Virus record (IMG/VR): IMGVR_UViG_3300044733_003944
Coordinates: 20,102 to 84,101 of that record
Strand: one strand, 5' to 3'
DNA length: 64,000 nucleotides
Source of the DNA: a virus
Under the pieces are notes generated by a model. The model worked only from the letters and a program-made list of their open reading frames with translations, was not told the origin of the DNA and did no database searches. The position numbers were made by a program, and so were the translations under genes. Below are positions 1 through 64,000 of the stretch, one piece after another (the first letter of the stretch is position 1; every line of letters starts with the position of its first letter).

Positions 1-156
1 TGTTCAGTATTAGAACTTAATGAAGTAACGGTAAATAAAAAAGAAATTGTAAAGGTTGTAGATTTTATGGGAAGAGAAACAACTACTATGTTTAATCAAC
101 CAATGATCTATGTTTATAGTGATGGATCAAAAGAGATAAGGTATATTAACGAGTAA
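1..156 (+). CDS. C-terminal fragment of an upstream protein
   Basis: An open frame enters from the left edge and ends at TAA 154-156, giving about 51 residues ending in VYSDGSKEIRYINE. The stretch 'KEIVKVVDFMGRET...IYVYSDGS' resembles short C-terminal tails of Bacteroidota secreted proteins, where a KxIKxVDxLGRE segment is followed by a YxYDDGS strand. That resemblance is from memory, so function is not assigned. The start lies outside the window. A strong hairpin follows, so this is the last gene of its operon. Confidence 0.6.
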   Translation, partial: CSVLELNEVTVNKKEIVKVVDFMGRETTTMFNQPMIYVYSDGSKEIRYINE

Positions 157-180
157 TAATATAATTCATTCACTCACTAC

Positions 181-212
181 AAAAGGGAGACTCCATACGG
201 GTCTCCTTTTTT
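181..212 (+). terminator. Rho-independent terminator
   Basis: GGAGAC and GTCTCC arms are followed by a run of T, immediately after the partial gene ending at 156. Confidence 0.75.
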
Positions 213-971
213 CATTCATTCATGTATTATATTATTACATTTCTATATAGGATATGTCCCACTAATTACCACATATATTAAACAGTAATGTAATCCCCCC
301 ACTAAATGAAAGACCCCCATTTATAAGTGACACAATTAAAGAAGACGTTATGGTGATCAGTTTATTGGTGATTTCACAAATGGGGAACAAAGTTCCCCCA
401 CTTATTACCACCAACTTTAGTAGATCAAAGAGTAATCCTAGATGAGGTGTTCACTACAGATTAATGTTCAGTGGCACTCCACTGGCGTGTCGGTCTACGA
501 TGCTGAACACAGGGAAATAATGAACAGTTAAGTAGATTATTTACAAGTCTAAATAATGTGTCTATTATTAGGGGGTCGAATGTTAAGTTGGATCTAAGTA
601 AAACACTAAAGTGGTCGTTGAAGTTATATATAATATACCATTCTAACGTCCTAAAGGACTGTCCACGCTTCTTGTTCTTTAACTATACTTTTTTAGCTGG
701 AAAATATAAGTAGTTAAAAAAGTGGTCCTGTAGGGGTCAAGAGAGGGGATTTTTTCACTCTCAGTATAGCAACAGGACCAATAATGGTGGTAGAAAGTGG
801 TAATGAATTGTGGGAGTTTGTGGTATAAAAGTGGGTGAGGGGATTGTGTTGTGAAGCGAGCAAGACTGACTTTTTGTCATTTCCAAATTTTTTAACATAA
901 AGTTATTAACAAAAATCCCCTCTGTTGATAACTTAATGAGTATTTATAATATAAAATATTATTAAAAAGTT
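213..971. other. Non-coding region with possible RNA structure upstream of HNH gene
   Basis: No convincing ORF was found in about 760 bp. Two long-range hairpins are visible: GTTCAG 466-471 with CTGAAC 503-508, and GGTCCTGT 724-731 with ACAGGACC 772-779. The segment TCGGTCTACGA near 490-500 recurs as TCGGTCTATGA near 2492-2502 in the second HNH-associated gap, and AAAGTTATTAACAAA occurs in both gaps just before the HNH genes. Possible RNA or degraded mobile DNA; nothing more can be assigned. Confidence 0.4.
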
Positions 972-1592
972 ATGGATAAAATATGCACCATATGTGAGTT
1001 AAATAAAAATATTGACGAATTTCTCAAGTGTGATCCTTGTAAAGATGGTTATAGAAATCAATGTAAAGATTGTATCAAAAATAGGAACATTAAATGGAGA
1101 GAGGAAAACCCCGAATACCATAGAGATTGGGTCTCAAACAATAAGGAGAAAGACACACTCAGAAAAAAAATTCATTATGAATTAAATAGGGAAAAATACA
1201 TACAAAATAGTAATGACTATAGAAAGAATAATAAAGATAGAGTAAATAAGGTTGTGTCTGATTACAGGAAAAAAAGATTCACTGAGGATGAGGTTTTTAA
1301 ATTAACATTTACTGTGCGAAGTAGAATACGTAATTTTTTAAAATTATCGGGGGGGATTAAAAAAGACACAACATTTGATTTAATTGGGTGTTCCCCAACA
1401 GAATTAGTAAAACATATTGAGGATAAGTTTACAGATGGGATGACATGGGATAATCATGGTGAATGGCATATCGATCATATAATACCTTTATCTTCCGCTA
1501 AAAATTACGATGAACTTAAAAAACTATCACACTACACTAATCTACAACCATTATGGGCTAAAGATAATTTAACTAAGAGTAATAAACTATGA
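972..1592 (+). CDS. HNH endonuclease with N-terminal zinc ribbon
   Basis: 206 aa. The N terminus has a Cys4 pattern (CTIC near residue 5 and CKDC near residue 33) typical of a zinc-binding treble-clef or ribbon. The C-terminal 55 residues carry the nuclease motif 'GEWHIDHIIPLS', with the DH pair of the HNH core and a conserved NLQPLWAKDN tail. This architecture is common in phage free-standing homing-type HNH nucleases that nick DNA. It is clearly paralogous to the protein at 2880-3503 over the last 60 residues. Its stop overlaps the next start (ATGA). Confidence 0.85.
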   Translation: MDKICTICELNKNIDEFLKCDPCKDGYRNQCKDCIKNRNIKWREENPEYHRDWVSNNKEKDTLRKKIHYELNREKYIQNSNDYRKNNKDRVNKVVSDYRKKRFTEDEVFKLTFTVRSRIRNFLKLSGGIKKDTTFDLIGCSPTELVKHIEDKFTDGMTWDNHGEWHIDHIIPLSSAKNYDELKKLSHYTNLQPLWAKDNLTKSNKL

Positions 1593-1897
1593 TACAACTA
1601 ATAGACAAATTCGAAACAACTGTAAGTGAAAATAATGGTTCCATAATGGTCAATTATAGATATGACACTCTGTCACTCGACTCAGAGTCTCGGTCTGTGA
1701 CGGGAACTTGTGAATATAGAATAATTGAGGTCAATAACAGGTTTCAACAAAAAGCATGGTTACTTATCAACACAGACATGGCAGACGTTATTGAATTCAT
1801 TCATTCCAATTCCCCATTAAGTGATGACGATTTAATGACGGTTAATAAACTTATAAGAGATCACTCACTTCTTAGGGTTCAAGATCTTCATCGGTAA
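1589..1897 (+). CDS. Hypothetical protein, translationally coupled to HNH
   Basis: 102 aa, starting on the ATGA overlap with the HNH gene. No recognised domain. Mixed alpha/beta composition, no signal peptide or membrane segment. The coupling suggests co-expression with the nuclease. Its 3' end overlaps the small minus-strand gene at 1872-2036. Confidence 0.6.
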   Translation: MIQLIDKFETTVSENNGSIMVNYRYDTLSLDSESRSVTGTCEYRIIEVNNRFQQKAWLLINTDMADVIEFIHSNSPLSDDDLMTVNKLIRDHSLLRVQDLHR

Positions 1898-2036
1898 CAA
1901 TATGTTTTTTCAACCATAGCGAAACCTTTGAGTTGGGGAACTTGGAAACCATAACAATGGAAAAGATCATTCCAATAAAAAGGGGGACAAAAAAGATGGA
2001 GACAACAATCCCCAAGTAATATAGAATATCAATCAT
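1872..2036 (-). CDS. Small membrane protein (54 aa)
   Basis: An ATG at 2036 (minus strand) opens a 54-residue frame. It has one long hydrophobic segment (residues about 5-30, ILYYLGIVVSIFFVPLFIG) followed by a basic, then acidic tail (LKKHIVTDEDLEP). Too short for usual ORF cut-offs, but the membrane helix plus a charged cytoplasmic tail is typical of small phage membrane proteins. The convergent overlap of 26 nt with the previous gene is unusual and lowers confidence. Confidence 0.45.
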   Translation of the reverse strand: MIDILYYLGIVVSIFFVPLFIGMIFSIVMVSKFPNSKVSLWLKKHIVTDEDLEP

Positions 2037-2879
2037 AATAATATAAATATACGAATATTATTTCACACCATCAAATTAAATATTGGGGGATCAATAATAA
2101 TATATTAGTGCAGATTGGAGTCTACACTCCAAGAGGTGTTTCTCCCCCAGCCCGAATATGTGATCATCACCTTCAATACAAAGATAGAAATTTATTTTGA
2201 CATAAACAAATAAACCATTGATCTTTTTTAAAAGAATAATATATTTATAATAAGAATCTTATTTTCCCCACAGTTGGGAATTAGTTAATCAATGATCCAA
2301 GTGACATGTAAAGATTAAGATGAGGTTTAAAACAAATAAGACATACGAACTTCTAACGAGGGGTTCTTTAATCTAATCTCTTTCTAATAGGTGGGGAATT
2401 TTTTTATGCTTGTATGTTTCTAAACTATAAGGCAGGATGGAGTCTACTCGGTCCCCCTCGTTAATGAAGGTTACAATACTCAACTGACGTATCGGTCTAT
2501 GACACAAAGGTAGTGAAAAAAAATGAGATGATCAAATAACGGATCACTTAATTGTCAATTAAAGTTATTAACAAACCACTCCCTCCCTTCTTCTTTGGCA
2601 TGGGCCCCTACCTTATTATATACCCCCTCCCCCCTACCGTATTCCCCCCATAAGTGACATTCTGTCAGGGGAAAGGGGGGTTCAATCCCCTCTATAAAGT
2701 ATTCGTAAAAAAATTTCTGGAAAAAAATTGATATTTTTCCCTATGTCTTATTAAGGGTGGAGGTTTTCTAAAACACGACCCCCCTTTTTGAAAAAAGGTC
2801 ATATATACTAAAAAAAATTTTTAGAATTTTATGGGAAAAATTGACCCCTATTTATGTTATATCTATATATTTAAGTTAT
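2037..2879. other. Non-coding region upstream of second HNH gene
   Basis: About 840 bp without a credible gene. It is rich in homopolymer C/G and T tracts and short inverted motifs, and it shares the TCGGTCTAyGA and AAAGTTATTAACAAA segments with the gap before the first HNH gene. May be a relic of the same mobile unit or a structured RNA. No group I intron core could be assigned by eye. Confidence 0.35.
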
Positions 2880-3503
2880 ATGGAAAATAGAAAATGTGTT
2901 GATTGTAAAGAGTCTAAACTTAAATGTGATTTCTATGTTAAGAATATAAAGTCGGGGACATTACAGAGTTATTGTAAAATGTGTTCAAACATACGAAGAA
3001 GAAAAAGAGATAAAATATTTAGATCTAAAAACCTACATAAAAGAACACCAAATAAAATAGAGTGTTTAACGACTTGTAGTTGTTGTGGTGAAAGAAAAAT
3101 TACAACTGAAAACTTCCGTATTCAAACAAACGGGATTAATTATGAAAAGGTTTGTAAGTCCTGTAAAAATGTTAAAAGAAAAGAAAGAATGGATAATGAC
3201 CCAATCTTTAAATTCAAAATTCGTCTTAGAAAAACAATAAAGGAATCCGTAAAAAGAAGGGGTTATACAAAAAAATCAAAAACCTATGATATATTGGGAA
3301 TTGATTTTATGGGTTTCAGAGCTCACATTGAGAATTTATTCTTGGAGGGGATGACTTGGGATAATCACGGGGAATGGCACTATGATCACATTATTCCATT
3401 GTCAACTGCCACCACTTATGAGGAGGTCATTAAATTAAATCATTATACTAACTTCCAACCCCTATGGGCTGAAGATAATCTAAAGAAAGGATCTAAATTT
3501 TAA
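2880..3503 (+). CDS. HNH endonuclease with zinc-binding cysteines
   Basis: 207 aa from ATG 2880; a longer frame opens at 2841 but adds a hydrophobic non-conserved extension, while the start at 2880 aligns with the Cys motif (CVDC) at the N terminus. Several CxxC pairs (CVDC, CKMC, CSCC, CKSC) suggest two zinc ribbons. The C terminus has 'GEWHYDHIIPLS' and NFQPLWAEDN, nearly the same as the protein at 972-1592, so the two are paralogues. Probably a mobile homing-type nuclease. Confidence 0.85.
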   Translation: MENRKCVDCKESKLKCDFYVKNIKSGTLQSYCKMCSNIRRRKRDKIFRSKNLHKRTPNKIECLTTCSCCGERKITTENFRIQTNGINYEKVCKSCKNVKRKERMDNDPIFKFKIRLRKTIKESVKRRGYTKKSKTYDILGIDFMGFRAHIENLFLEGMTWDNHGEWHYDHIIPLSTATTYEEVIKLNHYTNFQPLWAEDNLKKGSKF

Positions 3504-3505
3504 TT

Positions 3506-3538
3506 CTCCCTCCTTTTAAAGAGGGGGGGTTTTATTTT
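3506..3538 (+). terminator. Rho-independent terminator
   Basis: A CCTCC-rich arm pairs with GAGGGGGGG around an AAAA/TTTT loop, followed by T-rich sequence after the second HNH gene. Confidence 0.6.
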
Positions 3539-3568
3539 ATCATATATTTATTACTAAAGAATTTTATT

Positions 3569-4060
3569 ATGAAAAAAATTGTATCTATTACTGAATCACA
3601 ACTAACCAATATAATTAAACAAGTTCTCAAAGAAAATGAAACAAAAGATAGTTTAATTGATATGATCAAAGAAGATGGGTGGAAAGAATCATCCGGAATG
3701 GTTGGGGGTTCAGATAACTTAAAAAAATTGTCTGGTATTGATACCCCAATGAAATACCTTAGTTTATTCAACGACTTAAATAGTATGACCGATGAATTAA
3801 GACCTACTTGGAAAATGTTTTTTTATCATGAAAATAAACCAACTATGATGTTAATTTCAAATAAAGAAGAAAACAAGGTCTATATGAATATCGGGTTTAT
3901 GGATCAATTTTTAAGGGCCTTTAATTTAGATCTTAATGAATCTAGAGAATATATTAAAGATTGGTTGTTAAACTCTTATGATTATGACGTAGATACTTCA
4001 AATATTATTATGAGAAGAGGTTACCCATTTAATAATTTTAGAAGTGAGAGTATGACATAA
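3569..4060 (+). CDS. Leader-bearing phage protein (class A leader)
   Basis: 163 aa. The N terminus 'SITESQLTNIIKQVLKE' is a class A leader: basic MKK start, ESxL, then an amphipathic helix ending in L-K-E. The rest has no recognised domain and looks like a small soluble alpha/beta protein. A TATTTATT element at 3545-3552 precedes the start. By analogy with T4 internal proteins, the leader may target the protein to the prohead and be cut after LKE; this is inference. Confidence 0.7.
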   Translation: MKKIVSITESQLTNIIKQVLKENETKDSLIDMIKEDGWKESSGMVGGSDNLKKLSGIDTPMKYLSLFNDLNSMTDELRPTWKMFFYHENKPTMMLISNKEENKVYMNIGFMDQFLRAFNLDLNESREYIKDWLLNSYDYDVDTSNIIMRRGYPFNNFRSESMT

Positions 4061-4109
4061 TAATATTTTTTTATTTAACTAATAATTTTTAATCCAAAAT
4101 AAATTATAT

Positions 4110-4138
4110 CCCCCATCTCTCAACAGTTGGGGTTTTTT
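4110..4138 (+). terminator. Rho-independent terminator
   Basis: CCCCA 4111-4115 pairs with TGGGG 4128-4132 and is followed by six T. Confidence 0.75.
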
Positions 4139-4161
4139 ATTTTCCATTATATTTATCTAAT

Positions 4162-4581
4162 ATGAAAATCATTATAACTGAAGATCAATACGGACAATTA
4201 ACTAACCTCGTTAAACGAGTGATTCGTGAAAATGACTCTATGTTAGAAAAAAACAAAAAGTTTTTAAAAAACAAGTTGGGTATTGATTTTACAAATGTCA
4301 TTCAACAAATAACCTCAACTTATGATATTCCAATGGAATTTGCTGGATATATTTCACCTGGATTGATTAATCGTTATTTAAACAAATATGGACCTATGTA
4401 TCTTTTTGAACTTGACGGGAAAAAATATCTTTATTTAGATGTGGGGGATCATGAGAAGTTTATTGATGAGAATGGAAATATATATATTGAAAATGAAATA
4501 CCCGAACAACTTGGAATCGCAATAATGGGTTTAAGATTCTCAGATATTATTGATCTGTATTTTAAAGAAGAGGATTTCTAA
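4162..4581 (+). CDS. Leader-bearing phage protein
   Basis: 139 aa. Starts MKIIITEDQYGQL and continues LTNLVKRVIREND, combining the 'MKIIITEDQY' type start with the class A helix and an I-R-E end near residue 23. The body is unrecognised, acidic and soluble, with no membrane segment. TATTTATC at 4150-4157 lies just upstream. Candidate packaged protein of unknown function. Confidence 0.7.
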   Translation: MKIIITEDQYGQLTNLVKRVIRENDSMLEKNKKFLKNKLGIDFTNVIQQITSTYDIPMEFAGYISPGLINRYLNKYGPMYLFELDGKKYLYLDVGDHEKFIDENGNIYIENEIPEQLGIAIMGLRFSDIIDLYFKEEDF

Positions 4582-4684
4582 AACAAGACCCCCCTTTTTA
4601 AAAAGAACTGAAATCTTAAAAAAAAAATTTTGAAAAAATTTCCCTTAATTTGATTAGTGGATTTATTTAAATTACATTTTTATT

Positions 4685-5269
4685 ATGAATCACAACTTGA
4701 ATTTTGAAATGAAACTTAGAGATGAGTATGCTACTCATGTGATGAGTCATACCTATAGTTCTTATTCTGAGTTTAAATTAATACAGGAGGAAGAAAAACT
4801 TAGATACCTTATCCATAGAAAATATCTTAAGTTGTTGGGTAAGTTTATTGAATCTACTTACCCTGGTTTGAAGTTTGATGTTTTTATTAGACACCGAGAT
4901 CCAAAGATTAAAAATCCTCAGTGGTATGGTCAAACCTATATGGAACTTAGAATCTATGATATAATTTCTTTACCCTCTTATGCTCCACAAACATTTTCTC
5001 AAGTGTATAAAACCCCACATTATAATGGGTATATCGGAGGTGAGGAAATATATAATGAAATTGAGAATTTTATTTCTGAACTAAATAAACATATTTTAAT
5101 CACTTTTAGACCTCTTATTTCCCCACATACACCCATTCATAATATTGATATGTTTGATCCTAAACCATTTGAATGTTGGGGGGAATATTTTGCTCGTGAA
5201 TACCATAGAGCCGCAATATCTTCTAGTTACCAAGACAATTGGATCCATCCTGATAGATTTGGTTTGTAG
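4685..5269 (+). CDS. Conserved-looking hypothetical protein
   Basis: 194 aa with many aromatic and His residues (for example 'IRHRDPKIKNPQWYGQ' and ECWGEYFAREYH). No domain recognised, no leader of the classes seen in neighbours, no signal peptide. Lies between two leader genes in the same direction. Upstream sequence is TTATTTAAA rather than the full TATTTATA element. Confidence 0.6.
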   Translation: MNHNLNFEMKLRDEYATHVMSHTYSSYSEFKLIQEEEKLRYLIHRKYLKLLGKFIESTYPGLKFDVFIRHRDPKIKNPQWYGQTYMELRIYDIISLPSYAPQTFSQVYKTPHYNGYIGGEEIYNEIENFISELNKHILITFRPLISPHTPIHNIDMFDPKPFECWGEYFAREYHRAAISSSYQDNWIHPDRFGL

Positions 5270-5284
5270 TAGTATTTATAGAGT

Positions 5285-5734
5285 ATGAAAATAATCATCT
5301 CTAAAGATCAGTATAGAAGAGTTCTTTTAAAATTCCTTGATAGTTTTATTAAAGGTTTCGATGTGGATCCTTACGAAGAAGAAAGTTCGTATAGAAATGT
5401 TAAAACTTCTGATGGAGATGACTTTGCAACTCTTTGGCATGATGAGCCAATTACTAAGGGGTGTAAAAGAGAATTATCATTAGATAACCAATTTACTAAT
5501 GATTTTGAAAGTTTTATTCCCATTAATAGAAAAAAAGTTTTTTCAGAAGTAGTTCTTGAATATTTCACATCAAAAACGGGTATCAAATGTGATTGTGTTG
5601 AGTTTAGTTATTTTACAGGAAAATATAAAGAATTAGAAAGGTATGATGATGATTCAGATGAGGTAATCTCCTATACTGATAAAGAATTCGATCACTACCA
5701 TTATAAAAAACCTAAAAGATCTAAAAAACGATAA
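5285..5734 (+). CDS. Phage protein with MKIIISKDQY leader
   Basis: 149 aa. The N terminus MKIIISKDQYRRVLLKFL matches the leader start of the 4162 gene, but without an obvious [ILV]xE end. The body is acidic in the middle and ends in a very basic tail (KKPKRSKKR). TATTTATA at 5273-5280 is 4 nt from the ATG. Function unknown. Confidence 0.6.
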   Translation: MKIIISKDQYRRVLLKFLDSFIKGFDVDPYEEESSYRNVKTSDGDDFATLWHDEPITKGCKRELSLDNQFTNDFESFIPINRKKVFSEVVLEYFTSKTGIKCDCVEFSYFTGKYKELERYDDDSDEVISYTDKEFDHYHYKKPKRSKKR

Positions 5735-5770
5735 TTCTTCCTTTTAAATGGGGGCCATATACCGCGGATC

Positions 5771-5792
5771 CCGACTTCGTCGGTTTTTTTTT
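5771..5792 (+). terminator. Rho-independent terminator (first of tandem pair)
   Basis: CCGAC-TTC-GTCGG followed by nine T. Confidence 0.85.
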
Positions 5793-5800
5793 ACCGACCG

Positions 5801-5820
5801 AACCCTTCGGGTTTTATTTT
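5801..5820 (+). terminator. Second hairpin of tandem terminator
   Basis: AACCC-TTC-GGGTT followed by TTATTTTG, directly after the first hairpin. Confidence 0.6.
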
Positions 5821-5896
5821 GTCTTATATAATGTCTTACTTAATAGATCACTTAAAAAAAGGGTCGGTTTTTATTTGTTGATATATTTAAAATTGT

Positions 5897-6031
5897 ATGT
5901 CAAAAATAATAAACAAACCAAAAATAAGGGAATTCTATTCTTCGGGGATCTCAGAAGATACACTTAAGTTTAAGAAATTCAAAAAAGTTATTAAACCCTC
6001 CGATAAGAAAAATGAGACAACCACAAAATAA
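5897..6031 (+). CDS. Small basic protein (44 aa)
   Basis: ATG 5897 to TAA 6031; basic, Lys-rich and Ser/Thr-rich (for example KFKKFKKVIKPSDKK). It has its own TATTTAAA element at 5884-5891 and fills the gap before the next leader gene. No homology recognised. May be a DNA-binding or internal peptide; this is only a guess from charge. Confidence 0.45.
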   Translation: MSKIINKPKIREFYSSGISEDTLKFKKFKKVIKPSDKKNETTTK

Positions 6032-6052
6032 ACCTTTTTTTTCTTTTGACTA

Positions 6053-6060
6053 TATTTATA
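6053..6060 (+). promoter_or_regulatory. TATTTATA element (putative phage late promoter)
   Basis: Perfect TATTTATA 13 nt before the ATG at 6074, one of about 35 copies in the window placed just before gene starts and oriented with the gene. Confidence 0.6.
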
Positions 6061-6073
6061 ATTAAAGTTCATT

Positions 6074-6760
6074 ATGAAAAAAATCGTTAGATTGAGTGAG
6101 TCAGATTTAACAAGAGTAGTTAGACGTGTAATAAACGAAGGGTTTTCAGATATCGATTGGACAAACATTTGGTTAAAATTAAGAAGACTTTCTGAAAGTT
6201 TTCATTATCCTAATGATGACGGAATCATTTTTTCTTATGGGGGACTAGATTTTGAAATTTCAAAAGATGGGGATAGTTTGCATCTTATGGAATTTTATAG
6301 AAACCCAAGAGAGTGGGACTCAAAATATAGAGATGGAGAAGAAGTTTTGGAAAATTATTTTAATAAAATAAAAAAATTTGTTGACGAGTTTAATGATAAA
6401 TATGATTTCCCTTTTGAACTTATGTTTGAAATGGGACCACGATTTGAAATGATATTCTATTGTAATTTTGAAAATAATCTATATGAGTCAAATATTACGT
6501 CGTCCGTTATTTCGATTTTAAACGAAGATCGTAGTAAAACAATTACAAAACCTAGTGGATTTGATAACTATAATAAAAAATGTAAAAATAAAACCAAAGG
6601 GATTTTTGACATTGTTTTAAATAAGGTTAGATTTTCATGTATGACAAGTGAGGATAATACAAACTCATTTAATTCACGTGAATCAAATCCTTTTACGGGA
6701 AAAACCAGAGGAAATTATAATGTTAATGGAAATAATATTACATTATCAACCACCTTATAA
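6074..6760 (+). CDS. Leader-bearing phage protein (class A)
   Basis: 228 aa. A textbook class A leader, 'RLSESDLTRVVRRVINE', ends in I-N-E at residue 22. The body is soluble with a central alpha/beta region and a Ser/Asn-rich C terminus (SFNSRESNPFTGKTRGNYNV). No known domain. Adjacent leader genes downstream suggest a cluster of co-packaged proteins. Confidence 0.7.
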   Translation: MKKIVRLSESDLTRVVRRVINEGFSDIDWTNIWLKLRRLSESFHYPNDDGIIFSYGGLDFEISKDGDSLHLMEFYRNPREWDSKYRDGEEVLENYFNKIKKFVDEFNDKYDFPFELMFEMGPRFEMIFYCNFENNLYESNITSSVISILNEDRSKTITKPSGFDNYNKKCKNKTKGIFDIVLNKVRFSCMTSEDNTNSFNSRESNPFTGKTRGNYNVNGNNITLSTTL

Positions 6761-6792
6761 TTTATAATAATATTTATAATTAAACAATTAGT

Positions 6793-7461
6793 ATGAAACA
6801 TTTATTAAACGATTTATCTAACGAAGAAAAAAATAGAATTAGAGAACAATACGAAGGTAGTCTGTTAGTGAATACCTCAAGATTTAAAAAACTTTTGGAA
6901 TCTCACCTTGGTAATGTTAAACCATTACTAACCGAAAATCCAACAGGTGACACTGGAAATCAAGAAGTCGTTGGTGGAGGAGGTCAAGGCTCACCACAGG
7001 ATGTATATTCTGTAACCGCAAGAATCCAAAATCAGTGTAGACCCGAGGCAGTAACTGCCTATAAATCCGAAGCACAACAAGCACCTCAATTTGCAACAAC
7101 AAACAAAGCAGGTCTTCCAGTTAAAATTGATGAAAAAACAATTGAGTTTACAAAAAAATTATATGATGGTATGACATATAAAGGAAATATAAAATATAGA
7201 TATAATTGTGTAGATTTGGATAATTCAGCTACCGCAGTTGGGTTGAATGTTAATGCCGCCAAACCTAATGAATTTACCGCAGTTCCTGCTTGGGTTGGAA
7301 ATTATAAAACTTCGGTTATAACTCAGGCAAATCCTAAGGGATTTTTAAGATCTTTTTGCGCATATGCTCTTACTGATATACCAACAATAAATAATGTGAA
7401 TAAAAAGTTAGAATATTGTTGTAAGGATGGATCTGGAGCTCAATCAAGTGTTCCTTGTTAA
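6793..7461 (+). CDS. Leader-bearing protein (class B), Cys-containing C-terminal domain
   Basis: 222 aa. The leader 'MKHLLNDLSNEEKNRIREQY' is followed by a second helix, 'RFKKLLESHLGNVKPLLTEN', ending L-T-E near residue 53. After a Gly-rich linker comes a domain with paired cysteines (QNQCRPEAV, YNCVD, SFCAYA, YCCKDGS, VPC) that could form disulfides. TATTTATA at 6771-6778. The L-T-E site would release the Cys-rich domain if a gp21-like protease acts here. Confidence 0.7.
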   Translation: MKHLLNDLSNEEKNRIREQYEGSLLVNTSRFKKLLESHLGNVKPLLTENPTGDTGNQEVVGGGGQGSPQDVYSVTARIQNQCRPEAVTAYKSEAQQAPQFATTNKAGLPVKIDEKTIEFTKKLYDGMTYKGNIKYRYNCVDLDNSATAVGLNVNAAKPNEFTAVPAWVGNYKTSVITQANPKGFLRSFCAYALTDIPTINNVNKKLEYCCKDGSGAQSSVPC

Positions 7462-7490
7462 AAAAATATTGTGAATTAAAAAATAATAAC

Positions 7491-7841
7491 ATGTATCTCA
7501 ACAAAAGAAAAACACAAAACATACAAAAATCTAATCTTATCTTAGAACAGAGATATTTGAAGGAACAAGCCCCGCCGCCACCTGCACCTCCTGCCGCTCC
7601 GGCACCTGCCGCTCCAGCGGATTCACCTACCACACCATCTAGTAGTTCAACAAGAACTCCAATTAAACCTATGGTAAAAGCATCAGGACCAAAATCAATT
7701 AAAGGTAATGATGGTAAAGTTATTGAATGGGAAAAACAGACTGAAGATCAGAAAAAAAATGTTGCAACTAAATGTGGTCACAAATCCGTGGACGAATATG
7801 AAAAGTCTGAATGGAAATGTGCGGTCCAAGAGGTTAAATAA
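7491..7841 (+). CDS. Leader-bearing protein (class D) with Ala/Pro linker
   Basis: 116 aa from ATG 7491; an upstream in-frame ATG at 7455 overlaps the previous gene and is less likely because the leader motif 'NIQKSNLILEQRYLKEQ' begins right after 7491. The same motif (IQEANLMLENRRLVE) occurs in the 46095 gene. It is followed by a Pro/Ala-rich linker (residues 27-50) and a small C-terminal domain with two Cys. Candidate packaged protein. Confidence 0.65.
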   Translation: MYLNKRKTQNIQKSNLILEQRYLKEQAPPPPAPPAAPAPAAPADSPTTPSSSSTRTPIKPMVKASGPKSIKGNDGKVIEWEKQTEDQKKNVATKCGHKSVDEYEKSEWKCAVQEVK

Positions 7842-7898
7842 TTTTTTCATTATTTAAAGAATTTTACATTTATAAAACTATTTATAAAAAAAAGTTTT

Positions 7899-8807
7899 AT
7901 GAAAAAGAATTTATTTGTATTATCGGAAAATGAAAAAAATCGGATTTTAAACATGCACAAATCCGCAACTAAACAAAATTATGTTTTTGAACAAGCCGCA
8001 CCGGTTGTAGATCCCAATAAACCAAATGTAGATGCTGTTACAGGAAACCAAGGAACTCCTGTTGTAGGAGCGGTTACACCTCAATCCTCAGTGTCTAATA
8101 TCCCAACACAAACAGCACCAGCGGCAGGAGCGACTCCAGCGGCAGGAGCGACCCCAGCGGCAGGAGCAACACCCGATAAAAAAACAATAATGTTACATGA
8201 TCTTGATTATGATTATAAAAAAGAAGGTGACAAATACTTCTTTAAAATTAAGGCGGACGCTGTATCACCAAATTTACAAAAACTTTTCAAACAGGGTAAG
8301 TTCAAAGATTTTACAGAGGCTAAACCAGGAACTAAATCATTTGACGCCATCAGCAAACTTAATTGGGCTAAAGGAGATAAACTTGATGTAAAACCGGCGT
8401 CCTCAATGAAAGTATCGTCACCTAGTTTAACCGCATCTCCACAAGGAGGTGCTGCACCCGCAGCCGGATCAAACTCAACAACATTACAAGACCCTGTTGG
8501 AGAAGCAAAAAAACTTATGCCAAATATTAGTTCATTAGATCCTGCGAAACAAAAAGAAGTTGCCACATGGTCAAAATCACCGGCAGGAGAGTATATTCTA
8601 AAACTTCCGCCAGATCAGAGAGAAAAGGCTTTAGATAATTTAGAAAAGAAAAGTGGTGATCAAACAACAAAGGCATTAAAATCAGATATTAGAACCGCAC
8701 TTGGAATGGCTGCCGACACGGCATTTCAAAGATTAGGTCAAGGAATAAAAGGAGCGGTTGCTGGATTCAAAGCAGGAGCTCAAGGACAACAACCACCAAC
8801 AGCCTAA
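7899..8807 (+). CDS. Leader-bearing protein (class B) with PAAGAT repeats
   Basis: 302 aa. The leader 'VLSENEKNRILNMHKSAT' continues to QNYVFEQ, with V-F-E near residue 32. It then has an Ala/Pro/Thr linker with three PAAGAT units (encoded around 8121-8170), a central globular segment, and a C-terminal Lys/Ala-rich helical region. TATTTATA at 7879-7886. No enzyme motif. Extended linkers of this type are typical of virion or ejected proteins. Confidence 0.7.
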   Translation: MKKNLFVLSENEKNRILNMHKSATKQNYVFEQAAPVVDPNKPNVDAVTGNQGTPVVGAVTPQSSVSNIPTQTAPAAGATPAAGATPAAGATPDKKTIMLHDLDYDYKKEGDKYFFKIKADAVSPNLQKLFKQGKFKDFTEAKPGTKSFDAISKLNWAKGDKLDVKPASSMKVSSPSLTASPQGGAAPAAGSNSTTLQDPVGEAKKLMPNISSLDPAKQKEVATWSKSPAGEYILKLPPDQREKALDNLEKKSGDQTTKALKSDIRTALGMAADTAFQRLGQGIKGAVAGFKAGAQGQQPPTA

Positions 8808-8814
8808 TTAGGGT

Positions 8815-9297
8815 ATGAAAAGACTTATAATTACAGAAGACGAAAAAAAAAGAATCAAACTTCTTTATGAGCAATCAACTTTTGTGAAAGATATGGCAAA
8901 AACTTTTAACTCATCTGAGGAATCTTTTTTGCCGTTGGATTGGTCGACTTTGGAAAAAACCGATCCTAAAAGGGCTGAGTATGGTCAAAATTTATCTAAA
9001 GTAAAAACCGCGTTTCAAAACTTCACAAATAAGGCGTGGAATGGTAAAACTGATATTTCAAAAACTATATCATATTTACAAAACTATAATATCGATAATA
9101 AATACCAAAAACGATGGTTAGATTCCGCAGTTAAAACTTTACAACATTTACAAAACCAAATAAAAAGTAGCGATAACACCCAAAGTAAAACTAATACTAC
9201 CACAACAAATACCACAACTAATTCTACAAACGTAACAACACCATCGTTTTCGGATTGGAGATCAAAATTAAATCAACAGTTTGGCATAAATTCATAA
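8815..9297 (+). CDS. Leader-bearing protein (class B), Thr/Asn-rich tail
   Basis: 160 aa, 7 nt after the previous stop. The leader 'MKRLIITEDEKKRIKLLYEQ' ends in L-Y-E. A helical body is followed by a low-complexity Thr/Asn linker (residues about 120-140) and a final short motif, FSDWRSKLNQQFG. Function unknown. Confidence 0.7.
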   Translation: MKRLIITEDEKKRIKLLYEQSTFVKDMAKTFNSSEESFLPLDWSTLEKTDPKRAEYGQNLSKVKTAFQNFTNKAWNGKTDISKTISYLQNYNIDNKYQKRWLDSAVKTLQHLQNQIKSSDNTQSKTNTTTTNTTTNSTNVTTPSFSDWRSKLNQQFGINS

Positions 9298-9301
9298 AAT
9301 A

Positions 9302-9778
9302 ATGTTTACCATCAAAAAAAGAAACTTATTAAATCTCATAAGTGAATCTTCTAATTACGTTTCCGACATTTACACAGAAGAAAAATTAAGACGAGTTAAT
9401 AAGATAATTAAAGACATGGTTTTTACTTTCGAAGGTCAACTTTCAATAGGTCTCGATTGGAAAGCAAAATTTGATTATCAGTTTCAAATCAAAGGGGTTA
9501 GACAAATGATCTCAGTTGGTGAATTATATGATTATTTAATGGTTGATGTTACAATTATTGATGGAGATAAAATGTTTTTGGTTTCTGCTAAATTGATGGG
9601 GTCTTCAATTACTAATGAATATCGACTCAAAAATAATTTATCAACTAGTATATCCGAAGAACTCCAATACTTTTTTGGTTCAGATTATGTTAGAGTAACA
9701 TTAGATAAAGACAAAAGTTCAATAAAACTAAGTGACGAACTAAAGGAAAAAATAGATAACTTTATTTTTGAAAGATAA
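9302..9778 (+). CDS. Phage protein with possible leader
   Basis: 158 aa, 4 nt after the preceding gene. The N terminus MFTIKKRNLLNLISES is basic-hydrophobic and contains I-S-E, a weak form of the shared leader. The body is mixed alpha/beta without recognised domain. Co-transcribed with the upstream genes by spacing. Confidence 0.6.
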   Translation: MFTIKKRNLLNLISESSNYVSDIYTEEKLRRVNKIIKDMVFTFEGQLSIGLDWKAKFDYQFQIKGVRQMISVGELYDYLMVDVTIIDGDKMFLVSAKLMGSSITNEYRLKNNLSTSISEELQYFFGSDYVRVTLDKDKSSIKLSDELKEKIDNFIFER

Positions 9779-9801
9779 AAAAAAATGAAGTATTTATTAA
9801 T

Positions 9802-10146
9802 ATGAAAAATAATTTAACAGAATCAGACATCAATAGAATCGTATTTGATGTTATAAATGAATCTGAAGAAGTAAAAGAAGGTTGGTTTAGTAATTTGTTT
9901 AAAGATAAATATACAATTTACTCGGAGGAGCTTGAAGAAATAATGCAAGATTTAATCAAAAACGTTTACTCCGATCGAGATATTATTTCCAACATCAAAG
10001 AACTATATTCCAAAATTCAAAGTTCTGATATGGATAGAAGAGACAAGAGAGAATTACTCGAAATAATGTATGAACTTTATCAGTTGATAAATGAAACTCA
10101 AACAAAGGTAAATCGATATATTCATAGATTACAACGATTAAGATAA
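9802..10146 (+). CDS. Leader-bearing helical protein (class A)
   Basis: 114 aa. The leader 'MKNNLTESDINRIVFDVINE' ends I-N-E at residue 20. The rest is predicted almost fully helical and charged, likely coiled coil (ELYSKIQSSDMDRRDKREL). TATTTATT at 9791-9798 is 3 nt before the ATG. Confidence 0.7.
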   Translation: MKNNLTESDINRIVFDVINESEEVKEGWFSNLFKDKYTIYSEELEEIMQDLIKNVYSDRDIISNIKELYSKIQSSDMDRRDKRELLEIMYELYQLINETQTKVNRYIHRLQRLR

Positions 10147-10151
10147 ATATT

Positions 10152-10622
10152 GTGAAACCATATCAAAAATATTCTGATAGAGCACTCATACCGATTCTCA
10201 AAGACATTATTGAATCTTTAGAATCCAATAATATGTATTTGGAAGATATAGATGATGTTAATCATAACCTTGGAGAGTTGTCAGAAATTATAACAGATGA
10301 ATTAACTTCTTACTTTACAAATGTTGATTTTGAAGATGTGACATTTTTTATGGCACTTATAATAATGAATGATGATTTCGAATCGCCTCTCAAAAGGCCT
10401 GAGTTAAGAACATTTGAAATTACTCATGTTTATCAAAGGGTGGAAACGGTAAATTATACTTATAGAAATGAGATGAAAAGTTTCATACCATTAGATAATT
10501 CCATTTTAGGTGAATTACAAAGTAGTGGTGAATATGAACCATTTGAAGGTGAATCAATTGACGAAGACACTGTTGATGGTGATTATGGTGATGATTGGAT
10601 AGAACATATTGAAGAAATCTAA
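10152..10622 (+). CDS. Acidic hypothetical protein
   Basis: 156 aa using GTG at 10152, 5 nt after the preceding stop. Strongly acidic, especially the C terminus (GDYGDDWIEHIEE). The segment MKSFIPLDNSILGEL resembles IEFSEFIPLHRDEF of the next gene, hinting at a shared fold. No leader. Confidence 0.6.
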   Translation: MKPYQKYSDRALIPILKDIIESLESNNMYLEDIDDVNHNLGELSEIITDELTSYFTNVDFEDVTFFMALIIMNDDFESPLKRPELRTFEITHVYQRVETVNYTYRNEMKSFIPLDNSILGELQSSGEYEPFEGESIDEDTVDGDYGDDWIEHIEEI

Positions 10623-10638
10623 AAATTTTCTATATTTG
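10609..10638 (+). promoter_or_regulatory. Host-type (Bacteroidota) promoter
   Basis: TTG 10609-10611, 19 nt, TATATTTG 10631-10638: the TTTG/TAnnTTTG form of Bacteroidota primary-sigma promoters, directly before the GTG at 10643. Confidence 0.55.
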
Positions 10639-10642
10639 TATT

Positions 10643-10957
10643 GTGAAAAAAGCAAGTTCCAGTTTATTTGATTTGGTCTATGGAGACCTTATACCCGTAG
10701 AGTCAACGATATTTGGTAAAATGTGTTTTATCTTTTACACGGTGGAGGAGGACTTAAAATCTAAAATCTTATATTACCCCTCCACTAAAGAAGTTAAGAC
10801 TCTTAGATCCCTTGAAATTGAGTTCTCAGAGTTTATACCACTTCATAGAGATGAGTTTATAAAACAATTTTCAGAATGGATGAGATCAAGATACTCTGAC
10901 GAAATGATTTTTAGAGGGGTTGAGTATGTGGATTTTTTAGAAGAATTACTTGTGTGA
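10643..10957 (+). CDS. Hypothetical protein
   Basis: 104 aa with GTG start, directly behind a host-type promoter. No recognised domain; the IEFSEFIPLHRDEFIKQFSE segment resembles part of the preceding protein. No leader. Confidence 0.6.
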   Translation: MKKASSSLFDLVYGDLIPVESTIFGKMCFIFYTVEEDLKSKILYYPSTKEVKTLRSLEIEFSEFIPLHRDEFIKQFSEWMRSRYSDEMIFRGVEYVDFLEELLV

Positions 10958-10968
10958 TATTTATTTAT

Positions 10969-11310
10969 ATGAAAATCAACGAAGAATTAAACCAAATCAA
11001 ATATCTTTTAGAGTATAAAAGAGGACAAGAAATTAACGAAATGGTTTTTTCTAATTTACCCGGTGTTCAGCCTGATAAAATGGATTATAGAAGACCAATA
11101 CCTGATCCTGATATTATACCTGATTGTTTTACTCAAATGTTAAAATCAGATTTAAACATGGTTTCTTTTGATAAAAACACGTTAAAAGATGAATCACAAA
11201 AAAGAGTTAATGGTGTTGATATGATTTTTAATCCTGATAGTCCATCTGACGAATTGGGTATTACAATAATAAAAGATGGAAAACCTTTTTGTTTTGTAAA
11301 AAAATTTTAA
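10969..11310 (+). CDS. Leader-bearing protein (class C)
   Basis: 113 aa from ATG 10969; a GTG at 10954 would add five residues and overlap the previous stop, but the class C leader 'MKINEELNQIKYLLEYK' begins at 10969, just after TATTTATT 10958-10965. The leader shares the pattern of MxLxEQLxRIKxLxxE with the 22434 and 26645 genes. Body unrecognised, with two Cys. Confidence 0.65.
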   Translation: MKINEELNQIKYLLEYKRGQEINEMVFSNLPGVQPDKMDYRRPIPDPDIIPDCFTQMLKSDLNMVSFDKNTLKDESQKRVNGVDMIFNPDSPSDELGITIIKDGKPFCFVKKF

Positions 11311-11362
11311 AAAAAAATAGTTTTTTATCTGAAATCAAATATTTATAAACAAAACAAAAATT

Positions 11363-11875
11363 ATGGGAAGAAAAATTAGACTTACAGAATCTGAATTTCA
11401 TTCTTTAGTAAGAAGACTTGTTCGTGAGGCTGAAGAAGAAATGATGTCAATTACAATGGATGATGAAGAATCCGAAGGAATGTCAAAAGAAGACACCGTT
11501 CATGCGGTTGCTGACTTCTTTAAAAGAAAATTAAGAAGATTAGATAGTGACGAAATCGAAGAACTTGAGGATATGGTTGTTAATTCTGAAACAGAAGATC
11601 TAACTGAAATGTTTTTAAGAGAAGACATTTCTGATAGAAAAAAATCTTTTAAAGAAAAGGCAATGATTCGTGGTGGAATTGGTATGATGGGAGCAGGAAT
11701 ACTTGGAATGATTAGTCAAGCAATGGGTTATACTGATGCTGGAGACCTTATGATTGCGGTTCACGATTACGTTGACAAAATGGGTGGTGGTCCTGTGAGC
11801 ACCGCAGTATTAATTGCTGGTTTAGTTATGGCACTTAAAGGTGCTGCTGACAGAGGCCTTAGAACAGGAAGATAA
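11363..11875 (+). CDS. Leader-bearing protein (class A) with two hydrophobic segments
   Basis: 170 aa. The leader 'MGRKIRLTESEFHSLVRRLV' is followed by R-E-A. An acidic helical middle precedes two Gly/Met-rich hydrophobic helices (residues about 108-126 and 147-163), able to insert in or disturb membrane. TATTTATA at 11340-11347. Membrane-active internal or ejection protein is a reasonable guess. Confidence 0.65.
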   Translation: MGRKIRLTESEFHSLVRRLVREAEEEMMSITMDDEESEGMSKEDTVHAVADFFKRKLRRLDSDEIEELEDMVVNSETEDLTEMFLREDISDRKKSFKEKAMIRGGIGMMGAGILGMISQAMGYTDAGDLMIAVHDYVDKMGGGPVSTAVLIAGLVMALKGAADRGLRTGR

Positions 11876-11881
11876 TAAAAT

Positions 11882-11906
11882 CCCCTCTATAAAGAGGGGT
11901 TTTTTT
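11882..11906. terminator. Bidirectional terminator
   Basis: CCCCTC 11882-11887 and GAGGGG 11894-11899 with T-run on the + side and A-run on the other, between convergent genes. Confidence 0.8.
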
Positions 11907-12231
11907 ATTTCTTTTCTTTAAGATGTTCTTGTAAGATTTCAATAATCTGATCGATTTCTTCTTTTTCCTTTTTGTCCGAAGACTTAAAGTTTGTCGTTTT
12001 ATAAAGTATTTCCCAATAAAAAATGTAATGTAACAGAAACATTATTAACAGGGAATTATACGAAACTCCAAAAAAGAATAAAAAAGTCCCACCAAAAGTT
12101 AAAATCGTATATAAAAAATAATATAACTCTGAGTTTGTAAAAGACAAAAACTTATATTGTCTAATTATTTTTTTTAACTTTTCTTTTGGTAGGTCTTTGT
12201 ATAAATCAACCTCTTCTCTTAATTTTGACAT
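11905..12231 (-). CDS. Small membrane protein, two to three helices
   Basis: 108 aa. A charged N terminus (KLREEVDLYKDLPKEKLKKI) is followed by two strongly hydrophobic stretches (residues about 35-58 and 61-78) and a charged C-terminal helix. No family recognised. Upstream on the minus strand lie TATCTTTG (12265-12272) and AATATTTATTG, so it may be read from either promoter class. Confidence 0.65.
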   Translation of the reverse strand: MSKLREEVDLYKDLPKEKLKKIIRQYKFLSFTNSELYYFLYTILTFGGTFLFFFGVSYNSLLIMFLLHYIFYWEILYKTTNFKSSDKKEKEEIDQIIEILQEHLKEKK

Positions 12232-12296
12232 ATCAATAAATATTTTAGTTATCCTGTATTACTACAAAGATAAATAAAAATAATTGATATAAAAAA

Positions 12297-12722
12297 TTAA
12301 TTTACAGAAACAAGTTCTAAATCAAAAATTAATTTTTTTCCTGCCAATGGGTGATTAGCGTCCAAAACAACATTAGTTTCGTTTACTTCTTTAACCATAA
12401 CATTCATAGGTCCTTGTTGTGTCATAGTTTGTAACATTTGGCCTACCTCAACATTTTCAGGAACTCTGTCTTTTGGAACCTCAACAACTAAATCTTCTCT
12501 AAGATCCCCATATGCTTCAGTATGATCCATCTCAATAGTTTTTTTATCACCTTCTTTCATACCCAAAAGACCTTTTTCAAAACCAGGAATTAAAGAACCT
12601 TGACCCAAAGTTGCCGATAATGGTTCACGACCTTCCATTAATGAAGTGTCAAAAACAGATCCATCTTCTAATTTTCCCGTGTAATTAACAGTCACGGTGC
12701 TGTTTACCTCAACAATTTTCAT
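12297..12722 (-). CDS. FKBP-type peptidyl-prolyl cis-trans isomerase (SlyD-like)
   Basis: 141 aa. Starts with the canonical FKBP strand (VTVNYTGKLEDGSVFDTS), then 'LIPGFEKGLLGMKEGDKK' and ETEAYG-like TEAYGD, with an insert-in-flap chaperone domain (residues about 70-120) as in SlyD. It lacks the His-rich metal tail of E. coli SlyD. It catalyses prolyl isomerisation and assists folding in the cytoplasm. An unusual phage-borne folding factor, consistent with DnaK and Clp elsewhere in this genome. Confidence 0.9.
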   Translation of the reverse strand: MKIVEVNSTVTVNYTGKLEDGSVFDTSLMEGREPLSATLGQGSLIPGFEKGLLGMKEGDKKTIEMDHTEAYGDLREDLVVEVPKDRVPENVEVGQMLQTMTQQGPMNVMVKEVNETNVVLDANHPLAGKKLIFDLELVSVN

Positions 12723-12782
12723 AAATTTTTTTTTCTAATCATAAAACAAAAAAATGTTTTTGTAAAACTATATTTATAATAT

Positions 12783-12977
12783 ATGTTAGATTTTTTAAAA
12801 CATTTATATTTAACTCTTATAAATAAATACGGATCCTTTATGTGGTTTGGAGTCCATATGGGAGTGACACAAGTTGATTGGCATTGGTTTTTAGAATTTT
12901 TTTTGTGCGTGTTGATTAATTCCATGGTTTTACATACAATTTACCTTGAGTGGAAAGATGCGAAGTCCAAAAATTAG
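12783..12977 (+). CDS. Small hydrophobic protein
   Basis: 64 aa, rich in Trp, Phe and His, with a C-terminal membrane helix (FLEFFLCVLINSMVLHTIYL). TATTTATA at 12771-12778 is 4 nt before the ATG. Function unknown; its size and topology would fit a lysis or membrane accessory protein, but nothing specific is seen. Confidence 0.5.
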   Translation: MLDFLKHLYLTLINKYGSFMWFGVHMGVTQVDWHWFLEFFLCVLINSMVLHTIYLEWKDAKSKN

Positions 12978-13040
12978 CATTTATATTGATTGGACTTTTA
13001 TTCAATAACAACTTAACAAGATAAATAACGTATTTAAATT

Positions 13041-15491
13041 ATGAAACACATTTTATTTTTATTTTTATTCCCCCTTTTTATTTATTCTCAGTATTGTCCT
13101 TATATTGGACCTGACTTAACTTTACCTTGTGGTGTAAACTCAACAACGTTAACTGCTGATCCATCACAATGTGGTCAAGGAGCCCTTCCTCAAGGAACCT
13201 CTAATTACGGAGTTACTAACATACCTTATGTTGTACAAGTTAATAACGGAACATTGGTACAACTTAGTGATGATTCACAATCTAATACGTTTAATATTGG
13301 GTTTACTTTTTGTTTTTACGGTTCTAATTATACACAGTTTCGTATAGGATCAAATGGATGGATTTCGTTGGGTGCTGGAGTTCAACCAGCCACTTTTGCC
13401 ACTCAAGCAATACCTTCAGCAAATGCCGCAGTTCCCAAAAATTGTATTATGGGTCCGTGGCAAGATTGGAATCCAAGTTTAGGGGGTCAAATTAGATATC
13501 AAGTACAAGGAACTGCCCCTTGTCGTAAATTAGTAGTCAGTTGGATAGGTGTTCCTATGTTTTCTTGTACAAACCTTCAGGGAACTTTTCATATTATTCT
13601 TTACGAATCAACTAACGTGATTGAAAATCATATTGCAAATAAACCCGCATGTAATCAATGGGCAGGAGGAACCGCAGTTCAGGGTATTCACAACCTTTTA
13701 GGAAATGCGGCAGTTCCTGTTGCAGGTAGAAACTCAACACAATGGACCACTGTTAACAATGCTTATCGTTGGACGCCAAGTGGAGGTGTAATTCAGCCAA
13801 CATGGACTTGGTATCAGGTTGGAAACCCTAACCCAATTGGTACGGGATTGAGTATTACTGTTACTCCTCCAATCGGAGGAGCTTATTATACCTGCCAACC
13901 AGTGTTCCCTTCTTGTAATGCTGGTTGGTCCTCTTGTAACGCAGGAGTTGGACAAGGTCCTGATACAATTTTAGTAACACCAACACCAAATTTACCACCT
14001 CCCACAATTACTCCAACAGATCCTTTGTGTAATAATGGTTGTAATGGATCAATAGTTGTAACTCCTGTTGGCGGATTAGGTCCTTATATTATCAATTGGT
14101 CTAATGGGTCAAACACTCTAACATTAAATAATTTGTGTTCAGGGACATATAATTTCTCTTTGACCGATGCAAATGGGTGTGTATATAACGGAACTTCAAC
14201 TTTATTAAACCCACCACCATTACAATTACCAACAGTAACGTCAACTAACCCAACTTGTTTTGGTTATTGTGACGGATCATCAATTGTTAATCCTATAGAT
14301 GGACTTGCACCATACACATATCTTTGGAATGATGGTCAAACCACTCAAACGGCAACTAATTTATGTTCGGGAAACTATTCTGTGACTGTTACAGACGCAA
14401 ATAACTGTCCTGTAACTCAAACCACAACGTTAGTTGATCCTCCACTTGTAACAATTAACCCGATTACAGGATCAGACACAGTTTGTTTTAACTCTACAGG
14501 TAATTTATACAACGTCTCAAGTGTTTTTCCTAACCTAAACTACGTATGGACTAACACGATGGGAAATATCTCGTCAGGACAAGGGACAAATCAAATAAAT
14601 TTGGACGTAACTGGTGTGAATGGGGGTCTATATTCCAATACTTTATCAGTTATTGGTGTAAATCAAGTTGGATGTCAGTCACAACCTCAAACTTTTTCTA
14701 TTGTTGTATTGAATATACTACCTGTAATTACACCTATCGGTCCGTTTTGTGAATATGACAACTGTATTAACTTAATTGCAACCCCACCTAATGGAATTTT
14801 CAGTGGATTAAACGTTTGGGGTAATCAATATTGTCCTGACAATGGGTTTATTGGGTTAGATTTTGTAAATTATATGTATTCTCAGTCAGGATGTTGGTTT
14901 GATACGTCAATTAACGTTCAAGTTTATCCACGACCTAACATTTTACCTGTGACAAATGGTGTTGTTGATGAGAATTTAGAGTATCATCAAATATGTGAGG
15001 GTGATACTGTATCAGATGTGTTTAGTTTATCATCAGTTAGTGGTGGATATAACGAATGGTATGTGTTTGGGGATACAATTACTAACAATACGTTAAATAT
15101 AACGTGGGATATGGACGGTATATTCACTTTTCAGGGAGTAAGATGGGACAATGGGTGTGTTTCTAACCCCCAATCCTTCACCATAACCTTAGAATTGTGT
15201 CCAAATGAGATATTTTACATCCCAAATGCCTTTACACCCGATGGTGATGAAAGAAATAACATATTAAAACCAATAATCACCTCAGGAGTGGACATTTTTA
15301 ACTACTCTTTTGTGGTTTTTAATAGGTGGGGACAGATTGTATGGGAATCTTTTAATACCAATGTGGGTTGGGATGGGACATATAACAATATTCCTTGTCA
15401 AGATGGGGTTTATACGTGGAAATTAAAATTTAAAAGTCCCAAAACCGATGAAATCAAAGAATTTTACGGTAGTTTTACGCTTATTAAGTAA
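13041..15491 (+). CDS. Secreted adhesin with SprB-type repeats and T9SS type-B (gliding motility) C-terminal domain
   Basis: 816 aa. Signal peptide at residues 1-17 (MKHILFLFLFPLFIYS). An N-terminal jelly-roll-like region (about 20-290) contains paired cysteines. Two to three SprB-like repeats (about 320-470; pattern NPTCFGYCDGS...GLAPYTYLWNDG) follow, then PKD/Ig-like modules, then a final 90-residue domain starting 'IPNAFTPDGDERNN' and containing FNRWGQIVWES and DGVYTWKLKF. This is the gliding motility-associated C-terminal domain family, the type-B type IX secretion signal of Bacteroidota. In a phage it could be exported by the host T9SS or be built into the virion as a host-range module. 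Its start lies behind TATTTAAA. Confidence 0.88.
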   Translation: MKHILFLFLFPLFIYSQYCPYIGPDLTLPCGVNSTTLTADPSQCGQGALPQGTSNYGVTNIPYVVQVNNGTLVQLSDDSQSNTFNIGFTFCFYGSNYTQFRIGSNGWISLGAGVQPATFATQAIPSANAAVPKNCIMGPWQDWNPSLGGQIRYQVQGTAPCRKLVVSWIGVPMFSCTNLQGTFHIILYESTNVIENHIANKPACNQWAGGTAVQGIHNLLGNAAVPVAGRNSTQWTTVNNAYRWTPSGGVIQPTWTWYQVGNPNPIGTGLSITVTPPIGGAYYTCQPVFPSCNAGWSSCNAGVGQGPDTILVTPTPNLPPPTITPTDPLCNNGCNGSIVVTPVGGLGPYIINWSNGSNTLTLNNLCSGTYNFSLTDANGCVYNGTSTLLNPPPLQLPTVTSTNPTCFGYCDGSSIVNPIDGLAPYTYLWNDGQTTQTATNLCSGNYSVTVTDANNCPVTQTTTLVDPPLVTINPITGSDTVCFNSTGNLYNVSSVFPNLNYVWTNTMGNISSGQGTNQINLDVTGVNGGLYSNTLSVIGVNQVGCQSQPQTFSIVVLNILPVITPIGPFCEYDNCINLIATPPNGIFSGLNVWGNQYCPDNGFIGLDFVNYMYSQSGCWFDTSINVQVYPRPNILPVTNGVVDENLEYHQICEGDTVSDVFSLSSVSGGYNEWYVFGDTITNNTLNITWDMDGIFTFQGVRWDNGCVSNPQSFTITLELCPNEIFYIPNAFTPDGDERNNILKPIITSGVDIFNYSFVVFNRWGQIVWESFNTNVGWDGTYNNIPCQDGVYTWKLKFKSPKTDEIKEFYGSFTLIK

Positions 15492-15506
15492 TAGATATTT
15501 ATTTAT

Positions 15507-16166
15507 ATGAGTAAAAAGAAAAATCCTGAGTTAAAAGAGGGTGATCGCATTGTTTTAATCTACATGCCAGGTGAAGATATTGATACAGGAACCAAAGGAA
15601 GGGTTAAAAGTATTGGTCAAGCACCATCTTTCGGGGAATCACCTAGTTATATGTATAATGTAGAGTGGTTAGATGACGATGGTAAGGTAATTAGCACCCT
15701 TTCTTTACTTCCTGAGGCCGATTCTTGGATATTAGATCCCGAATTTACTCAAAATGACCTAAATGAGGCCAAAAATCGTGTAATAACTGACTTAGATGAG
15801 TTAATTAGACGACATGAGTGGTCGAGACTCTTTAAAAAGTCCGATTTGAAGTATATTTTAGACTATTTGGAGGTAATTAGACAGTTAGGTGTGGTAAATA
15901 TGTTCCAATCAGGTCAATTTTTAGGTCAAACTAAAGATTATTTAACAAAATACTTTGATTTATACCGAATGCAACGTGAATTAGACGATAATGATGAAGA
16001 AAAAATAGAAAAAATCTTAGAAATGTCTGAAAACGTAAGAAATATCATGATTTCAGCCGCAATTACCGATTTAGAGCAAAAAAATGTAGAAATTACAGGT
16101 AGATCAGCAACAAATAGGGTAAATAAACTAACAACTGAACTTGTAAAACACTTTATGGGTAGATAA
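15507..16166 (+). CDS. SH3-like/KOW-like N-terminal domain protein
   Basis: 219 aa. Residues 1-75 look like a small beta barrel (LKEGDRIVLIYMPGED...GTKGRVKSIG...YNVEWLDDDG), the pattern of SH3/KOW-type domains. The remainder is charged helices. TATTTATT at 15496-15503. Conserved-looking phage protein without assigned role. Confidence 0.6.
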   Translation: MSKKKNPELKEGDRIVLIYMPGEDIDTGTKGRVKSIGQAPSFGESPSYMYNVEWLDDDGKVISTLSLLPEADSWILDPEFTQNDLNEAKNRVITDLDELIRRHEWSRLFKKSDLKYILDYLEVIRQLGVVNMFQSGQFLGQTKDYLTKYFDLYRMQRELDDNDEEKIEKILEMSENVRNIMISAAITDLEQKNVEITGRSATNRVNKLTTELVKHFMGR

Positions 16167-16238
16167 TCGTGTTTTTTTTACCTAAAAACTTGATTATATC
16201 ACAAAAATTGACGATTTTTTCATAAAAACACACATATT

Positions 16239-16532
16239 ATGACATTATTATCAATTTCTTTATTAGTTTTTAGTATTATTATCCTTTTTACTACCATTTT
16301 ATTCATTATTTGGTGGAAAAAATACGGAAAATCACTATTTTCTACCCTAAAAGACCTAAAAAACATGCAAAATCCGTCAAATTTCGTTCAAAATCTTGGA
16401 AATTTGGATAATTTAGAGGATTTTTATCAAAATATTGGTAATTTTGGGGGTCAAATGGGTAATTTTAACGAAAATATTACTAAATTTAACCAAAGAATGA
16501 GTGAAATTGGTAAAAAAATGGGTCAAAAGTAG
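16239..16532 (+). CDS. Membrane-anchored small protein with Asn/Phe-rich repeat
   Basis: 97 aa. One N-terminal membrane helix (residues 4-27) is followed by a basic anchor and a tail with repeated NxxNFxxN-type units (NLGNLDNLEDFYQNIGNFGG). Possibly a spanin-like or scaffold tether, but no motif proves it. Confidence 0.55.
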   Translation: MTLLSISLLVFSIIILFTTILFIIWWKKYGKSLFSTLKDLKNMQNPSNFVQNLGNLDNLEDFYQNIGNFGGQMGNFNENITKFNQRMSEIGKKMGQK

Positions 16533-16550
16533 ATAAAAACACCGAAAAAA

Positions 16551-16572
16551 GACCTATTTTAGGTCGTTTTTT
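16551..16572 (+). terminator. Rho-independent terminator
   Basis: GACCTA-TTT-TAGGTC followed by GTTTTTTG. Confidence 0.75.
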
Positions 16573-16590
16573 GTCTCTATATATACAAAA

Positions 16591-16616
16591 AAACCCCCTA
16601 TTTTGGGGGTTTTTAC
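16591..16616. terminator. Second terminator, probably bidirectional
   Basis: CCCCC 16594-16598 and GGGGG 16605-16609 around TATTTT, flanked by A-run and T-run, between convergent genes. Confidence 0.75.
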
Positions 16617-16634
16617 GTTAAAATAGGGGTATTT

Positions 16635-16883
16635 TTACTCGTTTTCAGGATTATCTTCTTTAAAGAAATTGGTTAAAAACTTACCAACAACACCAAATAT
16701 AATAGACGATACTATCATAGACTTTATTTCTAAGGGTGTAAATATGTCTTTTAAGTTGTCGAATTGCCATAAACCACCTATCGCAAGAACAGAAGCGATT
16801 GCCAATAAAGAATCACCCCATTTTCTCCATTTTTTGGGTGTTGGTTTCCAATAATCACTAGTCATTTTTTTTAACTTTGTCAT
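16635..16883 (-). CDS. Putative holin-like membrane protein
   Basis: 82 aa. A basic N terminus rich in Trp/Lys (YWKPTPKKWRKWGDS) precedes two hydrophobic helices (residues about 26-42 and 52-72) and an acidic tail. The size and two-helix topology resemble phage holins, but no diagnostic family motif is seen. It follows the leader gene at 16885-17412 with a 1-nt gap, so the two are co-transcribed. Confidence 0.5.
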   Translation of the reverse strand: MTKLKKMTSDYWKPTPKKWRKWGDSLLAIASVLAIGGLWQFDNLKDIFTPLEIKSMIVSSIIFGVVGKFLTNFFKEDNPENE

Positions 16884-16884
16884 T

Positions 16885-17412
16885 TTAGATTCCTTTAATA
16901 AGGTTTATTGATTGTTTTAGGTATTCTTTAGCTCTTGGGGACGGAGTATATTCATCATCCTTAGTTTGAAGGTTTAAAACCCTTTCAATGTCCTTAACTA
17001 ACTCAGTTCCGTGTTCATTTTCTTTATATAACTCGATGATCTTATCCATGGCTTTATTGCATTCACCTGTAGTCTCGTCATAATAGTTTTTATTCCTAAA
17101 CTTATTCAAATGATTCATCATTTCATATGCCAAATGTGTTCCACCGTCTTTAATGTCTTTAAACAAACGGATATTATTCAAAATCCCTAAAGTATCAACC
17201 ATAGAGTTAACCCCTGTAATTCTTTTGGTAATCCCTGGTGTGTATTTATCAAATTCACCCGCTCTCCCGACTATTTCGTCTAGAGGCATAACATTTTCAG
17301 GAATACACTTAGGTTTTTCCTTTTTATTTTTTTTTCCTTCCATTTCGTTTTCTAAAAGAACTTTTCTAATGACTCTATTTAGGTCACGGTTATTAAATTG
17401 ATTTCGTTTCAT
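16885..17412 (-). CDS. Leader-bearing protein (class A), minus strand
   Basis: 175 aa. The leader 'FNNRDLNRVIRKVLLENE' matches class A with L-L-E at residues 19-21 and is followed by a Lys-rich linker and helical body (MNHLNKFRNKNYYDETTGEC). It has TATTTATT on its own strand at 17450-17457, within a divergent promoter shared with the 17467 gene. This shows that both leader and promoter motif travel with the gene regardless of strand. Confidence 0.65.
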   Translation of the reverse strand: MKRNQFNNRDLNRVIRKVLLENEMEGKKNKKEKPKCIPENVMPLDEIVGRAGEFDKYTPGITKRITGVNSMVDTLGILNNIRLFKDIKDGGTHLAYEMMNHLNKFRNKNYYDETTGECNKAMDKIIELYKENEHGTELVKDIERVLNLQTKDDEYTPSPRAKEYLKQSINLIKGI

Positions 17413-17439
17413 CTTATAATATATTTTAAAAACTTTAAG

Positions 17440-17457
17440 TATTTATAATAATAAATA
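17440..17457. promoter_or_regulatory. Divergent pair of TATTTATA-type elements
   Basis: TATTTATA (+) at 17440-17447 and TATTTATT (-) at 17450-17457 lie back to back between the divergent leader genes, each oriented with its own gene. Confidence 0.6.
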
Positions 17458-17466
17458 TTAGATAAT

Positions 17467-17838
17467 ATGAAAAATATTAATGACATTATAAGGAAAGTAT
17501 TGATTGAGTCATTTTTAAGACCTAAGTTTATTTTTGAGGATTTCTATGGGTCGGTTGAAGATGTTGATTTTTTAAATGAAGCCGAATATCAAGGAAGAAA
17601 AGTTCAACTTGGTAAAATAATGCAGGGTGACGTAAAAAAGTTTAAGGTTTATGTTAAAAATGACAAAGGTAAAGTTGTTAAAGTTAATTTTGGTTTTGGT
17701 GGTAAATCAGCAAAAGGGAAAAGAATGGTTATTAAAAAAAATAACCCAGAAAGACGACGATCTTTCAGAGCAAGACACAATTGCGATAATCCTGGACCAA
17801 GATGGAAACCAAGATATTGGGCTTGTAGAACTTGGTAA
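17467..17838 (+). CDS. Small head-associated protein with RARHNC/RYWACRxW motif
   Basis: 123 aa. A short leader (NINDIIRKVLIES, L-I-E) is followed by FLNEAEYQGRKVQLGK, a small beta domain, and a C terminus 'RRRSFRARHNCDNPGPRW' then YWACRTW. This Cys/Arg/Trp motif is one I associate with head or prohead-core proteins of large myoviruses (recollection, not searched). The two Cys with His could bind metal. Probably virion or prohead associated. Confidence 0.6.
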   Translation: MKNINDIIRKVLIESFLRPKFIFEDFYGSVEDVDFLNEAEYQGRKVQLGKIMQGDVKKFKVYVKNDKGKVVKVNFGFGGKSAKGKRMVIKKNNPERRRSFRARHNCDNPGPRWKPRYWACRTW

Positions 17839-17902
17839 TAAATAACTAAATTAACACAATTTTATTTTGGGTAATTATTTTTTAGCAAAAAAAATAGATT
17901 TA

Positions 17903-18490
17903 ATGGAGAGTTATAGATATGACTCATTAGTTCGACAGATTATAAAGGATATTGTTCTTATGTATAAAAAAGAATCTGACGGGCATTTTTATTTACCCTA
18001 CGATGTTGATGAAGAGTCTGACGAATACGACTTTAAAGACATATTTGTTTCTGTTGAATTAATTTTGGAAGAGTCAAATACGGTTGACGATTTTTTATTA
18101 AACGCCGATTTTTATCCCGATGATGATACTATTGTTGTAAAAATAGTATATAATCCAGAATTTAAAACTAAAAATATCTACAACATGGTCGGAGAATTAA
18201 ACGAACTCATTGCACACGAACTTAGACATAGTCACCAAAAAAATACCGGTCTATTTGATTTGGATTCTGACATGGATGTTGATGAAGAAAAAGGTTTCGA
18301 GTATTATACAAGACCTGAGGAAATTGACGCTCAATATTACGGATTCAAAAGAATGTCAAAAATCACAAAAAAACCTTTCGATGAATTAGTTAAAAATTGG
18401 TTCAAAAAGTATAAGGATGTTCATCAAATGGATGATTCTGAAGTTGAAGAAACTGTATCGATGATATTAAATTACAGACCTAAGATTTAA
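17903..18490 (+). CDS. Putative zinc metalloprotease (HExxH)
   Basis: 195 aa from ATG 17903; a TTG at 17867 would extend it by 12 residues. The motif 'NELIAHELRHSHQ' gives HELRH, the zincin HExxH signature (about residues 107-111). A downstream EEIDAQYYG could supply the third ligand. Strong acidic content. Likely a metal-dependent peptidase acting on an unknown target. Convergent 11-nt overlap with the next gene. Confidence 0.65.
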   Translation: MESYRYDSLVRQIIKDIVLMYKKESDGHFYLPYDVDEESDEYDFKDIFVSVELILEESNTVDDFLLNADFYPDDDTIVVKIVYNPEFKTKNIYNMVGELNELIAHELRHSHQKNTGLFDLDSDMDVDEEKGFEYYTRPEEIDAQYYGFKRMSKITKKPFDELVKNWFKKYKDVHQMDDSEVEETVSMILNYRPKI

Positions 18491-19100
18491 ACCTATCTAT
18501 AATCTTTTTGACTAGCATATAAACAATATGTGATGTAAAAATCCCGCCTAAATAGTGTCCTACACCCATCGCTAATAATTTAATTTGTTTTTCACCTATT
18601 GATAAATCTGAAAGATCTTTCAATATTGGAACTAATGGGACCAAAAACGTGTAGGCGATCATATTAGAGACTTTTGAAAAAGTTAAATTCAAACTTTCTA
18701 AAAAACCGAAAAGAGCATCTCTTAAATCATAGGATTTTGAAAGTGCTCTATCAAAAAACGTAATTAATTTTTTTTCTTTTATTAGTTCTAACACCTCACG
18801 TAATTTTTCCTTATTCGAGGAAAAAAAAGTTAAAATTATACCAAAAGATATTAGGGTTATGTCTGTTTCTGTTAGGTTTGGATATCTACCACTCATATAT
18901 TTTGAAACAGGTCCCACAAATCCCCCTATTACAGAACCCCAAGTTCCCAAAAAAACAAAATCAATTCCAAATTGTTTTTTTACGTCTTCGATAATTTTTT
19001 TTGTAAAGTTTTTCGAATTAGTAAAAATATCCGACATGGCATTTTCTTTAGATTCTTGTAGAACTTTAATGTATTGCGATTCTGTTAAAATTATATCCAT
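18480..19100 (-). CDS. Leader-bearing multi-helix membrane protein
   Basis: 206 aa. Leader MDIILTESQYIKVLQESKE, the 'MKIIITEDQY' type with L-Q-E. Several hydrophobic helices follow (residues about 48-65, 80-96, 140-160, 175-198), with Gly-rich patches. GATATTTACATA lies upstream on its strand. A packaged membrane protein could act at genome entry; inference only. Confidence 0.6.
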   Translation of the reverse strand: MDIILTESQYIKVLQESKENAMSDIFTNSKNFTKKIIEDVKKQFGIDFVFLGTWGSVIGGFVGPVSKYMSGRYPNLTETDITLISFGIILTFFSSNKEKLREVLELIKEKKLITFFDRALSKSYDLRDALFGFLESLNLTFSKVSNMIAYTFLVPLVPILKDLSDLSIGEKQIKLLAMGVGHYLGGIFTSHIVYMLVKKIIDRFKS

Positions 19101-19212
19101 ACTATATGTAAATATCTTTATATGGAATAATAATTTATAAATTATAAACTTAAATTATATTTCTATTTTAATTTATATCGTAGTTGAGATATTTATATAA
19201 AAAAATATAGTT

Positions 19213-19827
19213 ATGAATTCATACTTTTTTAAAATGAACAAACAAGAAAGAGAGAACATCTTGGATCAACATAAACATGTATATGATGGTTATGTAACAA
19301 AATACAATCAACAATCAAACCAATATCCTCTTTATGTTCAGGATTTGGCAAATGATAAAAATGGTATTACGGTAAATAATAAAGGATTGGTTAAGACTTA
19401 TACTAACGTAGGTATTAATGAAGGTCTTTTAGATATGATTGCCGATGGGCCTATGGACTTAGAAAACGGAACGATAGATATTGATAGTGTGAGTCAAACA
19501 AATTCAATCAATAAAAAAATGTTGGACCAATATTATCCATCACCCAACGAGGAAGAAGAAGAATTTGTAACCTATGGTAAAATCTCAGATGAAGAGGACA
19601 TACCAAACACAAGCTTACAAAACTTAGATAGGTTTGAATATGATATTGACGAACTTGAGGACTATTCAGCGAGCAAAGATTATGACAATACAGACGAAGA
19701 ATATTTAACTTACAGTGAAAGACTACAAGATACACTACAAAATGTTGATGAAGAAATACTACCTGAATTAGTTCAACAATTGTATGAGTCGAGACACATG
19801 TTCGAAAGATTCAAAAAATACAACTAA
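19213..19827 (+). CDS. Leader-bearing acidic protein (class B)
   Basis: 204 aa. Leader 'FKMNKQERENILDQHKHVYD' shows the class B E(K/R)xxILxxH core. A middle segment (TYTNVGINEGLLDMI) contains I-N-E. The rest is highly acidic and repetitive in Asp/Glu/Tyr. TATTTATA at 19192-19199. Confidence 0.65.
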   Translation: MNSYFFKMNKQERENILDQHKHVYDGYVTKYNQQSNQYPLYVQDLANDKNGITVNNKGLVKTYTNVGINEGLLDMIADGPMDLENGTIDIDSVSQTNSINKKMLDQYYPSPNEEEEEFVTYGKISDEEDIPNTSLQNLDRFEYDIDELEDYSASKDYDNTDEEYLTYSERLQDTLQNVDEEILPELVQQLYESRHMFERFKKYN

Positions 19828-19828
19828 A

Positions 19829-20128
19829 ATGGAAATTCAAGAATTGATTTTTTTTTATCTACACGAAAACACAAACACCATAGAAGTTCAATTTAGATTA
19901 AATGTCGATTCTGAGGATGAAATTAGAATTGATAATATCAATTTAAATGAGGCTTCTGATTTTGGTTATGATTTGATATTAGAGGAAATTGAATCATATG
20001 ACGATGATGACGAAGAAAATTTATATTGGTTTGATTCCCCATCAATTGACGAAGACAATCTAATTAGTTTTCTAAATGAATATTATATAGTGAGCCCCGA
20101 AAAACTACCAAAACCCGAGTTAATCTAA
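19829..20128 (+). CDS. Acidic hypothetical protein
   Basis: 99 aa from ATG 19829, one nt after the previous stop; an upstream start at 19784 overlaps the previous gene and is less likely. Very acidic in the middle (EEIESYDDDDEENLYWF). No recognised domain. Convergent 4-nt overlap with the lipoprotein gene. Confidence 0.55.
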   Translation: MEIQELIFFYLHENTNTIEVQFRLNVDSEDEIRIDNINLNEASDFGYDLILEEIESYDDDDEENLYWFDSPSIDEDNLISFLNEYYIVSPEKLPKPELI

Positions 20129-20625
20129 GGACCAACTCGAGTTAAAAACATGGTTGTGGTTTCACCACTGCTGTTTGAACCATAATCATAGCTTCCTGAT
20201 GTTCTAATAACAAGACTTTCAGGACCATCATCAATTATTTTCCAAACTCTACGAGTTCCATCGTAATCAAAAACAATATATCCCAAATCATATACGTTTC
20301 TTTGACCATGAACGTAATATGTGAATTTTTTAGTCCAAGTTGTCCCACCACTGGGTAAATCAATAGGATAGAAATAAATTACAGAATAGTCCAAAGCAAG
20401 TCTTGTAAACCCAACCTCAATAGAATCCAAAGGTTTTGTTTCACTTTCATTTACGTAAAGCGTTCCGGGGTAAAAAACTTGGTTCAACCCTGAATAGTCT
20501 CGGTTTTCATAAGTAATTTTATCTATACGATATTCTCCACTTAAACTAAGAAGTGGTGGTTGTGCATACTTTACACAAGAGCTTATAACAAGAGATAAAA
20601 TAAGAATTGATAAAATGTTTTTCAT
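20125..20625 (-). CDS. Putative lipoprotein
   Basis: 166 aa. Signal peptide with a lipobox (LSLVISSC, Cys17), so probably anchored in the cell envelope. The mature part is beta-rich (YRIDKITYENRDYSG...IVFDYDGTRRVWKIIDDG), like a small lipocalin-type barrel. Expressed on the minus strand behind TATATTTG (20642-20649 on the complement) and TTG about 18 nt away, a host-type promoter. Moron-like: superinfection exclusion or envelope change is possible but not shown. Confidence 0.65.
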   Translation of the reverse strand: MKNILSILILSLVISSCVKYAQPPLLSLSGEYRIDKITYENRDYSGLNQVFYPGTLYVNESETKPLDSIEVGFTRLALDYSVIYFYPIDLPSGGTTWTKKFTYYVHGQRNVYDLGYIVFDYDGTRRVWKIIDDGPESLVIRTSGSYDYGSNSSGETTTMFLTRVGP

Positions 20626-20688
20626 ATGGTTTTAATTTCTACAAATATAAATATATTTTTTTAATTACAAGGACTATTTATTAAAAAA

Positions 20689-20922
20689 ATGGAATTAGAC
20701 GAAATAATTTATTTACTGAAAAGATATACAACAACCGAATCGAAAGATGAGATTGGAGAACAAGATGCTGGAGGATCGGGAGGTGGTGGCGGAGCTGCTT
20801 ATCCTACGGTTACAAAATGGGAAACAGGACTAACGAGAAGTGTTGCAAATCAAATAGATTATAAGGCTAAGTGGAAAGATTTGAACAAACTGACTAGAGG
20901 GAAGGCAAATACTTTATTATAA
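20689..20922 (+). CDS. Small protein with Gly-rich linker
   Basis: 77 aa. The N-terminal helix MELDEIIYLLKRYTTTES resembles a short leader. A Gly-rich linker (residues 28-35) leads to a basic C-terminal segment. TATTTATT at 20675-20682. First gene of a four-gene run with the large proteins that follow. Confidence 0.55.
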   Translation: MELDEIIYLLKRYTTTESKDEIGEQDAGGSGGGGGAAYPTVTKWETGLTRSVANQIDYKAKWKDLNKLTRGKANTLL

Positions 20923-20952
20923 ACATTTTTTAATGATATTTATAAAAAAACT

Positions 20953-22428
20953 ATGAACTACAATAATTTAAAATTGGTCGGTATATCTCACGATGTAAAA
21001 TATATTTTTACAAATGAGGGTATATTAGAGACCAATTCTTTTTTTTCAAATTCCAAAACAAATTTAATCGAATATTCTTACGAAAACCTTCACTTAGGTA
21101 TTCAAATGTTAAAGGAACATTATTCGACATTTTATAAGGCGAATCAAATATCTCTTATAGAGTATTCCAATTCACCTAGAAGATCTTTATATAGATTACT
21201 CGAGATCTTTGAATTGAAAAACTACACAACCATTATAAAGGAATGGGAAGAAGTTTATGGAAACAAATTACTTCTAATCAATGAATCAGTAGATAAACTA
21301 CTTGTTGAAAGTAGGGTAAATGATGCTTGGAATAGTATCTCAAACATTTTACATGAAAATATGATTGGGGATTTCTTTAGTGACCCTATTGGATCAATCG
21401 GTAGAGGTGTAAAAAATGTTGGTAGTTGGGTTTACGATCAAGGAAAAAAGGCCGTTGATTGGACTGTAGATCAGGCAAAACAAATTAGAGATAAAGGATT
21501 TTTTACATGGGCAGGAGAAAAAGTTAGTAACGCTTGGAATTATGTTAAAGATGCGGTTGCAAGGGCATGGAATTGTTTAACAAATAATTTCTTTGAGTGT
21601 TTAATGGAGGGAATTAGAGACGCATCATTTTCTGCCGTGGGAATGGGAGTTATGACCGCAATTTCATTTATTCCTGGTGTGGGTCAAGTGGCGGATGTTA
21701 TAGTATTTGGTAGTTTGTTAATTTGGGACATTTACAAAATGTTGAGCGGTAAATACGAATCAGGTAAATACAAATGGAGTTGGATGGAAATAATTATCGA
21801 CGCCATATGTGCCGTGTTACCAGCGTTAGGGTTTTTAGCAAAATCGGCTCTTAGAGGAATCAAGGGATTTGCCGAATTGGGAATTAAGGCGGCAACTGAA
21901 GGAGGTATTTTTAGAAGAGTTCTAAACTTTTTCAAGGGAAGCCTTGGTAAAATATTTTCTGCAATAGGAAAATCTATGAAGTTTGTCGGAGAAAAATTAG
22001 GATTAACATTTCTTGAAAAATACGGAGCAAAGGCCGAAACAATTTTAACAAAAGAAGTTGAGGTTGCTGAAAAGGCAGCACAAACAGCCGCTAAGGAAGG
22101 TGAAAAGGGCGTTGTAGGAACAGCAAAAGATTCACTTAAAAAGGCGGGCGAAGGAGTTAAACAATTTACCAAAGATTTCAAATTTACTAAACCAATTCCT
22201 GTGGTTTTAAAAAAATCGGGAAAAACAGTATTAGTTACCGCGGCTCTTTGTGCCGCTCTTGGTGTTGATGGGTGGACTTGTCAACACAAAATAGAAAATG
22301 GTGAGATAAGCGAAGAACAAATTAAAAAAGCGGAAGAAGACTTAAAAGCCGGATTAAAATCAGATAAACTAAAACAAGAAATGTCGAAATTAACCGTGCA
22401 AGATGCTGAAGCACAGGGATTATTTTAA
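20953..22428 (+). CDS. Large membrane-active candidate ejection/internal protein
   Basis: 491 aa. The N-terminal 130 residues are soluble and end with 'AWNSISNILHENMIGDFFSD', a leader-like helix. Amphipathic Ala/Trp/Lys helices follow, then two hydrophobic regions (about 225-262, with SFIPGVGQVADVIVFGSLLI, and 279-300), then a Lys/Ala-rich tail. The IPGVGQVADV segment recalls membrane/translocation segments of polymorphic toxins. TATTTATA at 20937-20944. Likely a virion protein that helps DNA pass the envelope; a toxin role is an alternative. Confidence 0.55.
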   Translation: MNYNNLKLVGISHDVKYIFTNEGILETNSFFSNSKTNLIEYSYENLHLGIQMLKEHYSTFYKANQISLIEYSNSPRRSLYRLLEIFELKNYTTIIKEWEEVYGNKLLLINESVDKLLVESRVNDAWNSISNILHENMIGDFFSDPIGSIGRGVKNVGSWVYDQGKKAVDWTVDQAKQIRDKGFFTWAGEKVSNAWNYVKDAVARAWNCLTNNFFECLMEGIRDASFSAVGMGVMTAISFIPGVGQVADVIVFGSLLIWDIYKMLSGKYESGKYKWSWMEIIIDAICAVLPALGFLAKSALRGIKGFAELGIKAATEGGIFRRVLNFFKGSLGKIFSAIGKSMKFVGEKLGLTFLEKYGAKAETILTKEVEVAEKAAQTAAKEGEKGVVGTAKDSLKKAGEGVKQFTKDFKFTKPIPVVLKKSGKTVLVTAALCAALGVDGWTCQHKIENGEISEEQIKKAEEDLKAGLKSDKLKQEMSKLTVQDAEAQGLF

Positions 22429-22433
22429 ATATT

Positions 22434-23726
22434 ATGGAAAATTTAAAAGAACAACTTAACAGAATCAAATTATTATACAACTATAATTTGAACGAAACTT
22501 ATGAAGAAAACAAAATTAAACAGTCGTCCAAAAACTATTTGAATGAGGCTGCTGCCGAGGCCCTAATCGCAGCCAAGGAGTTGGGGAACGCAGAAAGAGC
22601 CATCCTACATAATAGTTTAGAAACTGTAGTTGCCGATATAGGTGCAGTCACTATTAAAAATGAGAAAGGAATTTTTTCATCAACAAAAAATGTCGAAGAA
22701 ATAGTGTTGGCGATGAAAGAAGGAAGAATTGCGGGTGCTGAGTTAGGTAATATTGGTAAGTCTCTCTTAAAAAGCCCGGCAACAAGCACAGAGATTAAAT
22801 CATTAGCAGCCGAACTGGTAACATCATTTCCATCTTTTGAACAAAAATATGGTATGTTAACAAGAGAACAAGCCGTAAACGAACTAATGAATGGTCCTGG
22901 AAAATATACAAAAGGTGAAGCAGAAACTCTTATGAATAAGTATAAGTCGAGAAAAAGTCGAGTTGATCCAATCGAGCCCCCTAAGACAGGTGAAGGACCG
23001 AAACCAAGTGAAGGACCGAAACCAAGTGAAGGACCGAAACCAAGTGAAGGACCTGTAAATCAAAATAATATCAACCTCAATATAACTAACCAAGTTCAAT
23101 CCGAGGGATTTAAAATTGCGGAAGAGTATGGACCTCACATGGATGATGCAGCAAGAAAAAGAAAATGGAAAGACTCTCAAGATTGGTTAAAAAATGACGA
23201 AAGAGGGTTTATGGAAGAATATAATAGAGTTAGTAAGGGATCAAGACTTAGAAGAGGTCTTAATTGGGGTCGAAAAATTATGTCTTGGGGAACTCTTTGG
23301 GGAATATTTAAAATTGCGGGAATAGGTCTAACTTTATGGGCCGTATATAGTTTATTTACAGATAGTGGATGGAAAGTTAAAGACGATGATAAAATAGATG
23401 ATGATGACGGCGGAGGCGGCGGCGGAGACGATGACGGAGGAGGTGGAGGATCACCTGATGACGACCAAAACCAAGGAGTGTTGATCGACGTTGATGGTAA
23501 TAAATATATAGAATGCACACCACCTTATTATAAGGGTTGTGTCGCTAAAAAAGGAAATGACGACATAAGAAAGGCTCAAGATTGTTTGGGTGTAACACCT
23601 AATGGTTTCTTTAATAAAGAAACAGAAGACGCATTATATAAAAAAATAAACAAGAAAAGTTTTAGTCCATCAGATATGCCATCGATATGTGCGACGAGTT
23701 ATGGGGCTAGTAGATTCTCTTATTAA
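22434..23726 (+). CDS. Leader-bearing (class C) membrane protein with peptidoglycan-binding-like C terminus
   Basis: 430 aa, 5 nt after the previous gene. Class C leader 'MENLKEQLNRIKLLYNYNLN' ending L-N-E. A helical region is followed by four GPKPSE-type repeats (about residues 184-207), one membrane helix (about 288-308, IAGIGLTLWAVYSLF), an Asp/Gly-rich linker, and a C-terminal segment 'IRKAQDCLGVTPNGFFNK' plus ETEDALYKK, the pattern of the PG_binding_1 fold. Probably anchors to or crosses the cell wall during entry. Confidence 0.65.
   Translation: MENLKEQLNRIKLLYNYNLNETYEENKIKQSSKNYLNEAAAEALIAAKELGNAERAILHNSLETVVADIGAVTIKNEKGIFSSTKNVEEIVLAMKEGRIAGAELGNIGKSLLKSPATSTEIKSLAAELVTSFPSFEQKYGMLTREQAVNELMNGPGKYTKGEAETLMNKYKSRKSRVDPIEPPKTGEGPKPSEGPKPSEGPKPSEGPVNQNNINLNITNQVQSEGFKIAEEYGPHMDDAARKRKWKDSQDWLKNDERGFMEEYNRVSKGSRLRRGLNWGRKIMSWGTLWGIFKIAGIGLTLWAVYSLFTDSGWKVKDDDKIDDDDGGGGGGDDDGGGGGSPDDDQNQGVLIDVDGNKYIECTPPYYKGCVAKKGNDDIRKAQDCLGVTPNGFFNKETEDALYKKINKKSFSPSDMPSICATSYGASRFSY
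22988..23053 (+). repeat. Tandem 18-bp coding repeat
   Basis: The unit GGACCGAAACCAAGTGAA is repeated three times plus a partial copy, encoding the GPKPSE linker of the 22434 gene. Confidence 0.8.
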
Positions 23727-23740
23727 AAAATATAAAAAAA

Positions 23741-25504
23741 ATGGATATTTCAAAAAAACTAACACAAATCCTATTAGAACAAGAAGCTAGTAAAGAAACT
23801 AAAGGAGTTAATGTCTCCGATACAGGTAAAGTATTGCAAAATACTATTAATTTTTGCCAAGGTATATCTTTTCTAAAAGATAAGGCGATTAAGTCTATGA
23901 GTAGAACATCACCAAAAGATACAACTAGCGGACAACCATTAATGGCTAAATTCAAAGATGTTTATAACTCGGGTAAAGAAAGTGTTGCCTTTGCTTCCGG
24001 AGACGATGGTAGTGGAAATATTATAGTTGTTTTTGGTATGCAAGATCCGAACTTAACAGATCAAGCATTATTAGGATACAGAGTTACAACAGGAGCAGTT
24101 GCCGACAGGATAACTGACGGTATTGCAAAAGGGTGTCAATATTTACAAAAAATAGAAGATGTGGGACAAGCACAACTTTCGGCTTATGATAGATCTAGAC
24201 TTGATGCTTTTATTAAAAAACAAGGTGGTTTATTTACCTCAACTGATCCGAAAGATCCGTTGAACTATAGAGAATATAAAATGAAGAATCTCAAAGACGC
24301 TGACGGATTACCTTTATTACAAAGTCCAGGTGAAGGTATTGTTTGGAAAAAAGTCGAACAAGATCAAGGAACTATGGGTGATGTTGCAGGTGAAGTTGAT
24401 GACTTTATGAAAGAACAAGGATTTACAAAAAACAAACCAAAGGCAGGAACCGATGAAGCAAATTATGGGTTTTATCTAAAAGACGTTCAAGGAGATTTAC
24501 CATCATTAAGTATTGATCCTGATATCAGAAATACAGGAATATATTTCCCTGACCCAAGTTATACAAGTGAATACGGTGGTTCAGTTTTGACTCCTGATAG
24601 AAAGGCTTGTAAATCTGTAATTAAAAGACTTTACGATTGCAAAACAAAAACAAACAAAGCAGGATGTTCCGCAAATCTATTTAGAGATAAGTTTATTGCT
24701 CTTTCGTGTGGTGATAAAAACTTTATCGAAGGTCCTTTTGGAAAAGGAGATGAATATAAGGCAATTTTTTCAGATCCAGGTCCATACGGATTGGCAAATC
24801 TAAACAGAGCAAGAGGTAAAGCGAAGTATTCTTCAATGACAGAATCTCTTAACAAAAAAATCAACAAAAGATTAAACGAAGATTTCAAAAGACTTTCTTT
24901 TAATAAAAAAAAAATTCAATTTGACAATCAACTAGTTGAGTCATTAGCAGATCAGTTGGTTGTAAGTGCATTATTCGACTTACAAAAAGATTTCAAAAAA
25001 TTCCAAAGATTGGATGAAAATGCAATAACCGATTTTCTATCTAGTGCTGGAAGTAAAGCTTTAGAAGGCGGAAAAAACTTAGTTAGTAATTTAGGAAGTA
25101 AATTGGGAACGGGTCTAAGTCAAGGATTTAAAGAGACGATCGCAAAAAAAATAATTGGCTGGGCAGGTTTCGACCCAAATGGTTATTTCGCTCTTTTAAT
25201 CGCTAATATTTTTGCAAATCTTGAATTTAAGGATTATATGAATTTTATTAGTGATTGTGAAAAGTTTAGTGAAATTATTACAAAATCAGCGTTAGAGGCG
25301 TGGTTAGATAAAGCAGTTGTATCAATGAAAGGTGGTGAAGCTGGAACTATATCAACTTTTGTTTATACGGCCCTAAAAAATACCGTAACTGAGGCAGCAG
25401 CAAACACACCAGCATTTAGAGCATTAGAAGGGATGGCAACCAAAATTGTTTGTGGAATTATAGAAGGTGTAAAAGAGAGCGGGATTATTACAAGTTTTTT
25501 CTAA
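23741..25504 (+). CDS. Large virion/ejection candidate with short leader
   Basis: 587 aa. N terminus MDISKKLTQILLEQEA gives a short leader ending L-L-E. An internal segment 'ESLNKKINKRLNED' looks like a second one. No enzymatic motif. Six or more Cys in the middle. The C-terminal third is Ala/Gly-rich helices (SSAGSKALEGGKNLVSNLGS). Follows the two preceding large proteins with a 14-nt gap, so the three probably act together. Confidence 0.6.
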   Translation: MDISKKLTQILLEQEASKETKGVNVSDTGKVLQNTINFCQGISFLKDKAIKSMSRTSPKDTTSGQPLMAKFKDVYNSGKESVAFASGDDGSGNIIVVFGMQDPNLTDQALLGYRVTTGAVADRITDGIAKGCQYLQKIEDVGQAQLSAYDRSRLDAFIKKQGGLFTSTDPKDPLNYREYKMKNLKDADGLPLLQSPGEGIVWKKVEQDQGTMGDVAGEVDDFMKEQGFTKNKPKAGTDEANYGFYLKDVQGDLPSLSIDPDIRNTGIYFPDPSYTSEYGGSVLTPDRKACKSVIKRLYDCKTKTNKAGCSANLFRDKFIALSCGDKNFIEGPFGKGDEYKAIFSDPGPYGLANLNRARGKAKYSSMTESLNKKINKRLNEDFKRLSFNKKKIQFDNQLVESLADQLVVSALFDLQKDFKKFQRLDENAITDFLSSAGSKALEGGKNLVSNLGSKLGTGLSQGFKETIAKKIIGWAGFDPNGYFALLIANIFANLEFKDYMNFISDCEKFSEIITKSALEAWLDKAVVSMKGGEAGTISTFVYTALKNTVTEAAANTPAFRALEGMATKIVCGIIEGVKESGIITSFF

Positions 25505-25508
25505 TTTT

Positions 25509-25539
25509 TTTGGTGGTATAGTTTTTTTGTTTATCTTTG
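25509..25539 (+). promoter_or_regulatory. Host-type promoter
   Basis: TTTG 25509-25512, 19 nt, TATCTTTG 25532-25539, then ATG at 25557. Confidence 0.7.
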
Positions 25540-25556
25540 TATCAAATAATAGAAAA

Positions 25557-26300
25557 ATGAAAAATCCAATCAAAAGTTTAATTAGTGTTTTAGTTTTATG
25601 TCTAATCGTTTTTTGTCTATTAAATGATAAAATGCAAATTGCCATTTTAGAAAAGGTAGAAAAAATATTCAAAACAGATTTATCCACACTCAAACAAAAT
25701 ATCAAAAACGATGATTTATCGATTGGTGGTGGAAATACGGCCGAACCTTTTGATGAAAACAAATACAAATCTTATTCTGCCGAGTCGGTCGAGTATTTCA
25801 AGGAAATCGCTTTAGGTCGTGAATTTAAAAGTGATAGTGAAGTTCTTAAGCGTTGGGACAAGGACATGAAAATATATGTTGGAGGAAACACCAATGAAGT
25901 TTTGAATAGTGAGTTGGAACGAATTGTATTGGAATTGAACAACATAATTGATCCCATCAATATCGAAATCGTTTCTGATTCATCATTATCCAATATGTAT
26001 ATTTATTTTGGATCTTACAAAGATTTTAGTTTGATTAAACCAAACATTGATTATGGATTACTAAAGTCAAATTGGGGTCTTTTTATAGTTAAACAAAATT
26101 CAGGTTGTATGTATGTTGATATTCATAGGGCTAATGAACTCGAGCAAAAACATTTACTTCGTGAAGAATTAACACAATCTTTAGGTTTATGTGATGATTC
26201 TTACAAATATCCTGAAAGTATTTTTTATCAAGGTTGGACAACAACAACAGAATACGCACCGATTGATAGAGAACTAATTGACATGTTATACAATAATTAG
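25557..26300 (+). CDS. Membrane-anchored, mainly exported protein
   Basis: 247 aa from ATG 25557; the frame opens at 25527, but the promoter lies between. One N-terminal membrane helix (SLISVLVLCLIVFCLLN, residues 6-22) followed by an extracytoplasmic domain. The segment 'KHLLREELTQSLGLCDDS' resembles the REExxQ region of DUF2927-type secreted proteins (REELTQSLGL...SIF), a recollection rather than a search. Under a host-type promoter, so perhaps early. Confidence 0.55.
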   Translation: MKNPIKSLISVLVLCLIVFCLLNDKMQIAILEKVEKIFKTDLSTLKQNIKNDDLSIGGGNTAEPFDENKYKSYSAESVEYFKEIALGREFKSDSEVLKRWDKDMKIYVGGNTNEVLNSELERIVLELNNIIDPINIEIVSDSSLSNMYIYFGSYKDFSLIKPNIDYGLLKSNWGLFIVKQNSGCMYVDIHRANELEQKHLLREELTQSLGLCDDSYKYPESIFYQGWTTTTEYAPIDRELIDMLYNN

Positions 26301-26313
26301 TATATTTATAATA

Positions 26314-26323
26314 GTTCTTTGAA
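26314..26323 (+). promoter_or_regulatory. boxA-like element
   Basis: GTTCTTTGAA between a TATTTATA element (26303-26310) and the first tRNA; resembles the antitermination boxA of Bacteroidota rRNA leaders. Confidence 0.5.
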
Positions 26324-26327
26324 TGTT

Positions 26328-26412
26328 AGAGGAGTGTCAGAGCGGTCGAATGAGGCGGTCTTGAAAACCGTTGATCTTTACGGATCCGGGGGTTCGAATC
26401 CCTCCTCCTCTG
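26328..26412 (+). tRNA. tRNA-Ser(TGA)
   Basis: Acceptor AGAGGAG/CTCCTCT, anticodon loop CTTGAAA, long variable arm and canonical T-loop TTCGAAT. CCA not encoded. Confidence 0.9.
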
Positions 26413-26427
26413 CAAAATGTGAAATAT

Positions 26428-26499
26428 GGGTCCATAGTTAAACGGATATAACCCTAGCCTTCTAAGCTTGTATTCCTGGTTCGATTCCAGGTGGACCTA
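26428..26499 (+). tRNA. tRNA-Arg(TCT)
   Basis: Acceptor GGGTCCA/TGGACCT, anticodon loop CTTCTAA, T-loop TTCGATT. Confidence 0.88.
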
Positions 26500-26562
26500 C
26501 TACTTTCCCATGAATTTCCCTGTGACAATTAGAACAAACTAAAATATATTTATATTAGTATT

Positions 26563-26676
26563 ATGGAAGACATACATCAACAAATTCACGAGGAGTTTAT
26601 TAACTCTGAAGATTATGATAAGTATCTTTATGATATTTATAATTATGAACCTCAACGAACAGATCCACAGGATTAA
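26563..26676 (+). CDS. Small acidic protein (37 aa)
   Basis: ATG 26563 behind TATTTATA 26547-26554. Acidic and Tyr-rich (EDIHQQIHEEF, DYDKYLYDIYNY). Overlaps the start of the acetyltransferase gene in another frame. May be a short regulatory or internal peptide. Confidence 0.4.
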   Translation: MEDIHQQIHEEFINSEDYDKYLYDIYNYEPQRTDPQD

Positions 26677-27115
26677 AAACTTGATGTATGAACAACCACA
26701 AGTCCAAATTGTATATAAAGGTGATTTAGATGGATACTTTGGAAAAAACATTGAGTTAACGTCTCCTGATAATAATACTATTGGTTTTATCCATATATCC
26801 AAAATGAATGATGGTGAAAATTTAGATCTGAACTTCAATACTTTATATGACGAATCCAAGTTTCAAACCATTCCATTAAATTATGATAATTGTCTTTTTA
26901 TGCACACTTTAGAGGTGGATGAAAACCATAGAAAACAGGGACATGGGTCACACTTATTAGATTTGGCACATGAATTTGCAAAAAATAACGGATATAATTA
27001 TCTATCTTTTATTTCTGATAATGATAATGAAATTGCAAACAACATTTATCAAAAAAGAGGTTATAAGTCATTAAATTCTAATGACAATTCTAGTTTTTAT
27101 TTTGTTGAATTGTAA
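26645..27115 (+). CDS. GNAT-family N-acetyltransferase with class C leader
   Basis: 156 aa from ATG 26645 (a longer frame from 26615 adds a hydrophobic stretch and lacks the leader position). N terminus 'MNLNEQIHRIKNLMYEQ' is a class C leader ending M-Y-E. A GNAT fold follows: 'LEVDENHRKQGHGSHLL' is motif A, with the R/QxxGxG/S acetyl-CoA pyrophosphate loop, and NNIYQKRGYKSLN is the motif B end. It transfers acetyl from acetyl-CoA to an unknown substrate. The leader suggests it may be packaged and delivered like T4 Alt; inference. Confidence 0.8.
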   Translation: MNLNEQIHRIKNLMYEQPQVQIVYKGDLDGYFGKNIELTSPDNNTIGFIHISKMNDGENLDLNFNTLYDESKFQTIPLNYDNCLFMHTLEVDENHRKQGHGSHLLDLAHEFAKNNGYNYLSFISDNDNEIANNIYQKRGYKSLNSNDNSSFYFVEL

Positions 27116-27131
27116 AAATTACTTATCTTTA
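27101..27131 (+). promoter_or_regulatory. Host-type promoter
   Basis: TTTG 27101-27104, 19 nt, TATCTTTA 27124-27131, then ATG at 27136. Confidence 0.5.
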
Positions 27132-27135
27132 CAGT

Positions 27136-27633
27136 ATGACAAACAAATTACCATACGAAAAAACAGGAAATGCGATTAAAGGATATAGTGATTCTGCCAT
27201 CGCCAAAGGAGAAACAAATGATTGTGTTGTTAGAGCATTTGCATCTTCATTCGATGTGTCTTATGATTACGCTCACAAATACGTTGCAGATGAGTTTGGA
27301 AGAAAACCAAGAAAAGGAACTTACGGGACTATAACAACTCTTGTTAAAATGGCCGACAGTTTGATCAAGGTTAACGGTAAAAAAGTTTGTCCTCTTGGAG
27401 TAAGACACAACGATCATTTGTTAAGATCATTAATGTATGATGTTAAAGTAAAAGGTGAGACTAAAAAAAGAAACATGACCGTTGGAACATTTGTTAAACA
27501 AAACCCAAAAGGAACTTTCTTTGTATTGGTTAGAAGACACGCTTTTACAATCAAAGACGGTGTTGTAATTGGAAACCCTGAAGATTCAATTAAAACAAAA
27601 CGACCTATGAGGTGTGCATTTGAGATAAAATAA
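27136..27633 (+). CDS. Putative papain-fold cysteine peptidase-like protein
   Basis: 165 aa. 'GETNDCVVRAFASSF' places a Cys at the start of a helix, and 'LVRRHAFTIKDG' supplies a His followed by GNPED, an order (Cys, His, Asn/Asp) typical of papain-like or C39-like peptidases. Similar proteins are common in phages as hypothetical. Substrate unknown. The gene starts 5 nt after its -7 element. Confidence 0.55.
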   Translation: MTNKLPYEKTGNAIKGYSDSAIAKGETNDCVVRAFASSFDVSYDYAHKYVADEFGRKPRKGTYGTITTLVKMADSLIKVNGKKVCPLGVRHNDHLLRSLMYDVKVKGETKKRNMTVGTFVKQNPKGTFFVLVRRHAFTIKDGVVIGNPEDSIKTKRPMRCAFEIK

Positions 27634-27637
27634 TATT

Positions 27638-28018
27638 ATGAAAACAATTTTTATTACTCTTTTATTTTTTACCTTCATTGGTTATTCTCAACCTTTGATG
27701 AGACAATATTCAAATATGGATTATCAGTCAATTGCGGAATCCAACTTTAAAAAAATAACCTTTAAACCAAAAAATGATTATGTTTATAAACTTGATTATG
27801 GACAATTCCAATTGTCGGTAAGCACCAAATTAAAAAGGGTTCCCTTCCAGGATAAATTCTCTGATCTAACCGTGGACGATATTTTATTTGCAGGTTCTTA
27901 CGACATAAGGGCAAGATTTTACATATCTCCAAATGTTAAGGTGTTTCAACGAGCCTTTATCACAGGATTAAGTAATGGTCAAGTTTTTCATACGACAGGA
28001 GTTATAATAAAATTTTAG
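27638..28018 (+). CDS. Small exported protein
   Basis: 126 aa with an N-terminal signal peptide ending FIGYSQ (Bacteroidota style). The mature domain is beta-rich and unrecognised. 4 nt after the preceding gene, so in one operon with the peptidase-like protein. Confidence 0.55.
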   Translation: MKTIFITLLFFTFIGYSQPLMRQYSNMDYQSIAESNFKKITFKPKNDYVYKLDYGQFQLSVSTKLKRVPFQDKFSDLTVDDILFAGSYDIRARFYISPNVKVFQRAFITGLSNGQVFHTTGVIIKF

Positions 28019-28026
28019 AAAAAAAC

Positions 28027-28056
28027 TTGTCAATTAAAAAAAGATTACTATATTTG
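28027..28056 (+). promoter_or_regulatory. Host-type promoter
   Basis: TTG 28027-28029, 19 nt, TATATTTG 28049-28056; reads into the short unit at 28063-28268 and the tRNA array. Confidence 0.7.
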
Positions 28057-28062
28057 TAAAGA

Positions 28063-28268
28063 AATTGAAACTTTTTAAAAAAACGATATAATTATAATAA
28101 AAATGAAAAATACACTCAAACATATGGTCAATTGTCTACCGAGCAATCAGTGGTCGTTTAGCTATATTACGCGAAATCAGTCGAGGGTATTTTCACTTAT
28201 GAGTTAAAAACGTTTAACTAACATAATAAAAGGAATGTAAAACCCGAGACTTAAAAATCTCGGGTTTT
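28063..28268 (+). ncRNA. Short transcript unit of about 205 nt (sRNA or leader)
   Basis: Bounded by a host-type promoter and a strong terminator. Contains a 34-codon frame (28103-28207) and otherwise no gene. Could be a small RNA, a leader peptide unit, or both. Confidence 0.4.
28103..28207 (+). CDS. Possible 34-aa peptide
   Basis: ATG 28103 to TAA 28207, MKNTLKHMVNCLPSNQW then a Ser/Arg-rich tail. Only weakly supported by its position between promoter and terminator. Confidence 0.25.
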   Translation: MKNTLKHMVNCLPSNQWSFSYITRNQSRVFSLMS

Positions 28269-28272
28269 TTGT
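28242..28272 (+). terminator. Rho-independent terminator
   Basis: CCCGAGA and TCTCGGG arms followed by six T. Confidence 0.85.
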
Positions 28273-28281
28273 TTTATATTG

Positions 28282-28353
28282 GCTCTGTAAGCATTGATGG
28301 CGATGCGTCTGACTTGTAATCAGAAGAAATCAGTTCGAATCTGGTACGGAGCT
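28282..28353 (+). tRNA. tRNA-Thr(TGT)
   Basis: Acceptor GCTCTGT/ACGGAGC, anticodon loop CTTGTAA, T-loop TTCGAAT. Confidence 0.88.
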
Positions 28354-28360
28354 CAAAAAG

Positions 28361-28373
28361 GTTCTTTGACATA
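28361..28373 (+). promoter_or_regulatory. boxA-like element
   Basis: GTTCTTTGACATA between tRNA-Thr and tRNA-Gln, identical to the element at 31428. Confidence 0.5.
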
Positions 28374-28387
28374 TTGGTTTCATAAAT

Positions 28388-28458
28388 TGTCTCGTAGCCT
28401 AAAGGCAGGGCACCGGATTTTGACTCCGGGTGTGTTGGTTCGAGTCCAGCCGAGACAA
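28388..28458 (+). tRNA. tRNA-Gln(TTG)
   Basis: Acceptor TGTCTCG/CGAGACA, anticodon loop TTTTGAC, T-loop TTCGAGT. Confidence 0.88.
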
Positions 28459-28465
28459 CGATAAT

Positions 28466-28549
28466 GGAAGAGTAATCACAACGGCTTGTGACTCCGTCTT
28501 GAAAACGGCAGGTACTGAAAGGTATGGGGATCGACACCTCACTCTTCCT
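28466..28549 (+). tRNA. tRNA-Ser(TGA)-like, second copy with unusual T-loop
   Basis: Acceptor GGAAGAG/CTCTTCC, anticodon loop CTTGAAA and a long variable arm as in Ser. The T-loop reads ATCGACA instead of TTCGAxY and the D-arm is atypical. May be functional or diverged. Confidence 0.6.
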
Positions 28550-28555
28550 CCATAT

Positions 28556-28628
28556 AGGGTAGTTGACTAATTGGTAAGTCACCACGTTTGGGACGTGGAC
28601 GATGCAAGTTCGAGTCTTGTCTACCCTA
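28556..28628 (+). tRNA. tRNA-Pro(TGG)
   Basis: Acceptor AGGGTAG/CTACCCT, anticodon loop TTTGGGA, T-loop TTCGAGT. Confidence 0.88.
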
Positions 28629-28688
28629 CTATAAATAAACAAATAAAAAAACAAGTATCATGGAAAGTGACAAGTATGACAAACAAAA

Positions 28689-28761
28689 CCCCTCGTAGCT
28701 TAATCGGGAAAGCACCATACTTTTAATATGGGGAGAGTCGGATCGTAACCGGCCGGGGGGA
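28689..28761 (+). tRNA. tRNA-Lys(TTT) with unusual T-loop
   Basis: Acceptor CCCCTCG/CGGGGGG, anticodon loop CTTTTAA. T-stem GTCGG/CCGGC encloses ATCGTAA, i.e. A at position 54. Confidence 0.75.
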
Positions 28762-28833
28762 CAAAAAAAATTTAGTAAAACTGAGCGTTCATTACCAAAA
28801 AGTGGTTACTTTTGTTCTGAAAAACTAAAACAA

Positions 28834-28907
28834 GCACCTTTAGCTCAGCAGGTAGTAGCGGTTGTTTTACATACAACAGGTCACAGGTTCGATCCCTGTA
28901 GGGTGCA
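28834..28907 (+). tRNA. tRNA-Val(TAC)
   Basis: Acceptor GCACCTT/AGGGTGC, anticodon loop TTTACAT, T-loop TTCGATC. Confidence 0.9.
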
Positions 28908-28970
28908 CGAGGAGACTGTTACTAATTCATAGACCTTATGTGGACGACGGTATCATAGAATTAGATTTTT

Positions 28971-29051
28971 GGGAGAGTTGAGCAATTGGTTGGCTCAGCA
29001 GACTGTAAATCTGTCGCGAAAGCCTTGGGGGTTCGAGTCCCTCCTCTCCCA
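28971..29051 (+). tRNA. tRNA-Tyr(GTA)
   Basis: Acceptor GGGAGAG/CTCTCCC, anticodon loop CTGTAAA, long variable arm, T-loop TTCGAGT. Confidence 0.9.
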
Positions 29052-29055
29052 CACT

Positions 29056-29127
29056 GGACTGGTAGCTCAGAGGCAGAGCAAAACCCTGTTAAGGTTGAGG
29101 TCGAGATATCGTAATTCTCCCAGTCCG
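29056..29127 (+). tRNA. tRNA-Asn(GTT) with unusual T-loop
   Basis: Acceptor GGACTGG/CCAGTCC, anticodon loop CTGTTAA. The T-loop reads ATCGTAA, the same as in the Lys tRNA. Confidence 0.75.
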
Positions 29128-29137
29128 CAAAAAACTA

Positions 29138-29214
29138 CGGCACATATACCCTCCGTCTGATACGCGGTTGAAAGGTTAATAGGTCCCATGTAGGTTCGAT
29201 TCCTACTGTGCCGA
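29138..29214 (+). tRNA. Aberrant tRNA-Ile(GAT)-like, no clear D-arm
   Basis: Acceptor CGGCACA/TGTGCCG and T-arm GTAGG-TTCGATT-CCTAC are sound. The anticodon arm CCGT-CTGATAC-GCGG follows the acceptor after only 8 nt, and 22 nt separate it from the T-arm. Either a D-armless tRNA or one with a different fold. Confidence 0.5.
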
Positions 29215-29218
29215 CTAC

Positions 29219-29302
29219 GGAAGATAAACCTTGATGGAGATAGGGTCCGCCTGCTAAGCGAGATGTACCTTCGGGTATTTGGTTCGATTCCAATGTCTTC
29301 CG
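29219..29302 (+). tRNA. tRNA-Ser(GCT)
   Basis: Acceptor GGAAGAT/GTCTTCC, anticodon loop CTGCTAA, variable arm TACC-TTCG-GGTA, T-loop TTCGATT. Confidence 0.88.
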
Positions 29303-29327
29303 CAACTTATGACAAAAAATAATTCAT

Positions 29328-29681
29328 ATGAATGACAGATATAAAAAAATAGATGAAAAATCAAAAATAGTTACAGATGGATTGGGTTGTAAAATTGACG
29401 ATGGTATAAGAGAGTTAATTGTTTTACTTAATTATAATAACATCGGAACAACACAATCTTGTTGGGGACACAAAAATTGGGGTGAAAAATTTCCTTGGTT
29501 TGACATTAAGAATGAATATCATAAGAATATAGAAAACATTATTTTTGATTTAGAAATTGAATTTGAGAAACTTGGTGATGATACAATAAGATTTTACCCA
29601 AAGTGTAAAAAATTGATAAAGGGTAGAAAAGAGTTTAACAAGTTAAAAGACAAACTAAAACAAATTAGTAATTTTTTATAA
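29328..29681 (+). CDS. Hypothetical phage protein in tRNA array
   Basis: 117 aa. Contains 'IGTTQSCWGHKNWGEKFPW', a Cys/His/Trp-rich motif, between helical segments; the C terminus is Lys-rich coiled. No function recognised. Lies within the tRNA array without its own obvious promoter, so it is probably on the tRNA transcript. Confidence 0.6.
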   Translation: MNDRYKKIDEKSKIVTDGLGCKIDDGIRELIVLLNYNNIGTTQSCWGHKNWGEKFPWFDIKNEYHKNIENIIFDLEIEFEKLGDDTIRFYPKCKKLIKGRKEFNKLKDKLKQISNFL

Positions 29682-29684
29682 TCT

Positions 29685-29754
29685 GCCGATAGGAAAGGTT
29701 TCCGGTCCGGGCTCATATCCTGGATGTCATTTGGTTCGATACCCTTTATCGGTA
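29685..29754 (+). tRNA. tRNA-Met(CAT) or Ile2-like, compact
   Basis: Acceptor GCCGATA/TATCGGT, anticodon arm CCGGG-CTCATAT-CCTGG. Only 70 nt, with an atypical D-arm and a weak T-stem around TTCGATA. CAT could be Met or lysidine-modified Ile. Confidence 0.6.
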
Positions 29755-29761
29755 CTACATG

Positions 29762-29834
29762 GTGTATGTAGCTCAGTTGGCAGAGTGCTTGATTGTGGGT
29801 CAAGAGGTCATGGGTTCGACCCCCATCATACACA
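29762..29834 (+). tRNA. tRNA-His(GTG)
   Basis: Acceptor GTGTATG/CATACAC, anticodon loop TTGTGGG, T-loop TTCGACC. Confidence 0.9.
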
Positions 29835-29840
29835 CAAAAT

Positions 29841-29913
29841 ACCTTCGTAGTTCAATTGAAAAGAACCTGTGACTACGGATCACAAGATGGGAGTTTGAGT
29901 CTCTCCGAAGGTA
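29841..29913 (+). tRNA. tRNA-Arg(ACG)
   Basis: Acceptor ACCTTCG/CGAAGGT, anticodon loop CTACGGA. T-loop TTTGAGT, a C56-to-T change from consensus. Confidence 0.8.
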
Positions 29914-29921
29914 CAATATTT

Positions 29922-29996
29922 GCGTCGTAGCTTATGGAAGCGGCAGGCCTCCAAAACCTCGCATAGACATGGGTTCGATTCCCTGACGACGCGCCA
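29922..29996 (+). tRNA. tRNA-Trp(CCA) with encoded CCA tail
   Basis: Acceptor GCGTCGT/ACGACGC, discriminator G, then CCA at 29994-29996. The anticodon loop contains CTCCAAA with an imperfect stem. T-loop TTCGATT. Confidence 0.75.
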
Positions 29997-30001
29997 AATA
30001 A

Positions 30002-30074
30002 GGACCGGTAGCTCAGTTGGTAGAGCGCTAGACTGAAGATCTAGGCGTGGATGGTTCGATTCCGTCCCGGTCCA
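30002..30074 (+). tRNA. tRNA-Phe(GAA)
   Basis: Acceptor GGACCGG/CCGGTCC, anticodon loop CTGAAGA, T-loop TTCGATT. Confidence 0.9.
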
Positions 30075-30097
30075 CAAACAATTAAAAAGGAGATAAA

Positions 30098-30553
30098 ATG
30101 AACCGAGTATTTAGAAAGGTTGATGGAAATCCAGTTTCTGACATATCAAAACACACTTTGGATATTTTAAATGAATGTCCTTATGTTGAAATTCATGTTG
30201 GAACTGATTCTCAAAACCACAGAAGATCGACTGTATATGTAACCGCAATAGCATATCGGTATGGAAACCGCGGAGTTCACTATATATATCACAAACATAA
30301 GGTTAAAAAAATTCGTGATAAGTGGACAAGGTTATGGAATGAAGCCGATTATTCAATTGAGGTTGCAAACTTTTTAACAAGTAAGGTGAATGTTAAACTT
30401 GAGATTGATCTTGATTATAACGCTCAAGAACAACACTTTAGTTCAAAGTTGGTTGGTCCTGCGGTTGGGTGGGTTAATTCTTTGGGTTATAAGGCGAATA
30501 TTAAACCTGATAACCAAATTGCAACAAAGGCGGCAGATTTTCATTGTCGTTAA
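30098..30553 (+). CDS. RNase H-like protein of the YkuK/DUF458 family
   Basis: 151 aa. 'EIHVGTDSQNHRRSTVYV' carries the Asp-rich first strand (GTDSQ) of an RNase H-like fold, followed by IAYRYGNRGVHYIYHK. The C terminus (KPDNQIATKAADFHCR) provides a further conserved Asp. This matches the DUF458/YkuK family, predicted RNase H-like nucleases of unknown substrate. Its location inside a tRNA/ncRNA array makes an RNA-processing role plausible, though unproven. Confidence 0.75.
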   Translation: MNRVFRKVDGNPVSDISKHTLDILNECPYVEIHVGTDSQNHRRSTVYVTAIAYRYGNRGVHYIYHKHKVKKIRDKWTRLWNEADYSIEVANFLTSKVNVKLEIDLDYNAQEQHFSSKLVGPAVGWVNSLGYKANIKPDNQIATKAADFHCR

Positions 30554-30555
30554 TT

Positions 30556-30627
30556 GGTCGGGTGTCTGATAGGTAAAGTCCAGATCTGCAAAATCTCGGT
30601 ATGTGGGTTCGAATCCCACCCTGACCT
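30556..30627 (+). tRNA. tRNA-Cys(GCA)
   Basis: Acceptor GGTCGGG/CCTGACC, anticodon loop CTGCAAA, T-loop TTCGAAT. Confidence 0.88.
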
Positions 30628-30635
30628 CAACAAAT

Positions 30636-30709
30636 GCCCCTATGGCGGAATTGGCATACGCATGTGATTTAGGATCACAATTTTGCAGGTTCGAGTCCTG
30701 CTGGGGGCA
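30636..30709 (+). tRNA. tRNA-Leu(TAG) with short variable loop
   Basis: Acceptor GCCCCTA/TGGGGGC, anticodon loop TTTAGGA, T-loop TTCGAGT. The variable region is only about 5 nt, unlike normal bacterial Leu tRNAs. Confidence 0.78.
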
Positions 30710-30781
30710 CAAAAAATAGTATATATACTAAATTTTAGATTTTTTCTAAAATAATAACTTTTTGATCTCATATTTATTAAT

Positions 30782-31171
30782 ATGAAAAAAATAATAAGAA
30801 TTACAGAATCTGATTTGACTAACATAGTTAAACGAGTGATTAAAGAAAATGAAAATAATAGATTAGGTAAAGTTTATTTCAATAACGAGAATTATCCTGG
30901 ATTTATGTATGTTAAAGAAATATTACCTAAATATCAAATGTATTGGGTTGGGACTATGACAAATGAAGTATTACCTACTGAATTAATAAAAGATGATGAT
31001 ATGGATATCTATTGGTTAGAATCACCCGATGGTAAAACATTTGGTTACGAACTTTTTGAAGATGATTTAAAAGGTAAAAAATATTTAGTTTTAGATTTAG
31101 TTGACCCACAAGAAATTGAGAAATATCTAAGAAATGGCGGTGAATGGTTCCCAAGTCACTACGAGGCGTAA
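30782..31171 (+). CDS. Leader-bearing protein (class A) inside tRNA array
   Basis: 129 aa. A clean class A leader, 'RITESDLTNIVKRVIKEN', with I-K-E at residue 22. The body resembles a small beta-rich domain (YPGFMYVKEILPKYQMYWVG). TATTTATT at 30771-30778, 3 nt before the ATG. Its late-type promoter sits among host-type transcription units. Confidence 0.68.
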   Translation: MKKIIRITESDLTNIVKRVIKENENNRLGKVYFNNENYPGFMYVKEILPKYQMYWVGTMTNEVLPTELIKDDDMDIYWLESPDGKTFGYELFEDDLKGKKYLVLDLVDPQEIEKYLRNGGEWFPSHYEA

Positions 31172-31246
31172 ATTAAAAAAATAATCCATAAAACTTGACA
31201 CTTTCTAAAAGTATCATATATTTATAACAAAACTTAAAAACCGCAA

Positions 31247-31315
31247 ATGAAAAATTTACACATATTATTGATAGGGGGCGATTTAGCTGAGGCAACTTTC
31301 AAGAGGAGGGTGTAA
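31247..31315 (+). CDS. Possible 22-aa peptide
   Basis: ATG 31247 behind TATTTATA 31219-31226. Encodes MKNLHILLIGGDLAEATFKR plus RV, then a terminator. Weak support; could be a leader peptide. Confidence 0.25.
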   Translation: MKNLHILLIGGDLAEATFKRRV

Positions 31316-31340
31316 TATTTTATACATATAATATTTAGAA

Positions 31341-31368
31341 CCCCTCCCCAAAAAAGAGGGGTTTTTTT
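31341..31368 (+). terminator. Rho-independent terminator
   Basis: CCCCTC and GAGGGG arms followed by seven T. Confidence 0.8.
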
Positions 31369-31379
31369 GTGAATATAAG

Positions 31380-31410
31380 TTTGGTAGTTTCAAAAAGATC
31401 ACTATCTTTG
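31380..31410 (+). promoter_or_regulatory. Host-type promoter
   Basis: TTTG 31380-31383, 19 nt, TATCTTTG 31403-31410; drives tRNA-Leu(TAA). Confidence 0.75.
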
Positions 31411-31427
31411 TGAAACAAAAGACAAAG

Positions 31428-31440
31428 GTTCTTTGACATA
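31428..31440 (+). promoter_or_regulatory. boxA-like element
   Basis: GTTCTTTGACATA about 18 nt after the promoter and 11 nt before tRNA-Leu. Confidence 0.55.
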
Positions 31441-31451
31441 ATGGTGAAAAT

Positions 31452-31532
31452 GGTTCGGTGTTGGAATCGGTATACACGTTCGGCTTAAGATCGAATGCGC
31501 AATGCGTGAGGGTTCGAGTCCCTCCCGGACTA
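31452..31532 (+). tRNA. tRNA-Leu(TAA)
   Basis: Acceptor GGTTCGG/CCGGACT, anticodon stem TTCGG/TCGAA with loop CTTAAGA, variable arm around GCGCAATGCGT, T-loop TTCGAGT. Confidence 0.85.
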
Positions 31533-31563
31533 CAGAAAAAAATAAAAAATATTTTACAAAGTG

Positions 31564-31595
31564 TTTGGCAGATCAAAATAAAGTTCTTATATTTG
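31564..31595 (+). promoter_or_regulatory. Host-type promoter of long RNA unit
   Basis: TTTG 31564-31567, 20 nt, TATATTTG 31588-31595, followed by hairpin GGGGGTGAG/CTCACCCCC (31609-31642) and a boxA-like GTTCATTGACATA (31659-31671). Confidence 0.75.
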
Positions 31596-31671
31596 TAAAA
31601 CAAACAACGGGGGTGAGAAAATGTGATGGTGGACTCACCCCCACACAAAAGAGAAAAAGTTCATTGACATA

Positions 31672-32207
31672 TTAGATTGGTAAGATAGCAGATAGACCTA
31701 TATCGGCAGAATCCCATAGGGAGTCAGAAATGACGAGCAAAACGGAGCCCCTATCAGACTAATGGATTGAGGAGGTACTCAAAGTTTTCCGAAAGGTTAA
31801 CAGGTAAAAACGATGGTTTGGGTAGAACGGATGTTAAAGGCGAGGTATAGGTAGTACGGATGGGGTGACCCACGAATGAGTAAATCTTAAGGTCTTACCA
31901 TTTTTTAAGATATTAAGTGTTTAACGGCAAAGTATTGATAAAGTGTTAGAGAGGATAAAAATCTGTGAAACTTAAAAGACAATTAGGAAGAGTGATCTTT
32001 ACGTTGGGAACTAAAAGTGGAGATAATAAAGTATCTATAACCGTTAAACATTTTAAAATATTGATAGTGGTTTTCCCCACTCAACGGATGTCGACAATCC
32101 AGAGTGGATCAGGAATTCATCACCGTTTCTGCCGAGGCCTCGTAAAACTACGATTAAGCAGTTAAGATTGGAGCGAGATGGGTACTCCAACACTATCGAC
32201 AATATTG
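31672..32207 (+). ncRNA. Structured non-coding RNA, candidate 1 (about 0.54 kb)
   Basis: No credible ORF; the only open frame (31965-32165) lacks a supporting start context. Many helices are visible: CCTAT/ATAGG near 31700-31720, GGG-TGA-CCC near 31865, ATCTTAA 31884-31890 with TTAAGAT 31905-31911, a 10-bp long-range helix TGTTTAACGG 31918-31927 with CCGTTAAACA 32041-32050, and TTGGAG/CTCCAA near 32168-32190. It has a host-type promoter and boxA-like start. Size and tRNA neighbourhood recall the large ornate phage RNAs (ROOL/GOLLD), but I cannot confirm the class by eye. Confidence 0.6.
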
Positions 32208-32309
32208 TGTTGTTCCCTTGAGAAAGGAATTGTAAAGAAGAGTGACATTACTTGAATTACAAAAATTGTAATCGCACACTACAACACAGAGGACCTCTCA
32301 TTCTCAAAT
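32208..32309 (+). ncRNA. Repeated RNA module copy A (precedes tRNA-like A)
   Basis: Begins TGTTGTTCCCTTGAGAAAGG; TGTTGT pairs with ACAACA near 32281-32286. The same module recurs at 32435. Confidence 0.5.
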
Positions 32310-32429
32310 GGTCAGGTGGCGAAACGGTTGCCAATAGTTCAAAGTGTTCTCGTATAAAATTCGAGATATAGGTCGCAGGTAGAATAGCCTGCCACAATGA
32401 CAATACAGGTTCGAATCCTGTCCTGACTA
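32310..32429 (+). tRNA. tRNA-like structure A, 120 nt
   Basis: Acceptor GGTCAGG/CCTGACT, D-arm TGGC-GAAACGGTT-GCCA, T-arm ACAGG-TTCGAAT-CCTGT. Between D- and T-arms lie about 75 nt with extra hairpins TCTCG/CGAGA and GCAGG/CCTGC. No standard anticodon arm. Could be a Leu-type tRNA with an insertion, or a tRNA-like domain. Confidence 0.45.
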
Positions 32430-32434
32430 CAAAG

Positions 32435-32561
32435 TGTTGTTCCCTTGAGAAAGGAAGACTGAACAGACGCTACGTATGAAACTGATTACATTAAAAGTAA
32501 TGTCAATCGTTTGATTGGGGGTAAAACAGTACAGACAACACAGAGGAACTCAACCTCAAAT
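32435..32561 (+). ncRNA. Repeated RNA module copy B
   Basis: The same 21-nt start as copy A. TGTTGT pairs with ACAACA at 32535-32540, and CAGAGGA then leads into a tRNA-like unit, as in copy A. Confidence 0.5.
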
Positions 32562-32663
32562 AGTCAGGTGGCGGAATGGTAGACGCATCGGAAGAGTGGT
32601 GTGGGTTCAAGTCCCAAGTAATTAAGTCGGTCACCAATACAGGTTCAAATCCTGTCCTGACTA
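32562..32663 (+). tRNA. tRNA-like structure B, 102 nt, two TTC loops
   Basis: Acceptor AGTCAGG/CCTGACT and Leu-like D-arm (TGGCGGAATGGTAGACGCA). Two T-arm-like hairpins: GTGGGTTCAAGTCCCA and ACAGG-TTCAAAT-CCTGT. The anticodon arm is unclear. Confidence 0.4.
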
Positions 32664-32743
32664 CAAAAGACACAAAAAGTATATTTTTTTTTACTAAAAG
32701 TGTGTCTTTTCTATTTTTTCTTGATATTTATTAATAAAGAGAT

Positions 32744-33253
32744 ATGAAGAAAACAGAAAAAGAATTAGAGGTTATTAGGTTGTATACCGAAAAAAAAACA
32801 CCGACCGAAATATCTAATGACTTAGGTATTGGAAGAAGAACGGTTTATAGAATAATAAATAGAAACGGAATTGAGTATAACAAAAAGGAAGAAACTTGTT
32901 GTAAACTTTGTGGAAAAACAATAACAAGTAAGAATTTTTGTCAAATGTGTTCTGTAAACATACGAAGGTATAGAGTTAAGGAATACGCGGTTAAATATTT
33001 GGGTGGTGAATGTGTTAAGTGTGGGTGGAAAGGTGATTTATCAGGATATGACCTTCATCATAGAGACCCAGAAGAAAAAGATTTTAACTCAAGTGCCCTC
33101 AACATGGCAAATATGAGTTGGGATAAAGTGAAAAATGAGTTAGATAAATGTGATTTGTTATGTGCGTTGTGTCACAGATTAGAACACTCAAACTACTCAA
33201 ATGAAAAATTAAAAGAAGTTGCTAAAAATTATCAAGGTAAGTTGTTTAAATAA
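32744..33253 (+). CDS. HTH-HNH homing-type endonuclease
   Basis: 169 aa. An N-terminal helix-turn-helix (KTPTEISNDLGIGRRTVYRI, residues 17-37) is followed by zinc cysteines (CCKLC, CQMC) and an HNH core 'GYDLHHRDPEEKDF' plus CDLLCALCHRLEH. Typical free-standing homing nuclease, here placed between tRNA units. TATTTATT at 32725-32732. Confidence 0.85.
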   Translation: MKKTEKELEVIRLYTEKKTPTEISNDLGIGRRTVYRIINRNGIEYNKKEETCCKLCGKTITSKNFCQMCSVNIRRYRVKEYAVKYLGGECVKCGWKGDLSGYDLHHRDPEEKDFNSSALNMANMSWDKVKNELDKCDLLCALCHRLEHSNYSNEKLKEVAKNYQGKLFK

Positions 33254-33280
33254 TATATTTTTAGTAATTTTACATAAAAT

Positions 33281-33355
33281 GGTGTGGTAGCTCAGTAGGT
33301 AGAGCAAAGGGACGGAAACCCCTTGTGCCGATGGTTCGATTCCATTCCCATACCA
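33281..33355 (+). tRNA. tRNA, anticodon uncertain (possibly GGA)
   Basis: Sound acceptor GGTGTGG/CCATACC, D-arm and T-loop TTCGATT. The anticodon loop reads ACGGAAA in stem AAGGG/CCCCT, giving GGA but with C33 instead of T33 and a short variable loop, unlike normal Ser. Confidence 0.6.
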
Positions 33356-33363
33356 CAAATAAG

Positions 33364-33444
33364 GCGGGATAGTAAGTAGTTGGTAGCTGGCGAGGCTCAT
33401 AACCTCGTGTCTTTGACCCCGGTGGTTCGAGCCCACCTCCCGCA
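33364..33444 (+). tRNA. tRNA-Met(CAT)
   Basis: Acceptor GCGGGA/TCCCGC, anticodon arm CGAGG-CTCATAA-CCTCG, T-loop TTCGAGC; the extended variable region of about 13 nt is odd. Confidence 0.75.
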
Positions 33445-33452
33445 ACTATAAT

Positions 33453-33525
33453 GCTGATGTAGCTCAATGGTGAGAGCAGGACGCTTATATCGTCAAGGCT
33501 ATGGGTTCAAGTCCCTTCATCAGCA
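33453..33525 (+). tRNA. tRNA-Ile(TAT)
   Basis: Acceptor GCTGATG/CATCAGC, anticodon arm GACG-CTTATAT-CGTC, T-loop TTCAAGT. Confidence 0.85.
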
Positions 33526-33742
33526 CGGGAGTGTCGACAGTAGAGTTCTACTTGAGAAAGAGGTAACACGCACTTAAAATGGGGGTTACAAAATAGTCAA
33601 GTCGTTTATAAAGTTTTGGTTGATAAAAACTTTCGTTTTGTGGAGATGGTTTAATGTGAAAAACCAACACCCGTGATGTTAGTGGGTTTGATCACCCCAT
33701 TCACGTAAAAGTGATAACCGACCCCAAAGGTTGTCACACTTT
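33526..33742 (+). ncRNA. Structured spacer RNA between tRNAs
   Basis: 217 nt without ORF. Hairpins AGTAGA/TCTACT near 33540-33553 and a 9-bp GTGATAACC/GGTTGTCAC near 33708-33737. Shares CTTGAGAAAG with modules A and B. Probably part of a long tRNA precursor. Confidence 0.4.
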
Positions 33743-33815
33743 GCGGAAGTAGCTCAATTGGTAGAGCTCCTGCCTTCCAAGCAGGTTGTTGAGAGTTCGA
33801 GTCTCTTCTTCCGCT
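33743..33815 (+). tRNA. tRNA-Gly(TCC)
   Basis: Acceptor GCGGAAG/CTTCCGC, anticodon loop CTTCCAA, T-loop TTCGAGT. Confidence 0.9.
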
Positions 33816-33892
33816 CATCTTATCTTCCATTCGAAAGAAGTAAGTGGAGAAAAAGTTAAAAAGTCGTTACTTATAATAGCGACTTTGGTTAT

Positions 33893-33966
33893 GGGGGTAT
33901 AGCTCAGTTGGCTAGAGCATCTGCCTTGCACGCAGAGGGTCATGGGTTCGAATCCCTTTACCTCCA
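33893..33966 (+). tRNA. tRNA-Ala(TGC)
   Basis: Acceptor GGGGGTA/TACCTCC, anticodon loop CTTGCAC, T-loop TTCGAAT. Confidence 0.9.
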
Positions 33967-33972
33967 CAACTT

Positions 33973-34046
33973 GGTCTGGTAGTTCAGTTGGTTAGAATAC
34001 CTGCCTGTCACGCAGGGGGTCGCGGGTTCGAGTCCCGTCCAGACCG
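33973..34046 (+). tRNA. tRNA-Asp(GTC)
   Basis: Acceptor GGTCTGG/CCAGACC, anticodon loop CTGTCAC, T-loop TTCGAGT. Confidence 0.9.
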
Positions 34047-34066
34047 CAAAAAAAGTTAAAAAAAGA

Positions 34067-34098
34067 TTTGTTAAATTGAAATATTCTACTTATCTTTG
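34067..34098 (+). promoter_or_regulatory. Host-type promoter
   Basis: TTTG 34067-34070, 20 nt, TATCTTTG 34091-34098, reading into the tRNA-like unit at 34112. Confidence 0.75.
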
Positions 34099-34111
34099 TT
34101 TTAACAATATG

Positions 34112-34263
34112 ACTCCATAGTCGGTTATGGTTCGCTACCATGGCGATAAGTGGGTGAATGAGGGTAATTTGCGAGTAACTCTCCTTAATACTAGGATCGG
34201 AGTATCAAAGTTGAAGCTTATTACATGTAGTTCACAAGGTGGGTTCGATTCCCACTGGGGTTA
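34112..34263 (+). tRNA. tRNA-like structure of about 150 nt (possible inserted tRNA)
   Basis: The 5' segment GACTCCA pairs with TGGGGTT at the 3' end next to a canonical T-arm GTGGG-TTCGATT-CCCAC. About 100 nt of extra sequence with its own hairpins (ATGG-TTCGCTA-CCAT) lies between. Could be a tRNA with an intron-like insert. Confidence 0.35.
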
Positions 34264-34289
34264 CTAAGAGAAAAGCGGAAAGTAAATAT

Positions 34290-34368
34290 CTACGGCTTTT
34301 AGCTCGAGCGGTTAGAGCGTCGGCACACAAGCCGAAGGACACAGGTTCGAATCCTGTATGGTCGTAGT
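34290..34368 (+). tRNA. tRNA with odd anticodon loop
   Basis: Acceptor CTACGGC/GTCGTAG, normal D-arm and T-loop TTCGAAT. The anticodon stem TCGGC/GCCGA encloses only six nt (ACACAA), so the identity is uncertain. Confidence 0.55.
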
Positions 34369-34382
34369 AAACACTGAAAGCA

Positions 34383-34496
34383 GTAAAAGGTTCTGTATGA
34401 GTAGTAACCTGACAATCTGATGAGTTGCAAATCAACAGATTGGTAAAGTTAAGTCTTATGGGGATCCGCGGTCTTAGGTAAGACGAATCTTTTACA
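34383..34496 (+). ncRNA. tRNA-like cruciform RNA without T-loop consensus
   Basis: GTAAAAG 34383-34389 pairs with CTTTTAC 34489-34495. Inside are CAATCTG/CAGATTG (34413-34442) and GTCTTA/TAAGAC (34453-34484). Arranged like a tRNA cloverleaf but with no TTCRA loop. A diverged tRNA-like element or decoy. Confidence 0.35.
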
Positions 34497-34506
34497 CTCT
34501 TAATTT

Positions 34507-34578
34507 GGCCCATTCGTCTAAAAGTAAGGACATTTGGTTTTCAACCAAAAAATCTCGGAGCGTTACCGGGATGGGCTA
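34507..34578 (+). tRNA. tRNA-Glu(TTC) with unusual T-loop
   Basis: Acceptor GGCCCAT/ATGGGCT, anticodon loop TTTTCAA. T-stem CTCGG/CCGGG encloses AGCGTTA, again A at position 54. Confidence 0.75.
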
Positions 34579-34581
34579 CAA

Positions 34582-35484
34582 TTATAATCCTTTTTGGTAA
34601 GACTTTACCCATTTACGAATTGCAGTATCTGAAACACCAAACATTTTTCCGGTTGACCTAAAACCGTTATCTTCAATCAATTTAAGTAAGTCTTCATGAT
34701 TCGGCCTTTCAACCTTTCTCTGACTCTTCATTGATTGGATTTGTTTTTCTGTAAAACCAAATTCATTTCTGTCTTTTTTCTTGTGTTTTTTAGGGTGAAC
34801 TACCATACCAATTCTTATATTATTTATTTTTGGTTTTTTATTCAGTATTGAAACAATTTCATCAAAAACATTATTAATATTAGTTTTAATTTCTTTTTCC
34901 GAAACTCTGATAACTAACCAACCTAATTCATTTAATAATTTATCTTTTTTATCGTCTCTTTCTTTTCTTTCGGGTAAAAGATGTTGAGATCCATCAATTT
35001 CAATAGCAACCATTTGATTTACAAACGCAAAATCAATAAAATAAGGAAAAACCGAATATTCTCTAACTATTGCATATTTTTTATCTAAACCATTTTTTTC
35101 AATATATTCAATACATAATTTTTCTGGGTAGGAAACATTGGATAATCTCCAAGCAGTTTTTTCAGGATTATTTTTCATAAACTCCAATCTTTTTTCTCGC
35201 ATTATTTTTTTACTTTCTTCAGTATGTTTGAAGTTTTCTGGATATTTTTTATGGGCTAATTTATTGGCCACGGATGCCGATCTGACTTTATCTCCTAATA
35301 TTATTTTTATGTCATCAGATTGTAATTTAAATTTTTTTCTTAAATCTTTAACACTATAAGATTCATCAATATATAATCTAATAAGTTCATCTTTTATTAG
35401 ATGTAATTTTTCACATTTTTTAATGTGTTGGTTAAGATTACCAAGATTATCAATATAACGATTACAAATTTTACATTCAAACAT
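34582..35484 (-). CDS. Putative homing endonuclease (PD-(D/E)XK / EDxHD-like) with zinc finger and HTH
   Basis: 300 aa. An N-terminal C2HC finger (FECKICNRY...HIKKC) is followed by a helical region and a Vsr/DUF559-like nuclease core: 'YSVFPYFIDFAFVNQMVA' and IEIDGSQHLLPERKERD, then LGWLVIRVSEKEI. The C-terminal HTH is FRSTGKMFGVSDTAIRKWVK. Such enzymes nick tRNA-region or intron-less alleles and spread themselves. Antisense within the tRNA block, with its own TATTTATA (complement 35501-35508). Confidence 0.75.
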   Translation of the reverse strand: MFECKICNRYIDNLGNLNQHIKKCEKLHLIKDELIRLYIDESYSVKDLRKKFKLQSDDIKIILGDKVRSASVANKLAHKKYPENFKHTEESKKIMREKRLEFMKNNPEKTAWRLSNVSYPEKLCIEYIEKNGLDKKYAIVREYSVFPYFIDFAFVNQMVAIEIDGSQHLLPERKERDDKKDKLLNELGWLVIRVSEKEIKTNINNVFDEIVSILNKKPKINNIRIGMVVHPKKHKKKDRNEFGFTEKQIQSMKSQRKVERPNHEDLLKLIEDNGFRSTGKMFGVSDTAIRKWVKSYQKGL

Positions 35485-35569
35485 AATAACTTCCTTTATA
35501 TATAAATATCACGAACCCACAAAAAAGTCATACGAACTAACCCTAAATTATATTTTTTTTTTAAAAAAA

Positions 35570-35601
35570 TTTGATTAGTCTAAATATATGTCTTACATTT
35601 G
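35570..35601 (+). promoter_or_regulatory. Host-type promoter
   Basis: TTTG 35570-35573, 20 nt, TACATTTG 35594-35601; drives the tRNA at 35614 and the RNA behind it. Confidence 0.75.
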
Positions 35602-35613
35602 TAAAAAAAGGTT

Positions 35614-35697
35614 AGTCAGGAGTGTAAAGAGACCTGGTGTTGAATCCATTTTGTTAAAAATGGTTGCTCATTGTAGGTTCGAATCCTACCCTGACTT
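35614..35697 (+). tRNA. tRNA, probably Asn(GTT), with enlarged D region
   Basis: Acceptor AGTCAGG/CCTGACT, T-arm GTAGG-TTCGAAT-CCTAC, anticodon arm CCATT-TTGTTAA(A)-AATGG. About 25 nt between acceptor and anticodon arm is longer than usual. Confidence 0.55.
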
Positions 35698-36151
35698 CAA
35701 AAGACCCCACGATTAACAGAAGTATCCGGCTGTTATGGGTGTGAACCTGACTTGAAGGCTTCAAGGCTATGGGGGAGGCTACACGAACAAACAAGGGTTC
35801 CCCATTATGGATGGAGGGGGTTAGGGGTCTTAAGTGATCGTAATACAATCCACAAGTTGTAAGAACACTGAACAATCTTACAATATACACTCGTCTTCCG
35901 AGTGAGACCCACCACGTAACTTTGGGGGTATGGTGAAGATGTTCTGAGGATAACACTGAACGCTGAGTTTGATTCCACCCGACACGATGGTGAGATAGAA
36001 TAAGGACGGAGTGTGAAAGTATAAACCCACCGTGGATGGTTACTATGGACTAACGAATCTTAGTCATATCGGTGAGGGATATTATGTCGTCAAATATTAA
36101 AACTTGAAAGGTTCTCCCAAACTGGCGTGGGGATGATTCAGAACCTTTTTT
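35698..36151 (+). ncRNA. Structured non-coding RNA, candidate 3 (about 0.45 kb)
   Basis: No ORF on the + strand. Helices: AAGACCCC 35701-35708 with GGGGTCTT 35824-35831, TTGAAG-G-CTTCAA near 35753-35766, TTGTAAG/CTTACAA near 35856-35884, CTCG-TCTTC-CGAG near 35891-35903. Ends in a terminator (AAGGTTCT 36108-36115 with AGAACCTT 36140-36147, then T). Co-transcribed with the upstream tRNA. Not RNase P: its core motifs are absent. Confidence 0.55.
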
Positions 36152-36152
36152 A
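36108..36152 (+). terminator. Terminator of candidate RNA 3
   Basis: 8-bp stem AAGGTTCT/AGAACCTT with T-run. Confidence 0.65.
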
Positions 36153-36154
36153 AT

Positions 36155-36226
36155 GGTCCATTGGTGTAGTGGCTAACATTCATCCCTGTCACGGATGAGC
36201 CGCGAGTTCGATTCTCGCATGGACCG
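36155..36226 (+). tRNA. tRNA-Asp(GTC), second copy
   Basis: Acceptor GGTCCAT/ATGGACC, anticodon loop CTGTCAC, T-loop TTCGATT. Last tRNA of the array, directly upstream of the cassette region. Confidence 0.88.
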
Positions 36227-36256
36227 CTAAAATTATTAAAATTAAATCAGAATAAT

Positions 36257-36460
36257 ATGAAAGCAAAACTAACATTTAACCTACCCGAAGACGAACACGA
36301 ATTTTACTGCGTAACAAGTAAAACAAAAAGAAAAGAGTATATGAAAAAACTAAATTACGGAATTGAACCGTACCCGAAAGGAGAAAATAAAAAATACGAA
36401 TTAGGGACTTTTATTGAGCCGATTATAATTGACACCAATGTTGCTCAAAATAGCCACTAA
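36257..36460 (+). CDS. Cassette-array ORF 1
   Basis: 67 aa, start 'MKAKLTFNLPEDEHEFYCVT', a start common in phage/cassette small proteins of unknown function. Its TAA overlaps the TAAC core of the first attC-like site. The upstream sequence AAATTATTAAAATTAAAT resembles the tail of the 81-bp repeat found later. Confidence 0.6.
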   Translation: MKAKLTFNLPEDEHEFYCVTSKTKRKEYMKKLNYGIEPYPKGENKKYELGTFIEPIIIDTNVAQNSH

Positions 36461-36586
36461 CGGTTGCAGATATACCCAGTTTGGGATTAAATAATAAAAA
36501 CTTTAAATTATAAACAAAATGACAAAAAAAGCAGAAAATCCAAATGAAACACAGAACCCCAAATTGGGTATATCTGTTGTTAGCGG
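36456..36586 (+). repeat. attC-like site 1 (about 131 bp)
   Basis: CACTAAC...GTTAGCGG ends; arms CAGATATACCCA and TGGGTATATCTG pair, with an extra TTTGGG/CCCAAA-type extension, around a large loop that contains the next ATG. Confidence 0.65.
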
Positions 36587-36731
36587 TTCGTTGCCTTCGG
36601 TTGATGAAGCAGGGGTAATGGCTGTAAAAATTTCAGAAATGGTAGAACCACCGTTGACAGCACAGGAACAATCGTTCTTTATTGCTGGATTTTGCGAATG
36701 CGTAAAGTGGCTTGGTAGCAATGACCGCTAA
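36519..36731 (+). CDS. Cassette-array ORF 2, start inside attC
   Basis: 70 aa. The first about 23 residues (QNPKLGISVVSGS) are encoded by the 3' arm of attC site 1. The C terminus 'TAQEQSFFIAGFCECVKWLG' is of a type often seen in small cassette proteins. Its stop overlaps attC site 2. Function unknown. Confidence 0.6.
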   Translation: MTKKAENPNETQNPKLGISVVSGSLPSVDEAGVMAVKISEMVEPPLTAQEQSFFIAGFCECVKWLGSNDR

Positions 36732-36778
36732 CACAAAAGCAGGTGCAGTTTCAATTGCACTTGCTAACTGTTAACCGC
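36727..36778 (+). repeat. attC-like site 2
   Basis: CTAACACAA...AACTGTTA ends with imperfect hairpin GCAGGTGCAG/..GCACTTGC; part of an 81-bp exact repeat. Confidence 0.65.
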
Positions 36779-36809
36779 CGTTTTAATGGCGTAAATTATT
36801 AAAATTAAA
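36729..36809 (+). repeat. 81-bp direct repeat, copy 1
   Basis: Identical to 38572-38652; contains an attC-like site, the GCC-GTTTTAAT-GGC hairpin and an AT-rich leader before an ATG. Confidence 0.9.
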
Positions 36810-36819
36810 TAAAAATAAT

Positions 36820-37086
36820 ATGAAAACAAAATCAGGTTACGAAACAAATGGAGATTACATTAAATTCAAAAGCGGGTTTACTGGAAATTATGCGGTTGAA
36901 ACACAAAACGACATTAAACACTTTAAAAATGAATATGAAGCAGATATGCACATAATCACTAAAGTTATCGGTTGTGAAAAGGCATATCCAATCTGTAAGC
37001 ACTTTGCTGAACAATCAGAAGGTTGTAATAATTGTGCTTTTGGATTTAATAGTAATTGTTCAAATCATAGAGCTGCTGCTATTTAA
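36820..37086 (+). CDS. Cassette-array ORF 3, Cys-rich C terminus
   Basis: 88 aa. The C terminus has several Cys and His (KVIGCEKAYPICKHF, GCNNCAFGFNSNCSNH), suggesting metal binding. No leader, no signal. Flanked by attC-like sites 2 and 3. Confidence 0.6.
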   Translation: MKTKSGYETNGDYIKFKSGFTGNYAVETQNDIKHFKNEYEADMHIITKVIGCEKAYPICKHFAEQSEGCNNCAFGFNSNCSNHRAAAI

Positions 37087-37092
37087 AATGGC

Positions 37093-37148
37093 ACATAACG
37101 GTTGAGAATATGTGTTCGTTTTAATGACACATATTCTTTGTTATAAGT
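37093..37148 (+). repeat. attC-like site 3
   Basis: ATAACGG...TTGTTATAAG ends; hairpin GAATATGTGT/ACACATATTC with loop TCGTTTTAATG. Confidence 0.7.
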
Positions 37149-37188
37149 ATGTAAAACAAAAATTATACAAATTAAAAAATAAAAAATC

Positions 37189-37503
37189 ATGGAAAAATTA
37201 AACGGAGAACAAATAGAACCAATAAAAATCACGACTGCTGTTGAAGATATTATTAATGTAATCAAGATGAATGAAAAATCAGAAAAGAAAGCTGATTTAT
37301 TATTAGTTGCAGAAGAAAAATTGAAAAAGGAAACAAACCAACGATTTATAGCACACCGTATAGGTAAAATTGATGTTATTAAAGATGTATTAATGAAACA
37401 ATCTTTTTCAATTAAAGAAATGTTTGATGAATTGAAAACTCTTACTGAACCTTCTGAATATGACAAGATATTGAATGATTTTTTAAATAAAATAAATTCA
37501 TAA
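37189..37503 (+). CDS. Cassette-array ORF 4
   Basis: 104 aa, helical and Lys/Glu-rich (KSEKKADLLLVAEEKLKKET). Unknown function. Between attC-like sites 3 and 4. Confidence 0.6.
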   Translation: MEKLNGEQIEPIKITTAVEDIINVIKMNEKSEKKADLLLVAEEKLKKETNQRFIAHRIGKIDVIKDVLMKQSFSIKEMFDELKTLTEPSEYDKILNDFLNKINS

Positions 37504-37520
37504 ATTTTGTTTTTATTACT

Positions 37521-37653
37521 TATAACGGTTCTCGGCTTGGCGAGGTTGGGGACTAAAAGCACAATCGCTAAAATTAATTACAAATTTTAATAAATAGAAC
37601 AAATGAACAATTCAGAACAAAACCCCCAATCTTGCCAAACCGATGTTAGTGGC
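37521..37653 (+). repeat. attC-like site 4 (about 133 bp)
   Basis: TATAACGG...GTTAGTGG ends; arms CGGCTTGGCGAGGTTGGGG and CCCCAATCTTGCCAAACCG pair with G-T wobbles at the mismatches, enclosing a long AT-rich loop. Confidence 0.75.
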
Positions 37654-37830
37654 AGTGCTTGGTTTGAAACAGAACAAATCGAAACTTTTGTTGGTGAAAT
37701 GGATAATGGTGGAGAACGTAAGAAATTAGTTGTTTTACATCAATGCGGTGAAGATAAAAAAGCATTGATAGAACAATTAAAAACGATGATAAGTGGTTTA
37801 GAAACTAATTTCGATTGGTTTGCTTCGTAG
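37603..37830 (+). CDS. Cassette-array ORF 5, start inside attC
   Basis: 75 aa. The N terminus (NPQSCQTDVSGSAWFE) is encoded by the 3' arm of attC site 4, parallel to ORF 2 (NPKLGISVVSGS). The C terminus is acidic helical. Function unknown. Confidence 0.6.
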   Translation: MNNSEQNPQSCQTDVSGSAWFETEQIETFVGEMDNGGERKKLVVLHQCGEDKKALIEQLKTMISGLETNFDWFAS

Positions 37831-37835
37831 TATTG

Positions 37836-37888
37836 CCACTAACACAAAGCTAAATGACGTTTTAATGTCTTTTAGCAACTGTTATGCG
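37836..37888 (+). repeat. attC-like site 5
   Basis: CCACTAACA...CTGTTATGCG; hairpin GCTAAA(T)GAC/GTC(T)TTTAGC, loop GTTTTAAT, with an unpaired base in each arm as in attC extrahelical bases. Confidence 0.75.
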
Positions 37889-37916
37889 GAATGTAAAACC
37901 TTAAACAACAAGAACA

Positions 37917-37958
37917 ATGAAACAGACAGCAGTAGATTGGTTGGAAGATAACGTCTGA
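37917..37958 (+). pseudogene. Truncated 13-aa ORF between two attC-like sites
   Basis: ATG 37917 encodes MKQTAVDWLEDNV and stops inside attC site 6. MKQTAVDWLE is a common start of larger phage proteins, so this is likely a gene cut by cassette insertion or a decayed cassette. Confidence 0.5.
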
Positions 37959-38001
37959 TGATAAACAATCGTTTTAATGTTGTTTATCATTTGTTATACA
38001 C
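37946..38001 (+). repeat. attC-like site 6
   Basis: ATAACGTC...TTGTTATACAC; hairpin GATAAACAA/TTGTTTATC with loop TCGTTTTAATG. Confidence 0.72.
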
Positions 38002-38028
38002 AGTACATTTTAAATTAAAAATAAATAT

Positions 38029-38562
38029 ATGAAAGAAAAATTAGAAAATGAGAGACCAACACCTATAGAACAAAAAGATGTTGTTTGGGGTGAGCGTGAA
38101 AGAAAAGAGAAAGTAAGTGTTTTAATAGGACTTAGTCGCTCACCAAATTTCAAACCGATTTCTGATATGGAAACAGGTGAATATGAGTATTGGTTAAGGA
38201 GTAATGAAGATTTATTTGATGTTATACCAAAATTAGGTTTGGGACTATCAAACTTTTTCAACCAACATAAGTATGGTAACGAAGAAATAACATACTTAGA
38301 CTTTCAACAAATGGGATTCACAGTTAAACATTATGACGAAGATTGGTGTACATTCAAAAAAAGGATGAATAATTGTGAAGTTAGTGGTAAGTTTTATTTT
38401 AAGACAAACCATCTAATGATTGCAAATTGGATTAATAATGAAGGAGAAAATTGTTTTAATGGGACTATCCATAACAAAAGATTTCTATTTGAGGTATTAA
38501 CATCATTAAGTGCTGTTTCACGAGAAGAAATTTTAGGTATTGGTCGAAAATATATGGATTAG
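38029..38562 (+). CDS. Cassette-array ORF 6
   Basis: 177 aa, the largest cassette protein, soluble, with no recognised domain (EYWLRSNEDLFDVIPKLG). Between attC-like site 6 and site 7. Confidence 0.6.
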   Translation: MKEKLENERPTPIEQKDVVWGERERKEKVSVLIGLSRSPNFKPISDMETGEYEYWLRSNEDLFDVIPKLGLGLSNFFNQHKYGNEEITYLDFQQMGFTVKHYDEDWCTFKKRMNNCEVSGKFYFKTNHLMIANWINNEGENCFNGTIHNKRFLFEVLTSLSAVSREEILGIGRKYMD

Positions 38563-38569
38563 TATTGTG

Positions 38570-38622
38570 TATAACACAAAAGCAGGTGCAGTTTCAATTG
38601 CACTTGCTAACTGTTAACCGCC
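38570..38622 (+). repeat. attC-like site 7
   Basis: Same sequence as site 2, within the second copy of the 81-bp repeat. Confidence 0.65.
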
Positions 38623-38652
38623 GTTTTAATGGCGTAAATTATTAAAATTAAA
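38572..38652 (+). repeat. 81-bp direct repeat, copy 2
   Basis: Exact copy of 36729-36809, 1843 bp downstream; ends 4 nt before the ATG of the next gene. Confidence 0.9.
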
Positions 38653-38656
38653 AACT

Positions 38657-38929
38657 ATGAAAACTTTCCAAGATTTAGAATTCGAGCAAATCAATGATGC
38701 ACCGTTTATGGTCGGTAAAAAAACCCGTATGCATTTTGATAATGGATATGGTGTATCTGTTGTATCACACTCTCATTCATATGGTGGTCGTGATGGTCTT
38801 TATGAGATTGCGGTATTGGATTCTGACGATAAACTTACTTATGATACTCCTGTGACAAATGACGTAATTGGTTACTTGAGTGAAGAAGATGTAACCGATG
38901 TTATGAAACAAGTTCAAGAATTAAAGTAA
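38657..38929 (+). CDS. Hypothetical phage protein after cassette array
   Basis: 90 aa, beta-rich ('MHFDNGYGVSVVSHSHSYGG'), translationally coupled to the next gene (TAATG). No attC follows, so this is probably resident phage sequence placed behind the last cassette. Confidence 0.65.
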   Translation: MKTFQDLEFEQINDAPFMVGKKTRMHFDNGYGVSVVSHSHSYGGRDGLYEIAVLDSDDKLTYDTPVTNDVIGYLSEEDVTDVMKQVQELK

Positions 38930-39207
38930 TGAAAAAGAAACAACAAAAAGCAATTGACAAGATTATGGATTGGTTTGACTTTTCTAAAGTTCATCGAACT
39001 ATGGTTGCGTTAGACTGGAAATGGGCGTCTGCTGAAGATGGAATCCCAACTGAACCTGAAATAAGGGAAACTGCAAGAAGATTAATGGAAGATGCTATTA
39101 ATCAAAAAATTAGTATTGGAACCGGAGGATTTAGAGTTCATTATGATAAAAAAGATGATTTTATTTCATTATCGTTTGTTATTTCAGAATGGGATGAAAC
39201 TTTTTAA
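38929..39207 (+). CDS. Conserved-looking phage protein
   Basis: 92 aa. Pattern FDFSKVHRTMVALDWKWAS...GTGGFRVHYDKKD...SFVISEWDE. I recognise this as a recurrent small phage protein without known role. Overlaps the previous stop by one base. Confidence 0.65.
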   Translation: MKKKQQKAIDKIMDWFDFSKVHRTMVALDWKWASAEDGIPTEPEIRETARRLMEDAINQKISIGTGGFRVHYDKKDDFISLSFVISEWDETF

Positions 39208-39280
39208 TAAAAAATTTGGTTATTTAAAATAAAATCACTATATTTATATTATTGTTTAACTTAAAAATCTAAAAAAAACT

Positions 39281-39523
39281 ATGGCAACAAAATCAGGAAA
39301 CAAAGGACGTTACGTCTGTAAAGTGGGGTATTTCGACATTTATGCAAAAGACACTTTAAAGCCCGCTAAAACTTCAAAATACAAATGGACTAAAGGTGAA
39401 GTAAAATCAACCGAATATGTTTTGTATCACTCTAAAAAAGTTGTGGATAAAGGATTCCAAACAAAAGATTTGGCCGTAGCCAAAGCTTCTGAGTTAATGT
39501 CAAAACATAAAGTTTCCGCCTAA
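39281..39523 (+). CDS. Small basic phage protein
   Basis: 80 aa, Lys-rich, mixed strands (GRYVCKVGYFDIYAKDTLKP). TATTTATA 39241-39248. Function unknown. Confidence 0.6.
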   Translation: MATKSGNKGRYVCKVGYFDIYAKDTLKPAKTSKYKWTKGEVKSTEYVLYHSKKVVDKGFQTKDLAVAKASELMSKHKVSA

Positions 39524-39533
39524 TTAAAAAAAT

Positions 39534-39734
39534 ATGAGTATTATAATTAATTTTTTAAAAGGTGTTGTGTCCACCATTTTTGTTATGATTGGTTGTTTTT
39601 TGGTAACTTTTTATATGAAAGAACCATTTAGCATCGTTAGTCTCTTTTGTGGTCTTTTAGGGTTTTTTATTCTGTATCCCGCAGTTGATAAATGGAAAGA
39701 AACCTTAAAGTTTCGAAAAAATAGATCAAAGTAG
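39534..39734 (+). CDS. Small membrane protein, two helices
   Basis: 66 aa with two hydrophobic helices (residues about 8-26 and 33-49) and a basic C-terminal tail (KFRKNRSK). Holin-like topology, not diagnostic. 10 nt after the preceding gene. Confidence 0.55.
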   Translation: MSIIINFLKGVVSTIFVMIGCFLVTFYMKEPFSIVSLFCGLLGFFILYPAVDKWKETLKFRKNRSK

Positions 39735-39790
39735 GTAAATGCTAATTTAGCATTACTTTTAGTAAAAAAAAACGTTTTAAAATAAAAAAA

Positions 39791-39880
39791 ATGAACCCAT
39801 CAATTTTAGTTGCAATTTCGGTTCCAGTTACTCTGGTGTTGATTTTGGTAATCATGTCACTTAAAGGACAAAAAGAATAA
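39791..39880 (+). CDS. Tiny membrane peptide (29 aa)
   Basis: ATG 39791 to TAA 39880. A single hydrophobic helix (ISVPVTLVLILVIMS) with a KGQKE tail. Part of a run of three membrane peptides. Confidence 0.45.
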   Translation: MNPSILVAISVPVTLVLILVIMSLKGQKE

Positions 39881-39965
39881 GGAACTAATCTTTACTTTTT
39901 TTGTTTGTTTTGTAAACGGACAAGTATTTATAGAATAAATAATTCTATTTAAAACTCGAACAAAA

Positions 39966-40139
39966 ATGAAATTAACAAAAGAACAAATTTTAGGAATTAC
40001 AAGACACGGGCTTACGTTTATTGGTGGTATTTTGGTAATGAAAGGTCTCGTTGACGAAACAACTGTTACTGAAATCGTTGGTGGTGTAATCACTTTAACA
40101 GGAACAATTTGGTCCATCATTGTTAAAAAACAAGCTTAA
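39966..40139 (+). CDS. Small hydrophobic protein (57 aa), holin-like
   Basis: ATG 39966, TAA 40137-40139, behind TATTTATA 39925-39932. Two hydrophobic segments separated by a short acidic turn ('GGILVMKGLVDETTVTEIVG'). Resembles small phage holins in size and layout. Lies close to the endolysin, consistent with a lysis module. Confidence 0.55.
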   Translation: MKLTKEQILGITRHGLTFIGGILVMKGLVDETTVTEIVGGVITLTGTIWSIIVKKQA

Positions 40140-40206
40140 TCTTAACAAAAATATATCCCCCTTCTTTATGTTGGGGGATATTTATTATATATAAAAAAAT
40201 TCATAT

Positions 40207-40809
40207 ATGTCTGAAATTGTAATCGCATTCATCACAGGGGTTTTAGGACCAATTTTACTAATTTACATCAAACATCTTTTGGATAAAAAGAAGAAAAAAC
40301 CTGATATGGTAATGGATACATTAAGGGTTAGTGAGTTGATAAATTCCAAAATTGAGCACATCAAAGAAGAATTTGATGCTGATAGAGTTTGGGTTTCACA
40401 ATTTCACAATGGAGGTAATTTTTATCCAACTGGAAAATCTATGGCGAAGTTTTCGATTATGTATGAAACAGTTGGACAATATGGTCAATCAGTTCAGACT
40501 AATTTTAAAAACATTCCTGTTAATTTATTTTCTAAATCAATAAATGAATTATTAAATAATGATTCAATTGAAATACCCGACTATACGGACGAAAAGATTC
40601 CAACTTTTGGATTGAAGTATGTTGCCGAAGAAACAGGATGTAAGTCTTCTTATTTATTTGCAATTAAAACAATTGAGGATAGATTCATTGGGATTTTATC
40701 GGTTGATTACACAAGAGATAAAAAAAGTCTAACTTCTGAAGAAATTATCCATCTTCAAGTTCATGCATCATCAATCGGTGGTGTTTTAATGAGTTATTTG
40801 AATCAGTAA
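40207..40809 (+). CDS. Membrane-anchored GAF-domain-like protein
   Basis: 200 aa. N-terminal membrane helix (VIAFITGVLGPILLIYI), basic linker, then a domain 'DADRVWVSQFHNGGNFY'...FGILSVDYTRDKKSLTSEE that fits a GAF fold. A sensor or adaptor at the membrane is possible. TATTTATT 40179-40186. Confidence 0.6.
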   Translation: MSEIVIAFITGVLGPILLIYIKHLLDKKKKKPDMVMDTLRVSELINSKIEHIKEEFDADRVWVSQFHNGGNFYPTGKSMAKFSIMYETVGQYGQSVQTNFKNIPVNLFSKSINELLNNDSIEIPDYTDEKIPTFGLKYVAEETGCKSSYLFAIKTIEDRFIGILSVDYTRDKKSLTSEEIIHLQVHASSIGGVLMSYLNQ

Positions 40810-40828
40810 AGATTTTTTCATATCTTTG
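40797..40828 (+). promoter_or_regulatory. Host-type promoter
   Basis: TTTG 40797-40800, 20 nt, TATCTTTG 40821-40828, 4 nt before ATG 40833, so the mRNA is nearly leaderless. Confidence 0.65.
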
Positions 40829-40832
40829 TGAT

Positions 40833-41321
40833 ATGAATATTTTCTTTTTAGATTTTGACACCAACAAATGTGCGAAATATCATTGTGATAAACACGTAGT
40901 TAAAATGATATTGGAAACCGCGCAACTTTTATGTGGCGTTCACCACACTACCCCCCAAGTCACCCCCCAAGTTCCCTACAAGTTATCACACAAAAATCAT
41001 CCTTGTGCTATTTGGGCTCGTGAGAGTTTGTCTAATTACTTATATCTATGTGATCTTGGTTTAGAGTTATGTAAAGAATATACTTATCGTTATGGTAAGA
41101 GACACAAATCTCAAGATGTTATTGAGTGGTGTTTAATTAATAAGCCAAACATCGTTGATAAAAACTTCACCACACCACCAAAGGCAATGCCTGACGAATA
41201 TAAAACAGGTGATGTTATTGAGTCCTACCGAAATTACTATCGTGGTGCCAAACGTGATTTTTGTAAATGGAAAAATAGAGAGGTTCCTGAATGGTTTTTA
41301 AATACTGAAGTATTTATATAG
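40833..41321 (+). CDS. Conserved phage protein (HxxKHVVKMILETAQLL family)
   Basis: 162 aa. Distinctive blocks: 'YHCDKHVVKMILETAQLL', YKLSHKNHPCAIWARES, LGLELCKEYTYRYGK and AMPDEYKTGD. I know this as a family frequent in marine phages and usually left without a function; a distant relation to pyrimidine-dimer glycosylase-type proteins is possible but unproven. Host-type promoter suggests early expression. Confidence 0.65.
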   Translation: MNIFFLDFDTNKCAKYHCDKHVVKMILETAQLLCGVHHTTPQVTPQVPYKLSHKNHPCAIWARESLSNYLYLCDLGLELCKEYTYRYGKRHKSQDVIEWCLINKPNIVDKNFTTPPKAMPDEYKTGDVIESYRNYYRGAKRDFCKWKNREVPEWFLNTEVFI

Positions 41322-41337
41322 AAATATATTTTCTATA

Positions 41338-42072
41338 ATGGTTTCAAGATCAGAATGCAGTAGTTCAAACCCATGTTCAAAATTTGGATCCACCGATAAT
41401 GGGTGTCTTCAAAATTTAAAAAAAGGTGAGGTTGGTTCAAGCAAATATGAATTGGCTTCTGAGGCTGCAGACGCACTCGAGATAATGTATGAAGACATGC
41501 CCGAAGACGTTCAAAAAGATTTAAAAATCTCAGATTCTTATCGTCCATTAAAAATCCAATGTAATATTTTCAATTTTGACACTTATGAAGAAACAGGAAA
41601 GAGAATTAAAATTGGGACTTCTAATGTTGCTGTGGCGGCTCCTGGAACGTCAAATCATGGTTGGGGTAGAGCATTAGACTTGTCGTCAAGAAAGGCTCAA
41701 CAGTGGATCAAAGACAATGGATATAAGTATGGTTGGTGTTGGGGTGAGGTTACATCGGAACCATGGCATTTTACTTACTGCGGACCAGGACCAAATAGAT
41801 CATCAAGATGTGATAGTTTTTGTAAGGGTAAAATGGAAATATCATCAACCGATACTTCCATTGATGACGAAGAAGAAGAAGGATCAATTGAAAAGGAAAC
41901 CACAACTGACAAAAAAACCAAATCTAACCAATCTTCATCAGCTTTGGGACCTATTGGTGATTTTTTAAATTTTCTTGGTATTGTAGGTGAGATGAAAGAG
42001 TCGATTGAAGAAAATGAAAATTTGAATGAAGAATTAAATAGAATTCACGATATTTTTAAAAAAATTCTTTAA
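41338..42072 (+). CDS. M15-family peptidase endolysin with helical C-terminal tail
   Basis: 244 aa. The Zn-peptidase core has 'GTSNHGWGRALDLS' (His and Asp ligands) and SEPWHFTYC (His ligand, Glu), as in VanY/L-Ala-D-Glu carboxypeptidases, so it cleaves peptidoglycan stem peptides. Multiple Cys near the N terminus. An acidic Ser/Thr linker leads to a C-terminal helix 'ENLNEELNRIHDIFKKIL' that looks like the class C leader found at other N termini. TATTTATA 41311-41318. Confidence 0.85.
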   Translation: MVSRSECSSSNPCSKFGSTDNGCLQNLKKGEVGSSKYELASEAADALEIMYEDMPEDVQKDLKISDSYRPLKIQCNIFNFDTYEETGKRIKIGTSNVAVAAPGTSNHGWGRALDLSSRKAQQWIKDNGYKYGWCWGEVTSEPWHFTYCGPGPNRSSRCDSFCKGKMEISSTDTSIDDEEEEGSIEKETTTDKKTKSNQSSSALGPIGDFLNFLGIVGEMKESIEENENLNEELNRIHDIFKKIL

Positions 42073-42128
42073 CTTTGTTGACACAACGAAATATTTATAT
42101 TATCATTTCACTATAAATAAAAAAGATT

Positions 42129-42275
42129 ATGAGTGAAGAACCAAAATTAGTTGAAATTTATTACTACTATAACAACGGAGTTCAAGTATGGACATCAAAT
42201 GAGACTTTCGCTAAAATAAGAGCGGTCCAATGTGGTAGTAAATTATATTTTGAAACCGTAGAAATTGCGGAATAA
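42129..42275 (+). CDS. Small protein (48 aa)
   Basis: ATG 42129 behind TATTTATA 42092-42099; encodes a Tyr-rich beta peptide (LVEIYYYYNNGVQVW). Clear promoter and start spacing support it. Unknown function. Confidence 0.5.
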   Translation: MSEEPKLVEIYYYYNNGVQVWTSNETFAKIRAVQCGSKLYFETVEIAE

Positions 42276-42302
42276 AAAAAATAAAAAAAAAATCACAAAG
42301 TG

Positions 42303-42334
42303 CTTGACAGATTAAAATAAATGTCTTAACTTTG
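42303..42334 (+). promoter_or_regulatory. Host-type promoter of long ncRNA 2
   Basis: CTTG 42303-42306, 20 nt, TAACTTTG 42327-42334. Confidence 0.75.
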
Positions 42335-42340
42335 TAAAAC

Positions 42341-43268
42341 AAATCGGAAAAGTCCGATACGTTCTTTGAAAAAATAGATTATCCATTCAGGTAAAAGTTT
42401 TGTCAGATTATTTGACAAGTAATTGGAATGAAATTTTCATCTTTTAACTGATAAAGATATTGGGCCGTGTATAGTCCATAAATAATCTACGAAAGTAGGA
42501 TAAAGTGAGTCATTTGTGTTAGATGATTTGCGGCTTCTTCGGGAGCTCGAGTACACAAGCGGGATACCGTTTAACCTTTAGTACCGAGGGCAACGCTGTA
42601 GGGAAAGTGGTTAGGTGATTTGGCGATGTGGGTCGTCAAATTGAGGTGGGAACACCAATAGGAATAACTCGTAGGAATATTTGCAAAACATGATATTATC
42701 CAATTTCATTATTGCGTGTTCCAATATAAAAGGATACTTAAAGCCGAAAGGTATGTTAGTGTACGAGTGGTGTCGTTACTAACCTTAATTTACTTCTACC
42801 AAGGAGTTAGTTTCGAAGTAGTCTTGAAATATGGAGATGGGGACATTTCACGGAGTAGTTGAGTATCGACTCGTTCAAAAGATGGGTTGGCTCGGTTGGC
42901 GGACCACTACTTCGATAATCCACGACACAAAACTTATTATTATTAATAACCATTAAGAATAAATTAAGGAAAAGTGTCCGTCAGGTTTGGATGAAAGGTG
43001 ACTACATAGTAATGAGCCGTTCATTGCACACAGAGATCCCAAGTCGATGTGTAATTATCCGAAAAACCTTTAGTCCCGCAAGGACGAGTTGGGGAGGCAT
43101 CCTCGAGAAGAGTAGATTAGGATGAGAGTAATTCAAACCTCAAGGAATGGTATACCTAAAAGACCGTCACTGAGAAATACTTCTCAAAAGGAAGTGGATA
43201 AGAGTAGAAACAATAATGACTCTAAAGGTTCTCACACAAACGTGTAATCTCAGCGTTTCTTTTTTTTA
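42341..43268 (+). ncRNA. Large structured non-coding RNA, candidate 2 (about 0.93 kb)
   Basis: A self-contained unit: promoter (42303-42334), boxA-like GTTCTTTGA (42361-42369), no ORF, terminator (43238-43268). Helices include CGGA-AAAG-TCCG, TTGTCA/TGACAA near 42399-42418, CTAC-GAAA-GTAG (42487-42498, GNRA loop), GCTTC-TTCG-GGAGC near 42531, GGAACAC 42649-42655 with GTGTTCC 42716-42722, TACTTC/GAAGTA, GTCC-CGCAA-GGAC and GAGG-CAT-CCTC. The size is like GOLLD-type giant phage RNAs; class assignment needs a covariance search. Confidence 0.7.
43238..43268 (+). terminator. Terminator of ncRNA 2
   Basis: AAACG/CGTTT stem followed by C and eight or more T. Confidence 0.6.
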
Positions 43269-43295
43269 AAATGGAGCCACCGGTAAAAAACATTA

Positions 43296-43317
43296 GGGAC
43301 GAATCGTCCCTTTTTTT
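43296..43317 (+). terminator. Second terminator
   Basis: GGGACGA-A-TCGTCCC with seven T. Confidence 0.8.
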
Positions 43318-43342
43318 ATGCCCAAAAATTTAAGTATAAAAA

Positions 43343-43364
43343 AACCCCATCCGAAGATGAGGTT
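43343..43364 (-). terminator. Terminator of tmRNA
   Basis: On the minus strand AACCTCATC-TTCG-GATGGGGTT followed by T-run, just after the tmRNA 3' end. Confidence 0.8.
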
Positions 43365-43369
43365 TCAAT

Positions 43370-43787
43370 TGGTGGACCTAGAGGGCTCCGACTCCCTCGT
43401 CCGGCTCGTTTTGTCAAAAAGACAACTACATGTTTAGGTTAAGGTTTTTCATACCTTCCAAAATATTTGGTTCCTATTTTGACATTGTCACCAAAAACTG
43501 TGTCGAGTTCACTTTTGTTACGGTAGCCCTCTGAACGAGACCGTTGTTTCCTTTTAGAGTGAAAACCAACTCATCTACGACTTCTGTTACTAGGTATCTG
43601 TCTGACCGACCCTCCGTTTCCGTATCTTATTAAGCTACAGTAACTTCAGAACCTCTTAGTAAACCAAGAGTTTCCATTTTGTTTAGCACATTGCCAGTTG
43701 TTTTCTAAGTCAGTTTTTAAAGAGATTAACTTAGTCCCTACATGCTTCTTTTATCCAACCAACGCCCGTCAAATCCGATATAGGCCC
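43370..43787 (-). ncRNA. ssrA: tmRNA (SsrA RNA)
   Basis: On the minus strand the 5' end GGGCCTA pairs with TAGGTCC near the 3' end, followed by A and encoded CCA. The 5' part contains GGATTTGACGGGCG (tmRNA consensus GGATTCGACGGG), then GCATGTAGG. A pseudoknot-like CTAAGT/ACTTAG precedes the coding part, and a T-arm-like GAGGG/CCCTC stem precedes the acceptor. Length about 418 nt. A frame ending GTAGCTTAATAA encodes a possible tag ending SEVTVA. Rescues stalled ribosomes and tags products for proteolysis (ClpXP/ClpAP). Confidence 0.85.
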
Positions 43788-43807
43788 ATATATCTTTAAT
43801 GACTATT

Positions 43808-43855
43808 TTCAAAGAACTATAGAACAAATATAATACAAAGATTTCACTTTGACAA
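43808..43855 (-). promoter_or_regulatory. Host-type promoter and boxA-like element of tmRNA
   Basis: On the minus strand: TTG (43855-43853), 20 nt, TATATTTG (43832-43825), then GTTCTTTGAA (43817-43808), the same arrangement as in front of ncRNA 2. Confidence 0.75.
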
Positions 43856-43870
43856 TATATTTATAAATAC

Positions 43871-45004
43871 ATGAGAAAAAGACTATTAATAGAAGAAGAT
43901 ATTGATGAACTTGAAGATTTCAGAAAAATTCTACTTTTAAATAAAAGAAAGTTAGACCATAATGATGTTGTTTTTTACAATTCTGAAGGTAAAGATTTCA
44001 GTGATATTATTGAAGTAACTCCCCATGGTCTATTGTTTCATTTTAATGATTTAGAAGAATTTTTAAAGTTTTTCTTTCAAGAAACATATAAAGAAGGTAC
44101 TGATGGTGAGTGGGACGCTGGAAATTACGATAGAATGTATTACGGAAATTGGGACTTTTATAGTGAGTGTCAAGATAGGGCGTACGATGATTGGGATGAA
44201 GGATATCAATTAAATTATTTTTGTGATTCTGCAATGTTAAAACTAAAACAACTTGCCGAGTTTTTAGACCCATCTACAAGTAAATATTTTGTAAAAACAA
44301 ATAATCGTGGTATAAGATATGATGGTGAAGGTAAACTACCAACGATATTGGATAAGTTTTTTCCTGGTCTTGGTGATAAAATTGATGAAATAGTTTGTAG
44401 AGGAAAAGATAGTGCAGTTTCTAGTGGAGCTCAAGAATTGATAGAAAATACTTATTGTGATGGTCTAAAACAATTTGGTATTGAAAATTGGGGTAGTAGT
44501 AGACTTACAAATTGTTTTAAAACTTACTTTATAAGTTGGGGTAATCTTGTTCAGTTGTATATAGATAAAGGGGACTTTGATGAGAATGTATTGGATCTAT
44601 TATTTAGCACAATCGAAAGGGGTTTTAATAATCATCCACCTGAGTATTATGAAATTGAATATAGTGTTTGGGATAATGAAATTTTTGAAAGTGAGACTTG
44701 TGAGAAACTTGAGGATCTGATGGATGAGTATATTGAAAAGGCTCACGAAGAAATTAACTCAGATTATATTGAGATAATGAGAAAACTTGGAGAATTGAAA
44801 TTATTTGTATTCAAACAATTACCTGATAAAAAACATTACCTTAAAGTTGAGAAAGTTGACCCTGAAACCCTTAAAGTGACATTTAGAGTTGGGACCTCAC
44901 GACAAAATTGGAACTCTAAAATGGGTGTTTCTGATGTTGATAGTGTGATTGCAATGGCAACTCAGCCAGGTTTATTTAACCCGACTGAGTATAGAATTAG
45001 TTAA
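43871..45004 (+). CDS. Large hypothetical phage protein
   Basis: 377 aa, acidic and Tyr/Asp-rich. The N terminus 'MRKRLLIEEDIDELEDFRKI' may be a divergent leader. The middle has a long Asp/Tyr/Trp segment (GEWDAGNYDRMYYGNWDFY). No known domain. TATTTATA 43858-43865. Its last bases overlap the stop of the convergent peptidase. Confidence 0.6.
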   Translation: MRKRLLIEEDIDELEDFRKILLLNKRKLDHNDVVFYNSEGKDFSDIIEVTPHGLLFHFNDLEEFLKFFFQETYKEGTDGEWDAGNYDRMYYGNWDFYSECQDRAYDDWDEGYQLNYFCDSAMLKLKQLAEFLDPSTSKYFVKTNNRGIRYDGEGKLPTILDKFFPGLGDKIDEIVCRGKDSAVSSGAQELIENTYCDGLKQFGIENWGSSRLTNCFKTYFISWGNLVQLYIDKGDFDENVLDLLFSTIERGFNNHPPEYYEIEYSVWDNEIFESETCEKLEDLMDEYIEKAHEEINSDYIEIMRKLGELKLFVFKQLPDKKHYLKVEKVDPETLKVTFRVGTSRQNWNSKMGVSDVDSVIAMATQPGLFNPTEYRIS

Positions 45005-46035
45005 TATTCGTCTAAAGAGTAACGGTTTTTTAAAATCTCATATAATTTATAACCATCTTCATTGTCAATATAAAGTTGGTTTTCGTCGTATAGATCTGAA
45101 ATTATTATACCATTCTTTTCTTCTATTACATCAACTGTGGATAATTGATGAACTTCATCATAAAAAGGTTTATCATCTTGAAAATCAAAAATGCTTGGTT
45201 GGGGTTTAATTTCTTCTTTGAACTCATATTTTTTTAAACCCAATTTATCAACCATGTTTTTTCCTGCAACAATTGCTCTTTCTACATCAGAAATACAAAC
45301 AAACTCATTTGACGTATGCATGTTATAATAACCACATGACATATTGATACAAGAAAAATCACCATATTGTTTAACCATCATAATATCGGTGTAAGGGTGG
45401 GATTGGACCATCATTTCATTTTCGAATCCTTCTGAGATTGCTTGTAACGCCAATGGAAAAAACTCACCATTCTTATCAAATAATACCGTTCCTGAACAAC
45501 TATAAGAAATCAAGTGATCACCAGGGGCATCATATTGGGTGCAATATCCAACATCTTTTAAAAAGTCCTTATCTAAGTTTCTTGACCCATGACAACCTGT
45601 TTCTTCGGAGACAAAAAATGCAACTTTTACTTTATCTAATTGTTTAAGTAATTCTAAACAAATAAAAATTCCACACTTATCGTCACCACCAATACCTGTT
45701 GGTTTATTTTCTTTTGTGTATGCCTTTAAACATAAAACTTGATCGGATCCAAAATCTTTTCCAAATGTGTATGGTCTAACAAGATATTCTTCTTCAACGA
45801 TAATCTCATCAACAAGATTATGAACCGTGTCGGTGTGTGAAATAAACATGGGATAAAATTCACTTTCATCTAATATTCCTTTTGTTACGTAGATGTTTTT
45901 ATGACCATCACATGCAATTTCAATACCTTCTATGTGTGAAAGTTCATTTAATATATAATCTACCATCTTATCTTCTTGATAAGTTTTGGTTGGAACCGAT
46001 AATAGTTCTTTGAGTTTTGTTGTGTTCATATTCAT
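45001..46035 (-). CDS. M20-family metallopeptidase (PepT/aminopeptidase-like)
   Basis: 344 aa. Zinc-ligand blocks in order: 'MFISHTDTVH' (His, Asp), GIGGDDKCGIF (bridging Asp), FFVSEETGCHGS (catalytic Glu pair), YTDIMM and YYNMHTSNEF (distal His). This is the M20/M28-like di-zinc exopeptidase pattern, closest in my reading to tripeptidase T. It could recycle peptides released by proteases during infection. Unusual cargo for a phage. It has no leader and no signal peptide. Confidence 0.85.
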   Translation of the reverse strand: MNMNTTKLKELLSVPTKTYQEDKMVDYILNELSHIEGIEIACDGHKNIYVTKGILDESEFYPMFISHTDTVHNLVDEIIVEEEYLVRPYTFGKDFGSDQVLCLKAYTKENKPTGIGGDDKCGIFICLELLKQLDKVKVAFFVSEETGCHGSRNLDKDFLKDVGYCTQYDAPGDHLISYSCSGTVLFDKNGEFFPLALQAISEGFENEMMVQSHPYTDIMMVKQYGDFSCINMSCGYYNMHTSNEFVCISDVERAIVAGKNMVDKLGLKKYEFKEEIKPQPSIFDFQDDKPFYDEVHQLSTVDVIEEKNGIIISDLYDENQLYIDNEDGYKLYEILKNRYSLDEY

Positions 46036-46094
46036 TTATACAAAAATAAATAAAATTTTTCAACTTAACAAAGTATTTATCAAATAAATTAGTT

Positions 46095-46592
46095 ATGAAT
46101 AGAAGTTTTAGTAAAATTAGACACATCCAAGAAGCAAACTTGATGTTGGAAAACAGAAGATTAGTGGAAAATAATAGATCATTTTTGACTGAACAAACTA
46201 TCGCAAACAACATAGCACCTTTGTTTGTGAATGAGTTTAATAGAGTTATGGCCGCATATAAAAAAGGAGACGCCAAAATACCAACTTATACAGCAAAATA
46301 TGAAAAAACTGATGACTATAAAGGAAAAATTGGTATTTATGCTGACGGCAAACTACAACTTACGTCTTTAAAAGATTTTGGAGTTGCGGTAACCGCACCA
46401 TTTTCAACAGGAACTAAAGATGAATATGGAACAGATATTGGTGTGTTAGATAAATTGATGTTATTTAGCACTGGATTACAAAGTCAAATAGATGGAATTC
46501 AAAATATTGATAATACTGTTAAATCATATTTGAAGACTGCGGTTAGAAGTGGTATAGACACAACTAAACTTAATTTCACACAAAAAAAATAA
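46095..46592 (+). CDS. Leader-bearing protein (class D)
   Basis: 165 aa. 'KIRHIQEANLMLENRRLVEN' matches the class D leader of the 7491 gene, with L-V-E and, further on, SFLTEQ (L-T-E near residue 33). The body is small soluble alpha/beta. TATTTATC 46074-46081. Confidence 0.68.
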   Translation: MNRSFSKIRHIQEANLMLENRRLVENNRSFLTEQTIANNIAPLFVNEFNRVMAAYKKGDAKIPTYTAKYEKTDDYKGKIGIYADGKLQLTSLKDFGVAVTAPFSTGTKDEYGTDIGVLDKLMLFSTGLQSQIDGIQNIDNTVKSYLKTAVRSGIDTTKLNFTQKK

Positions 46593-46622
46593 ACCCCAAT
46601 CCAAAACAGATCAGGGTTTAAG
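46592..46622. terminator. Bidirectional terminator
   Basis: AAACCC and GGGTTT arms between convergent genes. Confidence 0.55.
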
Positions 46623-46624
46623 GT

Positions 46625-47047
46625 TTAACAAGATTTAAAAATTTTAAATCTGTTTGCTTTCATAATTGTTGTTGAGAATTCAAAAAAACAATACCAAGTA
46701 ACACTTTCATTGGTTGGGTCCATGTTTATCAATAGACCATAATTAAGACCTTCTTGTAAAATCTGAACTTGTAAGAGATCTTCAGAAATCTTTTCAAATG
46801 ATATAGGTAACACACTTACGATCTCGTCTTCTCTATAAAATGAAGAGGTTTTTTCATTTAAGTCAAAAACATATTTTGTTTTAGAGTTGTCAATTTCAAA
46901 TATATAATCGGGATTCATTAACACAGAATCAACCGTGGTGTTTCTATAAGAAACAAAGTCCTGTTTTTCATATAACTCAACAATTAACTTTTGAGAGAAA
47001 GAAAAAAAAGAAAATGATAAAAGAATTAATAAAAGGTAAGTTTTCAT
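46625..47047 (-). CDS. Exported protein, unknown function
   Basis: 140 aa with a signal peptide (LLLILLSFSFFSFSQ, cleavage near residue 18). Beta-rich mature part with two Cys at the C terminus. TATCTTTG lies upstream on its strand (complement 47076-47083), so host-type expression is likely. Moron-like envelope or secreted protein. Confidence 0.55.
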   Translation of the reverse strand: MKTYLLLILLSFSFFSFSQKLIVELYEKQDFVSYRNTTVDSVLMNPDYIFEIDNSKTKYVFDLNEKTSSFYREDEIVSVLPISFEKISEDLLQVQILQEGLNYGLLINMDPTNESVTWYCFFEFSTTIMKANRFKIFKSC

Positions 47048-47152
47048 AGATATTGTTTTTTTGATGTTATTACTACAAAGATATATAAAAGTTTGAATAA
47101 AAAAAAAACTTTTTCTTTTTTTTTGTGTATTATATAATTAAATAAAAAACAT

Positions 47153-47656
47153 ATGAAAAAATTTTTAATATCAGAATCAGAAAAACAACGAATTTTGGGA
47201 ATGCACAAAAATGCAATTAGAAAAGAATATTTGACGGAGGATGATGTGGCTGCAAAACTTTCAGGTTTAATGAACAATATAGTTTCGGCTGCGAATACTG
47301 CAATAAACACGTATAATGGAGCTAATAATTCTAAAGTTCCAAATGTTACAATTACATCTCAAAATGACCCTAGTGAAATTAATTCTTTATTATATTCATT
47401 CAATATGAGTAATCAGTCGATTGGTGAGGTTAGTGATAAATACACTATTGGTAATTTATATCCCGCTGGTTGGCCCGAATTTGAAAAGAAAATTTATAAG
47501 TCGTTTAAACCTAGTGTAAATACGTTTTTATCAGATAAATTGGCAGCTAATGGGGTTCCAAAAGGAAATCAAACTGATTGGCAAAATAACGTCACTGGTG
47601 CTATATTTAAAGTCCTAAATAATTTTCAAGGTTTTAATAAACCTACTCAAAAATAA
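47153..47656 (+). CDS. Leader-bearing protein (class B)
   Basis: 167 aa. Leader 'LISESEKQRILGMHKNAIR' continues to KEYLTED, with L-T-E near residue 27, very close in form to the 7899 leader. The body is Asn/Ser-rich. No domain known. Confidence 0.7.
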   Translation: MKKFLISESEKQRILGMHKNAIRKEYLTEDDVAAKLSGLMNNIVSAANTAINTYNGANNSKVPNVTITSQNDPSEINSLLYSFNMSNQSIGEVSDKYTIGNLYPAGWPEFEKKIYKSFKPSVNTFLSDKLAANGVPKGNQTDWQNNVTGAIFKVLNNFQGFNKPTQK

Positions 47657-47668
47657 AAAAACAAAAAA

Positions 47669-47696
47669 CCCCATCCTTTAAGGTGGGGTTTCTTTT
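47669..47696. terminator. Bidirectional terminator
   Basis: AACCCCATCCT/AGGTGGGGTT hairpin followed by T-rich sequence. Confidence 0.75.
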
Positions 47697-48208
47697 TATT
47701 TATACATTGTCAAAACACAGTAAAAGGTGGGATTATTTTGATAGAACACATCCCCATAATAAATTGTGTTTGATACTTTAGACCCAACACAAACACCATC
47801 GTATTTTGTATCAAGTAAAAGCGCGTTATGTGATGGAGAATTTTTCCATATTTCTAAAACTCGATTAGCTCTTTCTTCATCTGTTTTTTTATCATCGAAT
47901 GTGCATAAATTTTCACCAATGTAATTATAGTTATAACCGTATAGGTAGGTAATTCGATCTATAAAATTATCAAAAGTTTGACCAAAGGACGATTGTAACC
48001 TTTGTGAGTGATCGAAAGGCATCGTCGATGTCTCAACCATGTAAGTAAGCATTTGTGTATTTGCCAACTTTGCTTCAGGGGAATACTTTAATGGTGTAAG
48101 ACCATATTCTTTTCGGTATTGGTTAACTTTTTTAATGATTAGATCATTTACGGTCTGACCAAAACTGTTAAAGAAAATAAAGAAGATAAAAATTGATATT
48201 GTTTTCAT
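47696..48208 (-). CDS. Secreted CAP (SCP/PR-1-like) domain protein
   Basis: 170 aa with signal peptide (IFIFFIFFNSFGQ). CAP-domain blocks: VNQYRKEYGLTPLKYSPEAKLA, 'YIGENLCTFDD' and VLEIWKNSPSHNALLLD, typical of bacterial CAP proteins (YkwD-like), whose biochemical role varies. TACATTTG on its strand (complement 48226-48233) suggests host-type expression. Possible envelope-modifying moron. Confidence 0.78.
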   Translation of the reverse strand: MKTISIFIFFIFFNSFGQTVNDLIIKKVNQYRKEYGLTPLKYSPEAKLANTQMLTYMVETSTMPFDHSQRLQSSFGQTFDNFIDRITYLYGYNYNYIGENLCTFDDKKTDEERANRVLEIWKNSPSHNALLLDTKYDGVCVGSKVSNTIYYGDVFYQNNPTFYCVLTMYK

Positions 48209-48271
48209 TTGTTAGATTTATACTACAAATGTAAAATTAATTTCTCTAATAAAAAAACTAAATCAATATTT

Positions 48272-50359
48272 TTATTCAGTTTTTTTTCTTCCCCTTCTTT
48301 TTGGTTTTTCTTCTTTATTTGTCACAATAATTTCGTCGTTTTCAACAACCAACATATATTCCTCGTTCTCCTCAATTTCAGACATCAATATTTTTTCTGA
48401 AATCAAATCTTCAATTTTGTCTTGAATCGCTCGTTTTATAGGTCTTGCCCCAAATGTTTCATCAAATCCGACCTTTGATATAAAGTCAATTAAATCTTGG
48501 TTATATGAAAAGATATAATGTTTTTCTAGAACTCTACTTAACAATTTATCAACCTCAAGTTTTGTGATCTGATCAATATGACTTTTTTCTAAACTATTAA
48601 ATATAATTACATCATCAATTCTATTCAAAAATTCAGGAGCAAAAAACTTCTTTAATTCTTTCTTTAATACTTCTTGTTTTTCTTCTTCTAGAACAACATC
48701 ACTTTTTGTGGTTTTAAACCCGACACCTGTTCCGAAGTCTTGAAGTTTTTTAACCCCAATGTTAGAAGTCATAATAATCAAACAATTTTTGAAGTTGATT
48801 TTACGACCCAAAGAATCTGTAATGTGACCATCATCCAATAATTGAAGAAGAGTTGAAAATATGTCTTTGTGTGCCTTTTCGATCTCATCAAATAATACCA
48901 CCGAATATGGTTTGTTTTTAACTTGTTCTGTCAATTGACCACCCTCATCATGTCCAACATATCCCGGAGGAGATCCAATAAGACGAGATATTGTATGTTT
49001 TTCTTGATATTCACTCATATCAACTCTAATCATATTATCAGGACTTCCAAAGATTTCTTTTGCCAATTGTTTTGCCAAATAAGTTTTTCCAACTCCGGTG
49101 GAACCAAGAAAAATAAATGATCCGATTGGTTTATTTGGATCTTTGATCCCCATACGATTTCTTCTGATTGCCTTTGAAATTTTATTGACCGCCTCTTCTT
49201 GACCGATAACTTTGGAATTCAAATTTGAATTCAAACTAATCAAACTATTTCTTTCATCGACGTTGATATTTGAGATTGGAATTTTAGTCATATTTGACAC
49301 GACTTCATAAATCAATTCTTCAGGGATATTTCTTTTACTACTTCTTAAGTGTTCCTCAAATTTCTTTTTTTCTTCTTCTAATTTGGACAACACACTTCTT
49401 TCACGATCTCGTAATTCGGCCGCTTGTTCGTAGTTTTGTTTTTTAATTACATTAAATTTTTCTTGTTTGATTTGGTTTGCTTGTTCTTTCAAATCTTCAA
49501 TTTCCTTTGGTAATTTAATGTCAATTTGCATTCTTGCTCCAACTTCATCTAAAATATCAAAGGCCTTATCAGGAAACTCACGATCTGTGATATATCGGTC
49601 TGCTAACTCAACAAATATTTTTAATGTCTCATCGTCGTATGAAACTTTATGGTGATCCTCATATTTTAATTTACTCAACTTTAAAATCTCCAACGTTTCT
49701 TCTTTTGTTGCAGGATCTACGATGACTTTTTGAAACCTTCTTTCTAATGCTCCATCTTTTTCAAAGTTTGTTCGATATTCGTCTAAGGTTGTTGCTCCAA
49801 TACATTGGATTTCACCTCTTGATAGTGCCGGTTTAAATATGTTTGAAGCGTCTAACGATCCTGAACTATTCCCTGCTCCAACTATTGTGTGAATTTCATC
49901 AATAAATAAAATAATATTTGGTGAGTTTTGTAATTCCTCAATAATAACTTTCATTCTTTCTTCAAACTGACCACGGTATTTTGTTCCTGCAACCAAAGAA
50001 TTCATATCTAAAGATACGATTCTTTTATCCATAAGGTTTTTTGGACATTCTCCATCGTGAATCATCATCGCAAGACCCTCAACGATCGCAGTTTTACCCG
50101 CTCCTGGTTCTCCAATAATAATCGGGTTATTTTTTTTCCTACGAGAAAGAATCTGAGCAATTCTCAATATTTCCTTCTTTCTTCCAATTACAGGATCAAG
50201 TTTCCCGTCTTGTGCTAACTTATTTAAATCTTTACTGAAATTATCCAAAACAGGTGTTGTGCTGTCGGGTTTCTTTTTTGATTTGTCGTTTCCTTCATCC
50301 ATAAATTCTAACATAACTTTTTTTTTCAAATTATAGAAATAACTTTTTATAAAGTCCAT
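48272..50359 (-). CDS. ClpC/ClpE-like AAA+ unfoldase without N-domain
   Basis: 695 aa from ATG 50359; the frame runs further upstream but that part is a low-quality extension across the divergent promoter region. Two AAA+ modules: Walker A '[13 protein letters not shown]' with ILFIDEIHT, then '[18 protein letters not shown]' with [12 protein letters not shown] short middle domain with a UVR-like [13 protein letters not shown] motif points to ClpC/ClpE rather than ClpB. The usual Clp N-domain is absent, so adaptor use may differ. The very basic C-terminal tail ([11 protein letters not shown]) is odd. Would unfold proteins for host ClpP or act alone. Confidence 0.88.
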
Positions 50360-50489
50360 AACTGAACACTTGTCAGGTTTTTTATTTGTTATATGACAAA
50401 TTGTCAGTATATTTATTTTTTCTAAAAATGGCACACTATTGGTGTTCAATGGCGAAAAAATAAACTTAAAAACAAAATGTATTAAAAAA
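50360..50489. promoter_or_regulatory. Divergent Clp/DnaK control region
   Basis: Contains TTGTCA/TGACAA inverted segments (about 50368-50405) and TATTTATT at 50410-50417 toward dnaK. Joint control of both chaperone genes is likely. Confidence 0.4.
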
Positions 50490-52343
50490 ATGGGAAAAAT
50501 TATTGGGATAGATTTAGGAACTACTAATTCTTGCGTGGCAGTAATGGAAGGTCGCGAACCTGTGGTAATCACAAACAGCGAAGGTAAAAGGACAACACCA
50601 TCTGTTGTTGGATTTATTAAAGATGGGGAAAGAAAGATTGGAGATCCTGCAAAACGTCAGGCCGTAACAAATCCAAATAAAACGATCTACTCAATTAAAA
50701 GATTTATGGGTAGTAAGTTTGAGGAAACTAAAAGTGAAATATCAAAAGTTCCTTATGAAATTATAAATGAAAATCAAACACCAAAAGTTAAAATTGATGA
50801 TAGAAGTTTTTCTCCACAAGAAATTTCAGCGGCAATTCTTCAAAAAATGAAACAAACCGCCGAAGACTACTTGGGTGAAAAGGTTACTGATGCTGTAATT
50901 ACGGTTCCTGCTTACTTTAACGACGCACAAAGACAAGCGACAAAAGAGGCCGGTGAAATTGCAGGTCTAAATGTTAAAAGAATTATTAATGAACCAACGG
51001 CAGCGGCTTTGGCGTATGGTTTGGATAAAATGTCAAGAGACATGAAAATTGTGGTATTTGACTGCGGTGGTGGAACACATGACGTATCTGTATTGGAACT
51101 TGGTGATGGTGTATTTGAAGTATTATCTACAGATGGTGATACTCATTTAGGTGGTGATGACTTCGATCAAGTGATTATTGATTTTTTAGCGTCTGAATTT
51201 AAACAAAATACAGGAATTGACGCAACAAAAGATCCAATGGCTCTTCAAAGACTTAAAGAAGCCGGTGAAAAGGCCAAAATCGAATTATCTTCATCTCCAC
51301 AAACAGAGGTTAATCTTCCATATTTATCGGCAGACTCATCAGGTCCTAAACACCTTGTTGTGACAATTACAAAATCAAAATTCGATCAACTAACAGAAGA
51401 CTTGGTAAAAAGAACAATTAAACCGTGTGAATCTGCTTTAAAAAATGCTGGTTTAAAACCAAGTGATATTGATGAGATTATTTTGGTGGGTGGATCAACA
51501 CGAATTCCCGCCATTCAAGAGGCCGTTAAAAAATTCTTCGGTAAAGATCCGTCAAAAGGGGTGAATCCTGATGAAGTAGTTGCTTTAGGTGCTGCAATTC
51601 AAGGTGGTGTTTTGGGTGGTGATGTTACTGATGTATTATTATTAGATGTTACACCACTTTCTTTAGGTATTGAAACTATGGGGGGAGTATTCACCAAACT
51701 AATTAGTGCAAATACAACAATCCCAACAAAAAAATCTGAAGTATTTTCAACCGCATCCGACAATCAACCTACAGTTGAAATTCATGTTCTTCAGGGTGAA
51801 AGATCAATGGCGAAGGATAATAAAACAATTGGAAAGTTTAACTTGGATGGTATTCCACCGGCAAGAAGGGGAACTCCACAGATTGAGGTTATTTTTGATA
51901 TTGATGCTAATGGTATTATTAATGTTTCGGCCGTAGATAAGGCAACAAACAAACAACAATCAATCAGAATCGAATCGTCATCAGGTTTATCAAAAGAAGA
52001 AATTCAAAGAATGAAAGAAGAAGCCGAAATGAACGCTGAAGCCGACAAAAAATTAAAAGAAGATGCTGACACATTAAATTCTGCGGATTCATTAATTTTC
52101 CAAGTTGAAAAATCTTTAACAGATTTGGAAGATAAAATTACTGAAGATGAGAAACAAAACATAACTTCCAAAATTGATAAGTTAAAGGTTGCACATAGTA
52201 ATAAAAATATAGATGACGTGAAAAAATTTACAGATGAACTCAATTCTGAATTTCAATCAATTAGTCAAAAATTATACAGCATGTCAAATGAAACAAGTTC
52301 CGATGAAGAAGTGACAAATGTGGAGTTTGAGGAAGTAAAATAA
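50490..52343 (+). CDS. dnaK: DnaK (Hsp70) chaperone
   Basis: 617 aa from ATG 50490 ([18 protein letters not shown]); the in-frame upstream extension from 50439 is not Hsp70-like. Full nucleotide-binding domain with phosphate-1 (GTTNSC), phosphate-2 ([13 protein letters not shown], where cellular DnaK usually has F at the H position) and adenosine motif '[18 protein letters not shown]'. Substrate-binding domain with [12 protein letters not shown] and an acidic tail ending [12 protein letters not shown]. No DnaJ or GrpE is seen in the window, so it probably uses host co-chaperones or assists head or tail assembly. Confidence 0.95.
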
Positions 52344-52360
52344 AAGTAATTTTTACCAAA

Positions 52361-52390
52361 ATCACCGAGAAATCGGTGATTTTTTTTTTT
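52361..52390 (+). terminator. Terminator after dnaK
   Basis: ATCACCGA-GAAA-TCGGTGAT with ten T. Confidence 0.9.
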
Positions 52391-52414
52391 AAGTATATTT
52401 ATTAAATAAAAAGT

Positions 52415-52870
52415 ATGAAAAGAATTATAAAATTAACAGAATCAGATTTAGCTCGTATCGTAAGAAGAGTTATTAGTGAGCAACAAGCTTATACTATTAT
52501 ACCAATAACCATAGACATACCAGCGCAAAAAGACGAAGAGGGTGTTTTAAAAGCCATTCCAAATGCTAGATTAACATTTCAAATTATCAACCAAAAAGGG
52601 ACAGATGGGAGTATGACTGATGACCTTGACACAGTTTCGCAAGTTCATTGGGATAGTGGCACTGCAAAAGCAGTGTCAAAAAAAGATGATAAGGGAAACA
52701 TTATTGGATCTTTTGTGCCTGATGAATCGGGATTAAAAGTATTATCAAGATTAGTTGGTAAAAAAGATATGACCGGTACTTCAGGTATTAAAGTAACAAT
52801 ACAACCACAAAATCGACTCATTCCTGCACCAGCAACGGTTAGGTTTAAAGAGCGACCAATTCAAAAATAA
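52415..52870 (+). CDS. Leader-bearing protein (class A)
   Basis: 151 aa. Class A leader 'KLTESDLARIVRRVISEQ' with I-S-E at residue 22. The body is beta-rich (ARLTFQIINQKGTDGSMTDD), perhaps an Ig-like or decoration fold. TATTTATT 52396-52403. Monocistronic between two terminators. Confidence 0.7.
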   Translation: MKRIIKLTESDLARIVRRVISEQQAYTIIPITIDIPAQKDEEGVLKAIPNARLTFQIINQKGTDGSMTDDLDTVSQVHWDSGTAKAVSKKDDKGNIIGSFVPDESGLKVLSRLVGKKDMTGTSGIKVTIQPQNRLIPAPATVRFKERPIQK

Positions 52871-52890
52871 AACAAAAATCACAAATTATG

Positions 52891-52920
52891 AAATCCACCT
52901 CTTTGGTGGATTTTTTTTCG
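52891..52920 (+). terminator. Rho-independent terminator
   Basis: AAATCCACC-TCTTT-GGTGGATTT with T-run. Confidence 0.85.
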
Positions 52921-52933
52921 TATATTTATAGTT

Positions 52934-53242
52934 ATGAAAGCTTGGAAAAAATTTGCGGATAGTTTGGAATTGACAAAGGACTTAGAAGAAATTTATTTTG
53001 AAATGAGAAAAATTTTTCAAAGAGAAGGTTGGACACAAGAGGAGTTATATAGTCCGAGATACTTTCCACGAGATTTATTAAAATTACATTCTAAATTCGA
53101 TCCTAAAGTATCTGAGATTATACAAACAATTAGAGATTATGGTTTTGATGTTGATAAAAGTGAGGTTAATAAATATATTATAAATAAACTCAGTCATATA
53201 GATGACATAACCCCATTAAAAGATTCAGATGGCGATAACTAG
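52934..53242 (+). CDS. Hypothetical protein
   Basis: 102 aa, charged helical (DLEEIYFEMRKIFQREGWTQ). TATTTATA 52923-52930 is 3 nt before the ATG. Overlaps the next gene by 14 nt, so co-expressed. Unknown function. Confidence 0.6.
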   Translation: MKAWKKFADSLELTKDLEEIYFEMRKIFQREGWTQEELYSPRYFPRDLLKLHSKFDPKVSEIIQTIRDYGFDVDKSEVNKYIINKLSHIDDITPLKDSDGDN

Positions 53243-53474
53243 TGAAATTATAAGTGGGACTACAATTTTAAATGAAGTCCAATCCTCAAATATTGTTAGA
53301 ACACAATACGATACAATAACAAAAAAAATGATCGCAGAGTTTAAAAACGGTGCAAGATATGAGTATGTGGATATTCCACATGAAAAATATACTCAATTTA
53401 GAATGGCACAATCACAAGGAAATTACTTCAATTTAAACATTTCAAAGATACATAAATACACAAAACTAATCTGA
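53229..53474 (+). CDS. KTSC-domain protein
   Basis: 81 aa. 'FKNGARYEYVDIPHEKYTQF' followed by AQSQGNYFNLNI matches the KTSC domain, a small domain of unknown function often fused to or near lysyl-tRNA synthetase-like or phage proteins. Complete here as a stand-alone protein. Confidence 0.7.
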   Translation: MAITSEIISGTTILNEVQSSNIVRTQYDTITKKMIAEFKNGARYEYVDIPHEKYTQFRMAQSQGNYFNLNISKIHKYTKLI

Positions 53475-53490
53475 TTGGGTATTTATATAT

Positions 53491-54225
53491 ATGGAATACA
53501 AAAACATTCTAAAGTCTTTCGAACAACAAGACGAGTTAAATCCCAAAATATGGAATAAAGAGAAAACTTTTTATTCTATGAAACCTGAGGTTAGAGAACG
53601 TTTATTAGAAATTGCAAATCAATTTTTAGATTTTATTGGTGTTGAAATTTTGGTGACAGATATTGTTTTAACAGGTTCTTTGGCAAACTACAACTGGTCA
53701 AAATATTCTGACTTTGATATTCACATTATAGTAAATTATAATCAATTTCCCACTTCAAATGTGGAATTATATAAAGAGTTATTTAACTTGAAAAAAGTGT
53801 TATTTAACAATAATCACGATATAACTCTTTTTGGTTATGAAACCGAACTTTATGTTGAGGGTGAGGAAGATGCCCATTTCTCTACTGGAGTCTATTCATT
53901 ACTTTATGATGATTGGCAAAACAAACCTAAAAAAGAAGATGTCAAAATAGACAAACCTACCGTTGAAAGGAAGGCAAAACAATGGATGGAAATAATTGAT
54001 AGTGTATTAGAAAACATCAAAGATGAAGATGTGGATGTTGCCAAATCTTTAATTGAAAAATATAAAGAGAAGTTAAGGAAATTTAGAACGTGTGGACTTC
54101 AAAAAAACGGAGAATATTCTTCGGAAAATTTGGTATTTAAAATATTGAGAAGAAATGGTTATTTAGAAAAACTACGAAACTCTTCTAACGAAATTTTAGA
54201 TAAAAAACTATCAATGAAACAATAA
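53491..54225 (+). CDS. Nucleotidyltransferase-fold protein
   Basis: 244 aa. 'VLTGSLANYNWSKYSDFDIH' is the GS-x(9-12)-D-x-D/H signature of the DNA polymerase beta-like nucleotidyltransferase fold. A later acidic residue (DITLFGYETELYVEG) may be the third carboxylate. The C-terminal half is helical. Candidate for nucleotidylation of RNA or protein. TATTTATA 53480-53487. Sits next to head genes. Confidence 0.72.
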   Translation: MEYKNILKSFEQQDELNPKIWNKEKTFYSMKPEVRERLLEIANQFLDFIGVEILVTDIVLTGSLANYNWSKYSDFDIHIIVNYNQFPTSNVELYKELFNLKKVLFNNNHDITLFGYETELYVEGEEDAHFSTGVYSLLYDDWQNKPKKEDVKIDKPTVERKAKQWMEIIDSVLENIKDEDVDVAKSLIEKYKEKLRKFRTCGLQKNGEYSSENLVFKILRRNGYLEKLRNSSNEILDKKLSMKQ

Positions 54226-54301
54226 ATAGATCTAAATCAAAATAATTTAATATTTTGATATATTTATTAAGAAAAAATAATTTCTATTAAAATAAAAAAA
54301 C

Positions 54302-55741
54302 ATGGGAGGAATAAAACCTATTGGAAGTGAAAGACTTGAGGGGATGGATAAACTTAGACGAATCATGGAAATTGCTCGTTATAAAGAAAATATCCCTCAA
54401 CAAGTAAATGAAACTAAATCCACAGAATATAGTATCAACTTGGCTGACGGTAATGTTTATCGTATTGAAAAAGAAAGACAAGGTTATATAATCAAATTGG
54501 CGATTAATGAATCTGAGTCTGAATATATTGAACCTATGAAGGCAAGAAGATATTATAACGCATACTCACAAGCTCTTAAACGATTGAACTTGATGACCAA
54601 AGAAATCAACGTTCTACACGAAAATGAAGAAGGAACCTCGCTAATTGGCGAGCAAAAAAAAAAGTTCGTTCTAAAGACTAAAAAAAAGAAAGAATCTGAT
54701 GAAGGTGGGGACACTACACCCCCTCCTCCACCTGCCGATATGGGAGCAACACCTCCTCCACCTGCCGATATGGGAGCAACACCTCCTCCACCGGCAGACA
54801 TGGGTGCTGGAGCACCTCCACCGGCAGACATGGGTGCTGGAGCACCTCCTGAAATGGGTGGTGAAATGCCAACTGATATGGGTGGTGAAGAAAGTGGTGA
54901 AATGCCAACCGAAATGCCAACTGAAATGCCAACTGAAATAGAATCTGAAGAAGAAATTGATGTTGAGGAAAAACCAAAAGAAAAAAAAGTTTCAGATTTA
55001 AAACGAATTCAAATTTTGGTTGGAAAATTGGCACAAAAAATTAGATCCTACGAGGAAGAAAAGGATCTCTCAAACAAAGAAATCAAGTATATTATCAACT
55101 CTATATTATCGGCAATTGATGTGGATGCCTTAGATGAAGATGACGTTGAGCAAATAATTTCTAAATTGGAAGGGTCAGAAGAAGAAGGTGAGGAAGAGGT
55201 TTCATTTGAAGAAGAAGATACTGAAGTTGAACCTGGCGTCTCTCCTGAACCACCACAAGAACCTGAAATGACCGAAGGTTACCCAAAATTTGTTGATGCG
55301 TTTAATGATTATATGGGTGGAGCCTTGGCTTCTGGTATGTCAAAAAAATTACAACACGAGGATATTTCAGAATTTGATGATGACGAATATGGTCGTGAAA
55401 GAAGAAAAGGAAGAAAACATTATCCAAACGTCGATAGATTTGAACACGGAACATTTGCAGAATCAAAGGTGGATAAGTTATTATCGAAGTATTTTATATT
55501 TACTGAATCCGAAGTAAAAAATTATGGGTTAAAAAAAGAAAGAAAAACAAATGAGACTTACAAATTAAACAAACAAAATATTGTAAGATTATCTGAATCT
55601 ACCGAACAATTAAATACCGCATTAGATTATATTAGAGAAAACCCAAGAGTGAAACTTATGGGTCTATCAACAAAAGGTAATTTGATTTTTAAAGAAGGTA
55701 TCAACGAAGTAAAAATAACTAAATCGGGTAAATTGATATGA
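54302..55741 (+). CDS. Head-associated structural protein with Pro/Met-rich repeats
   Basis: 479 aa. Starts 'MGGIKPIGSERLEGMDKLRR', an N terminus I associate with a recurrent protein next to terminase in large marine phages. Residues about 137-215 are PPPPADMGAT and EMPT repeats, then an acidic helical region, then a segment DDEYGRERRKGRKHYPN. The C-terminal domain resembles a DNA- or protein-binding module. Possibly scaffold or internal head protein. Its stop overlaps the next start. Confidence 0.6.
   Translation: MGGIKPIGSERLEGMDKLRRIMEIARYKENIPQQVNETKSTEYSINLADGNVYRIEKERQGYIIKLAINESESEYIEPMKARRYYNAYSQALKRLNLMTKEINVLHENEEGTSLIGEQKKKFVLKTKKKKESDEGGDTTPPPPPADMGATPPPPADMGATPPPPADMGAGAPPPADMGAGAPPEMGGEMPTDMGGEESGEMPTEMPTEMPTEIESEEEIDVEEKPKEKKVSDLKRIQILVGKLAQKIRSYEEEKDLSNKEIKYIINSILSAIDVDALDEDDVEQIISKLEGSEEEGEEEVSFEEEDTEVEPGVSPEPPQEPEMTEGYPKFVDAFNDYMGGALASGMSKKLQHEDISEFDDDEYGRERRKGRKHYPNVDRFEHGTFAESKVDKLLSKYFIFTESEVKNYGLKKERKTNETYKLNKQNIVRLSESTEQLNTALDYIRENPRVKLMGLSTKGNLIFKEGINEVKITKSGKLI
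54712..54840 (+). repeat. Coding tandem repeat, 30-bp-type units
   Basis: CCTCCTCCACC(T/G)GCCGATATGGG-type units repeat four to five times, encoding the PPPPADMGAT array. Confidence 0.75.
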
Positions 55742-56145
55742 ATTATTTAGTTTATATAAATGGACTTGGACCCAACTATAAGGGTGATAATATTTATGAA
55801 TTTATATTTTCTGATACGTTAGAAGTTTTTGGTGAAAATTGGGAATCAAAACCTGCTAATGGTTATCCATCACCTCCCGATTTAGAATATATTAAAAAAG
55901 TTGGAACCTTAATTAATGAGAAAGTTGAGTTTGACTTGGTTCAAGACTCTGATGTATTTTCGGTGATCGATTCCATGGATGGAGTAATTGCATTAGGGTG
56001 GGAAAAAGAAGACAACGAAAAAGATTTTTCAATAATTAAAAGATTGGTTTTTCATTTCGGAGAAAACGAAAATAGTGTTAAAGACAAACTATATGAAAGA
56101 GATATAGTATTACAATTTGAAAAAGAAGTTGTTTATGAAAAATAA
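55738..56145 (+). CDS. Conserved-looking hypothetical protein of head module
   Basis: 135 aa, translationally coupled (ATGA) to the previous gene. Contains 'VYINGLGPNYKGDNIYEF' and ENWESKPANGYPSPP. Not recognised functionally. Position suggests a head or tail completion role. Confidence 0.6.
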   Translation: MNYLVYINGLGPNYKGDNIYEFIFSDTLEVFGENWESKPANGYPSPPDLEYIKKVGTLINEKVEFDLVQDSDVFSVIDSMDGVIALGWEKEDNEKDFSIIKRLVFHFGENENSVKDKLYERDIVLQFEKEVVYEK

Positions 56146-56971
56146 TAAAAAAATTAATTTTCTTATTGAAAGTGGGGTGTCCAAAAACACCATTTCAAAA
56201 ATGAATGAAAATCAAATAAACCTTATGGTTGAAAGATTTAAAAAGTTAAAAAAACAGGAAAATAAAGAAGCGGTTGTCAAGACCACAATTCCTCCTGGTG
56301 AAAAAATTACTGCCGATTTAGCAGACGTTCAAAAAACAGGTATTAGTGTTGATGGGACAAATATATCAATGCAAGGTGGTAAAGTTGTTATTAGAAAAGG
56401 TGGTGAAAAAACAGAAGAAATAACGGAAGGTGATGTTGATAATGTTTCGTCAGCAAACGCTCAAGGTGATGTTGAGTTACAAAAATATACAGGTCAAGAA
56501 GCCCCACATATGGCAAGTGATATGGCCCCCGATGGTATGGATGACGATTCAGATACTGATAGATCTGATATGGGTATGTCAGAATCTACATTAAACGAAA
56601 AGTTCGAATCTAAGGCTCAACAAGGTTTATTTTGGGCACGATGTAATAAGTGTTCTTCAAAAGATTGTAAGTGGTGTAAAATGGCAAAAGAATTTTCTGA
56701 CTCAACGTCAAAAAAACAATACAAGACCATGCCGGAAAAAAAACACCCCGAAAAAACGGTAAAATACAAAAAGAAAAAAACAAACGAGGAAACACAAAAA
56801 TTTCTTGAAAATCAAATATTAAAAATGTTGGAGGAAGAAAAAAGAAAACAAACGAAAAAAAAGAAATCTGAAAATATGATTTTAAAAAACCCAAAAAAAG
56901 TAACGATGTTTTCCGACGAAGCCCCAATGCAATTACCATTAGGTAAAATGTTCTCTATTGGTTTTAAGTAA
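56135..56971 (+). CDS. Head-module protein with leader-like start and Cys cluster
   Basis: 278 aa from ATG 56135; an earlier in-frame ATG at 56117 overlaps the previous gene more. N terminus MKNNKKINFLIESGVS has L-I-E. An Ig-like/beta region is followed by 'FESKAQQGLFWARCNKCSSK' and WCKMAKEFS, combining a KAQQ motif (seen in myovirus prohead-core proteins) with a four-Cys knuckle. The C terminus is very basic. Probably packaged or DNA-bound. Confidence 0.6.
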   Translation: MKNNKKINFLIESGVSKNTISKMNENQINLMVERFKKLKKQENKEAVVKTTIPPGEKITADLADVQKTGISVDGTNISMQGGKVVIRKGGEKTEEITEGDVDNVSSANAQGDVELQKYTGQEAPHMASDMAPDGMDDDSDTDRSDMGMSESTLNEKFESKAQQGLFWARCNKCSSKDCKWCKMAKEFSDSTSKKQYKTMPEKKHPEKTVKYKKKKTNEETQKFLENQILKMLEEEKRKQTKKKKSENMILKNPKKVTMFSDEAPMQLPLGKMFSIGFK

Positions 56972-56997
56972 TCTTTACAACAAAAGTCCTGAAATGA

Positions 56998-57005
56998 TAT
57001 TTATA
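56998..57005 (+). promoter_or_regulatory. TATTTATA element before terminase
   Basis: Perfect TATTTATA, 4 nt before the terminase ATG at 57010. Confidence 0.6.
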
Positions 57006-57009
57006 TCAT

Positions 57010-58788
57010 ATGGGTTTAACTAAAGAACAAGTAATGATCGAATATGTGAAGTGTCTTCAAGATACCCCATATGCTCTTCGAACATACTTACAAACATACG
57101 ACAATACGGTTTCTAAATACGTTCCTTTGGAATTGTTTCCAGATCAAATTTCACTTCTAAAAGACTATGAGGATTACGAAGAAAATATTGCCTTGAAATA
57201 TAGACAAGCTGGAGTTTCTACCGTAACCGCAGCTTGGATTTCAAAAAGATTGGTATTTGCCAAGAAAAATCAACCTGAAAAAATATTGATTATTGCCAAC
57301 AAACTTGATACGTCAATGGAAATGGCAAATAAAATTAGAGCATTTGTTGATCAATGGCCATCTTGGGTTGGCGCTGGTTTTGCTGCCGAAAAAAATTCAC
57401 AAAGACATTACAAACTAACAAATGGGTCCGAAGTTAAGGCGGTTGCAACATCAAAAGATGCACTTCGTGGATTTACACCAACTATTCTTGTATTCGATGA
57501 GGCGGCGTTTATTGAGGCCGATAGTGATTTCTGGGCTGCCTGTATGGCGTCCTTATCTACGGGTGGTAAGGTAATCGTGGTTTCTACTCCTAACGGATAC
57601 GACCCAATTTATTATGAAATATATGATCAGTCATTAAAGGGAATGAACAATTTCAAAATCTCTGAAATGTTTTGGTATAGAGACCCAAGATATGCAAAAG
57701 ATCTTTATTTAGTTCCCACCGATGATTTGATACATTACCTTTTAAATAAAGAAGAATTTGATGATTCAAAAAATGTTTCTTTTGCACATGTCGATCCATA
57801 TGAGAGAGATTATCAAGAATTACAAATGTTTTTTAATCAAGGATATAAACCATGTTCATCTTGGTATGAAAAAATGGTTAAAAAACTTAAATACGATAAA
57901 AGAAAAATTAATCAGGAGTTAAATTGTGAGTTTCTTGGGTCGGGAGATAATGTTTTTGATAACAAACAACTTGAAGATATTAAAAATAACTCGTTAATGG
58001 ATGCCCCTTCTAAATTAATGGGTAACGCTTTATGGATATGGAAAGAACCGATAGAAGGTCATAAATACATTATGGGGGTCGACGTTTCTCGTGGGGATAG
58101 TGAAGACTTTTCATCAATTCAAGTTATCGATTTTGATGAGAGAGAACAAGTTTTAGAATATGTTGGAAAAATACCTCCTGATACTTTGGCTGAGGTTGCT
58201 TATAAGTGGGGAATGATGTATAACGCCTTTGTGGTTGTCGATATTACCGGAGGTATGGGTATAACAACGGTTAGAAAAATGCAAGAACTTGGATACAAAA
58301 GTTTATATGTTGATGGGATTGATCCGTTTAATGTGTGGGCGGTAAATAAAACTTCTGCAGAAAAAATTCCTGGCATAAACTTTAATAATAAACGAGTTCA
58401 AATAATTGCCGCTTTTGAGGAGTGGGTTAGACACAAATTTAAAATAAGAAGTATTCGTTTGTATAACGAGATGAATACTTTCGTATATATCAACGGAAGA
58501 CCAGACCATCAAAAAGGACAGCATGATGACCTTATTATGGGTATATCTATGGCAATTTATATTGCAGAATCTTCCTTTTCTAAATTAGAAAAGGCGACTG
58601 AACAAGCAAAAATTATGATCGATTCATGGGCAATTGTAAATAACGAATCAGTTAAAAAGGAAACACATTTTGACCCCATGATTCCAAATCAAAACTTTTT
58701 GAATGAAAGGTCATCAATAAACAATAATGGTGCATCAAAGGACGACTATCAAAAATACGGATGGTTATTTGGTGGTATAATAAGATAA
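57010..58788 (+). CDS. terL: Large terminase subunit (T4 gp17-like)
   Basis: 592 aa. ATPase domain: '[16 protein letters not shown]' (Walker-A-like, residues about 63-78) and [11 protein letters not shown] (Walker B with catalytic Glu, about 160-170), then a STPNG coupling motif. RNase H-like nuclease domain: '[16 protein letters not shown]' (first Asp), FVVVDITGG (second Asp) and GQHDDLIMG (third acidic pair). Full length for the family. Drives DNA packaging through the portal and cuts concatemers. Confidence 0.97.
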
Positions 58789-58792
58789 AAAA

Positions 58793-59713
58793 ATGGGATT
58801 AGATTTTAGAAAAACTTCAGGACGAATTGCTAATGGGTCAAAACTTGTTGTGCCAGGACAAATCACTACAGGACAAAAGGTATTTCAACCTACGTTTCAA
58901 TACAAAAAATCTGCCCCAAGAGATATCGTTTTATTAGAACAAATATTACCATTTTTAACACCAGACCCAACTCCAACACCAACTATAACACCGACTAAAA
59001 CCCCAACACCTACACCAAGTGTGACATCAACAATAACTCCTACCCCAACTATAACTCCAACAGTAACACCTTCAATCACACTAACTAGCACACCAACCCT
59101 TACACCAACACCAACTGTCACATTAACACCAACGAATTCACCGACCCTTACACCTACCCCGACCCTTACACCAACACCAACCGTTACATTAACACCAACA
59201 AATACACCAACCGTTACACCAACTATTACACCAACAAATACAGTTACACCAACTATTACACCAACAAATACAGTCACACCAACAAATACAGTCACACCAA
59301 CACCAAGCCCTATTGTAGGATATCTCAGTGTTCGAGTTGCCGCGGACTCATTTATTCCATCCACAGATGCGACTGTATGGTATGCAATATCTGCAACATA
59401 TGACGGAACGCAACCATTCCCACTTGGACAAACATGGTTACAGTTAGGCTTATCACAAACTTTACCTTTTTGTCCATCTAACACTTTATATGGAACAATA
59501 ACGGTTCCTGTTGGTTCGTTTGTTTATGTCCAAGTAAGAGATAGTTCAGGAACTAATATATATTTGACAACAAATAACTTTACGAGTTCGAATCCATGTT
59601 TATTCCCATCGTTTACTACACCTTATACAGACGGTTTTTCTATGGGAAGCCCAAGTTCGAGTAGTAAAACATATAAAATTTCAAATCCAATAACAACAAC
59701 ACCCGCACCATAA
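58793..59713 (+). CDS. Thr-Pro repeat virion protein
   Basis: 306 aa. An N-terminal 60-residue anchor ([20 protein letters not shown]) is followed by about 125 residues of TPTxTPT repeats (residues 64-188), then a C-terminal beta-rich domain with three Cys and a Ser/Thr-rich end. The repeat is a rigid mucin-like spacer holding the C-terminal domain away from the particle. Its place between terminase and portal suggests a head decoration or fibre. Possible glycosylation target. Confidence 0.65.
58965..59335 (+). repeat. Degenerate ACACCAAC/CCAACTxTxAC coding repeat
   Basis: Encodes the (TPT)n spacer; units vary in third positions, so there has been selection on protein rather than recent DNA duplication, except for ACACCAACAAATACAGT, which recurs exactly. 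Confidence 0.8.
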
Positions 59714-59762
59714 TTATATAAAACACTATTGAAATATTTATATCTATAGTTAAATTATTAAT

Positions 59763-62531
59763 ATGGAAAATAACAATCAAAATCTAACAGTTTGGCAAAA
59801 ACTTTCCAAGACTTTTGGTCCTGATAGCACCTTAGGTCAAGGAAGACCAGACTACAAACTAGATAAAAAAGAAATTTTAAAAACTCAAGATAAAGCTGAG
59901 TATGAAAGGGCAAAACTCCAAAATCAACAATCTTTATATCTAAGCACCAATTGGGCGAAAGTTGAAAACAATTTATATACCCAAGCGGTTTATTATGAAC
60001 CAACAAGATTGGCGGCGTTTTACGATTACGAATCAATGGAATATTGTTTGGCGGGAGATACTAAAATTGCAACCCCGAACGGTTTTATCACAATTAAAGA
60101 GTTATCGGAAAAAGGTAGGGATTATGAATTTATTACTTATGCATATGATCATAACCTTAAAAAAGTAGTTCCCGCAGTAGCTAGAAACGCCCATTATACT
60201 AGAGATGAAATGACATATAAAGTCACGTTTGATGACGGTAGTCATATTATTGCAACATGGGAACACCAATTTATGAAAAGAGATGGTTCATTTGAACGGG
60301 TTATGAATTTAAAGCCTGGAGATTCAATGATGCCATTTTATCGTAAATCTTTTTATAATAACAAGAAATATAATTGGGTTTACACTTGTAATTCTGTAGA
60401 GGGTCATAATGGTTGGGTTTCAGAACACAATTTAGTTGCTGAATGGTTTTATGATGTTAAAGTAAACGAAGACGAGGAAGTGCATCATATTGATTTTGAT
60501 GGTAAAAATAATTTACCTGAAAACCTACAAATAATGAAGATATCTGAACACAGAGCATATCATGCAAGACTAAATAACGAAAAATTATGGTCTAATCCTG
60601 ATTATAGAAACAAAATGTCTGAAGTCGCAAAAAGAAAGGGTAAATTAGTTTGGGGTGGAAGACGAAGTGGTGATAAAAATCCAGCTTACATAAAAATAGG
60701 TTGGGATAACATTATTGAAACTGCAAGAAAAATAAAAACCTTGAAGGGAACCGCTAAACAATTAAATGTATCTTACCGAAAGTTACAAAGAGAAATCGTT
60801 TCAAATGGATATCAAGATTGGGGAACTTTTTTAACCGCATACGGAATACAGAAATCACCATACTCAACAGCTAAAGCAAAAAAAGATATAATTAACTTAA
60901 ACCATAAAATAGTATCAATTGAACCTCATGGTGTTGTGCCTGTTTATGATTTGACTGTTCCTGGATATAAAAATTTTGCTACAGACTCAATTTTTTCACA
61001 TAACACTCCCGAAATCTCAACCGCACTTGACATATACGCTGAAGAATCAACTACCCCAGATCAAAATGGTTATATTTTACAAGTATATTCTGAATCAAAA
61101 AGAATCAAAAGTATTTTAGTTGATTTATTTGTTAATACATTAGACATAAACACTAATTTACCGATGTGGATTAGAAACATGTGTAAATATGGTGATAATT
61201 TTGTTTATCTGAAATTAGACCCTGAAAAAGGGGTTACAGGATGCCTTCAATTACCAAACATCGAAATCGAAAGATTAGAAAGAGGTATTGATTCAAGAAC
61301 ATATAACGCGACAATTAATGTTAATAGAAAGGCCTTGAAATTTGCGTGGAAAGCAAGGGAAGCCGAATTTAATACTTGGGAGGTTGCCCACTTTAGATTG
61401 TTGGGTGATGATAGAAAACTTCCTTATGGAACATCAATGTTAGAAAAGGCTCGTCGTATTTGGAAACAATTAGTATTGTCTGAAGATGCGATGTTAATCT
61501 ATAGAACATCAAGAGCACCCGAAAGGAGAGTTTTCAAAGTTTTCGTTGGTAACATGGATGACAAAGATGTTGAGCCATATGTTCAAAGAGTTGCAAACAA
61601 ATTTAAAAGAGATCAAATTGTTGATAGAAAAACAGGAAATGTGGATTTAAGATTTAACCAAATGGCAGTGGATCAAGATTATTTTATTCCTGTAAGAGAC
61701 GCCGCTCAAGCAAGTCCAATTGAGACATTACCGGGAGCAACTAACCTTTCAGAAATCGCAGATATTGAGTATATCCAAAAGAAATTGGTTACAGCACTTC
61801 GTATTCCTAAAGCGTATTTAGGTTTTGAGGAACCTGTAGGTGATGGTAAAAACTTATCACTATTGGATATTCGTTTTGCAAGAACAATCAATAGAATTCA
61901 AAAATCGGCAATTGCTGAGATGAATAAAATTGCAATCATTCACTTATTTCTTATGGGATTTGAGGATGAGTTATCAAACTTTACGTTACAACTTACAAAC
62001 CCATCTAAACAAGCAGATTTATTAATGATTGACGTTTGGAAAGAAAAGGTGATATTATATAAAGATATGGTGTCTGAAATTGCTAAATCAATTCAGCCTA
62101 CTTCAGCAACATGGGCGAAAAAACATATTTTTGGTTTTTCTGATGATGAAATCAAAGTCGAACTTAACCAAATCAGAATGGAACGAGCAGTTGCCGCTGA
62201 ACTTGATAATACGGCAACTATTATTACAAAAACAGGTATTTTTGATACGGTTGATAGATTATACAAAACCGTAACTGGAGGAACTGCATCTGCAGGAGGA
62301 GCTGCCGCTCCACCAGCGGGAGGAGAAGGAGGAGCACCACCTCCACCACCAGCGGGAGGAGAAGAAGGAGGAGCACCCCCAATTCCTGAATCAATAAGAA
62401 AGGATAAAAACAAACTCATATTAGAATCAGAAATTGATGATTTTGATGAAGACGAATTTTTAGATTTTCAAAAAGTTAATAACACTTTAGGTGAGGTAAC
62501 CGATGAATTATCAAAACTTTTAGGTGATTAA
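59763..62531 (+). CDS. Portal protein interrupted by an HNH-containing intein
   Basis: 922 aa precursor. N-extein residues 1-94, intein 95-414, C-extein from Thr415. Joined exteins read YESMEY-TPEISTALDIYAEES, a normal myovirus portal segment, and the C-extein has long portal helices (ELGATNLSEIADIEYIQKKL type). The mature portal would be about 602 aa. It forms the dodecameric DNA gateway of the head. The C-terminal end has a Gly/Pro/Ala-rich linker (residues about 838-876) before an acidic tail. TATTTATA 59735-59742. Confidence 0.92.
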   Translation: MENNNQNLTVWQKLSKTFGPDSTLGQGRPDYKLDKKEILKTQDKAEYERAKLQNQQSLYLSTNWAKVENNLYTQAVYYEPTRLAAFYDYESMEYCLAGDTKIATPNGFITIKELSEKGRDYEFITYAYDHNLKKVVPAVARNAHYTRDEMTYKVTFDDGSHIIATWEHQFMKRDGSFERVMNLKPGDSMMPFYRKSFYNNKKYNWVYTCNSVEGHNGWVSEHNLVAEWFYDVKVNEDEEVHHIDFDGKNNLPENLQIMKISEHRAYHARLNNEKLWSNPDYRNKMSEVAKRKGKLVWGGRRSGDKNPAYIKIGWDNIIETARKIKTLKGTAKQLNVSYRKLQREIVSNGYQDWGTFLTAYGIQKSPYSTAKAKKDIINLNHKIVSIEPHGVVPVYDLTVPGYKNFATDSIFSHNTPEISTALDIYAEESTTPDQNGYILQVYSESKRIKSILVDLFVNTLDINTNLPMWIRNMCKYGDNFVYLKLDPEKGVTGCLQLPNIEIERLERGIDSRTYNATINVNRKALKFAWKAREAEFNTWEVAHFRLLGDDRKLPYGTSMLEKARRIWKQLVLSEDAMLIYRTSRAPERRVFKVFVGNMDDKDVEPYVQRVANKFKRDQIVDRKTGNVDLRFNQMAVDQDYFIPVRDAAQASPIETLPGATNLSEIADIEYIQKKLVTALRIPKAYLGFEEPVGDGKNLSLLDIRFARTINRIQKSAIAEMNKIAIIHLFLMGFEDELSNFTLQLTNPSKQADLLMIDVWKEKVILYKDMVSEIAKSIQPTSATWAKKHIFGFSDDEIKVELNQIRMERAVAAELDNTATIITKTGIFDTVDRLYKTVTGGTASAGGAAAPPAGGEGGAPPPPPAGGEEGGAPPIPESIRKDKNKLILESEIDDFDEDEFLDFQKVNNTLGEVTDELSKLLGD
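60045..61004 (+). mobile_element. Intein with HNH homing endonuclease
   Basis: 320 codons. Block A 'CLAGDTKIATPNGFITIKEL' with Cys1, block B GSHIIATWEHQF (TxxH-like His), an embedded HNH segment 'EDEEVHHIDFDGKNNLPENL' plus ISEHRAYHARLN, a helix-turn-helix-like GTAKQLNVSYRKLQREI, block F VVPVYDLTVPGYKNFATD, and block G SIFSHN before Thr+1. All splicing residues (Cys1, block B His, penultimate His, terminal Asn, Thr+1) are present, so it should be active. Confidence 0.93.
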
Positions 62532-62567
62532 TTTTTTTATTAGATATTTATATAACAAAAAGAAATT

Positions 62568-63281
62568 ATGATTGGGGAATTAAAATCAAAAATAGAAAAA
62601 TATTTAACGGAATCTTATAAAAAAAATAATTTAAAAGATAATTTATTTGTCTTTGAGGAATTAGTCCTTAAAAACAAAAATATTTCCAAAATATTTTATT
62701 TATATGATGAACTACAACAACCAAAGGGTTTGTCTGAGTCATTAGCCAACGAATTTATTTTTGAATCAATAACGGCATACGAAAATTTAATTAACAAAGT
62801 AACACCAACACAAATTAGAGAAATAAAAGCTTGGGTTGGTCATGTTAAATGTGAAAACAAATACAAAAATATTGATGATCTTTTCTCAAAGAACGTCCTA
62901 ACTTTAGAAAACAAAATTAAAAGTAAAAAAGTAATCTTGGAAAGTCTAAAATCAAAAGGACAAACCCAAAAAGAAATAATCAATGTTCCTTTAAAATCTA
63001 TGGTGAATGTTGCAAATAAAACAATTGATAGTTTTTTATCTTCTTTAAATGAAAATGAAAGAAAAGAATTGAAGGTTTTGTTATCAACGCCAAAAGAAAC
63101 TTTGATAGAAAACTATAACAAAGAGAAAAAAATAGTTTTAGAAAAATTATCGAACAAAAAACAAAATGAAACAGATAAAGAAACTATAAACACGATCGAT
63201 CAAGTGTTAAGTAAAATTCAAACAGAATCTTTTTCAGAACTTAATTATTACAAATTAAAAAATTTAAACGAAGGTCTTTAA
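62568..63281 (+). CDS. Prohead-core/scaffold-like protein
   Basis: 237 aa, highly helical and charged. N terminus 'MIGELKSKIEKYLTES' has a leader-like L-T-E. Its position directly after the portal is where myoviruses encode prohead core proteins and protease. No catalytic Ser/His motif of a gp21 protease is evident, so core or scaffold is the better guess. TATTTATA 62545-62552. Convergent 18-nt overlap with the bS21 gene. Confidence 0.55.
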   Translation: MIGELKSKIEKYLTESYKKNNLKDNLFVFEELVLKNKNISKIFYLYDELQQPKGLSESLANEFIFESITAYENLINKVTPTQIREIKAWVGHVKCENKYKNIDDLFSKNVLTLENKIKSKKVILESLKSKGQTQKEIINVPLKSMVNVANKTIDSFLSSLNENERKELKVLLSTPKETLIENYNKEKKIVLEKLSNKKQNETDKETINTIDQVLSKIQTESFSELNYYKLKNLNEGL

Positions 63282-63449
63282 TTTTTGATTAAAAATTGCC
63301 CGTTTTAATTTTAATCTTTTTTTTATAGATTTTTTTACAAATTCTTTCCTTTCAAAAAGAATCAGATTTTGTTTCGTCTTATTTACCTTTGATTTTAAGT
63401 CTTTAATTGACTTTTCAACATTTCCTTTTTTTACCTCAACTTTCAACAT
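63264..63449 (-). CDS. rpsU: Ribosomal protein bS21, phage-encoded
   Basis: 61 aa from ATG 63449; the frame continues upstream but the family start is MLKVEVKKGN. Sequence pattern 'VEKSIKDLKSKVNKTKQN' then LFERKEFVKKSIKKRLKLKRA matches bS21 (small subunit, near the anti-Shine-Dalgarno end of 16S rRNA). On the minus strand it has TTG (complement 63497-63495), 19 nt, TATATTTG (63475-63468), a host-type promoter. No Shine-Dalgarno is visible before its start. Confidence 0.85.
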   Translation of the reverse strand: MLKVEVKKGNVEKSIKDLKSKVNKTKQNLILFERKEFVKKSIKKRLKLKRAIFNQKLKTFV

Positions 63450-63467
63450 ACAATTAAATATTTGATT

Positions 63468-63497
63468 CAAATATAATATTTGTTTATAATTTAACAA
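63468..63497 (-). promoter_or_regulatory. Host-type promoter of bS21
   Basis: Minus-strand TTG, 19 nt, TATATTTG, ending about 18 nt before the ATG. Confidence 0.65.
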
Positions 63498-63526
63498 AAT
63501 AAACAACACAAATATGAAAAATTTTT

Positions 63527-63994
63527 ATGAAAAAAGGGAAGACCGTAAAATTGGTTGGATATAAATCCTTTAAATCACAATTTGGAACGATTGATTCCAC
63601 AAACTTAAAATCAATCTTTATTAATATTCAAACTTGGGTAGAACCAAAAGATGAATTCGAAAATTGGAACCGAATAATTTTAAACATGACAAGGTCGGTT
63701 AAACACACAATTTTAGAAAATATAAACAAAGAATTTTTTGACACAAAATTTATTGTAGATTTTGATCTGAGAACAAGTGGTCTACAAACAAAAAAGAAAT
63801 CATTTTTAAACTTAGAAATGAATCTATTCTTAATAGAAGAAATTGATTTCAAATCACCAAAACTTAAAAAACTTGTAAAAAATTTGGTTAAATGTATATA
63901 TTCAGACGTGATGAATAAAAACAAATATTTCAAATTTTATCTAACTAAAAACGGAAATCTAAAACCCCTTAAAAAAGAAACTGAAACTCTTTAG
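63527..63994 (+). CDS. Conserved-looking head-module protein
   Basis: 155 aa, complete (TAG 63992-63994). Mixed alpha/beta with 'SIFINIQTWVEPKDEFENWN' and a basic C-terminal tail. Reads like a recurrent protein near portal/prohead genes in large phages; role unknown. An in-frame ATG at 63527 is preferred over the out-of-frame ATG at 63514. Confidence 0.6.
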   Translation: MKKGKTVKLVGYKSFKSQFGTIDSTNLKSIFINIQTWVEPKDEFENWNRIILNMTRSVKHTILENINKEFFDTKFIVDFDLRTSGLQTKKKSFLNLEMNLFLIEEIDFKSPKLKKLVKNLVKCIYSDVMNKNKYFKFYLTKNGNLKPLKKETETL

Positions 63995-64000
63995 TATTTA

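Follow-up and report, generated by a model that had tools for sequence, protein, structure and literature searches.

Shared N-terminal leaders in the window

The window analyzed here is the whole stretch of 64,000 nucleotides that spans positions 20,102 to 84,101 of the IMG/VR virus record IMGVR_UViG_3300044733_003944. An earlier note had named 21 otherwise unrelated proteins in it that share a few kinds of N-terminal leader. All 21 are present, the one at 26645 starting from an internal Met of an ORF that begins at 26615. They are listed below together with two possible further leaders and a VanY protein; arrows mark candidate cleavage sites.

3569..4060, + strand, class A leader protein, 163 aa, candidate site LKE22↓N
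4162..4581, + strand, short form (MKIIITE) merged with class A, 139 aa, candidate sites ITE7↓D and IRE23↓N
5285..5734, + strand, short-form leader protein (MKIIISKDQY), 149 aa, first 50 aa without [ILVM]xE
6074..6760, + strand, class A leader protein, 228 aa, candidate site INE22↓G
6793..7461, + strand, class B leader protein, 222 aa, candidate sites LLE36↓S and LTE48↓N
7491..7841, + strand, class D leader protein, 116 aa, candidate site LKE25↓Q, then a proline-rich linker
7899..8807, + strand, class B leader protein, 302 aa, candidate site YVFE31↓Q
8815..9297, + strand, class B leader protein, 160 aa, candidate site LYE19↓Q
9302..9778, + strand, possible further leader, LLNLISE15↓S, absent from the earlier list and from the matrix matches
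9802..10146, + strand, class A leader protein, 114 aa, candidate site INE20↓S
10969..11310, + strand, class C leader protein, 113 aa, candidate site INE24↓M
11363..11875, + strand, class A leader protein, 170 aa, candidate site VRE22↓A
16885..17412, - strand, class A leader protein, 175 aa, with ortholog alignment and AlphaFold2 model
17467..17838, + strand, short class A/E leader protein, 123 aa, candidate site LIE14↓S
18480..19100, - strand, short-form leader protein (MDIILTE), 206 aa
19213..19827, + strand, class B leader protein, 204 aa, first 50 aa without [ILVM]xE
22434..23726, + strand, class C leader protein, 430 aa, candidate sites LNE21↓T and LNE38↓A
23741..25504, + strand, possible further leader, MDISKKLTQILLE13↓Q, 587 aa, outside the matrix matches
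26645..27115, + strand, class C leader on a GNAT acetyltransferase-like protein (GNAT by sequence reading), candidate site MYE16↓Q
30782..31171, + strand, class A leader protein, 129 aa, candidate site IKE22↓N
41338..42072, + strand, VanY protein (D-Ala-D-Ala carboxypeptidase) whose C terminus holds a class-C-like stretch
46095..46592, + strand, class D leader protein, 165 aa, candidate sites LVE25↓N and LTE33↓Q
47153..47656, + strand, class B leader protein, 167 aa, candidate site YLTE29↓D
52415..52870, + strand, class A leader protein, 151 aa, candidate site ISE22↓Q

The claim that every leader ends in [ILVM]xE holds for 19 of the 21 proteins within their first 50 residues but not for those at 5285 and 19213. 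In the protein at 6793..7461, the stretch RFKKLLESHLGNVKPLLTE is similar to the N-terminal start of three proteins of the related record G019. The leader set also extends past the window to which it had been limited: a further form, M(N/R)LxxxI(R/K)xIL(K/R)E↓E, lies upstream in the same record, and relatives carry leaders too.

Recurrence of the leaders in related phages

Position-specific matrices, seeded from the window's record and iterated, assigned 147 of the 985 proteins predicted in seven related phage records to one of four leader classes, compared with ∼5 expected by chance (∼1.2 per class, taken from the internal rate). The matches comprised 35 of 187 proteins in G001, 50 of 256 in G019, 46 of 209 in G027, 4 of 94 in G034, 5 of 81 in G025, 5 of 82 in G026 (duplicating those of G027), and 2 of 76 in G009. 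Class D stayed outside these searches, with no matrix built. Four of the 147 matches were judged false and dropped before the domain scan: the prohead protease itself, whose relatives begin differently; a dUTPase-like protein with relatives that have no leader; a short ORF; and a glycosyltransferase-like protein.

The matrices are circular for the window, from which their seeds were drawn; the relatives and a motif-free pairwise test are free of this circularity. In that test, the 168 G001 genes of at least 80 aa were paired, homologous pairs excluded, and the first 30 residues of the two partners were compared by ungapped BLOSUM62 score. A score of at least 45 was reached by 25 of 14,019 N-terminal pairs and by 0 or 1 pair of internal, C-terminal, or shuffled segments, which bears out the sharing of N termini by unrelated proteins for a set larger than first noted. 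Both partners were matrix-found leaders in 22 of the 25 pairs, one of the three others was the class D pair at 7491 and 46095, and none was a signal-peptide pair by a crude test. The same comparison gave 111 of 17,945 pairs in G019 (103 leader-leader; internal, 0; shuffled, 1; first 190 of the 232 genes of at least 80 aa) and 48 of 17,362 in G027 (43 leader-leader; internal, 0; shuffled, 1). For the protein at 52415..52870, the match in 27 of 36 related loci is restricted to residues 1-22 to 1-30.

A search for the leaders across phages, proposed in the earlier note, was productive in IMG/VR, where the class A pattern gave 144 matches in 120 stretches, all of them 4 to 13 residues after a Met, as against one match in 84,980 bacterial and archaeal genomes. 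Among cultured phages, no carrier of these leader classes turned up in a matrix scan covering part of each cultured genome. The 23-residue class A consensus had no tblastn match in 50,697 phage records, a search in which a query this short is weak. Three conserved leader proteins likewise had no match in phage records, and a fourth had partial matches only, in six. No published description of these leaders was found in the literature.

Conserved glutamate and candidate cleavage sites

In classes A and E, as in two ortholog families, the leader ends around residues 13 to 22, with candidate sites of the I/L/V-x-E type. The P1 Glu, which was not forced by the search, is present in 40 of 41 class A sequences (three of them this phage's own) and in 141 of 146 class E sequences, against a background of 8 to 9%. 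In class B, [ILVM]xE follows a linker in 13 of 19 proteins (shuffle mean, 2.4; maximum, 8 in 2000). The downstream-site test for class C gave 4 of 7 (shuffle mean, 1.2; maximum, 6, so that some shuffles were higher). Within the two ortholog families, the leaders diverge and yet every distinct N terminus (51 of 51 and 34 of 34) has [ILVM]xE ahead of the conserved cargo, with shuffles reaching at most 39 and 30, respectively; 30 of the 80 loci of the second family, which lacked a match to the core pattern, were left out. Glu21 and Glu14 are invariant in these families.

For the protein at 16885..17412, Glu21 is the sole invariant column before residue 36 among 36 chosen orthologs. Its AlphaFold2 model (pLDDT, 82.5) has a leader helix at residues 8 to 24, low confidence at residues 23 to 30, and then a globular part. 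Foldseek found no reliable relative of this model, the best being the P1 endolysin (E value, 0.016; TM score, 0.19). For the G001 30779 family, AlphaFold2 gave a poor model, with a pLDDT of 50.7, which was left unused.

Head genes and the prohead protease

The window ends in T4-type head genes:

57010..58788, + strand, T4-type large terminase
59763..62531, + strand, T4-type portal (gp20) with HNH intein; protease and capsid genes lie beyond the record's end
62568..63281, + strand, 237-aa protein directly 3' of the portal, in the position of T4 gp67/gp68, starting with ..KYLTE15↓S

The earlier note had proposed a search of the flanking genome for a gp21-like prohead protease and had counted its absence from the full genome among the findings that would speak against the packaging idea. 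This objection falls away, the record simply stopping short of the gene. A PF03420 search of the window's own record, which ends after the portal and before the protease gene, gave no match (no positive control). The protease is encoded in G001, a longer contig that is 100% identical over all 64,000 bases and extends past the window. This S77 protease matches T4 gp21 (PDB 5jbl; E value, 2.6e-14) and PHROG 207 (E value, 4.5e-43), and three same-strand genes separate it from the portal. G001 also encodes a gp23-like capsid protein beyond the window; homologues of gp17, gp20, gp21, and gp23 stand together in one cluster, as is the mark of T4-type head morphogenesis (Caudoviricetes).

An S77 protease was found in 35 of the 36 TerL relatives searched (of 80 loci), G001 included; the two misses were G021, where the portal match is 0.45 kb short of the contig end, and the window's own record. 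Among the 80 matches listed, 21 of the 30 leader-bearing records of at least 60 kb have both the S77 protease and the T4 portal and 9 have neither, so that all 21 portal-bearing records have the protease. A phrog_207 search of these nine and G021 returned nothing (no positive control). Random records of at least 60 kb had the protease in 8 of 22 cases versus 21 of 30 for the leader-bearing ones among the matches listed, a difference that is not decisive; at 100 kb or more, the figures were 5 of 9 and, among the matches listed, 16 of 19. The association of leaders and protease arises partly because these phages are T4-type.

The capsid protein begins with ∼60 nearly invariant residues that end in LINE, followed by A (26 sequences) or S (1 sequence) and a variable linker; this site is present in 27 of 29 distinct N termini, the other two being incomplete. 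The LINE↓A site resembles FLTE↓A at position 65 of T4 gp23, for which the available text of PMC5694885 gives a propeptide of 65 residues. T4 gp24 starts with MAKINELLRE↓S, and the cutting rule of gp21 is stated in the available text of PMC9026906 as L/I-X-E.

Cargo proteins and proposed function

Most of the cargo showed no recognizable domain in the domain scan. The domains found include the ADP-ribosyltransferase of polyvalent proteins, an ECF sigma factor, GNAT, VanY, and peptidoglycan-binding domains; some of this cargo would fit injected effectors. No nucleotide enzyme was seen, a statement on which the dropped dUTPase-like match bears. In one genome, class B and class A leaders stand on homologous cargo (46% over 114 aa), and seven proteins, apparently fused cargoes, carry leaders at internal positions.

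The leaders are probably cleavable N-terminal capsid-targeting propeptides of a T4-type phage that serve many exchangeable cargoes. Each protein would dock in the prohead core during shell formation by its short N-terminal helix. The gp21-like S77 protease would then cut after [I/L/V]-x-Glu and set the mature cargo free within the head, from which it would be ejected together with the DNA into the host bacterium. Leader families A, B, C, and E and the short form would thereby serve dozens of unrelated, exchangeable proteins, some of them apparently tandem fusions with a leader at the junction. Of the packaged-cargo reading in the earlier note, the half that makes the leaders removable propeptides is well supported, because the P1 Glu is near-invariant without being forced, I/L/V stands at P3, a variable linker follows, the capsid protein has a matching site, leaders are swapped, and leaders occur inside apparently fused proteins. 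The other half, targeting and packaging, we infer, as we do docking in the core, the act of cleavage, and injection. Charge-driven docking of leaders to an acidic 494-aa scaffold-like protein (net charge, -72) was considered and not pressed; class C leaders are nearly neutral (mean net charge, +0.08), so that simple charge docking cannot be general.

Cleavage by the prohead protease could instead serve the assembly of structural head parts (core, vertex, neck). Two conserved leader proteins (G001 30779 and 31740) do adjoin gp23 in the head-gene region, and T4 gp22, gp24, and gp67 have such N termini as well, but most leader genes of G001, G019, and G027 lie in an island of their own, away from the head genes, with as many as 10 of the 17 genes of a 10-kb bin, and leader proteins include enzyme domains, which makes this alternative unlikely.

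Still less likely is that the leaders sort proteins to the membrane or to a phage compartment, or that they are tags bound by chaperones of the phage itself, DnaK and the Clp ATPase. A Clp-type ATPase is encoded by the phage, as is, by reading of the sequence, DnaK, and class A leaders are basic (mean net charge of +1.9 in 22 residues versus +0.7 for non-leader proteins), but neither a near-invariant Glu at a fixed place nor the match to the capsid site nor leaders at internal junctions would be explained.

Spread of 5' ends by recombination as gene cassettes, with no function as protein, is very improbable: leader genes are clustered and the third-position identity of 0.62 within the leader may mirror some recent spread, but conserved residues are encoded by differing synonymous codons, several leader families with no relation to each other stand side by side, and the likeness stops at the Glu, with identities of only 0.32 in the next 90 bases and 0.39 in the 60 bases upstream. 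Also in favor of capsid-targeting propeptides, third positions within the leader vary more than second positions (identity, 0.88); the search pattern itself fixed many leader residues, but Leu7, present in 110 of 110, was unfixed.

Comparison with other phages

As putative capsid-targeting propeptides, the leaders resemble those of the T4 internal proteins IPI, IPII, and IPIII and of Alt, which, according to the available text of PMC9026906, are cut by gp21. Both are short N-terminal stretches on unrelated proteins with a terminal [LI]xE, and both go with an S77 protease in the head cluster and with cargo such as an ADP-ribosyltransferase. T4 loads only a handful of proteins, whereas one record here has 35 candidates, several unrelated leader families, and leaders inside apparently fused proteins and at a few C termini. 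The leader matrices had 0 matches in T4 pieces with 123 genes (including IPI to IPIII and excluding alt and gp67, gp68, and gp21). The likeness is therefore one of the way of working, and membership by descent is unsupported, because no sequence homology was seen.

The phiKZ-like giants (phiKZ, 201phi2-1, SPN3US) also have many head proteins with xxE sites and a gp21 relative that processes them, 19 proteins in 201phi2-1 and nine substrates in SPN3US, as given in the available text of PMC9026906 and PMC10052503. The same portions report propeptides of 111 to 254 residues for six of eight N-terminal ones in SPN3US and an S/A-x-E motif in phiKZ, whereas the leaders here are short, with I/L/V-x-E sites; they describe no shared leader. 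In P1, a reporter is brought into the capsid by the N-terminal 30 residues of DarB, and Dar is one system of six proteins (PMC9024508, as far as its text is available), compared with dozens of leader proteins here. The matter of a consensus among Dar N termini is raised in the same text.

The cultured Flavobacterium phage vB_FspM_immuto_3-5A, whose laboratory host is Flavobacterium sp. LMO8, has a T4-type head, an annotated prohead protease, and a capsid protein with QIVSE↓A. Nine of its proteins fall into three leader-like groups of its own, such as (D/N)L(K/R)(K/S)FL(V/T)EN(K/R)LT in four of them. By their coordinates, the nine correspond to immuto35A_3, _42, _175, _176, _178, _187, _190, _193, and _194. 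These differ in sequence from the leaders described here and are on far fewer proteins, and the leader matrices had 0 matches in 126 genes (two pieces) of this phage.

If capsid targeting is the correct explanation, a motif search alone would list the injected protein arsenal of a phage group that is common in viral metagenomes; almost none of these proteins otherwise has an assigned function. Which phage proteins are the first to enter the cell could then be asked as a sequence query. The leaders would also provide new portable tags with which phage heads could be loaded with proteins, and T4, with its few internal proteins, would be a minor instance of a loading strategy on a much larger scale. 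More tentatively, and with somewhat greater doubt than trust, large T4-type phages might run a general protein-loading code in which each lineage evolves its own interchangeable cleavable tags and attaches them to dozens of effectors. Among these would be a sigma factor that is injected, an ADP-ribosyltransferase, and tandem polyproteins from which the prohead protease releases the individual cargoes. Where or in what order a cargo is ejected may depend on its tag class. The tag-like families that immuto and an uncultured phage of 484 kb each have of their own fit such a code.

The leader-bearing phages form a lake phage family, and their hosts most likely belong to Bacteroidota.

Recurrent N-terminal leaders

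The proposal of the earlier note that otherwise unrelated proteins of this phage share N-terminal leaders was borne out: N-terminal 30-mers of nonhomologous proteins (ungapped BLOSUM62, score of ≥45) were similar above chance in the related phage contigs G001, G019, and G027. Most of these pairs (22 of 25, 103 of 111, and 43 of 48, respectively) were made up of leaders also found by iterated position-specific matrices seeded from the window's record, which matched 147 of 985 proteins. At a stricter threshold, there were 145 proteins with N-terminal matches, 25 internal match rows, and 3 C-terminal ones, or 818, 12, and 23 per 100,000 positions, the first density counting proteins and the other two match rows. 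The class A pattern was found in at least 120 IMG/VR stretches. For all 144 matches in the listed stretches, a Met lies 4 to 13 residues ahead (exactly 7 for 126 of them), and 110 of the 125 start-aligned matches listed had distinct downstream sequences; a shorter class A pattern had no matches in 22 records of at least 60 kb drawn by random 16-mer. The class E pattern was detected in 77 stretches, several of them on contigs that also bear class A. A whole-protein search with the product of the window leader gene at 52415, in which one of the patterns was taken from the leader, retrieved 36 loci, 27 of which matched only residues 1 to 22 through 1 to 30.

Conserved glutamate and the capsid protein site

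In class E, a search that left everything after the helix unforced found Glu at the expected position in 141 of 146 distinct N termini. In class A, after removal of the loci fetched by a Glu-fixing pattern, Glu was present in 40 of the 41 loci left (three of the 41 from this phage itself) against a background of 7.9%, with Ile, Val, or Leu two residues upstream in 39 of the 41. The class B site comes after a linker and was seen in 13 of 19 cases, compared to at most 8 in 2000 shuffles. Two ortholog families have variable leaders, with [ILVM]xE preceding the cargo in 51/51 and 34/34 distinct N termini; for the second family, these come from the 50 of 80 loci that matched its core pattern, the other 30 having been dropped. 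Ile8 and Glu14 are the invariant residues before residue 23 in 27 rows of the first family; across 36 chosen rows of the second family, no column ahead of residue 36 is invariant except Glu21. An AlphaFold2 model of the latter predicts a leader helix, low-confidence residues 23 to 30, and a separate domain.

Judging by its sequence, the gp23-like capsid protein carries the same kind of site. Among 29 distinct N termini from 51 relatives, it starts with ∼60 near-invariant residues, and 27 have LINE followed by Ala (26) or Ser (1), the other two being cut short; the linker after this site varies in length. The corresponding sequences are GSFLTE|AE at residue 65 in T4 gp23 and QIVSE|AN in the cultured Flavobacterium phage vB_FspM_immuto_3-5A (immuto). 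The gp23 propeptide is 65 residues long (PMC5694885), and gp21 cleaves after L/I-X-E (PMC9026906).

Head genes

The window makes up the right-hand 64 kb of an IMG/VR virus record of 84,101 bases, which ends just past the portal gene. Its terminase and portal are of the T4 type, the latter with an internal intein. A terminase search of viral contigs returned at least 597 relatives, of which 80 were kept. One of the related contigs, G001 (140,128 bases), includes the entire window at 100% identity and extends 38 kb beyond it. The additional sequence has genes for a homing endonuclease, an S77 protease of 240 aa, an acidic scaffold-like protein of 494 aa, and the gp23-like capsid protein of 643 aa. 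The gp21-like prohead protease that the earlier note had suggested seeking in the flanking genome is thus encoded there.

Window 59763-62531, portal with HNH intein
G001:37569-38246, gene for the homing endonuclease, immediately preceding the protease gene

Of the 37 records searched for the S77 family (PF03420), 35 had a match; the misses were the window's own record and G021, a contig that stops beside the portal. A single 268,739-base record (G055) matches both the S77 protease and the T4 portal twice; it either contains two clusters of head genes or is chimeric.

Leader modularity

Leaders differ between homologous cargo proteins: class B versus class A within one genome (46% identity over 114 aa), class E versus class A (88%), and the short form (MKIIITE) versus class E (44% over 116 aa). 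In one homologous pair, the differing leaders both end in LKE|SGIR. Seven proteins of G019, G027, and G025 (L093-L110 and L132-L136) have a strong internal leader, for example:

G019 131610-132440, internal leader
G027 31491-32174, internal leader

These lie at apparent cargo domain junctions and resemble fusions of two cargo genes in which the second has kept its tag; such proteins are possible cargo polyproteins. Two further internal matches resemble wrong start choices, and the remaining ones are weaker. The VanY protein of the window is among the three C-terminal matches; T4 Alt is likewise processed at its C terminus (PMC9026906). An additional small family, FRFKQL(L/I)ESxxGxVKPL, comprises three G019 proteins and also occurs within the start of window protein 6793.

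Cargo

Domain scans covered 133 of the 147 leader proteins (the omitted ones were 4 doubtful proteins, 5 of G026, and 5 that crossed tile edges). Pfam (E value of 0.001) recognized 14 families, including VanY, peptidoglycan binding, and DUF6576 in two members each and DUF2237, ECF sigma factor models, GNAT models, HD, ART-PolyVal, and UPF0122 in single members; the individual members were matched to these families by reading. The 23 PHROG families were mostly unknown; the names seen were endolysin, sigma factor, acetyltransferase, transcriptional regulator, ferredoxin, and tRNA nucleotidyltransferase. Neither list of these 133 proteins contained DNA replication or nucleotide synthesis enzymes, a dUTPase-like match having been dropped earlier as a false leader.

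L105:3754-4332 (G027 43754), ECF-type sigma factor, short-form leader MKIIITE|S
L099:8623-9108 (G019 128623), ART-PolyVal-like ADP-ribosyltransferase, class E leader

The sigma factor, whose G019 relative has no leader, is a possible virion-borne transcription factor; the ADP-ribosyltransferase parallels T4 Alt.

Relation to the T4 system

The leader system combines shared tags, a conserved Glu, a protease, a matching capsid site, and modularity. The leaders would dock and be cut by the protease, and the cargo would be packaged and eventually ejected. The nearest known system is the T4 capsid-targeting sequence (CTS). Because a scan of T4 pieces found no sequence relation to it, the leaders are likened to the CTS in action, with common descent unsupported; by analogy, they would act like it on a much larger scale. 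No paper was recognized as describing these leaders or found with their motif strings in searches that excluded most subscription journals and bioRxiv, which is no proof of novelty.

Generality and host

Generality was assessed by the same motif-free pairwise score. In two immuto pieces, 11 of 5,564 pairs scored at least 45 (controls, 0), as did 22 of 11,159 in three pooled huge-phage pieces; the pieces of Mel-JY01 and T4 showed no recurrent N termini. Ordinary signal peptides or tail fiber starts account for some of the immuto clusters. Nine immuto proteins form three leader-like groups; eight of them are annotated as hypothetical, the ninth as cob(I)alamin adenosyltransferase. Among the huge phages, clustering was confined to the piece of LR756508 (L158), a 484-kb phage, with 14 proteins in 50 kb whose N termini are alike and K/L/R/I-E-rich (e.g., MKLTERKLRNLVKEVLKES); these need not all be leaders. 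Two smaller LR756508 clusters look like ordinary paralogues.

The closest terminases among 50,697 phage records are only ∼27% identical, and three leader proteins had no match in these records. The class A pattern had a single match in cellular genomes, on a contig of a Bacteroidota MAG. The window also encodes the following:

13041-15491, protein of 816 aa containing SprB repeats, a PKD-like domain, and a type IX secretion signal (CHU_C)
48272-52343 and 12297-12722, Clp-type ATPase, DnaK, and FKBP-like isomerase (the last two by reading)

The first is a phage-encoded surface protein secreted by the host, and its SprB repeats and CHU_C signal point to a Bacteroidota host. The other products make up a phage-borne chaperone set; the Clp region can be aligned to all seven other relatives compared and the DnaK region to G009 only. 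There are also 25 tRNA genes at 26328-36227, one with an ambiguous anticodon.
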